Positions 1-26,697 of a stretch of 26,697 nucleotides of DNA are shown piece after piece. The position numbers were made by a program, and so were the translations under genes. Source of the stretch: a virus. The notes below the pieces were generated by a model. That model saw only the letters and a list, made by a program, of their open reading frames with translations. It made no database searches and was not told the origin of the DNA. Position 1 is the stretch's first letter, and each line of letters starts with the position of its first letter. The stretch covers positions 1-26,697 of IMG/VR virus record IMGVR_UViG_3300025769_000693. One strand, written 5' to 3'.

Positions 1-1
1 C

Positions 2-817
2 GGCCGGCATTTCTCGGTTAACCGGATGTTGTCGTTTGAATCGGTCAAATCGCGCCTCGACCGTGAACAATCGTTGTCGTTCCTCGAATTCAACTACATG
101 ATCCTGCAGGCCTATGACTTCATGGAGCTGAACAACCGCTACGGTTGCCTCTTGCAGATGGGTGGCTCGGACCAGTGGGGCAACATCGTGAACGGGATCG
201 ACCTGACCCGCCGCATCCTTGATCACGAGGTCTTTGGGCTGACTTCGCCTCTGCTGACGACCTCGGACGGTAAGAAGATGGGCAAAAGCCAGGACGGCGC
301 GGTCTGGCTCAATGCCGAGATGCGCAGTCCCTACGAGTTCTGGCAGTTCTGGCGCAACACCACCGACGCCGATGTCGGGCGGTTCCTGAAGTTATATACC
401 GAACTGCCGGTCGATGAATGCGACCGGCTGGGCGCCTTGAAGGGGTCCGAGGTCAACGAGGCCAAGATCACGCTGGCGAACCTCGTCACCACGCTTGCCC
501 ATGGCGCAGAGTCCGCAAGAACAGTCGCCGAGACCGCTCGCGAAGTGTTCGAGAATGGCGGCATTGGCGATGACCTGCCGACCACGATAATCAATGCTGC
601 GGAAATGGGCGAGGCAATTTCGATTGTTCATCTTATCGTACAGTCAGGTTTGGCGAAATCCGGCAAAGAAGCAAAACGTTTGATCGCTGATGCTGGCGCC
701 CGAATGAATGATGAAGTCTTGACCGATGCAACTTTGATGGTATCTACCGATGATCTGCGCAACACCGTCAAACTGTCTGTAGGTAAAAAACGCCACGTCC
801 TGGTTCGTCTGGTTTGA
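2..817 (+). CDS. tyrS: Tyrosyl-tRNA synthetase, C-terminal two thirds (5' end outside window)
   Basis: The enzyme charges tRNA-Tyr with tyrosine in the cytoplasm. The reading frame is already open at base 2 (GRHFSVNR precedes the first ATG at 26), so the gene starts outside the window. About 145 N-terminal residues, including the HIGH region, should be missing from a family length near 415. Visible motifs are [20 protein letters not shown], the tyrosine-site [10 protein letters not shown], the KMSKS-type loop KKMGKS (bases 272-289) and a C-terminal S4 RNA-binding domain from about base 600 ([18 protein letters not shown]). The protein looks alphaproteobacterial. Base composition is odd: about 55-62% GC up to base 600, then about 45-48% through the S4 part, against about 35% in the next gene. 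Either the phage carries a recently acquired or recombined host gene, or the window edge is host DNA. The identity is certain, the origin is not. Confidence 0.93.
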
Positions 818-829
818 TTCAGATGATTG

Positions 830-858
830 TTGCAGAAACAAGAGATACGTGTTATATA
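830..858 (+). promoter_or_regulatory. Probable sigma70-type promoter for 903-1423
   Basis: TTGCAG (830-835) and TATATA (853-858) are separated by 17 bases. They lie just after the tyrS stop and about 45 bases before the probable start at 903. This would let the two small genes be read independently of tyrS. The -35 box deviates from the TTGACA used elsewhere in the window, so confidence is moderate. Confidence 0.45.
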
Positions 859-902
859 CATATAGTGAAGAATTGGGAACAACTATACTACGAGGTTGCA
901 TG

Positions 903-1178
903 ATGACAATTGACTACAAATTCAATGAAGGTGGGTATATTTCTGAACTACAGGAGTATATCGATTCTACTTATAACAGCCACTACTCAACAAGTAAAAT
1001 TCAATCAACGGAGGTGATTATTGATCGTGGTCATGGTACCGGTTTTTGTATGGGTAATGTTGACAAGTATTCTAATCGGTACGGCAACAAAGGAACACGC
1101 GATGATGCGCGTAAAGATTTGATGAAGATTCTGCATTACGCTGTTATTCAACTCTATATACATGATAATGAACTATGA
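903..1178 (+). CDS. DUF3310-like small phage protein
   Basis: This is a 91-residue protein with the core GHGTGFCMGNVDKYSNRYG followed by DDARKDLMKILHYAVIQLYIHD. That pattern (G-F-C-x-G-N-x-x-K-Y, then a K-D-L-x-K helix) is typical of the DUF3310 group, which to my knowledge includes T7 gp1.7-type nucleotide kinase proteins. The start is chosen at 903 because GAGG at 892-895 is well spaced from it; ATG 900 directly upstream is too close, and ATG 849 would lie within the promoter. The stop overlaps the next gene's start (ATGA), so the two are probably translationally coupled. The function here is unproven; a role in nucleotide metabolism is only a family-level suggestion. Confidence 0.6.
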   Translation: MTIDYKFNEGGYISELQEYIDSTYNSHYSTSKIQSTEVIIDRGHGTGFCMGNVDKYSNRYGNKGTRDDARKDLMKILHYAVIQLYIHDNEL

Positions 1179-1423
1179 TGTTGTCAGAAGAATATAAGAG
1201 TGATACACGATCTGCGCAAATATATTTGTCTGATGAAGTTTTGCATATAAAATTCTATGAAGCGAACAAATTTATCGGTGAAATAGAATATCCAAACAAA
1301 ACTTTTCAATATGTAAAAGATGCTGCATCAAACTGGATTGAAGGAATCATGACAAAAGAGGTAGTGCAAGAGTACAGGTTCGAATATCCAGAAAGACCTG
1401 AATGCGATTTTACGAGAATATAA
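1175..1423 (+). CDS. Hypothetical protein, 82 aa
   Basis: I do not recognise this protein. It is short and mixed-charge, with no membrane segment, signal peptide or cysteine pair (a single Cys near the C-terminus). The first ATG overlaps the stop of the upstream DUF3310-like gene in an ATGA arrangement, and a second ATG follows immediately at 1178. Coupled translation from the upstream gene is therefore likely. It is the last gene before a strong terminator at 1478-1502, so 903-1423 forms a two-gene unit. The AT-rich codons match neighbouring phage genes rather than tyrS. Confidence 0.7.
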   Translation: MMLSEEYKSDTRSAQIYLSDEVLHIKFYEANKFIGEIEYPNKTFQYVKDAASNWIEGIMTKEVVQEYRFEYPERPECDFTRI

Positions 1424-1477
1424 GTGATATTTATGTCACATATAACACATAAAAAGGACAAAACCTTTGGGTTTTAG

Positions 1478-1502
1478 GAGGGACTTCGGTCCCTCTTTTT
1501 TT
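1478..1502 (+). terminator. Rho-independent terminator after 1423
   Basis: A 7-bp perfect stem, GAGGGAC / GTCCCTC, is closed by a very stable TTCG tetraloop and followed directly by seven T. It ends the short early unit 903-1423 and insulates the PiT-like gene. Confidence 0.92.
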
Positions 1503-1591
1503 ACAAAAGTGTTACAAAACTATTGTGTTTTAACCAATAAATAATTGCTCCTCTTGAGGGCAAGGGTAAAACTTGCAAGAAAGGAAAACAA

Positions 1592-2557
1592 ATGGAAATG
1601 TTAACCCTATGGAGCCTCGTGGGGTTCCTTTTAGCTGCGTATGCAGTTATCGCAAACGATTCAGTACAAACGCTCGGTACGTGGATCGCGTCAAATAATG
1701 AGCGTTTCAATTATAAAATACTTTGGGGTGCAGCATCTGCTGTGTTATTGGTTACTCTTTGGTACGGGTGGGCAATGAATGGTGGTGACATATCTTTCGG
1801 TAGATTAAATAAAATTCCGTGGCAAGAAGTACAATGGTATCATGCTGCGGCTCCAGCCGTTCTTGTAGCATTGACAAGAATGGGTGTACCAGTTTCAACC
1901 TCATTCTTAGTTCTATCAGTATTTGCTTCAACTTTTGTGTTGGAGAAAATGCTAATGAAATCTATTATGGGTTATGGTGTCGCGGCGGTTTTTGCTTATG
2001 CTGTTTGGTTTGCTATTAATAAATTTGCGCACAAATGGTTTGATGAAACACAACCAGTGAGTGATAGCAACAAAAAGTTTTGGAGAATTGCGCAATGGAT
2101 AGCAACTGCCGGATTATGGTACACATGGCTTTCACATGATATTGCCAACATTGCGGTATTCCTTCCACGTGAAGTACCAATTGATTTAATGATATTCATT
2201 TCAATAGTATTTGTTGGTGGCTTGTTCTTTATGTTTAGAGAAAAAGGTGGGAAAATTCAACAAATTATTTTGGAAAAACACAATACAAGATATGTTCGTT
2301 CTGCTACGTTGATTGACTTCTTTTATTGGATGTGTTTGTACTTCTTTAAAGAACTAAATGATATTCCTATGAGTACTACATGGGTATTTGTTGGTTTGTT
2401 AGCAGGTCGTGAACTTGCGATGGCAACATACTTTGGTAAGAAGAAAACAAAATCAGTATTCCCATTGGTTGCTAAGGATTTTGGTAAAATGATGGTAGGA
2501 TTAGGCGCATCAGTTGCTCTTGTACTAATGGTACATTACATTATCAATCCAGTGTGA
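1592..2557 (+). CDS. PiT/PHO4-family phosphate transporter-like membrane protein
   Basis: This is a 321-residue polytopic membrane protein. It shows the two inverted halves of the PiT (PF01384) family. The first half has ANDSVQTLGT (residues 21-30) and GVPVSTSF (98-105). The second half has SHDIANIAVFLPRE (181-194) and IPMSTTWVFVGLLAGRE (258-274), matching the family pattern N-D-x-x-N...G and P-x-S-T-T...G...G. PiT proteins move inorganic phosphate with Na+ or H+ across the inner membrane. The start at 1592 has a good AGGA ribosome site (AAGAAAGGAAAACA). It is shorter than many bacterial PiT proteins (about 400-500 aa), mainly because it lacks a large central loop. It lies alone between a terminator and the tmRNA promoter. 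This would be an auxiliary metabolic gene supplying phosphate for DNA synthesis. The substrate is inferred, not shown. Confidence 0.82.
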   Translation: MEMLTLWSLVGFLLAAYAVIANDSVQTLGTWIASNNERFNYKILWGAASAVLLVTLWYGWAMNGGDISFGRLNKIPWQEVQWYHAAAPAVLVALTRMGVPVSTSFLVLSVFASTFVLEKMLMKSIMGYGVAAVFAYAVWFAINKFAHKWFDETQPVSDSNKKFWRIAQWIATAGLWYTWLSHDIANIAVFLPREVPIDLMIFISIVFVGGLFFMFREKGGKIQQIILEKHNTRYVRSATLIDFFYWMCLYFFKELNDIPMSTTWVFVGLLAGRELAMATYFGKKKTKSVFPLVAKDFGKMMVGLGASVALVLMVHYIINPV

Positions 2558-2592
2558 CATTTTTGTCGAGTAAAAAAATTTTACAAAAGGGG

Positions 2593-2621
2593 TTGACATT
2601 CAGCTCCTTTTGTTGTATATA
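2593..2621 (+). promoter_or_regulatory. Sigma70-type promoter of the tmRNA
   Basis: TTGACA (2593-2598), 17 bases, then TATATA (2616-2621). Transcription would begin near 2628, directly in front of the acceptor piece of the permuted tmRNA. This is one of the best consensus promoters in the window, which fits a stable RNA gene. Confidence 0.8.
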
Positions 2622-2627
2622 TAGTCT

Positions 2628-3012
2628 GTAAACGTTGAAGCAACGTGGACACATTCTGGACCTGGGGGCGGCACCCAGCGACTCCACCATGGATACACTA
2701 TTAACAAAACAGCCGTGGCTGGCTCGCTAGACTACCCCGGGTTCTTAGTTCGTTAGGGAAAAAAGCTATAGTGTATCTTTGATGGGGTCGAAATAGGATC
2801 GACAGGTGTGAAGATGAAGTGGAGTTTACCGTGTTGACCTACGACATTCGGTCAAATAAACTAAAGGCAAACGATAATTTTGCTCCTCGTGCTTACGCCC
2901 TTGCGGCCTAAGTTGCTTGGGTCTGATATCACCTAGAAACAGAATGATATTCGTGACCAACGAAAGAAGTCTAGCAGTATGGGTTCCCCTGCGATGAAAA
3001 AACGGGCCCACT
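2628..3012 (+). ncRNA. ssrA: Circularly permuted (alphaproteobacterial-type two-piece) tmRNA
   Basis: tmRNA rescues stalled ribosomes and adds a degradation tag. Here the acceptor piece comes first and ends with T-stem CTGGG/CCCAG (2662-2678), CGACTCC (2679-2685), discriminator A and CCA (2687-2689). The coding piece begins at GGGGTCG (2784-2790). These two ends form a 7-bp acceptor stem with G-U at the third pair, the alanine identity element. The intervening segment 2690-2783 contains the 10-bp inverted repeat 2692-2701 / 2768-2777, which would hold the ends together before processing. The tag frame at 2867-2911 encodes ANDNFAPRAYALAA and stops at TAA, with the typical AND start and ALAA degron end. 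The T-loop reads GGCGGCA rather than TTCGANT. A 3' hairpin (2980-2986 / 3004-3010, two G-U pairs) followed by T5 ends the gene. It has its own promoter. Mature 5' and 3' ends are estimates. Confidence 0.93.
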
Positions 3013-3017
3013 ATTTT
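2980..3017 (+). terminator. 3' hairpin of the tmRNA, possible terminator
   Basis: TGGGTTC (2980-2986) pairs with GGGCCCA (3004-3010), including two G-U pairs, and is followed by CTATTTTT. It may be both the end of the coding RNA piece and a weak terminator. Some read-through into the exported-protein gene at 3043 is possible, because that gene shows no promoter of its own. Confidence 0.55.
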
Positions 3018-3042
3018 TATCTACAATTTAAGGAAAATATAC

Positions 3043-3384
3043 ATGAAAAAAATCGCTTTCGTTTCTGCTGTAATGGCTCTTTTTGCAACTTCCGCTTCTG
3101 CTGATATGTTCGGCCGAAACACTAACGTGTTCTCTGCAACGGCAATCTATAACCATAACCTCACGACTTCTGCAAACACTTTTACACCTACAGTAGGTGT
3201 CGCGCAAAATTTTGGCAGCATCAAACTTTATGGTAACACAAGTTACGAAATGGTGGGTAGCACTTGGTCGGGTGTTAATGTCGGTGTCTCAAAGGATCTT
3301 AATGGAAACGTTTTTGTTGATGGTTGGGTAAACTGGAATTCAGGTACAACTACTGCAAACGTTGAAGTTGGTATCGGTTTCTAA
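3043..3384 (+). CDS. Small exported beta-rich (outer-membrane-like) protein
   Basis: The 113-residue product starts with a clear Sec signal peptide: MKK, a hydrophobic core, and cleavage predicted after ASA at about residue 20. The mature part, about 92 residues, alternates polar and hydrophobic residues, is rich in N, T, S, G and V, contains no Cys, and ends in VEVGIGF. A C-terminal Phe preceded by alternating hydrophobics is the classic outer-membrane barrel signature. It is short for a complete barrel, so it may oligomerise or form a partial sheet. AAGGAAA upstream supports the start. It follows the tmRNA immediately and precedes a terminator. Phage outer-membrane proteins such as lambda Lom are precedents; altering the cell surface or excluding superinfecting phages is only an inference here. 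Confidence 0.72.
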   Translation: MKKIAFVSAVMALFATSASADMFGRNTNVFSATAIYNHNLTTSANTFTPTVGVAQNFGSIKLYGNTSYEMVGSTWSGVNVGVSKDLNGNVFVDGWVNWNSGTTTANVEVGIGF

Positions 3385-3390
3385 TAGATC

Positions 3391-3468
3391 ATGAAATTTT
3401 TGGAAAGATTTTTTAAAATTAAAATGGGCAATTCCAATTCCCCAAAATATCTTTCGGGCAAAAAATAA
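3391..3468 (+). CDS. Possible 25-aa micro-ORF
   Basis: An ATG six bases after the upstream TAA opens a 25-codon frame (starting MKFLERFFKIKMG) that ends just before the terminator at 3476. The peptide is basic and amphipathic at its N-terminus. No convincing ribosome site is visible, so translation would depend on reinitiation after 3384. It could be chance; it is recorded because the interval otherwise holds nothing. Confidence 0.22.
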   Translation: MKFLERFFKIKMGNSNSPKYLSGKK

Positions 3469-3470
3469 CG

Positions 3471-3498
3471 AAAAAGAGGGGATTGTCCCCTCTTTTTT
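3471..3498 (+). terminator. Rho-independent terminator after the exported-protein gene
   Basis: GAGGGGA (3476-3482) and TCCCCTC (3486-3492) form a 7-bp stem with a TTG loop. It is flanked by five A upstream and six T downstream. The T-run is immediately followed by the -35 box of the RNase H promoter. Confidence 0.9.
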
Positions 3499-3499
3499 A

Positions 3500-3528
3500 T
3501 TGACATTCCCATTATCTTGATATATAAT
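3500..3528 (+). promoter_or_regulatory. Sigma70-type promoter of the RNase H operon
   Basis: A perfect consensus pair: TTGACA (3500-3505), 17-base spacer, TATAAT (3523-3528). It begins inside the end of the preceding terminator's T-run. Transcription would start near 3535, so the true start codon of the next gene is 3554 and not 3539. Confidence 0.88.
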
Positions 3529-3553
3529 AATATCAAACTTGGAGAAATATACT

Positions 3554-4396
3554 ATGCTAATAATTGACTATAACGGTATCGCGATTGGCAATATCGTATC
3601 ACAAAAACTGAACATTGATGAAAATCTTATTCGTCATATGATTCTAAACACAATCCGAATGTATCGTCAAAAATTCAAGAAATATGCCGAAGATACCATT
3701 ATCGTATCTGATGGTGGAGGTAACTGGCGAAAAGAACTATATCCCGAATATAAAGCAAATCGCAAGAAATCTCGCGATGAATCTTCTATGGATTGGAATG
3801 AAGTGTTTCGTATTACCAATCTTGTTTTTGATGAAATCAAAGAGAATATGCCCTACAAAGTTCTCAAAATTTGGGGATGCGAAGCAGATGATACGATTGC
3901 GCAGATTGTGTATGATACGCAAGAATTTGGTAATCACACTGATGTGATGATCATATCCGCCGACAAAGACTTCATTCAACTACACACTCTTGGTAATGTA
4001 TCGCAATTTTCACCTGTCACAAAGAAACTTGTAAAGAATGAATCTCCGGCAGATTATTTCAAGTTCCACATCTTGAATGGTGATAATGGTGATGGTGTGC
4101 CGAATGTATTGAGTGACGACAAAGTTCTGGTTGAAGGTCGTCGTCAAAACACACTATCAGCAAAAAGGAAAGAATCGCTCCTTGTAGACCCTAAGTCTAT
4201 GGGGGAAGAAGTGTATCGTAACTATCTACGAAACAAAAAGATGATTGACCTTTCAGAATGTCCTTCAGATATTATAGATAAGATTATGAAGGAATACAAA
4301 TCGCAAGATCCTTGGGACAAAAAGGGTAAAGTGTTTCCGTATTTAGTCAGTAAGAAATGTATAAACCTGCTAGAGAAAGTACTGGAGTTTCTATAA
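3554..4396 (+). CDS. rnh: T4-type RNase H (5'-3' flap exo/endonuclease)
   Basis: This 280-residue member of the FEN/T4 RNase H family removes RNA primers and flaps during lagging-strand synthesis. The acidic metal-site motifs are visible: MLIIDYNG at the N-terminus, VSDGGGNWRKELYPEYKANR, WGCEADDTIA, IISADKDFIQL, and NGDNGDGVPNVLSDD, which is the T4-like helix-hairpin-helix region. The length is close to that of T4 RNase H (about 305). The start at 3554 is set by GGAGA at 3541-3545 and by the promoter position. The stop shares one base with the next gene (TAATG), as in compact T4-like operons. All expected catalytic Asp clusters are present, so it should be active. Confidence 0.93.
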   Translation: MLIIDYNGIAIGNIVSQKLNIDENLIRHMILNTIRMYRQKFKKYAEDTIIVSDGGGNWRKELYPEYKANRKKSRDESSMDWNEVFRITNLVFDEIKENMPYKVLKIWGCEADDTIAQIVYDTQEFGNHTDVMIISADKDFIQLHTLGNVSQFSPVTKKLVKNESPADYFKFHILNGDNGDGVPNVLSDDKVLVEGRRQNTLSAKRKESLLVDPKSMGEEVYRNYLRNKKMIDLSECPSDIIDKIMKEYKSQDPWDKKGKVFPYLVSKKCINLLEKVLEFL

Positions 4397-4818
4397 TGAT
4401 ATTAGATATTTTTGAGATTATTGAAAAAGTTGAAAAGACGAATTCCAAAAACGAGAAAGTGCAGATTCTTAGACAAAACGAATCTTGGGCATTGAAAGAT
4501 GTTCTCAAAGGCACTTATGATGAAAAGATTGAATGGTTGATTCCGGAAGGCGACCCTCCCTATAAAGAAGCGGCAGAAGAAAGTCATCCATCATCTATTC
4601 ATAAGATTCATAGGAACTTCAGATATCTTGTGAAAGGTGGTCCTGGTACGAATATGCCACAATTCAAGAGAGAGCGAATGTTCATTTCTTGGCTTGAAGG
4701 TGTACATCCAGAAGATGCTAAGATTCTTTTGAAAATGAAAGACAAGAAACAGTTGGCAAAAGGTTTGACCATTAACCTTGTTGAAGAAGCATTTCCCGGT
4801 TTGTTAGGAATGCGATGA
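4396..4818 (+). CDS. DUF6433-like T4-like phage protein
   Basis: A 140-residue cytoplasmic protein ends with the block KRERMFISWLEGVHPEDAKI, then LLKMKDKKQ and LVEEAFPGLL. Many T4-like marine phages encode a protein with this ending (KRE...F...LEGVHP.DA.LL...KDK...GLT...V.EAFP), which I associate with DUF6433. Its biochemical role is unknown to me. The start is placed at 4396 because it overlaps the RNase H stop and a helix-rich N-terminus begins there; the longer frame from 4357 lies entirely within rnh. Cotranscription and coupling with rnh suggest a role near replication or transcription, but this is context only. Confidence 0.65.
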   Translation: MILDIFEIIEKVEKTNSKNEKVQILRQNESWALKDVLKGTYDEKIEWLIPEGDPPYKEAAEESHPSSIHKIHRNFRYLVKGGPGTNMPQFKRERMFISWLEGVHPEDAKILLKMKDKKQLAKGLTINLVEEAFPGLLGMR

Positions 4819-4882
4819 TACTACACTTTAAAATGATTTTGTACTAAGAGAGGATTTTAGACATTCTTATTAATTTAATTTA

Positions 4883-4890
4883 GATAAATA
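4883..4890 (+). promoter_or_regulatory. Late-promoter-like box (GATAAATA)
   Basis: GATAAATA differs from the T4-type late box TATAAATA at the first base. It lies about 40 bases upstream of the ribosome site for 4923. It fits late expression of the membrane protein that follows. One mismatch keeps confidence low. Confidence 0.35.
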
Positions 4891-4922
4891 GCATGGTAGG
4901 TACTATCAGAAGGAAAGTAACC

Positions 4923-5393
4923 ATGTCAGAAGATGGCAAAACAACGAGGGTTAACGAAAATACCGAGTTAGCCCTGCCTCTTCGTAATCTTATTAGCATG
5001 ATAGTTGCAGTAGCAATAGGAACGTGGGCATACTTTGGCATTATTGAAAGATTAAATCAAATTGAAACTAACATAACCATGATGTCGGCTGACTTAGATC
5101 AGAATTCGGAGTTTAGAATAAAATGGCCTAGAGGCGAGATGGGATCACTACCCGCCGACTCCGAACAATTTATGTTGATTGAACACTTGGCAGGAGAACT
5201 AGAAAAACTCTCAAATGAAATAGAAACTGGTCAAGCACCTTATGATCAGCAACAAAAGTTGACACTTGAATTCTATGCAGAACGTATTCGTGCATTAGAA
5301 ACAGAAGTAAAGGAAATTATGGATTTAATTCATGAAACCCGAGGTATGGCAAAAAACAACGGGACAGGAAATAATCCAACAGGAGGAAACTAA
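4923..5393 (+). CDS. Membrane-anchored coiled-coil protein
   Basis: The start at 4923 follows AAGGAAA (4911-4917); the in-frame ATG at 4893 lies upstream of that site and is rejected. The 156-residue product has a short cytoplasmic segment, one transmembrane helix at about residues 22-41 (LISMIVAVAIGTWAYF), then a long helical region with heptad-like Leu/Ile/Glu spacing, and a Gly/Asn-rich tail. In the middle is the distinctive block RIKWPRGEMGSLPADSEQFM, which I recall from other marine T4-like phages without an assigned function. It could be a virion or cell-envelope protein. It is followed after one base by the next gene and probably shares its message. Confidence 0.72.
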   Translation: MSEDGKTTRVNENTELALPLRNLISMIVAVAIGTWAYFGIIERLNQIETNITMMSADLDQNSEFRIKWPRGEMGSLPADSEQFMLIEHLAGELEKLSNEIETGQAPYDQQQKLTLEFYAERIRALETEVKEIMDLIHETRGMAKNNGTGNNPTGGN

Positions 5394-5394
5394 A

Positions 5395-5619
5395 ATGGAA
5401 ATCGTAGTAGCATTTGTGCTTTTACTTTATGCACAAGGTGAAGTGATTGAACATACAGGACCTTATAGTATTTCAGAATGTTTAAGTGTAAAAAGAGAAA
5501 TTAGGCGTAATGGTTGGAAAGACCGAGGTGACCAAACAAGATATGCATGTGAAGAAAGAGCAGTTCGCCTTGGTAAAAATTGGGAAGGAAAGCAAGTTGT
5601 TGTAGGACTTGCTGACTAA
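5395..5619 (+). CDS. Small protein with hydrophobic N-terminus and Cys pair
   Basis: A strong AGGAGG site (about 5380-5385) precedes this 74-residue frame. It begins with a hydrophobic stretch (IVVAFVLLLYAQG), then YSISECLSVKREI and YACEERA, giving two Cys that could pair if the protein is exported. The layout resembles the 66-residue product at 7534-7734, which has the same order of hydrophobic N-terminus, Y-S-x(n)-C-(L/F)-x-x-(K/R) block and a second Cys near the end. The two may be distant paralogues. Function is unknown. It ends the unit that begins at 4923. Confidence 0.68.
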   Translation: MEIVVAFVLLLYAQGEVIEHTGPYSISECLSVKREIRRNGWKDRGDQTRYACEERAVRLGKNWEGKQVVVGLAD

Positions 5620-5660
5620 GTTTTGATACTTTCGATGAATGTATATATTATGAAGAAAGA

Positions 5661-6218
5661 ATGATGATGAGGTTTGTGACATTACTATGTTTGGTTTTGA
5701 TTATACTCATAGGTTCGTGCGCAAAACTTCAAGAACAAAAGCATAGAGATTTCTGTGAAACTGGTTTTAGTCTACTTTTCTATAAAGATAATCATTTTTG
5801 CGTATCTAATGATTATTACAAGAAAAACAAAATAAGAATGCCTTTAGGTTATTGGGATGCTATCAAGATTGCGAAAAAGAATGGTTGGAGTTTACCCGAT
5901 AAGGATATGGTAAATTTCATATGGTCCAAATCCGATTGTAAACTTGATCCGATACCAATGAAACCGGGTCCAAAAATGGTAAGTTTCAAATATATAAAAC
6001 GACACAATGATATGATAGAGGAACAACTACAAGGACGAAGGTGTAAACTGATTGCTGGGCATAAAAAAGATGTGATATCTGGAGGGGATGACTATGTGAC
6101 AATATATGGTTGGCATAGAAAAAACGGACGACCAATACAACCAGTTTACTCTGGCCACGAAGCAAACTACTATGATTACTCACACGGCATTCGGTTTATC
6201 TATAGGTTAGAAACATGA
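5661..6218 (+). CDS. Lipoprotein of unknown function
   Basis: Three consecutive ATG codons (5661, 5664, 5667) follow AAGAAAG; any may be used. The N-terminus is a lipoprotein signal with lipobox LIGSC, Cys at about residue 20. The mature part, about 165 residues, contains four further Cys and a conserved-looking C-terminal block: RRCKLIAGHKKDVIS, YVTIYGWHRKNGRPIQPVY, SGHEANYYDYSHGIRF. I have seen a similar G-H-K-K-D-V...YGWH...IQP...DYSHG arrangement in bacterial proteins of unknown function. The several His and Asp residues could bind a metal, but this is a guess. The stop overlaps the ATG of the next small gene. Confidence 0.7.
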   Translation: MMMRFVTLLCLVLIILIGSCAKLQEQKHRDFCETGFSLLFYKDNHFCVSNDYYKKNKIRMPLGYWDAIKIAKKNGWSLPDKDMVNFIWSKSDCKLDPIPMKPGPKMVSFKYIKRHNDMIEEQLQGRRCKLIAGHKKDVISGGDDYVTIYGWHRKNGRPIQPVYSGHEANYYDYSHGIRFIYRLET

Positions 6219-6394
6219 AATACGCAAACACATCATTAGGAGATATCATGGATATATTCAAACTGAATAATGTCATGATAAACTCAGGCAAACTTTCTAA
6301 AGAAGAGATAGAGACAGTCTTGCGAGAACAACGAAAAATAAAAGTTGAATTGAAAAGGCGCGACACGGATGACGGGACCGAAAAACAAAATTAA
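6215..6394 (+). CDS. Small coupled gene, 59 aa
   Basis: ATG at 6215 overlaps the lipoprotein stop (ATGA) and opens a 59-codon frame ending at 6394, 26 bases inside the next gene. The product is highly charged (ESGKL-type helix, then KVELKRRDTDD) with no membrane segment. The four-base overlap at the start, the overlap at the end and phage-like codons all argue for a real coupled gene. Because it is under 60 codons, automatic calls may miss it. Function is unknown. Confidence 0.55.
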   Translation: MKYANTSLGDIMDIFKLNNVMINSGKLSKEEIETVLREQRKIKVELKRRDTDDGTEKQN

Positions 6395-7046
6395 AGAAGA
6401 CCCTGATGGTATTGCTTGGAAAAGATATCCGAAGTATCACGATTGGTTCAACAAACTTTGGTTAGCAGAACGTTTAGGATATGATTGCGGACCCGGTGGT
6501 ATAGCACCAAGCAAATCTGGTGTGTATGTCGTAAGACCGATATACAATTTATATGGCATGGGTGTTTACACAAGATTTCAATACATCAGTTCCGAACAAA
6601 ATAATACTGTAGAACCCGGATTTTTTTGGTGCGAAAGGTTTACAGGCGATCATATATCTGTTACAATGTCTTTTATACACGGAACAAAACCATCTTGGAA
6701 GATACACAATGTCTGGCAGGGATTTCATGATGATTTGGAAAGATCGTCCAAGTTTTCAAAATGGGTAAGATTATCTCATGATAAATGCCCTGAGATACCA
6801 AATATTCTAAAAGAACTTTCGGCGATTGAAAAGATAAATGTGGAATTCATAGACGGCAATCTGATTGAAGTTCATTTGCGGCCTTCATTTGAGCCAGATT
6901 TTGATGAAATCATTCCCGTATGGACCTCAGATTATTATGAAAAGAAAATAAAATACAAAGACACACACACTTACATAGAAGATTTTGATGACGCAGGGGG
7001 GCATATGCAAGTAGCCAGAATGGGATTTTATGCTAATGACAGATGA
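6369..7046 (+). CDS. Possible ATP-grasp-like protein
   Basis: This is a 225-residue cytoplasmic protein. The order GVYVVRPIYNLYGMGVYTRF, GFFWCERFTGDHISVTMSF, then INVEFIDGNLIEVHLRPSFE and IIPVW recalls ATP-grasp enzymes. In that fold a glycine-rich KP/RP...GMG loop is followed by a hydrophobic E-x-x-x hinge and a late acidic E-V/N metal site. ATP-grasp enzymes form amide bonds using ATP (for example RimK and glutathione synthetase). At 225 residues it would be a minimal version. AAAAGG at 6355-6360 supports the start. It overlaps the small gene 6215-6394 and, at its end, the 41-codon gene 7036-7161. The fold assignment is a by-eye inference. Confidence 0.6.
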   Translation: MTGPKNKIKEDPDGIAWKRYPKYHDWFNKLWLAERLGYDCGPGGIAPSKSGVYVVRPIYNLYGMGVYTRFQYISSEQNNTVEPGFFWCERFTGDHISVTMSFIHGTKPSWKIHNVWQGFHDDLERSSKFSKWVRLSHDKCPEIPNILKELSAIEKINVEFIDGNLIEVHLRPSFEPDFDEIIPVWTSDYYEKKIKYKDTHTYIEDFDDAGGHMQVARMGFYANDR

Positions 7047-7161
7047 TGATGTAAGAGATTTTGTGAAATTTTTTGGTACTAAAAACTTGCCTAATATAGA
7101 TCAAGAACCAAAGCGATTTGAATTTTACTTGAAAATGTGGAGATTTTTAAATGGAAAATAA
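7036..7161 (+). CDS. Small coupled gene, 41 aa
   Basis: ATG at 7036 lies 11 bases inside the end of the ATP-grasp-like gene, and the stop at 7159-7161 overlaps the start of the 7151 gene. The 41-residue product begins with four acidic residues in its first six and continues VRDFVKFFGTK, ending with an aromatic, basic helix. It fills the whole gap between two genes in the correct strand with phage-like codons. That makes it a good candidate for a translationally coupled micro-gene. Function is unknown. Confidence 0.5.
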   Translation: MTDDDVRDFVKFFGTKNLPNIDQEPKRFEFYLKMWRFLNGK

Positions 7162-7537
7162 ACAGTACGTAGTAATCACAACGGTCACAATGCACAAGCA
7201 CAAATATGTAATTCCTGTTGATGATTTACAAAAAGAGAATCCAGATGTTCCTGTAAACCCTATTGAATGGGCGAATGATTGTGTAACAAGTGAAGATGTG
7301 AGTGAACTGTCGCAAGATTATCTTGGCGAAAATATTATTGATACGGAGATTGTGGATGGGGAAGAAAAGATTCTTGAAATCTTTGACAGAGAAAACGAAT
7401 ATCTTAAAGACTGGTCAAGAGAACAAAAACTCGAAATGGTACACAACTGGAAATTCGAAGACAAATGGGCAAAACTTGAAAATCCAGGAGAGATACCACG
7501 AGTATATTTTGAGGAAAATCCGGGAAGAGAAACGTGA
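7151..7537 (+). CDS. Hypothetical acidic protein, 128 aa
   Basis: I do not recognise a family with certainty. The protein is acidic. It has an N-terminal beta-type segment (YVVITTVTMHKHKYVIPVDD), then EWANDCVTSEDVSELSQDYL, then a Trp- and Glu-rich helix (DWSREQKLEMVHNWKFEDKW). No signal peptide or membrane helix is present. It overlaps neighbouring genes by 11 and 4 bases and is therefore part of a coupled string running from 5661 to 7734. A small regulatory or host-interaction protein is plausible, but nothing in the sequence proves it. Confidence 0.68.
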   Translation: MENKQYVVITTVTMHKHKYVIPVDDLQKENPDVPVNPIEWANDCVTSEDVSELSQDYLGENIIDTEIVDGEEKILEIFDRENEYLKDWSREQKLEMVHNWKFEDKWAKLENPGEIPRVYFEENPGRET

Positions 7538-7734
7538 AGTGGGTTCTCGTTTATATCCTAGTCACTGATGTAGGTAACGCATATGCCGTGAACGCATATA
7601 CACCGAAATATTCTTTTGATAAGATGGAAGATTGCTTTGTAGCAAGAGAGAAATTGGCTCTGAGAGTCGGAGGAACTCAAGAAGGTTATTTTCCTTCTGG
7701 ATCTCAAGCAATCTGTGTTGGACTAGAAAGATAA
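7534..7734 (+). CDS. Small protein with hydrophobic N-terminus (GTG start)
   Basis: GTG at 7534 overlaps the preceding stop (GTGA). The 66-residue product starts MKWVLVYILVTDVGNAYA, which may be a signal peptide or membrane anchor. It continues YSFDKMEDCFVAREK and ends with a second Cys (AICVGLER). The plan matches the 74-residue product of 5395-5619, so the two may be related. It is the last gene before the tRNA region, and an early-type promoter starts 20 bases after its stop. Function is unknown. Confidence 0.6.
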   Translation: MKWVLVYILVTDVGNAYAVNAYTPKYSFDKMEDCFVAREKLALRVGGTQEGYFPSGSQAICVGLER

Positions 7735-7753
7735 AAAAAATGCATTTTGCCTC

Positions 7754-7782
7754 TTGACATTGCAGTATAAATACACTATATT
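7754..7782 (+). promoter_or_regulatory. Early-type promoter of the tRNA region with embedded late box
   Basis: TTGACA (7754-7759), 17 bases, TATATT (7777-7782), followed by the leader GTATGTAAGAGAGAAAG shared with four other promoters here. The spacer itself contains an exact TATAAATA (7766-7773), the T4-type late box. The tRNA cluster could therefore be read both early and late. Confidence 0.85.
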
Positions 7783-7789
7783 AAGTATG

Positions 7790-7932
7790 TAAGAGAGAAA
7801 GAAAAGTCTCTTCCATTTCGAACAAGGGTTTGTAGTAGAGTGTGTCAAACCTGAAACCCTGCGACTTAGGTCAATACCCATTTAGATCGTCAGTTAGGGC
7901 ACACAATTTATTTTAGCGAGTTAAAAAATTAT
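7790..7932 (+). other. Structured untranslated leader before the tRNA cluster
   Basis: About 140 bases separate the promoter from the first tRNA and contain no convincing frame. GGTTTG (7829-7834) can pair with CAAACC just downstream, while the overlapping GGGTTT can instead pair with AAACCC a few bases later, giving two exclusive hairpins. A GTGTG / CACAC pair encloses a larger domain. It could be an RNA processing leader, a small RNA, or a decayed tRNA. Confidence 0.35.
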
Positions 7933-8007
7933 GGCCGTGGGTTCCTATGGTGGGAAGCTTGACTGTCTATCAAGTCGCAGCGGGTTCAATTCCCGTCACG
8001 GTCGCCA
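7933..8007 (+). tRNA. tRNA-Asp (GUC)
   Basis: Acceptor stem GGCCGTG / CACGGTC, anticodon stem CTTGA / TCAAG with loop CTGTCTA giving anticodon GTC, T-loop TTCAATT, discriminator G and encoded CCA. Length is 75 bases with all four arms. Position 37 is T, which is unusual. It is the first tRNA of the cluster. Confidence 0.92.
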
Positions 8008-8076
8008 ATAGACGGATACGAGAATTACGAGTTCTCTCCGGTCCTGGTCAAGACGATAAACTGACCTCCTAATTTC

Positions 8077-8152
8077 GCGGGTATGCTGACGGGTTCAGTC
8101 CTCGGCCTTCCAAGCCGTAGTGTGTAGGGTTCGATTCCCTCTATCCGCTCCA
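8077..8152 (+). tRNA. tRNA-Gly (UCC)
   Basis: Acceptor GCGGGTA / TATCCGC with one G-U, anticodon loop CTTCCAA giving TCC, T-loop TTCGATT, encoded CCA; 76 bases. The 69-base spacer before it (8008-8076) holds a GAGAA-7 nt-TTCTC hairpin that looks like an orphan anticodon arm, but no complete tRNA can be folded there. Confidence 0.88.
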
Positions 8153-8159
8153 GAAAAAA

Positions 8160-8236
<77 letters not shown>

Positions 8237-8243
8237 ACAAAAT

Positions 8244-8320
8244 GCTTCCGTAGCATAACTGGATAATGCAGCCGACTTCTAATCGGCAGAGTCTGGGTTC
8301 GAGTCCTAGCGGGAGCGCCA
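8244..8320 (+). tRNA. tRNA-Arg (UCU)
   Basis: Regular 77-base tRNA. Acceptor GCTTCCG / CGGGAGC with one G-U, anticodon stem GCCGA / TCGGC with loop CTTCTAA giving TCT, T-loop TTCGAGT, discriminator G, encoded CCA. It reads AGA/AGG, codons that are rare in GC-rich hosts but common in these phage genes. Confidence 0.94.
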
Positions 8321-8331
8321 AATTTAAATGT

Positions 8332-8409
8332 GTGGGTGTAGTCCAACGGGTAGGAGACAACAGACTTAAAATCTGTACAGTGTGGGTTCGAATCCCACCG
8401 CCCACACCA
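8332..8409 (+). tRNA. tRNA-Leu (UAA) with a short variable loop
   Basis: Acceptor GTGGGTG / CGCCCAC, discriminator A, anticodon stem ACAGA / TCTGT with loop CTTAAAA giving TAA, T-arm GTGGG-TTCGAAT-CCCAC, encoded CCA; 78 bases. The variable region is only five bases (ACAGT), whereas bacterial leucine tRNAs normally carry a long variable arm and are about 85 bases. The anticodon-to-T-loop segment is shared with the following tRNA, indicating duplication. Leucine identity is deduced from the anticodon only. Confidence 0.87.
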
Positions 8410-8416
8410 AACATAT

Positions 8417-8494
8417 GCCCGAGTAGCCCAATTGACAGGAGGCGGCAGATTTAGGATCTGTACAGTGTGGGTTCGAATCCCTCCTCGGGCACCA
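8417..8494 (+). tRNA. tRNA-Leu (UAG) with a short variable loop
   Basis: Acceptor GCCCGAG / CTCGGGC, discriminator A, anticodon stem GCAGA / TCTGT with loop TTTAGGA giving TAG, encoded CCA; 78 bases. Like its neighbour it has a five-base variable loop (ACAGT). It shares an identical stretch from the 3' side of the anticodon stem through the T-loop (8456-8480) with tRNA-Leu(UAA). One mismatch (T-T) is present in the T-stem. The anticodon UAG reads CUA-type leucine codons. Confidence 0.85.
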
Positions 8495-8525
8495 AAAAAA
8501 GTTCAAAAAAGTTCAAAAAAGTTCA
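8494..8525 (+). repeat. 10-bp phased A-tract repeat upstream of a promoter
   Basis: GTTCAAAAAA occurs twice in tandem (8501-8520), followed by GTTCA and preceded by seven A. The A-tracts are spaced one helical turn apart and end about 10 bases before the -35 box at 8535. This is the arrangement expected for intrinsic bending or an UP element. Confidence 0.75.
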
Positions 8526-8534
8526 TTTTTCCTC

Positions 8535-8563
8535 TTGACGAATCATTTTCAAATGACTATATT
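8535..8563 (+). promoter_or_regulatory. Early-type promoter of 8593
   Basis: TTGACG (8535-8540), 17 bases, TATATT (8558-8563), then GTGTGTAAGAGAGAGAAAGG, the leader shared with the promoters at 7754, 9936 and 13249. The leader also supplies the ribosome site. Confidence 0.87.
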
Positions 8564-8592
8564 AAGTGTGTAAGAGAGAGAAAGGAAAACGA

Positions 8593-8946
8593 ATGGCTTA
8601 CATGTCTCAAGAGAAGAAAAAGGCACTTGCTCCCAAGATCAAAGCAGTTCTGAAAGAGTACGGAATGAAAGGCACCATCGGTGTTGACAATCATTCTTCG
8701 CTTGTTGTAAATATCCAGAGCGGTCCTTTGTTCGAAGATGTTGACGGAGATAGTCTGCAAGTGAATGTCTACTGGGTCAAAGATCATTACGAAGGCAAAG
8801 AACGGAGTTTCTTGATGAAACTGGTTGCCGCGATGAATGAAGGTAACTACAACAACTCTGATATCATGACTGATTATTTCGACGTGGGTTGGTACAACGA
8901 TATCAACATCGGCAAGTGGAACAAGAAGTATCGGTTCGCTGCTTAA
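8593..8946 (+). CDS. LPD29-like small phage protein
   Basis: This 117-residue protein starts MAYMSQEKKKALAPKIKAVL and contains the blocks YGMKGTIGVDNHSSLVVNI, NEGNYNNSDIMTDYFDVGWY and NIGKWNKKY. This pattern is common in phages, plasmids and bacteria as a small stand-alone protein related, as I recall, to the LPD29 domain of polyvalent proteins. Such proteins are often discussed as protective proteins carried by mobile elements, but their biochemistry is not settled. The start is ATG 8593 behind AGAAAGGAAAACG; ATG 8566 lies at the transcription start and is rejected. It sits inside the tRNA cluster under its own early-type promoter. Confidence 0.72.
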   Translation: MAYMSQEKKKALAPKIKAVLKEYGMKGTIGVDNHSSLVVNIQSGPLFEDVDGDSLQVNVYWVKDHYEGKERSFLMKLVAAMNEGNYNNSDIMTDYFDVGWYNDINIGKWNKKYRFAA

Positions 8947-8954
8947 AGTAAAAT

Positions 8955-9036
8955 GCAAGCGATGGCTATTGGGTTGCCCATCCGCTCATAACGGATTCCG
9001 AAAGGGGAGCAGGTTCGATTCCTGCCGCTTGCACCA
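8955..9036 (+). tRNA. tRNA with CAU anticodon and an extended variable arm
   Basis: Acceptor GCAAGCG / CGCTTGC, discriminator A, anticodon stem ATCCG / CGGAT with loop CTCATAA giving CAT, T-arm GCAGG-TTCGATT-CCTGC, encoded CCA; 82 bases. The variable region is 12 bases (TCCGAAAGGGGA) and can form a small hairpin. That makes the body class II-like, which neither methionine nor isoleucine tRNAs normally have. It could be elongator Met, Ile2 (if C34 becomes lysidine), or a leucine-type body with a changed anticodon. Confidence 0.83.
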
Positions 9037-9043
9037 AATTAAT

Positions 9044-9135
9044 GGAAGTGAGACTCGGTAGTCAGGAGACACTTATAAAGTCTTTAGCCCCAGATTAGGG
9101 TTCTTGAGAGGGTTCAACTCCCTCCACTTCTACCA
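9044..9135 (+). tRNA. Class II-like tRNA, apparent UAU anticodon (identity uncertain)
   Basis: Acceptor GGAAGTG / CACTTCT, discriminator A, T-arm GAGGG-TTCAACT-CCCTC and encoded CCA are clear; 92 bases. A long variable arm of about 24 bases includes stem AGCCC / GGGTT. The anticodon stem AGACA / AGTCT has an A-A mismatch at its last pair, and the loop CTTATAA gives anticodon TAT. The D-arm is weak. A class II tRNA with an Ile-type anticodon would be unusual, so this may be decaying or may have an odd fold. Confidence 0.65.
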
Positions 9136-9138
9136 AAA

Positions 9139-9168
9139 TAGTAGGTTAGATTCCTGCCGCTTGCGCCA
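9139..9168 (+). pseudogene. 3' tRNA remnant duplicated from the CAU tRNA
   Basis: The 29 bases ending in CCA at 9168 match the T-arm and acceptor 3' end of the CAU tRNA (9008-9036) at 26 positions. No D-arm or anticodon arm precedes it. It is a partial tRNA duplication, three bases after the preceding tRNA's CCA. Confidence 0.7.
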
Positions 9169-9217
9169 AACAAACAGAACAAGAAGCACTGAAAATTGCA
9201 CGGATTCGTAACTACAA

Positions 9218-9263
9218 CTCCCAGGCACGAAAGTAGTGAGTTCGACTCTCACCTGGGTCTCCA
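9218..9263 (+). pseudogene. tRNA-like minihelix or 3' tRNA remnant
   Basis: A good T-arm, GTGAG-TTCGACT-CTCAC (9236-9252), is followed by CTGGGTCT and CCA (9261-9263). The only partner for the acceptor strand is CCCAG at 9220-9224, so acceptor stem and T-arm are joined by just 11 bases with no D or anticodon arms. Either an internal deletion of a tRNA or a genuine tRNA-like hairpin. Confidence 0.5.
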
Positions 9264-9268
9264 ATATT

Positions 9269-9342
9269 GCTTCTATAGTTAAATGGTATAACATCGGCTT
9301 TGTAACCCGAAGTTTTCAGTTCGATTCTGAATGGAAGCACCA
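9269..9342 (+). tRNA. tRNA-Thr (UGU)
   Basis: Acceptor GCTTCTA / TGGAAGC, discriminator A, anticodon loop TTTGTAA giving TGT (last stem pair C-C mismatch), T-arm with TTCGATT, encoded CCA; 74 bases. It ends the tRNA cluster. Confidence 0.87.
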
Positions 9343-9349
9343 AAAAAAC

Positions 9350-9378
9350 TTGACTCAGTAGCGAATCGGTGATATAAT
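9350..9378 (+). promoter_or_regulatory. Sigma70-type promoter of 9407
   Basis: TTGACT (9350-9355), 17 bases, TATAAT (9373-9378). Transcription would start near 9384, after the first in-frame ATG at 9383. The -35 region CTTGACTCAGTAGCGAAT recurs almost unchanged at 9911 without a -10 box. Confidence 0.8.
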
Positions 9379-9406
9379 ATATATGAAAGCAACGAGAGAG
9401 AATGTT

Positions 9407-9907
9407 ATGAACACCGTCGTCGTATATATGAATGATTACAATGAAGTTTACGTGCGCCATAACGCTACTGTTTCTTCGTTGACTGTTGAAGCTACTAAGC
9501 ATAATGCTGAAACTTCATCTCATTTCGTTTACAAGAATGCTGTGCTGTCTGCTTATATCAAGAGCAAGAATGTACGCATCGTTGAAACGATTGATGCTAA
9601 AGATTATGACGATGCTGAAAACATTAAGCATCGCAAGATTGATGAATACGCAGAAGATTATAAGATTGTTAATCAGCGTGATACTGCTGAGACTTCATCG
9701 TTCTATCGTGAACTGATTGCTGTTGACAAACAAAACGCAAAGAAGAATCCTCGTATTGATGATCGTCTTGCTGACAAAGTGTTCGCTGAGATTAACAAGA
9801 AGTACAATATGAAAAGTCTTGTAGAAAAGTTCTCGTATGAAATTGTTCTTCAAGCACGTAAAACACTGACTGTCACTGAATTTGAACTTCGTTTTTTCAA
9901 AACATAA
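9407..9907 (+). CDS. Hypothetical protein, 166 aa
   Basis: I do not recognise this protein. It is charged, predicted soluble and mostly helical in its second half (DDRLADKVFAEINKKYNMKS). It contains no Cys in the visible sequence, no signal peptide and no membrane helix. The residue pair ETSS recurs (AETSSHF and AETSSFY, about 65 residues apart), hinting at an internal duplication of a short loop. The start at 9407 is preferred over 9383 because the promoter's transcription start lies near 9384 and GAGAGAGA precedes 9407. It is a single-gene early unit directly behind the tRNA cluster. Codons favour T-ending forms such as GCT and CGT. Confidence 0.7.
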   Translation: MNTVVVYMNDYNEVYVRHNATVSSLTVEATKHNAETSSHFVYKNAVLSAYIKSKNVRIVETIDAKDYDDAENIKHRKIDEYAEDYKIVNQRDTAETSSFYRELIAVDKQNAKKNPRIDDRLADKVFAEINKKYNMKSLVEKFSYEIVLQARKTLTVTEFELRFFKT

Positions 9908-9935
9908 AAACTTGACTCAATAGCGAATTTTGCTC

Positions 9936-9964
9936 TTGACATTCGGTTCAAGAATGCTTATATT
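9936..9964 (+). promoter_or_regulatory. Early-type promoter of 9994-10487
   Basis: TTGACA (9936-9941), 17 bases, TATATT (9959-9964), then AATGTAAGAGAGAGAAAGG. An orphan TTGACTCAATAGCGAAT 24 bases upstream repeats the -35 region of the 9350 promoter, suggesting promoter duplication and replacement. Confidence 0.88.
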
Positions 9965-9993
9965 AATAATGTAAGAGAGAGAAAGGAAATCGA

Positions 9994-10308
9994 ATGAAAA
10001 TCAGTGTACAAGAGTTTAAAGACCTAGTTGAAAGTCTCGAAATGAATGGAGTAGATGTTCATTTTCGGGGCGAATATCACGGACGGTTCTTCTATGAGGG
10101 TATCGGGGTTGATGTTGAAAATCTCGCCGTTGCCGCTGAAATCGTTGCTGAACTGAAGTATCACGGATACGATCTGGGATCGTGGGATCATCAAGATAAC
10201 ATGGGTCTGGGATTCGTCGTTGCTTGGCGGACCAGCAAGTTCGAAGCAGAAGAAGCAGAAGAGACTAATCATTTCGGTGAAGAGTTTTCTTTCGTGAGTG
10301 ATTTGTGA
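9994..10308 (+). CDS. Hypothetical protein, 104 aa
   Basis: The start follows AGAGAAAGGAAATCG. The 104-residue product is acidic, especially its C-terminal third (KFEAEEAEETNHFGEEF). The N-terminus forms a helix (ISVQEFKDLVESLEMNG), followed by alternating strands (VDVHFRGEYHGRFFYEGIGV) and a helix (AVAAEIVAELKYHGY). Such small acidic early proteins are often host-takeover factors in T4-like phages, but no family is recognised. It overlaps the next gene by one base (TGATG), so the two are coupled and share the 9936 promoter. Confidence 0.7.
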   Translation: MKISVQEFKDLVESLEMNGVDVHFRGEYHGRFFYEGIGVDVENLAVAAEIVAELKYHGYDLGSWDHQDNMGLGFVVAWRTSKFEAEEAEETNHFGEEFSFVSDL

Positions 10309-10487
10309 TGATCGGCAAATACTATGTCGCTGTTGGTGGTTCGGAAGGTCGCGGTTTGATCTGCTATAGCGAACCACACCCATTCGTGAAAGAATGGAAT
10401 GTTCAAGAAGTTACAGAGGTTGACGAGAATATTGCGGAAGCCCTCTGTGACATGTTCAACCATCTTTTGAAAGTAAAGAACAAGTAA
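10308..10487 (+). CDS. Hypothetical protein, 59 aa
   Basis: The ATG at 10308 overlaps the upstream TGA. The product starts MIGKYYVAVGGSEGRGLICY and ends with a helix carrying EALCDMFNHLLKVKNK. It has two Cys and no export signal. It is a small, coupled early gene of unknown function. No terminator is visible before the tRNA-Ser, so the tRNA may be cut from the same transcript. Confidence 0.65.
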   Translation: MIGKYYVAVGGSEGRGLICYSEPHPFVKEWNVQEVTEVDENIAEALCDMFNHLLKVKNK

Positions 10488-10522
10488 AAGGATCGTTCGC
10501 CAACGGTGAAGAAGTTGAGTAC

Positions 10523-10614
10523 GGAGAGTGAACCGGACAGGCGCGCCGGACCGGTCTTGAAAACCGTGGGTACCTCACTGGGGTATGGGCTTCGATTGCA
10601 CCCGCTCTCCGCCA
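10523..10614 (+). tRNA. tRNA-Ser (UGA), imperfect T-stem
   Basis: Acceptor GGAGAGT / GCTCTCC, discriminator G (serine-type), anticodon loop CTTGAAA giving TGA, long variable arm with stem TACC / GGTA, T-loop TTCGATT and encoded CCA; 92 bases. The 3' side of the T-stem has six bases (GCACCC), with an extra A that must bulge, and the outer anticodon pair is mismatched. It may still fold, but it looks partly degraded. It is isolated from the main cluster and followed by a terminator. Confidence 0.85.
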
Positions 10615-10647
10615 AAAAAAAGGAACTCTTTTGGGTTCCTTTTTTTT
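10614..10647 (+). terminator. Rho-independent terminator after tRNA-Ser
   Basis: AGGAAC (10621-10626) and GTTCCT (10635-10640) form a stem extended by A-runs and T-runs on both sides. The last T of the run is the first base of the TATAAATA late box. Confidence 0.9.
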
Positions 10648-10654
10648 ATAAATA
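10647..10654 (+). promoter_or_regulatory. T4-type late promoter (TATAAATA)
   Basis: Exact TATAAATA fused to the T-run of the preceding terminator and 29 bases before the start at 10683. Late promoters of this form need only the -10-like box in T4-type phages, with a gp55-like sigma and the sliding clamp. Confidence 0.85.
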
Positions 10655-10682
10655 GTACAAACGCCACAATGGAGAATGTACT

Positions 10683-11246
10683 GTGAAAAAATTTAAAGAT
10701 TTTAGACAAGAAAATTTGCAAGAAGGGGGTCCGTTGATGCCCTTGGTTGTGAAAGCGGCGGCAAAAAAAGTATTGCCCCCTCTTCTGTCGGCAAGCTCGC
10801 GGGCAATGACACACCCAAAAGTAATAAAGAATGCTACTAGATTTTTAGGTATAAGACCAGAAACTTGGGTCGGGGCCGCTACGGGTGCCGGCGCCCTCGC
10901 AAATTATTTAAGCAAAGAGCGCAAAACCAGGCACCCATCTAGAGACAGTCTGCGCTGGGGTGATCCTACAAAGTATCCAGGCGGAACGAGTCTGAAACCT
11001 TTCGGCGGAAAGGGGGATCATAAATATTCGAGGCCTTCAAGATTTAATGTCAATAATAACTTAAATAGTCCCACACCTGGTGTTGTAAACCTACCTAATG
11101 ACGGCAATACCATGGTTGATGATGAAGCACAATACAGAACGTTTCGCGCCGCGCATGGCACCGGCGGTGGTCCGCAAGTAATTACTCCTGGAACGGATCG
11201 TGATATTAACCGTAAAGCACCTAAACGACCGCAAGCGCCGAGATAA
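10683..11246 (+). CDS. Putative internal head protein with capsid-targeting-like N-terminus
   Basis: GTG start with GGAG about ten bases upstream. The 187-residue product begins MKKFKDFRQENLQEGG. This resembles the T4 capsid-targeting peptide (MKTYQEFIAEA), with a prohead-protease-like cleavage after LQE. The rest is basic and Gly/Pro/Asn-rich, with one moderately hydrophobic helix (WVGAATGAGALANYL, about residues 62-76) and low-complexity loops (NVNNNLNSPTPGVVNLPNDG). This composition suits a flexible packaged or ejected protein. It is the only gene between an exact late promoter and the early promoter at 11258. No enzymatic motif is seen. The packaging inference rests on the N-terminal pattern shared with 15234, 16327 and 19217. 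Confidence 0.72.
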   Translation: MKKFKDFRQENLQEGGPLMPLVVKAAAKKVLPPLLSASSRAMTHPKVIKNATRFLGIRPETWVGAATGAGALANYLSKERKTRHPSRDSLRWGDPTKYPGGTSLKPFGGKGDHKYSRPSRFNVNNNLNSPTPGVVNLPNDGNTMVDDEAQYRTFRAAHGTGGGPQVITPGTDRDINRKAPKRPQAPR

Positions 11247-11257
11247 TAAATTCTGAC

Positions 11258-11286
11258 TTGACTTATATATAATACAGTGATATAAT
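11258..11286 (+). promoter_or_regulatory. Sigma70-type promoter of 11312-13191
   Basis: TTGACT (11258-11263), 17 bases, TATAAT (11281-11286). A ribosome site GGAGA follows before ATG 11312. It probably drives the run of genes up to the terminator at 13198. Confidence 0.82.
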
Positions 11287-11311
11287 AGGTAATATTATAT
11301 GGAGACTGAAA

Positions 11312-11497
11312 ATGAACAAAGAAACATACTTAGGCGATTATGATATCAACTCTATGAAAGAACTCGTTTCTTTGGATAAATGGATAAATGACTTGAACAA
11401 GGACTTAGAGGATTCTGGTTCTTCCGATAGATATTATGTCAGAACGGAAGAAATAGAAAAAACAGAACAGGTTCAAGCATATTTATGTCAGGTATAA
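11312..11497 (+). CDS. Hypothetical protein, 61 aa
   Basis: A 61-residue acidic soluble protein beginning MNKETYLGDYDINSMKELV, with a central helix (LDKWINDLNKDLEDSG) and one Cys near the end. GGAGACTGAAA precedes the start. Its 3' end overlaps the signal-peptide gene at 11485 by 13 bases. It is the first gene of an early-type operon. I do not recognise a family. Confidence 0.66.
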   Translation: MNKETYLGDYDINSMKELVSLDKWINDLNKDLEDSGSSDRYYVRTEEIEKTEQVQAYLCQV

Positions 11498-12231
11498 GAA
11501 CATTACTCACCATACTCTTTGTATTGATTTCTTCTTTTGCTCAAGCGAAAGAGTTAAAGGGTAACGAGTGGTATGTTCCGGGAGACTCCATAAAAAGCGA
11601 TGTATTGATACATCAGGGCAGTTACAACATCTCTCTGATTAATTATGATGGCGTTTCTATTGTGCGATTTTATGGAAAAATAGATCGGTCTTCTGTTACT
11701 TATCTTAAATATATCATTTTAACGACTGGTCCCGAATATGTTGCATTTTCTAGTCCCGGTGGTAATTTCATATCGGGTTTGATAATAGGTGAACTTCTAG
11801 AAAATTTAGGAGTTAAAGTCGTAGTACTACCTTATGATTATTGTTTGTCGGCTTGTGCATATGCAATTATGTATGCGCGGCAATTAGAAATTCATGGTCT
11901 TGTTGGTTTTCATTTGCCATATTTTGATATTCTACCCAAAGACAGAGAAGAAATGAAAAATTTATTATCGGACTATGCTAGTACGTTGTATGGTGTACAT
12001 TTATGGATCATTAAACATTTTGGTGATGTGCGTGTTTATACCCATATGTTAAAACATACCGATTTGGATCGTTATGCGACAATCGATTCAAATCAAGATT
12101 TGTTGGACATAAAAAATCCAGATATACCAACAGAATCCACTTTTGATGATATGAATGAAGAAGACATGGTAAAATGGTATCAAATGAAAATCAAAACATA
12201 TGCTAAAATATTAGAAGATCGAGGATTATAA
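11485..12231 (+). CDS. Secreted ClpP-like (periplasmic crotonase-fold) serine protease-like protein
   Basis: A 248-residue protein with a signal peptide (cleavage after AQA, about residue 21). The mature part has the ClpP/S49-like core: VRFYGKID (60-67), the oxyanion loop SSPGGNFISG (89-98), the nucleophile region CLSACAYA (120-127, Ser122), and GFHLPYF (141-147, His143). The order SPGG, C-x-SAC-A, GFH is typical of small periplasmic ClpP-fold proteins of alphaproteobacteria, which are presumed serine proteases. The third catalytic residue is not obvious. The start overlaps the 11312 gene without a clear ribosome site and is probably coupled. A phage-encoded periplasmic protease-like protein could modify envelope proteins, help lysis or counter envelope stress; this is inference. 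Confidence 0.8.
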   Translation: MSGIRTLLTILFVLISSFAQAKELKGNEWYVPGDSIKSDVLIHQGSYNISLINYDGVSIVRFYGKIDRSSVTYLKYIILTTGPEYVAFSSPGGNFISGLIIGELLENLGVKVVVLPYDYCLSACAYAIMYARQLEIHGLVGFHLPYFDILPKDREEMKNLLSDYASTLYGVHLWIIKHFGDVRVYTHMLKHTDLDRYATIDSNQDLLDIKNPDIPTESTFDDMNEEDMVKWYQMKIKTYAKILEDRGL

Positions 12232-12232
12232 C

Positions 12233-12484
12233 ATGACAGAATATACATTTGATTTCGGATTTACTGCCGTATCCGAAGAAGAAATGGAAACAACGCAACA
12301 GTTAGAGACAACTACCGCAACACTCGTTTCTTCACAAGACAAGATAGATCGGTTGTATAATGCCATTGTTCCTCTCCTGAACAATCTCAAAGCAAATCCC
12401 GAAAAGGAATACATTCGTTGGCCGAACAGACTTGCGAAGGTTGAGGAATTCGAGGATCATATTCAGAGCATTTATAATGCCTGA
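12233..12484 (+). CDS. T4-like phage protein of unknown function, 83 aa
   Basis: ATG 12233 lies one base after the previous stop. The 83-residue acidic protein has a Glu/Thr-rich N-terminal half (SEEEMETTQQLETTTATLVS), a coiled helix (DKIDRLYNAIVPLLNNL) and the ending NPEKEYIRWPNRLAKVEEFE. The combination 'LL.NL..NPEK.YI.WP.R..K...F' is widespread in marine T4-like phages without a known role, to my recollection. It is a soluble, probably dimeric helical protein. The stop overlaps the next gene's ATG. Confidence 0.75.
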   Translation: MTEYTFDFGFTAVSEEEMETTQQLETTTATLVSSQDKIDRLYNAIVPLLNNLKANPEKEYIRWPNRLAKVEEFEDHIQSIYNA

Positions 12485-12686
12485 ATATTGTTGTTCTCAT
12501 AGTATTAACGGTGTCCGCTTCGGCATTAGGTTAAAATCGGACACCGAAGAAAATCTAATTGAAAAGTATTCAAAACATTATGAAGATTTTGTGGTTGATG
12601 GAGTGTTCTTAAAAGAGTTTCCTATAACAGAAAGCGAAGAAAAGACGATCCGCAGAAGCGTCATCGTTCCAAAACATGTGAACTGA
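12477..12686 (+). CDS. Hypothetical protein, 69 aa
   Basis: ATG 12477 overlaps the end of the preceding gene by eight bases. The product begins MPEYCCSHSINGVRFGIRLK and has a Cys-Cys pair near the N-terminus and a basic tail. I recognise no family. A CC...H start could bind a metal but no second ligand pair is visible. Coupled translation with 12233-12484 is likely. The longer frame starting at 12432 lies within the upstream gene and is rejected. Confidence 0.6.
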   Translation: MPEYCCSHSINGVRFGIRLKSDTEENLIEKYSKHYEDFVVDGVFLKEFPITESEEKTIRRSVIVPKHVN

Positions 12687-12696
12687 GGGTAGCGAC

Positions 12697-13191
12697 ATGA
12701 CAAAACCAGTTCATTTCACAGATGAACAAATCACGCAAATAATCGACATTCTATCAGAACTTTCGTCAAAAACAAAAATATACTTTGGATGTGATTCTGT
12801 TCGTATTATTAAAAACGGACAAAAGATGGCAAAGTATGCGACTGTTCTTGTCGTACATAAAAATGGTTCAAACGGTTGTAAGATTTTTCGGAACATATCA
12901 TATGAACCAGATTATGAAAAGAACATCTCAAGACCTCGTATGAGACTTATGACTGAAGTGTATAAGGTTGCGGAACTGTACATGCAGATGTATCCATACA
13001 TTTTTGGGTATGATATCGAAGTCCATCTTGATGTTAATCCAGACGAAATACACGGCTCTTCATGTGTAGCAAAAGAAGCAGCAGGATACATTCTTGGTGT
13101 AACTGGAATGGAACCGAAATTGAAACCAGATGCACTGGCGGCATCTTTCGGTGCTGATGGTATTGTTCACGGGTTTCATGAAAGAGTATAA
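12697..13191 (+). CDS. DUF458/YkuK-like RNase H-fold protein
   Basis: The 164-residue product has the RNase H-like pattern of the YkuK/DUF458 family. It shows IYFGCDSVRI (first Asp on strand 1), ATVLVVHKNG (strand 2), RLMTEVYKVAELY (helix with acidic residue), IEVHLDVNPDE (second Asp region), SSCVAKEAAGYILG, and KPDALAASFGADGIVH (C-terminal Asp). The acidic residues of an RNase H metal site therefore appear conserved. YkuK itself has no established biochemical role, so nuclease activity is a family prediction. GAGGGTAGCGAC precedes the start. It ends the operon begun at 11312 and is followed by a terminator. Confidence 0.82.
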   Translation: MTKPVHFTDEQITQIIDILSELSSKTKIYFGCDSVRIIKNGQKMAKYATVLVVHKNGSNGCKIFRNISYEPDYEKNISRPRMRLMTEVYKVAELYMQMYPYIFGYDIEVHLDVNPDEIHGSSCVAKEAAGYILGVTGMEPKLKPDALAASFGADGIVHGFHERV

Positions 13192-13197
13192 GATAAG

Positions 13198-13226
13198 GAA
13201 GAACTCTTAGGGGTTCATCTTTTTTC
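13198..13226 (+). terminator. Terminator after the DUF458-like gene
   Basis: GAAGAAC pairs with GTTCATC with one A-A mismatch, followed by six T and, after CA, a further long T-tract. The T-tracts also lie just upstream of the promoter at 13249. Confidence 0.75.
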
Positions 13227-13248
13227 ATTTTTTTTTTTATTTTTCCTC

Positions 13249-13277
13249 TTGACGAATCACTTTCGAATGCTTATATT
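13249..13277 (+). promoter_or_regulatory. Early-type promoter of 13308-14067
   Basis: TTGACG (13249-13254), 17 bases, TATATT (13272-13277), then AGTGTAAGAGAGAGAGAGG. The box and leader are nearly identical to those at 8535, including CCTC before the -35 and GAATCA after it. Confidence 0.88.
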
Positions 13278-13307
13278 GATAGTGTAAGAGAGAGAGAGGT
13301 AAGAAAA

Positions 13308-13460
13308 ATGTGGAAAGTTGTCTGGAACTATCGCGGTCGCCACGGTGGCGAAAAGATGTTCGCTAAAAACTATGCCGCACAATCTTTCGCGAATGTCATG
13401 ATCCGCAAGGATGGCATCACGAAAGTCGGAGTAAAGTTTGCTGGAAAGGAAGCAGCATGA
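13308..13460 (+). CDS. Small early protein, 50 aa
   Basis: ATG 13308 follows the leader AGAGAGGTAAGAAAA of the 13249 promoter. The 50-residue product is basic and aromatic at its start (MWKVVWNYRGRHGGEKMF) and has no membrane segment. Its stop overlaps the ATG of the next gene (ATGA). Promoter position, ribosome site and coupling make it a confident small gene despite its size. Without it, the 13457 gene would have a 170-base leader. Function is unknown; basic early proteins may bind nucleic acid or RNA polymerase. Confidence 0.75.
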   Translation: MWKVVWNYRGRHGGEKMFAKNYAAQSFANVMIRKDGITKVGVKFAGKEAA

Positions 13461-13678
13461 TTGACCAAACTCGCGGATTTGCAATAATGAGCGATGCAGG
13501 TGTAGTCTTCGCGTATGAGGAAGATTATGGCAATGCCGCTGAACATCTCATGGTGTTGCAAGAAATGGGCAACAAGGGTTTGAAAATCTGGTATGCTGAC
13601 GAAGCAGATGAATATGCCAGTGTCATTGCCCAAGCTTGGTTAGACTCAGACGGTTCAGGAGAAGGACAATTCCTATGA
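13457..13678 (+). CDS. Hypothetical acidic protein, 73 aa
   Basis: The start overlaps the preceding stop by four bases. The 73-residue product is acidic and helical (YGNAAEHLMVLQEMGNKGLK, then EADEYASVIAQAWLDSDGS), with no Cys, signal or membrane segment. Its stop overlaps the ATG of 13675, continuing a coupled chain. AAAGGAAGCAGC precedes the start. No family is recognised. Confidence 0.7.
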   Translation: MIDQTRGFAIMSDAGVVFAYEEDYGNAAEHLMVLQEMGNKGLKIWYADEADEYASVIAQAWLDSDGSGEGQFL

Positions 13679-13884
13679 AAAAAGCACGGAAAACGATTGA
13701 AGTTGAAACTCTGCGTGAAATGACAAATCATTTTCTCGCGAATGAAAATACCAATGCTGATGAACGGCAAGGCGTAGTAGATATGCTTGAATCAGTTCTG
13801 TTCCAGACTGGCAATTATCAAGGTTATCGGTATCTTGATACTGCTGAAATCGAAGGAAACGGAACTCGTCGTTACTACTTCTAA
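13675..13884 (+). CDS. Hypothetical protein, 69 aa
   Basis: ATG 13675 overlaps the previous TGA and follows AGGAGAAGGACAATTCCT. The product has a basic start (MKKARKTIEVETLREM), a central acidic helix (ADERQGVVDMLESVLFQTG) and ends in RRYYF. The longer frame from 13636 lies inside the previous gene and lacks a ribosome site. It is the third member of the coupled early chain from the 13249 promoter. Function is unknown. Confidence 0.68.
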   Translation: MKKARKTIEVETLREMTNHFLANENTNADERQGVVDMLESVLFQTGNYQGYRYLDTAEIEGNGTRRYYF

Positions 13885-13896
13885 AGGAGAGGTGAA

Positions 13897-14067
13897 ATGG
13901 AAGCAATTCTGAAAGACGAAATCAACGCCTATAACGGGATTGAAGTTGATGTGAAAGAACGTCACGAAATGGGTGATGTGATTGTCTACACGGTCGAATG
14001 TGAACCTTATGAGGGTGGTGGCAAAATCTCTTTCGCAGTTCGTGAAGAAAATCTCGAATTTATTTGA
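13897..14067 (+). CDS. Small early protein, 56 aa
   Basis: ATG 13897 follows a strong AAAGGAGAGGTGAA site, 12 bases after the previous stop. The 56-residue product is acidic, with an N-terminal helix (MEAILKDEINAYNG) and a beta-type remainder (VIVYTVECEPYEGGGKISFA). It is below common length cut-offs but well supported by its ribosome site and placement. It is followed by the DUF932 promoter. No family is recognised. Confidence 0.72.
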   Translation: MEAILKDEINAYNGIEVDVKERHEMGDVIVYTVECEPYEGGGKISFAVREENLEFI

Positions 14068-14076
14068 AAAAAACGC

Positions 14077-14105
14077 TTGACACGAATCATTCTTTTGAAT
14101 ATAAT
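14077..14105 (+). promoter_or_regulatory. Sigma70-type promoter of the DUF932 gene
   Basis: TTGACA (14077-14082), 17 bases, TATAAT (14100-14105), both perfect. The spacer start CGAATCATT resembles those at 8541 and 13255. The downstream leader differs (no GTAAGAGAGAG), suggesting a different regulatory class. Confidence 0.87.
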
Positions 14106-14143
14106 AATCGTAGAAACAGTGAGAAAACAGAAAGGTAAATCTC

Positions 14144-15115
14144 ATGGCACATATGATTGAAATCGTAAATGGCAAAGCACAGATGGCATACGCAGAATCG
14201 GGTGGTGTTCCTTGGCACGGTCTCGGGACCGAAGTCTCAAATGATCTCACACCTGAACAGATGATGGAAAAGGCGGGTGTTGACTGGGAAGTTGAAGAGG
14301 TTGAATCGTTTATTGAGTTCAACGGTGATCGTCTTCCTACTGGTCAGAAATCTCTTGTTCGTAAAACGGACGCTAAGATTTTGACTAATGTTGGTGAAAA
14401 CTGGCATCCTGTTCAGAACCGAGAAGCATTTCAATTCTTCAATGAATTCGTCCTTGCGGGCGATATGGAGATGCACACTGCCGGTTCACTTCGTGACGGA
14501 CAATATGTCTGGGCCTTGGCAAAAGTCAAAGAATCGTTTGATATCTTCGGCGGGGATCAGGTAGACTCTTACATGCTCTTCTCCAATCCTCATCAGTATG
14601 GTAAAGCGATTGATGTTCGCTTCACTCCGATCCGAGTAGTTTGCAATAACACTCTGACTTTCGCAATCAACTCTCAAGCGGATCGTGCTGTAAAAGTCGG
14701 TCACCGCACAGCATTTGATGCGGATGCGGTCAAGAACACAATGGGGCTTGCTCACGAAAAGTTCGCTAAGTACAAAGAAATGGCAGAGTTTCTTGGGTCG
14801 CGCCGGTTCTCAGTTGATAATCTTCTTCAGTACTACAACGAAGTGTTTCCGTTGACTTCTGGAGAACAAAAAGAGGTCACGAAAGAAACTCTTTCACGCC
14901 CGGCAAAGCAAGCATTTGAGGTGCTTGAGACTCAACCGGGTGCAGAGTTCGCTGAAGGAACTTGGTGGCAAGCATTCAACAGTGTTACTTTCATGACCGA
15001 CCACGTACAAGGTCGTAGTGCTGATAATCGTCTGTACAACCAGTGGTTTGGCACTAACCAAAACCGCAAGATCAAAGCAGCAGAGAAGGCAGTGGAGTAC
15101 GCCATGGCAGCATAG
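14144..15115 (+). CDS. DUF932 phage/plasmid-like protein
   Basis: A 323-residue protein of the DUF932 (TIGR03299-type) family, common in phages, plasmids and genomic islands. Signature elements are the N-terminal GGVPWHGLGTEV, GENWHPVQNREAFQFFNEF in the middle, IRVVCNNTLTFAI, and a C-terminal segment with WWQAFNSVTFMTDH. The length is close to the family norm. AAAGGTAAATCTC precedes the start. It is transcribed alone, from a consensus promoter to a strong terminator at 15168. The biochemical role is not established to my knowledge. High expression seems likely from promoter quality. Confidence 0.9.
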   Translation: MAHMIEIVNGKAQMAYAESGGVPWHGLGTEVSNDLTPEQMMEKAGVDWEVEEVESFIEFNGDRLPTGQKSLVRKTDAKILTNVGENWHPVQNREAFQFFNEFVLAGDMEMHTAGSLRDGQYVWALAKVKESFDIFGGDQVDSYMLFSNPHQYGKAIDVRFTPIRVVCNNTLTFAINSQADRAVKVGHRTAFDADAVKNTMGLAHEKFAKYKEMAEFLGSRRFSVDNLLQYYNEVFPLTSGEQKEVTKETLSRPAKQAFEVLETQPGAEFAEGTWWQAFNSVTFMTDHVQGRSADNRLYNQWFGTNQNRKIKAAEKAVEYAMAA

Positions 15116-15126
15116 TAGAAGATGCG

Positions 15127-15152
15127 TATGGGTTCCACGCAAAACGGGCCTT
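15127..15152 (+). repeat. Copy of the tmRNA 3' hairpin sequence
   Basis: GTATGGGTTCC (15126-15136) and AAAACGGGCC (15141-15150) repeat, in the same order and with similar spacing, the sequence at the 3' end of the tmRNA (2978-3009). It can form only a weak hairpin here. It lies between the DUF932 stop and a strong terminator. Confidence 0.55.
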
Positions 15153-15167
15153 TCTTGCTTTCACTTT

Positions 15168-15195
15168 GGGAGCGTTTGTTACGCTCCCTTTTTTT
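15168..15195 (+). terminator. Rho-independent terminator after the DUF932 gene
   Basis: GGGAGCGT (15168-15175) and ACGCTCCC (15181-15188) form an 8-bp perfect stem with a TTGTT loop, then seven T. The last T is the first base of the late box at 15195. Confidence 0.95.
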
Positions 15196-15202
15196 ATAAA
15201 TA
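15195..15202 (+). promoter_or_regulatory. T4-type late promoter (TATAAATA) of the internal-protein block
   Basis: Exact TATAAATA, continuous with the terminator T-run, 32 bases before the start at 15234. It probably opens transcription of the late block up to at least 20332. Confidence 0.88.
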
Positions 15203-15233
15203 GAGTAAACAACTTTATCCAAATGGGGAAAAT

Positions 15234-16319
15234 ATGAAAAGTTTCAAGACGTTCTTAAATGAGGGGTTCACTCATTTTCCGAAATCCGAATCTGATATAG
15301 ACAATTTAAAATTTGTTCCAGACGATAAAAAGGAAAATCTCAAAAAACTTTTTGCTGAGTTGTCAATGAACAAATCCGGAATAAAAGACCCTATTGCTCT
15401 CGACGCTACTAAACCCAACATAATAAAATTAATAAGAGTCTTATCTTTCGATTACAACTTAAAATCATTGTCGAAAAAATACGGATTTTCGATAAGTGCT
15501 GGAAATGGTTCTCGCGGCGGAAAGGGGTCGGCTTCGAAAGGATTTGCTTTCGAAAATAATATCGTCAAGGATGTTAAGAAGTATAAAGAAGAAGGTTTGG
15601 ATGGCGATTTCATTTATCCCGACATGATGAAATCGATGCATGATGCATTTCTAAAAGATGCTAAAAAAATATCGGTAAAGTTAGATGGTGCTGCGAACAC
15701 GAAAAGACCTATATTTTTGACTGATGTTTCCATGCTTATCGGCGGACGAGATTTGCAAATCGGATCTAAAGTTACAGATGTTACGGTCACCGCTGATGGT
15801 AAACCCTATTATATTTCAGCAAAATATGGTGGTACAGTTACCTTTTTTAATTCGGGTGTTCGAAAAATATTTCCTCCAGCAGATTTCGAAAAAGGATCAT
15901 TTAAAAACCGAGAAGCAAAAATTCTATTGAATGCATTTGGTATCGACGAACAAAAATTTATTGAAATTTTTTCTAGTTATGATAGATCCAAACCTTCAAA
16001 AGCAAAAAAAATCAGAGTTAATGCAACAGGTAAGGCGAATAAAAGACTTTTACAACAACTTCTTTTATCTGGTGTAGGTTATGGTTATTGGATGGCACAC
16101 CGCCGAGGAAAAAATGTAGAATTTTATGAGATGACTCGTCGAAAAATGATAGACTCGGCGAAAATATCTAAAGTCACGATATTGTATCCTCAACCCGGAT
16201 CAGCAAAACGAATAGACATTGAAGTGCTAACACCTCGCTATGAATTTAAAATAAATATTAGAAACAAACAAGGCGGGTTATATCCAACTCACATCATGGC
16301 AGATTACAAATATAGGTAA
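15234..16319 (+). CDS. Capsid-targeted protein, possible PD-(D/E)XK nuclease or KxDG protein
   Basis: The 361-residue product begins MKSFKTFLNEG, closely matching the T4 capsid-targeting peptide; prohead protease cleavage would fall after FLNE. The body has GSASKGFAFENNIVKDVKKY (Glu107), then TDVTVTADGKPYYISAKYGG (Asp182, Lys197). This spacing of a helix Glu, a strand Asp and an x-x-K strand fits the restriction-nuclease (PD-(D/E)XK) fold, though the usual Glu before Lys is replaced by Ser-Ala. It also holds SVKLDGA (147-153), similar to SVKWDGA of the next gene, so a nucleotidyltransferase relationship is an alternative. First gene after a late promoter, with a 7-base gap to the next. Packaging is inferred; the enzyme class is uncertain. 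Confidence 0.72.
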   Translation: MKSFKTFLNEGFTHFPKSESDIDNLKFVPDDKKENLKKLFAELSMNKSGIKDPIALDATKPNIIKLIRVLSFDYNLKSLSKKYGFSISAGNGSRGGKGSASKGFAFENNIVKDVKKYKEEGLDGDFIYPDMMKSMHDAFLKDAKKISVKLDGAANTKRPIFLTDVSMLIGGRDLQIGSKVTDVTVTADGKPYYISAKYGGTVTFFNSGVRKIFPPADFEKGSFKNREAKILLNAFGIDEQKFIEIFSSYDRSKPSKAKKIRVNATGKANKRLLQQLLLSGVGYGYWMAHRRGKNVEFYEMTRRKMIDSAKISKVTILYPQPGSAKRIDIEVLTPRYEFKINIRNKQGGLYPTHIMADYKYR

Positions 16320-16326
16320 AATTCTA

Positions 16327-17544
16327 ATGATATCCTTCAAATCCTTTCTAGCAGAACAAAAGAACACACATATGACGCACATCGATGATGCTATCATCTA
16401 TGGTGGCGTCAGTGGTGCCAGACAAGCAATCAATGCGATTCGTTCGTTTCGGGATATGCTTCAAGGCCATCATTCTGGTTCCGTATCAGTAAAATGGGAT
16501 GGAGCTCCTGCTATCTTTGCAGGAACTGATCCTTCTGATGGTAAGTTCTTTGTCGCTAAAAAGGGCATCTTTGCCAAGAATCCTAAAGTCTATAAAACAC
16601 CTCAAGAGATTGATGCAGACACTTCAGGCGATCTTGCAGCAAAATTGAAACTTGCTTTACAACACCTACCTTCACTTGGCATCAAAGGTGTCATTCAGGG
16701 CGATTTCTTATTCGCTCAAAACGATCTAAAAAAGGACAAGATTGATGGAGAAGATTTTATCACTTTTCATCCCAACACCATTGTTTATGCCGTTCCAGCA
16801 AATACGCCAATGGCAAAAGATATCGCGTCGGCGAAACTGGGGATTGTCTGGCACACAACATATAAAGGATCAACATTCGAGTCAATGAGAGCGTCATATG
16901 GCGTCAATGTGAACAAGTTTAGATCATCAAGTGCTGTATGGTCGCAAGATGCTTTCCTGAGAGACCTGACGAATGCTACCATGTCAGAATCCGAGACAAA
17001 GATGGTCAATGCTTATCTTTCTGTTGCTGGCAAGATATTCAATAAAATATCAGGATCGACATTACGAGAACTTGAAGCACATCCAGAGTTACCAAGATTG
17101 ATTGAACAATACAACAACACATTTGTTCGAAGTGGTCAAGTCATTCAAGACACCGCAAAGCATACGAACAATTTGATATTATGGATACAGAGAAAGTTTC
17201 ATGATGAAATATCGCAACTGAAAACAGAAAAAGGTAAAACGCCTAGAAGAGAAAAACTGGCAAATATCATGACATTTTTCTCGACCAGAAACAAGATTTC
17301 TATAAAACTGTTGTTCGATTTTCAAAAAGCAATCATAGATGCAAAACTAATTATTATAAATATACTTAATAGATTGTCGAAAGTCAAGACTTTCGTAAGA
17401 ACAAATAGAGGATACAAGACTACTGGCCCTGAAGGTTATGTTGCGATAGACAAACTTTCTGGTTCAGCATTAAAAATTGTTGATAGAATGGAGTTTTCTT
17501 ATAACAACTTCTCGCCGGACATTGTGAAAGGTTGGGAAAAATAA
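16327..17544 (+). CDS. Capsid-targeted KxDG nucleotidyltransferase (nucleic-acid ligase-like)
   Basis: The 405-residue product begins MISFKSFLAEQ, another capsid-targeting-like peptide with a predicted cut after FLAE. SVSVKWDGAPAIFAG (52-66) contains the KxDG motif I of covalent nucleotidyltransferases (Lys56 would carry AMP). Later motifs plausibly follow: FFVAKKGIFAKN (74-85), GVIQGDFLFAQ (121-131, motif III/IIIa-like) and LGIVWHTTYKG (171-181, motif IV-like). The C-terminal half is helical and lacks a recognisable OB fold. The family includes DNA and RNA ligases; similar proteins occur in T4-like marine phages without proven substrate. It lies between two other CTS-type genes. Ligase activity is a motif-based prediction; packaging is inferred. 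Confidence 0.78.
   Translation: MISFKSFLAEQKNTHMTHIDDAIIYGGVSGARQAINAIRSFRDMLQGHHSGSVSVKWDGAPAIFAGTDPSDGKFFVAKKGIFAKNPKVYKTPQEIDADTSGDLAAKLKLALQHLPSLGIKGVIQGDFLFAQNDLKKDKIDGEDFITFHPNTIVYAVPANTPMAKDIASAKLGIVWHTTYKGSTFESMRASYGVNVNKFRSSSAVWSQDAFLRDLTNATMSESETKMVNAYLSVAGKIFNKISGSTLRELEAHPELPRLIEQYNNTFVRSGQVIQDTAKHTNNLILWIQRKFHDEISQLKTEKGKTPRREKLANIMTFFSTRNKISIKLLFDFQKAIIDAKLIIINILNRLSKVKTFVRTNRGYKTTGPEGYVAIDKLSGSALKIVDRMEFSYNNFSPDIVKGWEK
17355..17362 (+). promoter_or_regulatory. Late-box match inside the ligase-like gene
   Basis: Exact TATAAATA about 205 bases before the 17567 start, within coding sequence in an AT-rich stretch. It could boost the downstream internal-protein genes, or be chance. 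Confidence 0.25.
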
Positions 17545-17566
17545 ATCAAATGGGGTACAAATAAAA

Positions 17567-18127
17567 ATGAACAATAAACAAAAAATTGCCGAGGCTAAAG
17601 CAAGAGTAAGTCAACTTACCGAAAATCGAATCAACATTTATGATCTTCGTTTGAATGAATCTTTGAACTTGACTGAGAAGAAAAAGAAACTGGATCCAGT
17701 TGACGCAAAAGAGTTAGAAGGTGACTGGGAAGATCGCCTAGACGCTGATATTGACAATGATGGTGACGAAGATGAATCGGATGAATATCTGCACAATCGT
17801 CGTAAAACAATCAAGAAAGCGATGAAGAAAGAGGAAAAAGAATGTGATTGTGATATGGAAGATGATGACGAACATGACGAAGATTGTCCTATGTATAAAA
17901 TGAAGAAAGAATCAATTGATGAAGCAACCATCGACTACAAAGTTAATGTAGACGGTCTTCCACCTATGTTTATTGACGCAAAGAACCCAGGCGAAGTGAA
18001 GATGAAACTCCGTAAACTGCTTCGTAGACCAGATTCGATTGGCGATGTTACAAGAATCACTAAGACGGACCTGAAGAAATATTTCCGGATCAAAGGTATG
18101 GGTAAAGATCCAGAAGCAGTGGAATAA
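17567..18127 (+). CDS. Acidic EF-hand-like internal protein
   Basis: The 186-residue product has three parts. The N-terminus contains repeated protease-like sites (QLTEN, RLNESLNLTEKK). The middle has an EF-hand or dockerin-like loop, DIDNDGDEDESDEYL (61-75), followed by a Cys/Asp/His cluster (CDCDMEDDDEHDEDC). After SIDEA comes a basic C-terminal domain with LPPMFIDAKNPGEVKMKLRK and a predicted nucleic-acid-binding character. Calcium or divalent-metal binding is plausible because all odd loop positions are Asp. The x-L-x-E sites suggest processing by the prohead protease during head maturation. It is four bases from the next late gene. Similar acidic EF-hand-like proteins occur near head genes of marine T4-like phages, from memory. 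Confidence 0.72.
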   Translation: MNNKQKIAEAKARVSQLTENRINIYDLRLNESLNLTEKKKKLDPVDAKELEGDWEDRLDADIDNDGDEDESDEYLHNRRKTIKKAMKKEEKECDCDMEDDDEHDEDCPMYKMKKESIDEATIDYKVNVDGLPPMFIDAKNPGEVKMKLRKLLRRPDSIGDVTRITKTDLKKYFRIKGMGKDPEAVE

Positions 18128-18131
18128 TCCT

Positions 18132-19220
18132 ATGGATAAGTTAAACTTCAAAGATTTTGTAGCACATTTCGATCCGGATCGTGATGATCCTGATGGTTAC
18201 TTTCAACATAGAATGAGAAGACGTAGGTCTGGTGTTCTTGGCGAGAGAACATTAACTCCTGATGAAAAAAAGAAACGCGAAGAGATTGCCAAAGCAATAG
18301 AAAGGGACCATCCAGATATGCCTATGTCTAAGAAGATGGCGATTGCTACTGCGGCCGCGAAACGAGTTACTGAAGGTCTTTTACCTTCTATTAATCCTGA
18401 TACTCAAATGGGAAAAATTTCAGTCGGAACGGATGAATCGCGTTCTCTTCGCGCTAAAATGTGGAGAGCAAAAAAAGCAGGAAACTTGGCACTATGGAAT
18501 AAACTGAATGCGGAACTTCAAGCATTAGCACACAAAAAAGCGGCAATGAAAGAAGAAGTCAACCTTGATGAAGGTAAGAAACTTGGACTCTGGGATCGTA
18601 TTCGTAAAAAACGCGAAAGAGGTGAACCTCCCGCAAAACCAGGTGAAGAAGGATATCCAAGCAAAGAAGCGTGGAAAAGACTCACAAAAGAAGATGTTCA
18701 ACTAGATGAGATTTCCGCATATCTTGCTGATCGTGCTAGAAAGAAAGCAAAAGAAGATTTAGAAAAAGAATGGGAAAGAAAACCAAAGACGCCTGAAGAG
18801 GCTGAAAAATCTATGGAGAAAATGCACCGTAGATTAAGACAACACGGTAAGTTTCTTAATTATAAACCAAGAAATGAAGATGTTGAACTTGATGAAGCGT
18901 TGAATATGGCACAAAGACTCAAAAGAGCCAGAATTATGAAAAGGGTTCATAAGAAGATTGAGATGGGTCAAAAAAGAGCCAAGCGCCGAATGGCAAATAT
19001 GGAAACTTTGAAGCGTAGAGCAATCAAGACTGCTAGAAAATTCATTCTTAAAAGACTGACTAAAGGTATACCAAAAGAAGAACTCTCGCCAGCAAGAAAG
19101 CAGGAACTTGAAAAGAAATTGAATACTCCTGCTATGAAAAAACGAATTCAAATGGTAGCAATGAAAATGCTCAAAGACGTTCGTAAAAGAGAAGTTGAGA
19201 GACACAGAGCGAAACAATGA
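18132..19220 (+). CDS. Basic internal head protein with repeated LDE processing-like sites
   Basis: The 362-residue product is extremely rich in Lys, Arg and Glu and almost entirely helical, with no hydrophobic core pattern. It starts MDKLNFKDFVAHF, a variant of the capsid-targeting pattern. Four similar short sites divide it: VTEG (79-82), EEVNLDEG (141-148), EDVQLDEI (187-194), EDVELDEA (249-256). These fit the T4 gp21 preference L/I-x-E, so the protein may be cut into basic fragments of about 45-110 residues that bind packaged DNA. The fragments would parallel the T4 internal peptides or core protein. The region 100-130 contains SRSLRAKMWRAKKAGNLALW, a compact basic helix. The stop overlaps the next start (ATGA). 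Confidence 0.75.
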   Translation: MDKLNFKDFVAHFDPDRDDPDGYFQHRMRRRRSGVLGERTLTPDEKKKREEIAKAIERDHPDMPMSKKMAIATAAAKRVTEGLLPSINPDTQMGKISVGTDESRSLRAKMWRAKKAGNLALWNKLNAELQALAHKKAAMKEEVNLDEGKKLGLWDRIRKKRERGEPPAKPGEEGYPSKEAWKRLTKEDVQLDEISAYLADRARKKAKEDLEKEWERKPKTPEEAEKSMEKMHRRLRQHGKFLNYKPRNEDVELDEALNMAQRLKRARIMKRVHKKIEMGQKRAKRRMANMETLKRRAIKTARKFILKRLTKGIPKEELSPARKQELEKKLNTPAMKKRIQMVAMKMLKDVRKREVERHRAKQ

Positions 19221-20332
19221 AAAGTTTTTCTAGATACTTAGTTGAAGGCAAGAGTGCCATTACTTTCTCCTTTGGTCGGTTGAATCCCCCGACTATTGGT
19301 CATGGTAAGTTATTAGATAAAATGAAATCTGTATCTGGTCCTAATCAGTATAGAATGTATTTGTCGCAATCGCATGACCCCAAAAAGAACCCATTATCTT
19401 ATCGCGATAAAGTCAAATGGGCGAGAAAGATGTTTGCGAAACATGGTAGATCAATTATATACGATCCGAAACTGATCAATGTATTTGATATTGCCACAAA
19501 GTTACACAACGAAGGTTTCACGGATATCACGATGGTTGTTGGCTCGGACAGAATTCGTGAATTCAATATTCTATTGAACAAATATAATAATGTCAAGGGG
19601 CGGCACGGATTCTACAACTTCAAATCCATCAATGTTGTTTCTGCGGGAGAAAGAGATCCTGATGCTGAAGGTGTGACTGGTATGTCGGCATCTAAAATGA
19701 GAGCCGCTGCTGGAGACAATGATTTCTCATCATTCTCAAAAGGCATACCGTCCGAGATTTCTTTGAAAGACTCAAAGAAAATGTTCAACGATGTTCGTCT
19801 TGGTATGGGTCTCAAAGAATCCACGAACTACAGAAATCATGTTAGATTAGACAAAGTATCTGATGCCCGTGAACAATACATCAAAGGTGATTTGTATCTT
19901 CCTGGTGATTTGGTAGAAGATAAAGATGGTAATGAATATGTCGTATCATATTGTGGTGCCAATTATCTTATCGTTGAAGATGCGAAAGGTAACCAATCTC
20001 GTAAATGGTTGAATGATGTTTCCATGATAGAAGAAAAGACAGACAGATGGTATAAAGACAAACCCGAATGGGGAACACCAGAAGCATCTAAAAAGGCGAG
20101 AAAACTGACACCTGGACAAGAAAAGCGCGATATTGTAGAGACAAGAGGCAAATTCTATTATGCCAAATTAAGATCACAGAAAAACAGAGAAAAAGTTGAA
20201 AAAGTTCTTGGGGCCAGAAAAAATTTGATAGGAAAAAACCAATCTGCCGAAAGAGATGACAGAGAATTGGATAATGCTAGAATAAATGATTTCAGAGAAA
20301 AACTGAAAAGAAGAATTGATCCAAATGCGTAA
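19217..20332 (+). CDS. Capsid-targeted HIGH-motif nucleotidyltransferase (cytidylyltransferase-like)
   Basis: The 371-residue product begins MKSFSRYLVEG, a capsid-targeting-like peptide with a cut predicted after YLVE. Immediately after it is a complete nucleotidyltransferase domain: FSFGRLNPPTIGHGKLLDKM (17-36) with the TIGH (HxGH-type) motif, ITMVVGSDRIREF (104-116), and VTGMSASKMRAAA (153-165), equivalent to the ISSTxxR motif. This fold adenylylates or cytidylylates small phosphates; NMN adenylyltransferases and glycerol-phosphate cytidylyltransferases belong to it. The C-terminal half has a small beta domain (YLPGDLVEDKDGNEYVVSY) and a basic helical tail. The first motif Gly-Arg-x-Asn-Pro-Pro resembles NMNAT-type enzymes, so NAD metabolism is possible. 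The substrate is unknown. Overlaps the upstream gene by four bases. Confidence 0.85.
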   Translation: MKSFSRYLVEGKSAITFSFGRLNPPTIGHGKLLDKMKSVSGPNQYRMYLSQSHDPKKNPLSYRDKVKWARKMFAKHGRSIIYDPKLINVFDIATKLHNEGFTDITMVVGSDRIREFNILLNKYNNVKGRHGFYNFKSINVVSAGERDPDAEGVTGMSASKMRAAAGDNDFSSFSKGIPSEISLKDSKKMFNDVRLGMGLKESTNYRNHVRLDKVSDAREQYIKGDLYLPGDLVEDKDGNEYVVSYCGANYLIVEDAKGNQSRKWLNDVSMIEEKTDRWYKDKPEWGTPEASKKARKLTPGQEKRDIVETRGKFYYAKLRSQKNREKVEKVLGARKNLIGKNQSAERDDRELDNARINDFREKLKRRIDPNA

Positions 20333-20375
20333 CTTATACGAAATCTCACAAAAAAACTGACAAAATATATAAAGA

Positions 20376-20480
20376 ATGCCACAAAAGACGAAGAATAATG
20401 CGAAAACGATATTGCCAACATATGATCAACTCGTCAAGGAAAAAGAAAGACGAGAGGCCAGAAAAAGAGGGGCTAGCTAG
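20376..20480 (+). CDS. Possible small basic protein, 34 aa
   Basis: ATG 20376, preceded by TATATAAAG, opens a 34-codon frame with a very basic product (MPQKTKNNAKTILPTYDQLV, then KEKERREARKRG). It fills much of the 230-base gap between the nucleotidyltransferase and the 20564 gene. The ribosome site is weak. The composition fits a small internal virion peptide. The remaining gap (20481-20563) contains only a 12-codon frame and the ribosome site of the next gene. Confidence 0.38.
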   Translation: MPQKTKNNAKTILPTYDQLVKEKERREARKRGAS

Positions 20481-20563
20481 GGCAATGCTGGCAAGACATG
20501 AAAAAAAACATAATTCTGAGTGATTACATATTTCATAATTAGAACATTTTAGGAGAAATATTT

Positions 20564-20764
20564 ATGAACCCAGATGATAACGAACAGTTATTACAAAAGT
20601 TATACACAAAAGTAGAACTCTTGATTTACAGAACTGAGAGATTAGAAAAAGAGCATCAAGAATTATTTTCTTACATCAAGAAAGTAATATGGCTTATTAT
20701 TAGTATTTTAATTGCCGGTATCATGGCCTTTGTGTTAAATGGAGGACTTAACGTTGTTAACTAA
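20564..20764 (+). CDS. Small membrane protein with coiled-coil head
   Basis: AGGAGAAATATTT gives an excellent ribosome site. The 66-residue product has an acidic helical N-terminus with heptads (LLQKLYTKVELLIYRTERLE) and one transmembrane helix at about residues 42-62 (VIWLIISILIAGIMAFVLNG). This architecture occurs in phage holin- or antiholin-like and envelope proteins. The neighbouring gene also encodes a membrane protein. A role in lysis is possible but spanins lie 4 kb downstream. The end overlaps the next gene by 11 bases if TTG 20754 is its start. Confidence 0.72.
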   Translation: MNPDDNEQLLQKLYTKVELLIYRTERLEKEHQELFSYIKKVIWLIISILIAGIMAFVLNGGLNVVN

Positions 20765-21215
20765 TAAAATATTCAGATTTTTATTTAAACCAACATTCAA
20801 TAAACTTTTTGTGGTTCTGATTATTCTTGCTTTCTTTCCAGTATATTGGCCAAAGCTGCCGATCCTAGAAGGCAAATGGTTGCCAGTTACAACAAAAATG
20901 AAAGTTATAGATCATTCAAATTCAGAAGATGGTAGCCTTATATTATATGTGGATTTTAAGAAAATAAGAAACTGTGCATATATTGGTATGTTTGCATCAG
21001 CAAAAAACGAAAAATTGAACATTGAGTTTAGTGATGACCAAGGGCAGACGGATAGCACAAGACCTATAGGAACTTATGTTGCTGGTCCGTGGATTTTTTC
21101 GTGGGGGTCGCCCGAATACAAAAAATATGAAATTATATCAAAAGGTGATCTAAAAATAACTTTAAGACATAATTGTCACCCATTTTGGAACACATTAACA
21201 GAATTTTATCCATGA
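20754..21215 (+). CDS. Membrane-anchored protein, probable TTG start
   Basis: The frame is open from ATG 20739, but GGAGGA at 20741-20746 is placed exactly for TTG 20754, while no site precedes 20739; TTG is preferred. The 153-residue product has one N-terminal membrane helix (LFVVLIILAFFPVYW), then a mostly beta extracytoplasmic domain containing two Cys (IRNCAYIGMFA, RHNCHPFW). They could form a disulfide in the periplasm. No family is recognised. It is coupled to the small coiled-coil membrane protein just upstream, suggesting they act together at the inner membrane. Confidence 0.65.
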   Translation: MLTNKIFRFLFKPTFNKLFVVLIILAFFPVYWPKLPILEGKWLPVTTKMKVIDHSNSEDGSLILYVDFKKIRNCAYIGMFASAKNEKLNIEFSDDQGQTDSTRPIGTYVAGPWIFSWGSPEYKKYEIISKGDLKITLRHNCHPFWNTLTEFYP

Positions 21216-21227
21216 AGTTATCTAAAC

Positions 21228-21235
21228 TATAAATA
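21228..21235 (+). promoter_or_regulatory. T4-type late promoter (TATAAATA)
   Basis: Exact TATAAATA 22 bases before the start at 21257, immediately after the 21215 stop. It likely starts the second late sub-block, 21257-24843. Confidence 0.85.
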
Positions 21236-21256
21236 CAAATAAAAAGGAATTGTAAC

Positions 21257-22075
21257 ATGAACAAAGAACTTATGGACGAAATCATCGAGGCTTACATGGA
21301 AGAAAATGGTCTAGATGATATTTCAGAACAAGATTATGACGAAATCGCCGAGGCGTATTTGTATTTCACGGAAAAATCCGCCGAAATAAAAATTCCCAGT
21401 ACCACTGGAAGAGGCTCTGGCGGCACAGACGATCCCCGGAATCCACGATACTTAGGTTATACGTTATCGTCGCCACCAAAAAAACCTGGATATTCGATCA
21501 CAAAAGATCAGCCGCCGAAAAAACAGACAAATCCGACAAGCCTGCGGGTGCCAAGACCAAAATCACGACCCAACGATCTCGCTAAGTCGTCTACTACTTC
21601 TACTACTTCTGCTACTCAACCAAAAAGTTTCGCTGACGCTTTTAGAATTGCTCGTAAAAAGCAAGGTGGGGCCGGGGGTGTATTCAAGTGGAAGGGTAAA
21701 GAATATCAAACGAATATAGCTGGTGAAAAATATGTCAAGAACCCAACACAAATAACATTCGGAGAATCTGCCGGCGCTGATCACGGTAATATGAACAACG
21801 GGTCACCAAGAGGTGAAGGTCTTTCCCCTTCAGCAAAAAGAGAGATGGACCGGCAAACTCCAATGCCAAAAGATGTGAACGAACCTGAAGTAGAAAAAAG
21901 AACTTGGGATGCGTTCCGTGCCACGAATGTCAAAGTTGCTGCCGGTCGTAGAGGAGATTCCTCAAAAGGTGATAAGAAAATCATCAACAAACCTGAAGAC
22001 ATTACAGCAAGAGCATCAAGAAAAGAAGATGATGGTTTCAAGACTGGTCAGGTTGATGTGTCGGTAAAGGCATAA
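21257..22075 (+). CDS. Late structural or internal protein with SFADAFRIARKK motif
   Basis: The 272-residue product has an acidic helical N-terminus (MNKELMDEIIEAYMEENGLD) and a long Pro/Ser/Thr/Lys-rich disordered stretch (about residues 45-120). Then comes SFADAFRIARKKQGGAGGVF with KWKGKEYQTN, and a basic, disordered C-terminus. The 'sFa.AF..ARK..G.G..F.W.GK.Y.T' module recurs in structural and internal proteins of many T4-like marine phages, from memory; its role is unknown. FGESAGADHG is a candidate protease site. AAAAGGAATTGTAAC precedes the start. It is the first gene after a late promoter. A virion protein is likely; an enzyme is not indicated. Confidence 0.72.
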   Translation: MNKELMDEIIEAYMEENGLDDISEQDYDEIAEAYLYFTEKSAEIKIPSTTGRGSGGTDDPRNPRYLGYTLSSPPKKPGYSITKDQPPKKQTNPTSLRVPRPKSRPNDLAKSSTTSTTSATQPKSFADAFRIARKKQGGAGGVFKWKGKEYQTNIAGEKYVKNPTQITFGESAGADHGNMNNGSPRGEGLSPSAKREMDRQTPMPKDVNEPEVEKRTWDAFRATNVKVAAGRRGDSSKGDKKIINKPEDITARASRKEDDGFKTGQVDVSVKA

Positions 22076-22078
22076 GTC

Positions 22079-22396
22079 ATGGCTATATCACCTCCAAACT
22101 GGGCAAAACATGCTGTGCCTTCGCCAAATGGTTGGAGACATCCTCGCACGGGAGAGATGTTGAAGCCTGCTAGGATTTCGCAAGAAGATATTGATGAATT
22201 TTATGGAGTGAAAGAAGAAATGATTCCAACACCGCAAATGCTAACAGAAGCACCAACATCAGAAGAAGATTTTGTTTTGGAACATATGACAAAGGTAGAA
22301 CTTGAAGAAGTCGCAAGAACAAAAGGCGTTGAACTTGATCGTAGACTTCGTAAAGAGACGCTTCTGGAACAAGTTAAGAGTTTATTCGGGAGATAA
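22079..22396 (+). CDS. Small late protein with SAP/HeH-like C-terminus
   Basis: The 105-residue product starts AISPPNWAKHAVPSPNGWRH-type sequence followed by TGEMLKPARISQEDIDEFYG, an N-terminal block I recall from many T4-like cyanophages. The C-terminal 38 residues (MTKVELEEVARTKGVELDRR, then LRKETLLEQVKSLF) match the helix-extended-loop-helix SAP/Rho-N pattern used for nucleic-acid binding. QMLTEAP in between could be a protease site. It lies three bases after the previous stop. A DNA-binding virion component is a reasonable inference. Confidence 0.75.
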   Translation: MAISPPNWAKHAVPSPNGWRHPRTGEMLKPARISQEDIDEFYGVKEEMIPTPQMLTEAPTSEEDFVLEHMTKVELEEVARTKGVELDRRLRKETLLEQVKSLFGR

Positions 22397-22398
22397 AA

Positions 22399-22647
22399 AT
22401 GTCTTTACGCAATACGAGATCATTCAATCCTATGACGGGCCGCAGAACTGGCGCATACTCTAGAATATCAAATCCTGCCGGCGGTGAAGAATATCTTGCG
22501 CATTTGCGAAAGTTGAAGGGAAAATATCATGAACGTAAGGCGAAAGAGACAGAGGGTAAAGACCGGAAATTTCATGAACATATGGCGAAGAGTCTTTTGG
22601 GTGAGGCCTCGGCAGTTGATCTAATTACTGGAAAAAAAGAGAAGTAG
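22399..22647 (+). CDS. Small basic late protein, 82 aa
   Basis: The 82-residue product is strongly basic, beginning MSLRNTRSFNPMTGRRTGAY, then a helix (EYLAHLRKLKGKYHERKAKE), and ends near KSLLGEASAVDLITGKKEK. LLGE followed by AS is a plausible prohead-protease site near the C-terminus. GATAAAA precedes the start, two bases after the previous stop. It resembles small internal or core proteins of T4-like heads in size and charge. No enzymatic motif is present. Confidence 0.68.
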   Translation: MSLRNTRSFNPMTGRRTGAYSRISNPAGGEEYLAHLRKLKGKYHERKAKETEGKDRKFHEHMAKSLLGEASAVDLITGKKEK

Positions 22648-22650
22648 ACA

Positions 22651-22722
22651 ATGTTCAGGTCAATAATCCAGCAATTTTTAACTAGAGGATTAGATCCGAA
22701 CTTTAAAACAAAATTTAGATAA
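22651..22722 (+). CDS. Possible 23-aa micro-ORF
   Basis: A 23-codon frame starts three bases after the previous stop and ends ten bases before the next gene. The peptide (starting MFRSIIQQFLTRGLDP) is basic and amphipathic. It has no clear ribosome site except GAGAAG within the upstream gene. It exactly fills an otherwise empty gap, but chance is possible. Confidence 0.28.
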   Translation: MFRSIIQQFLTRGLDPNFKTKFR

Positions 22723-22732
22723 AAATAAAACT

Positions 22733-23116
22733 ATGAATAACGATGATTTGAATAATATTTTGGAAGATGATTTGATAGAATACGCCGCATTACATTATTA
22801 TACTCCAAAGGGAATTGACATTGAGGAATTTTATGATGATTTGAAACGATTCAAATACGTCAAGAGATTATTGAATCGTTATTATGATACAGGTGATTTA
22901 CCAGAAAGACTTATTCTAAATCATTTGATTGTGATATTTAATGTATTTGGTTATGAAGCGGGTCTTAAAATATTAAATGTCAAGATTGAGGCAATACACT
23001 GGAATGCATTAAAGCCATTTTTGATATTTTTAGAAGCGATAAGAAATGATCAATACACAAACATACCCATGGACCAACATGTCGTGGAAAAACTGAGAGA
23101 GATAAAGAGATGTTAG
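22733..23116 (+). CDS. DUF7207-like T4-like phage protein
   Basis: A 127-residue soluble helical protein. The block EFYDDLKRFKYVKRLLNRYY followed by LPERLILNHLIVIFNVFGYE and a C-terminal helix is characteristic of a small protein found next to head or replication genes in many T4-like marine phages (I associate it with DUF7207). No biochemical role is known to me. The last seven bases overlap the start of the kinase gene, so the two are coupled. It lacks CTS-like features. Confidence 0.72.
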   Translation: MNNDDLNNILEDDLIEYAALHYYTPKGIDIEEFYDDLKRFKYVKRLLNRYYDTGDLPERLILNHLIVIFNVFGYEAGLKILNVKIEAIHWNALKPFLIFLEAIRNDQYTNIPMDQHVVEKLREIKRC

Positions 23117-24843
23117 AAGAAGAACAAATTTTAGAAGGCGTCAACGATCCCGCAATATTCAAAGCAGTATTTTTAGCGGGCGGACCGGGTTCTGGAAAAT
23201 CTTTTATTGTAGGTAAAACTGCTTTAGGTCCATTGGGTTTTAGAGTTGTGAACTCAGACGATGCTTACGAAATCAAACTTGCTCAAGCAGGTATGAAACC
23301 AACACCCGAAAATATCTATTCGCCTAAAGGACAGGATATTCGGGACAGAGCAAAAGCATTAACCGCCAAAAAACAGAAACTTTATCAAAAGGGTCGTCTT
23401 GGTATTGTCATTGACGGTACTGGTAGAGACATAAACAAAATCAAAAAACAAATATCCCAGTTTCAAAAAATCGGATATGAAATAGCGATGATTTTTGTCA
23501 ATACGGATTTAGATACTGCTTTATTGAGAAACAGACAAAGAGCAAGAACATTACCCGATAAACAAGTCAAGGATATGTGGCTTGAAGTTCAAAAGAATAT
23601 TGGCGCATTTCAAAAAATGTTTGGTCGTCAAAACTTTTTTGTCGTTGATAATAGCGAAGGATCGAACTGGAACCAACAAACTACGAATGTTTACAAGAAG
23701 ATCAGTGATTGGTCTAAGAAACCAGCAGATACAAAAGCAGCAAAAGACTGGATTAAAGCACAAAGAAACATGAGTGAATCCCTTGCCGTAGGATTTAATA
23801 CTCCTCACGGAAAGAGAAGCGATTTCAGAAATCTTATATTAAAACATCTCAACAAGAAAGTAAAATCTGACAAATCCAATAGACAATCCTTGAGAGGGCA
23901 TATACTGGATATTAAAAGATCAGTAAATACAGACCTTTCAGTAAAAGAAATAGAGAGGTTATACAATACCATGAGAAAAAGAGGTTTAACTGAAGGTAAA
24001 TATACCGATGAAATGCGGGCAAAATTAGCGAATAAGATTGCCGCTCACAACGCTGAAATGCAAAATCAAATAGATGCATACAAAAAAATGACCCCGGACG
24101 AGCGAAAGACGCATAATGCCAGGGCCGCAAAACAGGCAGAAGCGAATTGGAAGAAAGGGAAAGCGGAACTGGCCAAACAGCAGCAAAGTACCTTGCGATT
24201 GAGGTCTGGTCAACTTGTTCCTGATACTGGGGGAAAAGCGTCTGGAACTCTCAAATTAAAAGACACACATAGAGTTGACACCAACAAACCTAAACCACGC
24301 CCAACTTTAGGTGGTGTAACAAGAACTCCACCTGAAGGCAAAATAAAATTTGGACAACAAGGTGATGGTGGTTTTCCGAAAGTTGGTGGTGGCAGAGGGG
24401 CATCCGCTCCGAATCTTGGCCGCGGATTTATCAAGAGGTTATTAAATATAGAATCATATGATCATCTTTATGAAGAAGAAGCGGGAGCAGCACCAAGTAA
24501 TACGGCGGCATCTGCTGGAATTCCTGCTGATACTGCGAACATGGGACCAAACAAGAAAAAGAAAAAAAAGATAAGTGAAATCCTCCGAAGATATAATATT
24601 AATATGAAAGAAGATGTGACACGGGATACTGCAATATATCGTCCAGATGCTACTGGAAAATTCACAACAACTCCTGAAGTTCGTCCGGAACCAAGACCAA
24701 CATCAGCCCCCAAAACATCACCAAGACCTAAGACCAGACCAACATCAGCCCCCAAAACATCACCAAGACCTATGACCAGATCAATGAAATATGGGTCAGG
24801 TGCTTATCACGGTCAAAGGAATTATTTTCCACCCGCACCTTAA
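23110..24843 (+). CDS. P-loop kinase (zeta toxin/PNK-like) with disordered tail, likely virion-packaged
   Basis: The 577-residue product has MLEEEQILEGVND at its N-terminus; ILE-G fits a prohead-protease cut. The kinase domain follows: Walker A FLAGGPGSGKSF (21-32), catalytic-type VNSDDAYE (47-54), GIVIDGTGRD (98-107), and a lid with arginines RNRQRARTLPDKQV (140-153), then NFFVVDNSE. This order matches zeta-toxin and polynucleotide-kinase-like P-loop phosphotransferases. Zeta toxins phosphorylate UDP-GlcNAc; PNKs phosphorylate 5'-OH nucleic-acid ends; neither can be chosen from sequence. The C-terminal two thirds are basic and disordered, with protease-like sites (RGLTEGKY, LNIESYD) and two 14-residue PTSAPKTSPRP-type repeats. 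Coupled to the upstream gene by overlap. Kinase domain confident; packaging inferred. Confidence 0.85.
   Translation: MLEEEQILEGVNDPAIFKAVFLAGGPGSGKSFIVGKTALGPLGFRVVNSDDAYEIKLAQAGMKPTPENIYSPKGQDIRDRAKALTAKKQKLYQKGRLGIVIDGTGRDINKIKKQISQFQKIGYEIAMIFVNTDLDTALLRNRQRARTLPDKQVKDMWLEVQKNIGAFQKMFGRQNFFVVDNSEGSNWNQQTTNVYKKISDWSKKPADTKAAKDWIKAQRNMSESLAVGFNTPHGKRSDFRNLILKHLNKKVKSDKSNRQSLRGHILDIKRSVNTDLSVKEIERLYNTMRKRGLTEGKYTDEMRAKLANKIAAHNAEMQNQIDAYKKMTPDERKTHNARAAKQAEANWKKGKAELAKQQQSTLRLRSGQLVPDTGGKASGTLKLKDTHRVDTNKPKPRPTLGGVTRTPPEGKIKFGQQGDGGFPKVGGGRGASAPNLGRGFIKRLLNIESYDHLYEEEAGAAPSNTAASAGIPADTANMGPNKKKKKKISEILRRYNINMKEDVTRDTAIYRPDATGKFTTTPEVRPEPRPTSAPKTSPRPKTRPTSAPKTSPRPMTRSMKYGSGAYHGQRNYFPPAP
24694..24777 (+). 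repeat. 42-bp tandem repeat inside the kinase gene
   Basis: Two direct copies of a 42-base unit (24694-24735 and 24736-24777) differ at one position, encoding the 14-residue unit RPTSAPKTSPRPKT with a K/M change. Length in multiples of three keeps the frame. The near identity implies a recent duplication, and copy number may vary. Confidence 0.9.
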
Positions 24844-24860
24844 AATAAAGGTTTACAAAT

Positions 24861-25223
24861 GTGAGAATCTATATTATAATAGCGATAGTATTAATCATAG
24901 GCGCTGCTTCGGGCGGCGTCTATTATATGCAAAAACGTATTGAAAATCTCGCGTCATTGAATGCCCAGTTGGTTCAGAAAAATGAATCACTTATTACGAC
25001 CGTAGATTTCCTTCAGAAGTCCGCGAAAGAACAAGAAGAACGAATAAATAATCTTACGATAGACCTTCAAAATGCTGATGAAGGTTTAGTTGAATTGAGA
25101 AAAATTTTAGCAGATCACGATTTAACAAGACTCGCGATTGAGAAACCTGGTCTTATAGAGAATAGGATAAATGATGGCACTAAAAAAGTATTTGATGGTA
25201 TCATTTTTGATACCGTTAATTAG
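24861..25223 (+). CDS. i-spanin (Rz-like inner-membrane lysis protein)
   Basis: GTG start behind AAAGG. The 120-residue product has an N-terminal membrane helix (YIIIAIVLIIGAASGGVYY) and then an extended periplasmic coiled coil (LNAQLVQKNESLITTVDFLQ and onward). This is the i-spanin architecture. I-spanins act after endolysin to fuse inner and outer membranes together with an outer-membrane lipoprotein. The required partner overlaps its 3' end out of frame at 25171, as in Rz/Rz1-type pairs. No endolysin or holin is evident in the window. Family assignment rests on architecture and gene overlap. Confidence 0.82.
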   Translation: MRIYIIIAIVLIIGAASGGVYYMQKRIENLASLNAQLVQKNESLITTVDFLQKSAKEQEERINNLTIDLQNADEGLVELRKILADHDLTRLAIEKPGLIENRINDGTKKVFDGIIFDTVN

Positions 25224-25518
25224 TGGGTGTACAGAAAAACCTCCTGTAGATATCGATCCCATTGTTCAAAAACCTATCGCGATTCAGCCTCGCCCTAAAC
25301 CCGTTTCTTTGAATGATGTAAAATTTTTTGTTGTCACCGAAGAAAATCTGGATGAGTTCATTACAGAATTCAAGAAGAAAAATCTTCAGTTGGTATTTGT
25401 GGCAATGTCTGTTCGCGATTATGAAAACATTTCGTTGAATGTTCAGGAACTTCGTCGTTATATCAAGCAACAAAAAAGTATCATTGTTTACTACGAAGAA
25501 TCCATAAAAACACAATAA
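25171..25518 (+). CDS. o-spanin (Rz1-like outer-membrane lipoprotein)
   Basis: Starts within the i-spanin gene in another frame (53-base overlap); ATG 25171 and 25174 are both possible. The 115-residue product has a lipoprotein signal with lipobox LISGC (Cys at about residue 20), then a Pro-rich linker (EKPPVDIDPIVQKPIAIQPR, then PKPVSL) and a folded C-terminal part ending in a basic helix. A Pro-rich lipoprotein overlapping a coiled-coil inner-membrane protein is diagnostic of the spanin pair. It is longer than lambda Rz1 (60 aa), within the range of other o-spanins. Followed by a terminator. Confidence 0.85.
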   Translation: MMALKKYLMVSFLIPLISGCTEKPPVDIDPIVQKPIAIQPRPKPVSLNDVKFFVVTEENLDEFITEFKKKNLQLVFVAMSVRDYENISLNVQELRRYIKQQKSIIVYYEESIKTQ

Positions 25519-25534
25519 CATTTTGTTACAAGAG

Positions 25535-25563
25535 CATCACATACTACAATATGTGATGGTTTT
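25535..25563 (+). terminator. Terminator-like hairpin after the spanin genes
   Basis: CATCACATA (25535-25543) and TATGTGATG (25550-25558) form a 9-bp perfect stem with a CTACAA loop, followed by GTTTTCC. The T-run is short, so termination may be partial. It separates the lysis genes from the reductase gene. Confidence 0.7.
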
Positions 25564-25614
25564 CCTTATATATACTATTTTCGTCTTATAACCCATCCAG
25601 AGGAGTACCCTTTC

Positions 25615-26697
25615 ATGCTCAAAGTCGTCTCAAATCACAAAGACTACGATACCCGTAATATCATGTCACAAACCAAGTTTTACGAAGGGTATAGTAGATG
25701 GGACGATACTAAAGAACGATATGAGACTTGGGAAGAAGCCGTCACTCGCGTTATGAATATGCATCGCGGTTTCTACAAAGAGAAAATGACACCCGCACTT
25801 TCTCGGTTGATTGATGAAGCGGAATCTTATTATAAACTGAAATATGTTCTTGGCGCACAAAGAGCATTACAGTTCGGCGGCGATCAGATTCTCAAGCACA
25901 TGATGAGAATGTACAATTGCACCTCCACATATGCGGATCGGCCTCGGTTCTTCTCTGAACTTTTCTATGTACTTCTATGCGGTGCTGGTGCGGGCTTCTC
26001 TGTTCAAAAACATCATGTTAATAAACTTCCGAACATTCAAGAACGCAAGAAACAAGCAAAAGGTTGGGAAGTCGCAGATTCTATTGAAGGTTGGGCAGAC
26101 GCTCTTGGTGTTCTTCTTTCATCTTATTTTGTTGGGGGTGGTCAGTTTCCAGATTTTGAAGGTCGTCGTGTTTATTTTGACCTGTCAAAGATTCGTCCAA
26201 AAGGTGCAATGATTTCTGGAGGATTCAAGGCACCTGGACCAGAACCACTTCGCAGATCACTTGACAAGATTGAACATTTGATTCAAACAAGAATCTTCAA
26301 GGGTGAAACAAAACTTCGTCCTATTGATGTTTATGATATTGCCATGCACGCCGCTGATGCCGTTCTTGCTGGCGGTGTTCGTAGGTCTGCCACAATCTGT
26401 TTATTCTCGGCAGACGATGAAGAAATGACAAAGGCAAAAACTGGTAATTGGTTTGAAGAGAATCCACAAAGAGGTCGATCAAACAACTCTGCCGTGATTG
26501 TAAGAGATGAAATCACAAGAGATCAGTTCAAGAAAATCATGGGATCTATCAAAGAGTTTGGCGAACCCGGCTTCTTCTTTGTGGACGACAAAGACTTTAC
26601 GACAAACCCTTGTGTGGAAATCGGCATGTATCCTCAGATTGATGGTGTGTCGGGATGGCAAGGTTGTAATCTCACCGAAATCAACGGATCAAAATGC
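25615..26697 (+). CDS. nrdJ: Adenosylcobalamin-dependent (class II) ribonucleotide reductase, N-terminal part
   Basis: The frame runs from ATG 25615 (AGGAG at 25600-25604) through the window end, giving 361 residues without a stop. It converts ribonucleotides to deoxyribonucleotides. It aligns by motif with monomeric class II ribonucleoside-triphosphate reductases: YEGYSRWDDTKERYETWEEA, MRMYNCTSTYADRPRFF (first redox Cys), GAGAGFSVQKHHVNKLP, SKIRPKGAMISGGFKAPGPE, AGGVRRSATICLFS, RGRSNNSAVIV, NPCVEIGMYPQ (thiyl-radical Cys) and QGCNLTEING (second redox Cys). All three active-site Cys are present. Class II enzymes need vitamin B12 and no oxygen. They are common in marine phages. No clear sigma70 promoter is seen; TATATATACT at 25567-25576 may belong to another promoter class. 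The C-terminus lies outside. Confidence 0.93.
   Translation, partial: MLKVVSNHKDYDTRNIMSQTKFYEGYSRWDDTKERYETWEEAVTRVMNMHRGFYKEKMTPALSRLIDEAESYYKLKYVLGAQRALQFGGDQILKHMMRMYNCTSTYADRPRFFSELFYVLLCGAGAGFSVQKHHVNKLPNIQERKKQAKGWEVADSIEGWADALGVLLSSYFVGGGQFPDFEGRRVYFDLSKIRPKGAMISGGFKAPGPEPLRRSLDKIEHLIQTRIFKGETKLRPIDVYDIAMHAADAVLAGGVRRSATICLFSADDEEMTKAKTGNWFEENPQRGRSNNSAVIVRDEITRDQFKKIMGSIKEFGEPGFFFVDDKDFTTNPCVEIGMYPQIDGVSGWQGCNLTEINGSKC

What the first reader, a model, noticed from the sequence alone, without database searches (positions are those of the whole stretch)
10683..24843. Family of late proteins sharing a T4 capsid-targeting-like N-terminus: a putative virion-packaged enzyme set
Four late products begin MKKFKDFRQENLQEG, MKSFKTFLNEG, MISFKSFLAEQ and MKSFSRYLVEG, and a fifth (18132) begins with a variant. 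In T4 the internal proteins begin MKTYQEFIAEA, a capsid-targeting peptide cut by the prohead protease after L/I-x-E. The same pattern here sits in front of unrelated bodies: a KxDG nucleotidyltransferase, a HIGH nucleotidyltransferase and a possible nuclease. All are in late transcription units, two of which start at exact TATAAATA boxes. One targeting peptide on several different catalytic domains suggests a modular system that loads enzymes into the capsid for delivery with the genome.
Basis: partly seen in the sequence, partly recalled or inferred. Interest (0 to 1): 0.88.

Follow-up and report, generated by a model that had tools for sequence, protein, structure and literature searches.

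The report
Shared address tag packages phage enzymes
Several unrelated enzymes of this marine T4-like virus of bacteria carry the same ten-residue front tag that phage T4 uses to load proteins into its head, and in related viruses enzymes bearing the tag have been found in purified particles, which suggests a general system for sending ready-made enzymes into the host with the DNA.

Summary
It is not chance: in 80 related loci the motif follows 133 of 1680 N-terminal ATGs but 3 of 5102 internal ATGs. It fronts at least 12 protein clusters and is on 2 of 178 replication/metabolism and 0 of 99 structural proteins. In 32 DUF6267 homologues the least variable leader positions are 4, 7, 8 and 10, those that in T4 govern targeting (4, 7) and cutting (8, 10) (PMC9026906). 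Published virion proteomics found the cytidylyltransferase in four cyanophages; all four copies carry the leader. S-PM2's leaderless copy was not detected; S-CREM1's leader-bearing copy was apparently missed in a shallow proteome. Corrections: 18132 is a multi-module basic protein with LDE boxes at module borders, 10683 is weak, 23110 (P-loop kinase) was missed. Cutting, packaging and delivery in this phage are inferred. The tag is known from T4; new here are its enzyme cargo, a variable cargo slot and an explanation for puzzling virion enzymes.

The parts
15195..15202 (+). T4-type late promoter box TATAAATA, ends 31 bases before 15234
15234..16319 (+). Leader-bearing protein, 361 aa; leader MKSFKTFLNE (15234-15263), predicted cut after E10; body probably a PD-(D/E)XK-type nuclease
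   Evidence: four homologues 59-67% identical over nearly the whole length, one partial at 63%, two distant at 30-34%; HinP1I Z 9.2; Hjc Z 4.3-5.9
16327..17544 (+). DUF6267 protein, 405 aa; leader MISFKSFLAE (16327-16356), predicted cut after E10; body RNA-ligase-like with KWDG motif
   Evidence: (PF19782 E 7.7e-101)
17567..18127 (+). Acidic 186-aa protein with a DIDNDGD..YLHNRRK module, found once per genome in 5 of the 7 other phages scanned; co-located, function unknown
18132..19220 (+). Multi-module 362-aa protein; LDE boxes end at residues 147, 193 and 255 (nt 18572, 18710, 18896), predicted internal cut sites; last module very basic (38 K/R, 9 D/E in 107 aa)
19217..20332 (+). Cytidylyltransferase/NMNAT-like protein, 371 aa; leader MKSFSRYLVE (19217-19246), predicted cut after E10; family found in virions of four cyanophages
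   Evidence: (phrog_395 E 6.5e-71)
23110..24843 (+). P-loop kinase-like protein, 577 aa; predicted cut after E9 (MLEEEQILE|GVNDP); some homologues carry the full leader
   Evidence: (AAA_33 E 6.3e-12)
10647..10654 (+). TATAAATA box, ends 28 bases before 10683
10683..11246 (+). GTG-start protein MKKFKDFRQENLQE|GG, 187 aa; weak candidate member, no independent homologue held
21228..21235 (+). TATAAATA box, ends 21 bases before 21257, a gene without the leader

Best explanation
The shared N-termini are capsid-targeting sequences of the T4 kind. Late in infection the tagged enzymes are made, the first ten residues bind the scaffold core of the growing head, the head is assembled around them, and the phage's gp21-like protease cuts after L/I-x-E, freeing the mature enzymes inside the head, from which they enter the next host with the genome. 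The tag is modular: it sits on a PD-(D/E)XK-like nuclease, an RNA-ligase-like protein (DUF6267), a nucleotidyltransferase and, through homologues, a P-loop kinase, and the 18132 protein uses internal sites of the same kind to release basic modules. SHOWN (sequence or published data): the tag, its enrichment, its conservation at the T4-critical positions, its presence on virion-detected enzymes of relatives. INFERRED: cutting and packaging in this phage, delivery, and what the enzymes do in the host.
For: (1) Enrichment: 133/1680 N-terminal-zone ATGs against 3/5102 internal ATGs in 1112 ORFs of 80 related loci (the loci are related, so not independent); C48C1 7/253 against 0/856; the T4 control finds ipII and ipIII. 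(2) Specificity: 107/245 module-family proteins, 2/178 replication/metabolism, 0/99 structural. (3) At least 12 clusters plus 6 singletons carry it; in a pattern-only scan 81 of 83 matches start an ORF of 60 aa or more or run off the contig, with bodies including adenylate kinase, methyltransferase-like and HAD-like proteins. (4) DUF6267 leader, 32 sequences: E10 in 32/32, L/I/M8 in 32/32, F/L4 in 32/32; the four least variable of positions 2-10 are 4, 7, 8, 10, the positions that mutagenesis of T4 IPIII showed to govern targeting and processing (PMC9026906 passage). In the 74 of 80 loci where the anchor after the leader could be read, [LIVMF]xE precedes it in 74 of 74. (5) Virion proteomes: cytidylyltransferase detected in S-SM1, S-SCSM1, S-CREM2, S-SZBM1; the single homologue in each genome begins with the leader. 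In S-CREM2 all three strict-pattern proteins (SAM lyase, APH/ChoK-like kinase, cytidylyltransferase) are virion proteins, against 52 of 215 called ORFs (p 0.0135). (6) Leaderless controls: S-PM2 cytidylyltransferase has no leader and was not detected in its virion (PMC3037559); S-SZBM1_141 DUF6267 starts about where the window's protein would be cut (MAKNTHLEHLEDD) and is not among its 30 virion proteins. (7) Gp21-like protease in 9/9 related or reference phages; similar L/I-x-E sequences (FLTE, FLSE, LLGE, FISE) at the junction of the major capsid protein homologous to the T4 cut (T4 cut site recalled). (8) Module borders: the basic module after EDVELDE|ALN is a separate tagged protein elsewhere (MLSFKQFVSE|VLDATQRR; MLSFINFISE|ALDATQRR), and the module after EEVNLDE|GKKLGLWD is MKKFNAWIEE|GGLWDN in L116.
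Against: No virion proteome of this phage exists and its protease and capsid genes lie outside the fragment. S-CREM1's cytidylyltransferase carries the leader but the text on its shallow proteome (14 proteins, 4 structural) does not name it. In S-SZBM1 only 1 of 3 strict-pattern proteins is among the 30 detected, judged by length. With a looser pattern S-CREM2 gives 4 virion proteins of 7 (one-sided p 0.053). Authors of two proteome papers raise co-purification. HTVC008M, S-RSM4 and S-PM2 have no strict-pattern ATG start at all, so the system is patchy, and only 13 of 60 upstream neighbours of DUF6267 fit the strict pattern. None of the passages I read reports cut N-termini for these enzymes.
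Confidence: 0.85

Rival explanations
1. The leader is a conserved protease-site cassette that travels with late genes, but the proteins act in the infected cell and appear in virions only as contaminants.
For: Authors of the S-CREM2 and S-SCSM1 proteomes raise co-purification; S-CREM1's leader-bearing enzyme apparently not detected.
Against: The strict pattern is on 3 proteins of S-CREM2 and all 3 are virion proteins, while it is on 2 of 178 replication/metabolism proteins; conservation falls on the T4 targeting and cleavage residues.
Confidence: 0.08
2. The leader binds the head scaffold to serve assembly or DNA condensation, and the enzymatic bodies are idle in the virion.
For: 18132 and the C48C1 63080 protein are very basic; the cargo families vary freely.
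Against: Likely catalytic motifs are conserved: KWDG invariant in 32/32 DUF6267, GRxNPPxxGH in the cytidylyltransferases (used to collect them), Pfam adenylate kinase and SAM lyase above cut-off in tagged proteins.
Confidence: 0.12
3. Chance similarity of short N-termini.
For: The motif is short and degenerate; chance-like matches exist (UvsW of C48C1).
Against: About 130-fold enrichment at N-termini and family-wide conservation in homologues 51-69% identical to the window protein.
Confidence: 0.02

Closest known systems
T4 internal proteins IPI-IPIII and their capsid-targeting sequence
   Same: Ten-residue N-terminal leader with hydrophobic 4 and 7, L/I at 8, E at 10; gp21-type protease in the relatives.
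   Different: T4 cargo named in the passages read are internal proteins and Alt; here the cargo is a set of enzyme-like proteins in a conserved gene block after the replicative helicase in the relatives, with a variable slot.
Virion-associated enzymes of cyanomyoviruses (NMNAT/cytidylyltransferase, kinases, SAM lyase)
   Same: Same cytidylyltransferase family and, as found here, the same leader.
   Different: Their presence in virions was reported without an entry mechanism in the passages read.
Giant-phage (SPN3US, phiKZ) prohead-protease-processed ejection proteins
   Same: Head protease cuts inner proteins C-terminal to a glutamate.
   Different: SPN3US propeptides are mostly much longer and its motif is A-x-E.
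T4 Pnkp/Rnl1 RNA repair (recalled, not from a call)
   Same: Kinase-like, HAD-like and RNA-ligase-like bodies all occur with the tag in this group.
   Different: T4 makes these enzymes after infection (recalled); activity of the present proteins is unknown.

Membership tests
T4-type capsid-targeting sequence | Ten-residue N-terminal leader conserved at positions 4, 7, 8, 10 | tested here: met
   (DUF6267); window leaders of 15234, 16327, 19217 fit
T4-type capsid-targeting sequence | Gp21-type prohead protease in the same phage | tested here: inconclusive
   Fragment lacks the region; PF03420 found in 9 of 9 related or reference phages
T4-type capsid-targeting sequence | Tagged protein found in the virion | tested here: inconclusive
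   Not testable for this phage; published for leader-bearing homologues in S-SM1, S-SCSM1, S-SZBM1, S-CREM2; not named for S-CREM1
T4-type capsid-targeting sequence | Leader removed after residue 10 | not testable with these tools
   Needs N-terminal proteomics
T4-type capsid-targeting sequence | Late expression | tested here: inconclusive
   TATAAATA boxes before 10683 and 15234; no transcript data
DUF6267 (PF19782) | Pfam score above cut-off | tested here: met
   16327: 338.6 bits, cut-off 27
RNA ligase / covalent nucleotidyltransferase fold (16327) | Ligase fold and KxDG motif | tested here: inconclusive
   KWDG invariant in 32; 37 of the 50 VIA-align rows are RNA or DNA ligases, best Z 7.9 (Naegleria RNA ligase, 182 aligned, rmsd 3.9), T4 Rnl2 7.2, Rnl1 7.0, the other 13 rows are DnaK; the tool warns that a best Z of 7-8 is common without kinship; Foldseek best E 0.2; no sequence hit in PDB
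PD-(D/E)XK nucleases (15234) | Nuclease core fold | tested here: inconclusive
   HinP1I Z 9.2, 201 aligned, rmsd 5.7, alone above 6; Hjc rows Z 4.3-5.9 among unrelated rows at similar Z; Foldseek no hit below E 0.07; model pLDDT 76 from 8 sequences
Cytidylyltransferase-like (19217) | Phage family profile match | tested here: met
   phrog_395 E 6.5e-71
Cytidylyltransferase-like (19217) | Pfam PF01467 curated cut-off | tested here: not met
   13.8 bits, cut-off 21: filed only under the phage family, not under PF01467

The most novel reading that the evidence does not exclude
Marine and freshwater T4-like phages carry a general, evolvable cargo-loading system: one ten-residue tag swapped among many protein families, with a variable gene slot next to DUF6267, delivers a ready-made RNA/NAD repair and nuclease kit (RNA-ligase-like, kinase, HAD-like phosphatase, NMNAT-like, PD-(D/E)XK) at time zero of infection, before any phage gene is expressed, to defeat host defences such as anticodon nucleases, NAD depletion or restriction.
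Probability: 0.3. Interest if true: 0.92.

Novelty: new variant of a known kind. Interest (0 to 1): 0.8.

Why it matters
Enzymes such as NMNAT-like nucleotidyltransferases and kinases have repeatedly turned up in cyanophage virions without an explanation, and co-purification was raised as a possibility. A recognisable ten-residue tag turns 'which proteins does a marine phage inject?' into a question that can be approached from sequence and checked by N-terminal proteomics, gives a handle on proteins of unknown function such as DUF6267, and points to a natural, swappable cargo-loading system in abundant viruses.

Tried and rejected
Rejected: 18132 as a leader variant (no L-x-E near its start). 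Chance as the source of the motif. The DIDNDGD module as a second tag used on many proteins of one genome: it occurs once each in the window, C48C1, HTVC008M, Melnitz, S-RSM4 and S-PM2 and not in DLP6 or T4. Repeated LDE boxes as common: of eight sequences scanned only 18132 and one very long S-RSM4 protein had two or more. Foldseek gave no firm match for either model; only the VIA-align second look gave coherent lists. No PDB sequence relative for 19217 or DUF6267; for 23110 only a marginal adenylate kinase match. The near-identity DNA search of the phages collection listed tRNA-region matches in the 20 of 31 records shown. A literature search for DUF6267 gave 0 papers. Searches for capsid targeting with cyanophage, marine or T4-like terms and for NMNAT with cyanophage and virion listed no paper that, by title, start of abstract or the passages I read, applies the sequence to cyanophage or marine-phage enzymes; one search showed 12 of 703. 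The library lacks most subscription journals and supplements were not available, so priority is not proven. Papers: passages of PMC3037559, PMC9602691, PMC9004378, PMC5694885, PMC3012670, PMC9026906, PMC9964418; passages plus one section each of PMC10665884 and PMC9146016. Clokie 2008, Dreher 2011 and Mullaney and Black 1996 not read, known only through those passages. Recalled, not from a call: the exact T4 gp23 cut site, the T4 Pnkp/Rnl1 comparison, and the PD-(D/E)XK label for HinP1I and Hjc.

Counts left out or reshaped: one search matched the 52 S-CREM2 virion proteins by stop coordinate on either strand and got 52 of 215 called ORFs; strand-correct matching found 50 of 52. S-SM1 and S-SCSM1 cytidylyltransferases were identified as the only homologue in their genomes, not by the papers' gene labels. 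Alignment A3 holds the window and 31 of 80 loci: 38 loci were tried, L086 was dropped for a stop in my coordinates and six more (L081, L096, L108, L127, L148, L149) as a precaution; those six all keep [LIVMF]xE before the anchor, and 6 of 80 loci could not be read at the anchor. At least 120 stretches had the tag pattern (scan stopped at its limit); 80 were returned and read. My ORF caller prefers a motif-giving start, which favours hits; one search used ATGs without that preference. One of the two replication hits (Melnitz gp44-like) looks like such a forced TTG start. T4 IPI was not looked up.
Full report
WHAT WAS CLAIMED.

WHAT THE WINDOW IS. It is a whole held virus record of 26,697 bases. 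Its closest annotated relatives by DUF6267 are T4-like phages: Phage C48C1 (59.7% identity), DLP6, Melnitz, HTVC008M and cyanophages. A T4-type RNase H is present at 3539.

OBSERVATION. The quoted N-termini are exact. The pattern picks three starts in the window, 15234, 16327 and 19217. In 80 related loci fetched by DUF6267 homology, 133 of 1680 ATGs in the first 25 codons of 1112 ORFs are followed by the pattern, against 3 of 5102 internal ATGs. Whole genomes vary: C48C1 7/253 against 0/856, T4 3/350 against 1/915 (including ipII and ipIII; one other start lies inside the annotated uvsW), DLP6 2/238, Melnitz 1/286, and none in HTVC008M, S-RSM4 or S-PM2. The loci are related and the families repeat, so these are not independent counts.

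SPECIFICITY. Sorting ORFs by homology to annotated C48C1 genes, the strict pattern is on 107 of 245 module proteins, 2 of 178 replication or metabolism proteins and 0 of 99 structural proteins. Of the two, UvsW matches at its annotated start and the other looks like a TTG start forced by my script.

CONSERVATION. In 32 DUF6267 sequences the residue before the predicted cut is E in 32 of 32, position 8 is L/I/M in 32 of 32, position 4 is F or L in 32 of 32 and position 7 is Y or F in 24 of 32; the rest varies, and insertions fall around the cut. The four least variable of positions 2 to 10 are 4, 7, 8 and 10. The T4 literature reports that the first ten residues of IPIII are what packaging requires, that targeting lies mainly at residues 4 and 7 and processing at 8 and 10 (PMC9026906, passage). 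Taking all 80 loci, the anchor after the leader could be read in 74, and [LIVMF]xE lies one to seven residues before it in 74 of 74. Of 80 proteins with the cytidylyltransferase motif and a closed start, 44 fit the strict pattern and 68 a relaxed one; Melnitz and HTVC008M fall outside the strict one.

VIRION DATA. The cytidylyltransferase family of 19217 was detected in virions of S-SM1 (PMC3037559), S-SCSM1 (as NMNAT; PMC9602691), S-CREM2 (PMC10665884 Table 3) and S-SZBM1 (PMC9146016 Table 1). Each of the four genomes has one homologue and each begins with the leader: MKKFSAFLNE|AERS, MKSFLQFLKE|AAES, MKNFSSFLTE|ADEK, MRFRQFIIE|AVAA. S-PM2's copy is fused to part of DUF6267, has no leader and was not detected in its virions according to PMC3037559. 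In S-SZBM1 the DUF6267 protein starts about where the window protein would be cut and is absent from the 30 detected proteins. In S-CREM2 the strict pattern marks three of 215 called ORFs, all in the virion: SAM lyase, APH/ChoK-like kinase and cytidylyltransferase (p 0.0135); near-variants are on virion proteins gp12 (called CRISPR-Cas9 nuclease by the authors), gp13 and gp136, noticed by eye in the same output after the fact. Against: S-CREM1's copy has the leader but the text on its 14-protein proteome does not name it; only 1 of 3 strict-pattern proteins of S-SZBM1 was detected; a looser pattern in S-CREM2 gives 4 of 7. S-CRM01's kinase, reported in virions by a study cited in PMC10665884, begins MISFDQFLSE|KK.

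PROTEASE. A gp21-family protease (PF03420) is in 9 of 9 related or reference genomes. The major capsid protein of C48C1 has GGFLTE|TGP at the junction homologous to the T4 cut (position recalled), Melnitz AFLSE|AAP, DLP6 SLLGE|AAP, and metagenomic relatives FISE, MLNE, MLSE, MLFE, the same kind of site as the leaders.

MULTI-MODULE PROTEIN. 18132 carries EEVNLDE|GKK, EDVQLDE|ISA and EDVELDE|ALN. The module after the last box is a separate tagged protein in C48C1 (MLSFKQFVSE|VLDATQRR) and L121 (MLSFINFISE|ALDATQRR); the module after the first box is tagged in L116 (MKKFNAWIEE|GGLWDN) and begins a protein in HTVC008M. Module borders therefore coincide with predicted cuts. Among homologues of the last module the residues before E|AL vary and are not always L-x-E. 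The last module has 38 K/R and 9 D/E in 107 residues.

WHAT THE CARGO IS. 16327 is DUF6267. Its model (pLDDT 85) aligns best with RNA ligases (Z 7.9 down; 37 of the 50 rows are RNA or DNA ligases, 13 are DnaK), with KWDG invariant; a best Z of 7 to 8 alone proves little, and Foldseek was not significant. 15234 (pLDDT 76) aligns best with restriction enzyme HinP1I, Z 9.2, then Hjc resolvases mixed with unrelated rows: a probable PD-(D/E)XK nuclease. 19217 is a phage cytidylyltransferase. 23110 is a P-loop kinase; 14 of the 15 homologue rows shown keep E|G at the junction, the other alignment starts after it. PHROG 455 spans both DUF6267 and the cytidylyltransferase in one family, which links their functions. 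The gene before DUF6267 varies: many clusters of proteins of very different size and sequence, 13 of 60 with the strict leader. A pattern-only scan of viral contigs found the tag on an adenylate kinase (PF00406, 150.8 bits), methyltransferase-like, NMNAT-like (below Pfam cut-offs) and HAD-like proteins and many unknowns.

MECHANISM AND LIMITS. Best reading: T4-type targeting, prohead cutting, co-packaging and co-delivery. Packaging and cutting in this phage, delivery and the roles of the enzymes are inferred. A plausible purpose is to act at time zero against host defence or damage (RNA repair, NAD supply), which is speculation.

NOVELTY. The tag itself is known from T4, and a T4 review (PMC9026906) already suggests it may help T4-like phages incorporate various proteins. 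What I did not find in the searches listed is its link to marine-phage enzymes, to their virion proteomes, to DUF6267, or to a multi-module cargo protein.

Noticed in passing
window 2589-2953: Permuted alphaproteobacterial-type tmRNA (Rfam RF01849/RF04321) with tag ANDNFAPRAYALAA, like the two-piece tmRNA reported for Melnitz and other marine phages.
   Followed up: partly
window 26-817: C-terminal part of a tyrosyl-tRNA synthetase (PF00579 E 4e-44) at the very end of the contig beside phage genes: phage-encoded, or host DNA/assembly join.
   Followed up: no
window 7933-9342: Seven tRNA genes (Asp, Pro, Arg, Leu, Leu, Met, Thr) in one cluster by ARAGORN; Rfam reports six of them.
   Followed up: no
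L007 13448 (C48C1 63448): The C48C1 cytidyltransferase is annotated from 63514; a GTG start at 63448 gives the leader VIKNFSQYLLEE, so the record probably misses its N-terminus.
   Followed up: yes
L190:7704-10313 (S-CREM2 gp12) and L175:702-1253 (S-CRM01 g128): A longer leader variant (RW..W then F.SFMAE|AA or DSFIKE|AA) on a virion protein called CRISPR-Cas9 nuclease by its authors and on an S-CRM01 protein; Pfam found no family in gp12.
   Followed up: partly
window 17747-17850 and one gene each in C48C1, HTVC008M, Melnitz, S-RSM4, S-PM2: Calcium-site-like DxDNDGDxD..YLHxRRK segment, once per genome; the window protein also matches parts of PHROG head, SSB and cytidyltransferase families.
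   Followed up: partly
NC_000866 114210: A T4 start inside annotated uvsW (a stretch the record flags for sequence discrepancies) also reads MLLEFKQFLYEAS, fitting the tag pattern.
   Followed up: no

Follow-up and report, generated by a model that had tools for sequence, protein, structure and literature searches.

Four genes in a 26,697-nucleotide stretch of viral DNA (the window) are best read as encoding proteins carried inside the phage head. Judging from sequence, we place the probability at about 0.6 that genes A, B and C, and probably K as well, encode internal head proteins, or cargo, of a marine T4-like phage. All four genes are on the plus strand. Gene A (15234–16319; 361 aa; phrog_8438) encodes a PD-(D/E)XK-like protein, gene B (16327–17544; 405 aa) a ligase-like DUF6267 protein, gene C (19217–20332; 371 aa) an NMNAT-like nucleotidyltransferase of the HIGH superfamily, and gene K (23110–24843; 577 aa) a zeta/AAA_33/PSTK-like P-loop kinase (residues 7–219) followed by a long basic tail. 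Under this reading the four genes would be transcribed late from TATAAATA promoters, an N-terminal peptide of the T4 IP type would target the products into the prohead core, a gp21-type protease would cut the peptide off after L/I-x-E, and the cargo would be ejected together with the DNA. The pair B and C, a divergent ligase-like nucleotidyltransferase and an NMNAT-like adenylyltransferase, would form the conserved core, and the product of gene A would belong to a large set of cargo proteins, mostly nuclease-like, that replace one another in a hypervariable slot.

The first-pass annotation had located B, C and K by their motifs, and these assignments hold: the three open reading frames are present where it placed them, KWDG, TIGH/GMSASKMR, GGPGSGKS and the arginine-rich lid are found as described, and the catalytic residues are invariant. 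Gene A is part of the same block and lies outside the span covered earlier (16327–24843). No near-identical DNA to the window was found among phage isolates, and PADLOC gave no match of weight to any named anti-phage defence system.

Probable head-packaging signals

The N-termini of A (MKSFKTFLNE|G; residues 1–10 then Gly, 15234–15263), B (MISFKSFLAE; 16327–16356) and C (MKSFSRYLVE|G; 19217–19246) resemble the tag of T4 ipII and ipIII and have aromatic residues at positions 4 and 7. The strict pattern of this capsid-targeting-like sequence (CTS) was matched by 84 of 120 complete B N-termini, and 95 of 115 complete C N-termini have the pattern. The N-terminus of the window K is without the aromatic CTS residues. 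At internal methionine positions the pattern was found in 0 of 4,087 cases in other open reading frames, and nowhere inside the A, B, C and K proteins. In C48C1 it occurred in 3 of 124 coding sequences against 0.04 expected from shuffles, and as a positive control it picked only ipII and ipIII among 33 T4 genes tested. The sampled loci, which were seeded with the A, B, C and K genes themselves, contained 29 CTS-bearing families. The tag is not found on B of the cyanophages S-PM2, P-HM1 and S-SZBM1, and B is therefore not packaged in all phages.

Prohead-protease-like sites of the L/I-x-E type can be recognized in A (LNE|G) and C (LVE|G) at residue 10, in B (LAE|Q) and in K (ILE|G, residue 9; 23128–23136). 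The site in K is directly before the kinase domain, and [LIM]xE|G/A occupies that place in 64 of 75 K homologues. Other plus-strand genes of the window have related features. The gene at 18132–19220 encodes a basic protein with the protease-like sites NLDE|G and ELDE|A and a shared module, RGEPPAKPGE. The product of 17567–18127 contains the module DxDNDGDxDxSDxYLxxRRK, which is common to the virion-detected S-SCSM1_92. A small basic protein (10683–11246) begins with MKKFKDFRQENLQE|G, with the site at residue 14, and is possibly a further cargo protein. The tail of C contains the module WGTPEx..LTPGQ, and the DUF7207 gene (phrog_407) at 22733–23116 is a conserved neighbour in many cyanophages.

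The T4-type late promoter core TATAAATA has five matches in the window, all on the plus strand, where 1.37 were expected. These include 10647–10654, 28 nt upstream of the gene at 10683–11246; 15195–15202, 31 nt upstream of gene A; and 21228–21235, 21 nt upstream of position 21257. Late expression of the A-B-C run would fit the match at 15195. Of 160 CTS-bearing open reading frames in related loci, 31 have the core no more than 80 nt away, compared with a background of 2%.

The phage of the window is uncultured; in published proteomes of four cyanophage virions, C homologues were detected by mass spectrometry: S-SM1 (T4-GC190), S-SCSM1 (ORF91), S-SZBM1 (S-SZBM1_140) and S-CREM2 (ORF154). Three of these proteins carry the tag (S-SZBM1_140, MRFRQFIIE|A; S-SCSM1_91, MKSFLQFLKE|A; S-CREM2_154, MKNFSSFLTE|A). 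In two of the studies C is backed by only two to three peptides, and the authors caution that proteins may carry over from lysates. The tag-less B of S-SZBM1 was not detected. Tags, protease-like sites, a late promoter and virion homologues of C together support the earlier proposal of a packaged-protein block. Enzymes that bear a T4-like head-packing tag probably enter the cell along with the viral DNA.

The earlier view that such a kit was undescribed does not stand. For cyanophages, NMNAT-like and kinase-like virion proteins have already been published, as has the idea that they may act at entry. The present analysis adds the tag on A, B and C and, in K, the protease-like site that precedes the kinase domain. 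The tag offers one reason why NMNAT-like proteins recur in cyanophage virion proteomes, and because it can be read from sequence it yields a testable list of candidate injected proteins (the 29 families), many of them enzyme- or nuclease-like. It also opens to testing the general question whether enzymes made beforehand serve marine phages to disarm the host, or to take it over, ahead of any phage gene expression.

The B-C pair and the optional kinase

B and C were adjacent in 87 of 87 and 90 of 90 of the sampled loci, and B-C fusions are found in S-PM2_138 and metaG-MbCM1_189. Constant adjacency and the existence of single-polypeptide forms suggest that B and C probably function as a unit. 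Prochlorococcus, Synechococcus and SAR11-type bacteria have T4-like phages that abound in the sea. Hundreds of these phage genomes carry the pair as "hypothetical" genes with no function assigned. Matches to B in cellular genome bins (36, mostly marine MAGs or single-cell genomes) are read as phage contigs binned with their hosts.

Fusions of C to K were found in several contigs. Among 49 B loci whose downstream sequence was long enough, K itself was present in 8, a count that represents fewer independent contigs, and a search of C48C1, the nearest complete relative, gave no match to K. K is thus an optional partner of C, and a conserved three-gene kit was rejected. The co-occurrence expected from the first reading of the window is supported for B and C and by the fusions, but not for the three genes as a unit.

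Possible functions of the cargo

As for the job of the cargo, our best guess, and no more than an inference, is that it processes nucleotides or nucleic acids during the first minutes of infection. Nucleases of the A type would attack or trim DNA, B would transfer a nucleotidyl group, and C would make or recycle a dinucleotide cofactor.

For C the prediction of an NMN/NaMN-adenylyltransferase fold rests on a structural model, whose top PDB matches (E 1.1e-4, probability 1.00, TM about 0.6) are NaMN/NMN adenylyltransferases. The protein matches phrog_395 (E 6.5e-71), and its best named relatives include the NadD/NadR NMNAT models of NCBIfam. Its motifs FGRLNPPTIGH and GMSASKMR are of the HxGH and ISTxxR types, and F19, R21, P24, H29, S157 and R162 are invariant among homologues. 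NAD rebuilding by C is possible, and C together with K, as a NadR-like nucleoside kinase, might rebuild NAD+ at DNA entry against NAD-depleting defences. Phage NAD rebuilding is an established strategy (PMC12774641), virion NMNAT-like proteins have been proposed elsewhere to act on NAD, and the C-K fusions have the domain order of NadR. Even so, we hold this explanation to be unlikely. The kinase family does not fit, and C-K as NadR was rejected: K is zeta/AAA_33/PSTK-like and not a NadR ribosylnicotinamide kinase domain, the NadR kinase family AAA_28 was matched by one of nine K proteins (0.002), and NadR was absent from the PDB search matches. No NAMPT-like gene was seen among the window proteins scanned. 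Most members of the C family begin the HxGH motif with Thr, a TxGH/HxGH variation that leaves NMN and NaMN as candidate substrates. NAD rebuilding would also leave B and the nuclease slot without a role.

Upstream of B the slot is hypervariable, with 19 unrelated clusters in 96 loci, and its proteins often appear nuclease-like. Motifs of the PD-(D/E)XK type, either D..(I/V)S(L/V)K or ExK, occur in many slot families. In A, the residues E107, D182 and S195-x-K197 are invariant among eight homologues and form the active-site pattern E..D..(D/E/S)xK, which makes A a nuclease-like protein. One possibility is that the pair and the kinase support a nuclease cargo, hypervariable in kind, which on entry would cut the DNA of the host or of competitors. 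Such a host take-over would be in keeping with the annotation of the slot protein S-SCSM1_90 (motif PADIYV..GVSLKK) as a virion protein, and with other CTS proteins that look like HNH, HAD nucleotidase or ADP-ribosyltransferase proteins. It is nevertheless doubtful as the main function. The assignment of A comes from motifs with no Pfam or PDB match, the largest cluster upstream of B (42 loci) is a virion structural protein and not a nuclease, and S-SZBM1_142 was not detected by mass spectrometry.

The first-pass annotation had proposed kinase plus ligase end repair, in which K would restore 5' phosphates and B would reseal RNA or DNA broken by host defence. In T4, Pnkp and Rnl1 carry out such end repair. 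B (DUF6267, E 7.7e-101; KWDG, QGD, EGYVAI, LKIVDR) has the ligase motif I KxDG at residues 56–59 and motif IV EGxV at E369–V372, and the stretch between motifs IV and V is like that of RaK2 Rnl1 (EGFVAV..FKIK). Across 23 homologues, with identity as low as 27% and a Vibrio phage among them, K56, W57, D58, G59, D126, E369, G370, K383 and R387 do not vary, and neither do V385 and the motif IV stretch E369–V372. On the other hand, Asp126 stands in place of the motif III Glu and K383-I-V-D-R387 in place of the motif V KxK. Only about 18 residues follow motif V, so B is without the ligase C-terminal domain, whether OB or other.

Fold comparison had been proposed earlier as a check. The B model (pLDDT 83.7) had several ligases or ligase adenylation domains among its top 50 Foldseek matches, none significant (best E 0.6). 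Alignments by hhalign with Rnl1, Rnl2, ATP ligases and LigA stayed below 1%, a test in which the positive control Rnl1-Rnl2 failed too. The B sequence matched only coiled-coil-type artefacts in the PDB, and RaK2 Rnl1 found only itself among viral contigs. We describe B as a divergent covalent-nucleotidyltransferase-like protein. The K profile matched T4 PNK (E 0.0008), but adenylate kinase and PSTK matched better and a Pfam scan found no PNK phosphatase domain. In K, Walker A GGPGSGKS occupies residues 24–31, and G24–K30, the catalytic Asp D50 (VNSD) and the lid residues R140, R144 and R146 are invariant in nine homologues. Its Pfam matches are AAA_33 (6.3e-12) and zeta toxin (2.4e-8), and no equivalog cut-off was reached. 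Moreover, B and K are not consistently together and C has no obvious role in repair. End repair by these genes is unproven, as is counter-defence in general, and we regard end repair as quite improbable.

Equally improbable is that the proteins are head core or scaffold parts whose enzyme motifs no longer matter, or that virion detection is carry-over, for although long basic tails, shared short modules, the assembly role of T4 IPIII (PMC9026906) and the caution of the mass spectrometry authors would agree with this, the catalytic residues stay unchanged in B, C and K across large divergence, unlike those of relics, and the tag has been added to many unrelated enzyme-like families.

A further idea, and a long shot, is that B and C are injected and work together as a self-recycling nucleotidyltransferase, in which B would take AMP from NAD+ and free NMN, and C with ATP would remake NAD+. 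Bacterial LigA takes AMP from NAD+. Recycling would account for the fixed B-C pairing and the B-C fusion. If true, the pair would work even under NAD depletion and would be delivered with interchangeable nuclease cargo.

Relation to known systems

The enzymes of the window are each related to known families and differ from them. B is like Rnl1, Rnl2, DNA ligase I and LigA in having KxDG, EGxV and a downstream Lys in register, with a IV–V spacing close to that of RaK2 Rnl1. It differs from RNA and DNA ligases in its motif III Asp, its motif V KIVDR, a helical insert between IIIa and IV, the missing C-terminal domain and the lack of a significant profile or fold match. C shares its fold and signature motifs with NadR and NadD/NadM, and C-K the domain order of NadR, whereas K is of the zeta/AAA_33/PSTK type and C mostly has Thr as the first HxGH residue. 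K resembles zeta toxin, T4 polynucleotide kinase and L-seryl-tRNA(Sec) kinase in its Walker A, VNSD Asp and arginine lid; it forms its own clade, however, with an EGVNDPxIFKA prefix and a protease-like site, and is without the PNK phosphatase domain. The cyanophage virion NMNAT/cytidylyltransferase proteins are direct C homologues, found by mass spectrometry and proposed to act at entry; the accessible parts of those accounts mention neither a targeting sequence nor fixed pairing with DUF6267, and are likewise silent on fusions and a nuclease slot.

No sequence relation is known to us between the Dar proteins of phage P1 and the window cargo. The two are alike in that the Dar proteins are head-associated and tied to defence against restriction (PMC12810830). 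The closest parallel is with T4 IPI, IPII, IPIII and Alt. The ipII/ipIII tag MKTYQEFIAE|A compares with MKSFKTFLNE|G and MKSFSRYLVE|G of the window, the L/I-x-E processing logic (PMC9026906) and the hypervariable cargo are shared, and an ADP-ribosyltransferase-like CTS protein in one sampled locus (L123) recalls Alt. In T4, Ip1-3 inhibit type IV restriction (PMC12373910), whereas the window-type cargo is mostly larger and enzyme-like and has a conserved B-C pair. The marine cargo also differs from the T4 internal proteins in its polyprotein-like fusions, with protease-like sites between domains. Overall, the block is an enzyme-rich, hypervariable marine version of the T4 internal head proteins.

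Targeting-like tags, protease-like sites and late promoter motifs

The genes of the putative cargo block, A (15234–16319), B (16327–17544), C (19217–20332) and K (23110–24843), lie on the + strand of the window, a 26.7-kb record of a T4-like marine phage whose closest isolates are C48C1, Pelagibacter phage HTVC008M and Methylophilales phage Melnitz. The N-termini of A, B and C are MKSFKTFLNE/G, MISFKSFLAE and MKSFSRYLVE/G (slash, prohead-protease-like cut of gp21 type), and that of ipII and ipIII, taken from the T4 genome, is MKTYQEFIAE/A. Ten such residues suffice for capsid targeting in T4, with positions 4 and 7 weighing most, and gp21 cleaves after L/I-x-E (PMC9026906). Of the complete N-termini, 84 of 120 in B and 95 of 115 in C fit the tag pattern M-x(1-3)-[FY]-x-x-[FYW]-[LIVM]-x-E, which was found at 0 of 4,087 internal Met positions of other ORFs and nowhere inside the A, B, C and K proteins. 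The C48C1 gene set has the pattern in 3 of 124 proteins against 0.04 expected, and a fourth case, the C protein, is masked by an annotated start 22 codons late. The deposited start of this cytidyltransferase, CDS0089 (L002 10622–12031), falls within the catalytic motif; a start further upstream recovers that motif together with the targeting sequence MIKNFSQYLLE. Homologues of K carry [LIM]xE/G or /A immediately ahead of the kinase domain (64/75), often with a full tag such as MKSFKTFLDE/GVND, and K of the window has the protease-like site ILE/G and lacks the aromatic tag residues.

The window contains five copies of TATAAATA, the core motif of T4 late promoters (1.37 expected), all on the coding strand, and one copy stands 31 nt upstream of A, the first gene of the A-B-C run. 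Among related loci it was found no more than 80 nt from 31 of 160 tag-bearing ORFs, compared with 2% of random 80-nt stretches.

The window also contains a permuted, alphaproteobacterial-type tmRNA (2589–2953; Rfam alpha_tmRNA 107 bits, tmRNA_permuted 110 bits) encoding the peptide tag ANDNFAPRAYALAA, and seven tRNA genes in 1.4 kb (7933–9342; Asp, Pro, Arg, two Leu, Met and Thr). At the left end of the window, 2–817 holds most of a tyrosyl-tRNA synthetase gene (Pfam PF00579, 4.3e-44), truncated by the contig edge, which was either picked up by the phage from a host or misjoined during assembly.

Linkage and enzyme families of B, C and K

In IMG/VR loci with enough sequence, retrieved with these same genes as queries so that percentages describe linkage and not prevalence, C was on the same strand in 87/87 B loci (median gap 473 nt) and B was upstream in 90/90 C loci. 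The pair also occurs in a Vibrio Straboviridae phage, and is fused into single polypeptides in S-PM2 (591 aa) and metaG-MbCM1 (728 aa, tag at its middle). The latter protein, metaG-MbCM1_189 (L142 2354–4540), is annotated as 'NrdB ribonucleotide reductase A subunit' and is actually this fusion with its internal capsid-targeting peptide. Of the 49 B loci with 7.5 kb of downstream sequence, 8 had K, and several of these 8 are near-copies of the window; of 23 long K loci, 12 have B or C. C-K fusions with a protease-like site ahead of the kinase were found in L120, L121, L124, L183, L186, L198, L213, L218, L222 and L246. Of the three genes, whose co-occurrence the first-pass annotation proposed to check, only B and C are constantly together, and K is optional apart from the fusions.

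B belongs to DUF6267 (E 7.7e-101), C matches phage 'cytidyltransferase' families and K combines a kinase domain of AAA_33/zeta type with a long, basic C-terminal stretch; every motif named in the first-pass annotation for the three proteins was found. Residues K56-W-D-G-A-P, D126, E369-G, K383 and R387 of B are invariant in 23 homologues (identity as low as 27%) and have the same layout as in covalent nucleotidyltransferases, and the motif IV–V stretches of B and RaK2 Rnl1 align (EGYVAIDKLSGSALKIVDR and EGFVAVLKDGTMFKIKTDW, respectively). Unlike ligases, B has Asp instead of Glu at motif III, KIVDR instead of KxK at motif V, an extra helical block ahead of motif IV and only ~18 residues beyond motif V. 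Its structure model (pLDDT 83.7) gave no significant match to solved structures, with ligases recurrent in the top 50 (E 0.6–3.5). Judged from sequence and model, B may work like a ligase, and it is only a putative one. The model of C (pLDDT 84.8) fits the NMNAT-like assignment, with NaMN/NMN adenylyltransferases as best matches (E 1.1e-4, probability 1.00). K keeps the Walker A motif, catalytic Asp and lid arginines in 9/9 homologues, and its likeness to adenylate kinase, PSTK, zeta and T4 PNK is similar and modest for each. In S-MbCM6 (L006), B is split into two ORFs (4860–5072 and 5184–5795) by frameshift, insertion or decay.

The variable slot and other tagged, putative cargo

The slot directly before B, occupied by A in the window, holds 19 unrelated gene clusters among 96 loci. 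Several of these, including A (invariant E107, D182, S195 and K197), show D..(I/V)S(L/V)K or D..ExK patterns, which are typical of PD-(D/E)XK nucleases. Pfam, PDB and a defence library gave no supporting match for the slot proteins including A, so the nuclease reading is motif-based, and by these motifs A and several others are predicted to be nuclease-like. By eye and with no Pfam match, the slot protein of L123 (5414–6562, tag MKNFKRFITE) is ADP-ribosyltransferase-like, as is a domain fused N-terminal to the K kinase in jumbo Agrobacterium phage Atu_ph07 (L007 6257–8593). T4 Alt is an ADP-ribosyltransferase, and the L123 protein is comparable to it in this respect. The 274 unique tag-bearing ORFs contain 29 families, some of which are nuclease-like, HNH-like or nucleotidase-like. 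The short modules DNDGDxDxSDxYL, RGEPPAKPGE, WGTPE..LTPGE, GTQP, AAWRTGHRPG and KGGKxVPNC are shuffled among marine-phage cargo tails, in the window at 17567–18127, 18132–19220 and the C tail, and perhaps serve as head-retention elements or cleavable linkers.

Virion evidence and comparison with T4

Mass spectrometry by other groups has detected C homologues in virions of the cyanophages S-SM1 (T4-GC190), S-SZBM1 (140), S-SCSM1 (91) and S-CREM2 (154), with caution about carry-over raised by the virion-proteome authors themselves (PMC3037559, PMC9146016, PMC9602691, PMC10665884). The GC190 member P-HM1_162 falls in the C family, and the N-terminal tag is present in the three sequences examined (140, 91 and 154). 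Slot protein 90 of S-SCSM1, next to C, is also annotated as a virion protein, as are 89, 92 and 93. In S-SZBM1 the tagged C was detected, whereas B (141), which has no tag, was absent from virion mass spectrometry; this is a single case, and its direction fits tag-dependent packaging. Virion-detected hypothetical protein gp156 of S-CREM2 (L134 11013–11726) belongs to the nucleotidyltransferases of pol-beta type (Pfam NTP_transf_2, 3.4e-4) and adds a third nucleotidyltransferase kind to this cargo set.

The best-supported reading takes the block as a marine version of the internal-protein system of T4 that carries enzymes as cargo. It would combine B and C, which always come as a pair, with a kinase that is optional and a slot whose variable content is often nuclease-like. 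C suggests that NAD or some other dinucleotide cofactor is involved, and B suggests nucleotidyl transfer. Enzymes of the HIGH superfamily, to which C belongs, mostly have small molecules as substrates; plain end repair, as first proposed, thus leaves the constant pair unaccounted for. A putative loop in which NAD+ is consumed by B and rebuilt by C would account for it. A counter-defence role, also proposed in the first-pass annotation, is reasonable by analogy, because T4 Ip1-3 show that members of this class of injected protein can serve counter-defence (PMC12373910).

The claim that such a kit had not been described is not supported, since NMNAT-like and kinase-like cyanophage virion proteins and their proposed action at entry are already published. 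An open-access literature search found no mention of DUF6267, and capsid targeting sequence and cyanophage were mentioned together only in a T4 review. The T4 targeting sequence is likewise not new; apparently new, within the literature so searched, are the tag in this gene block, the invariable pairing of B with C and their fusion, the polyproteins that join C to K, and the slot with its variable, nuclease-like genes.
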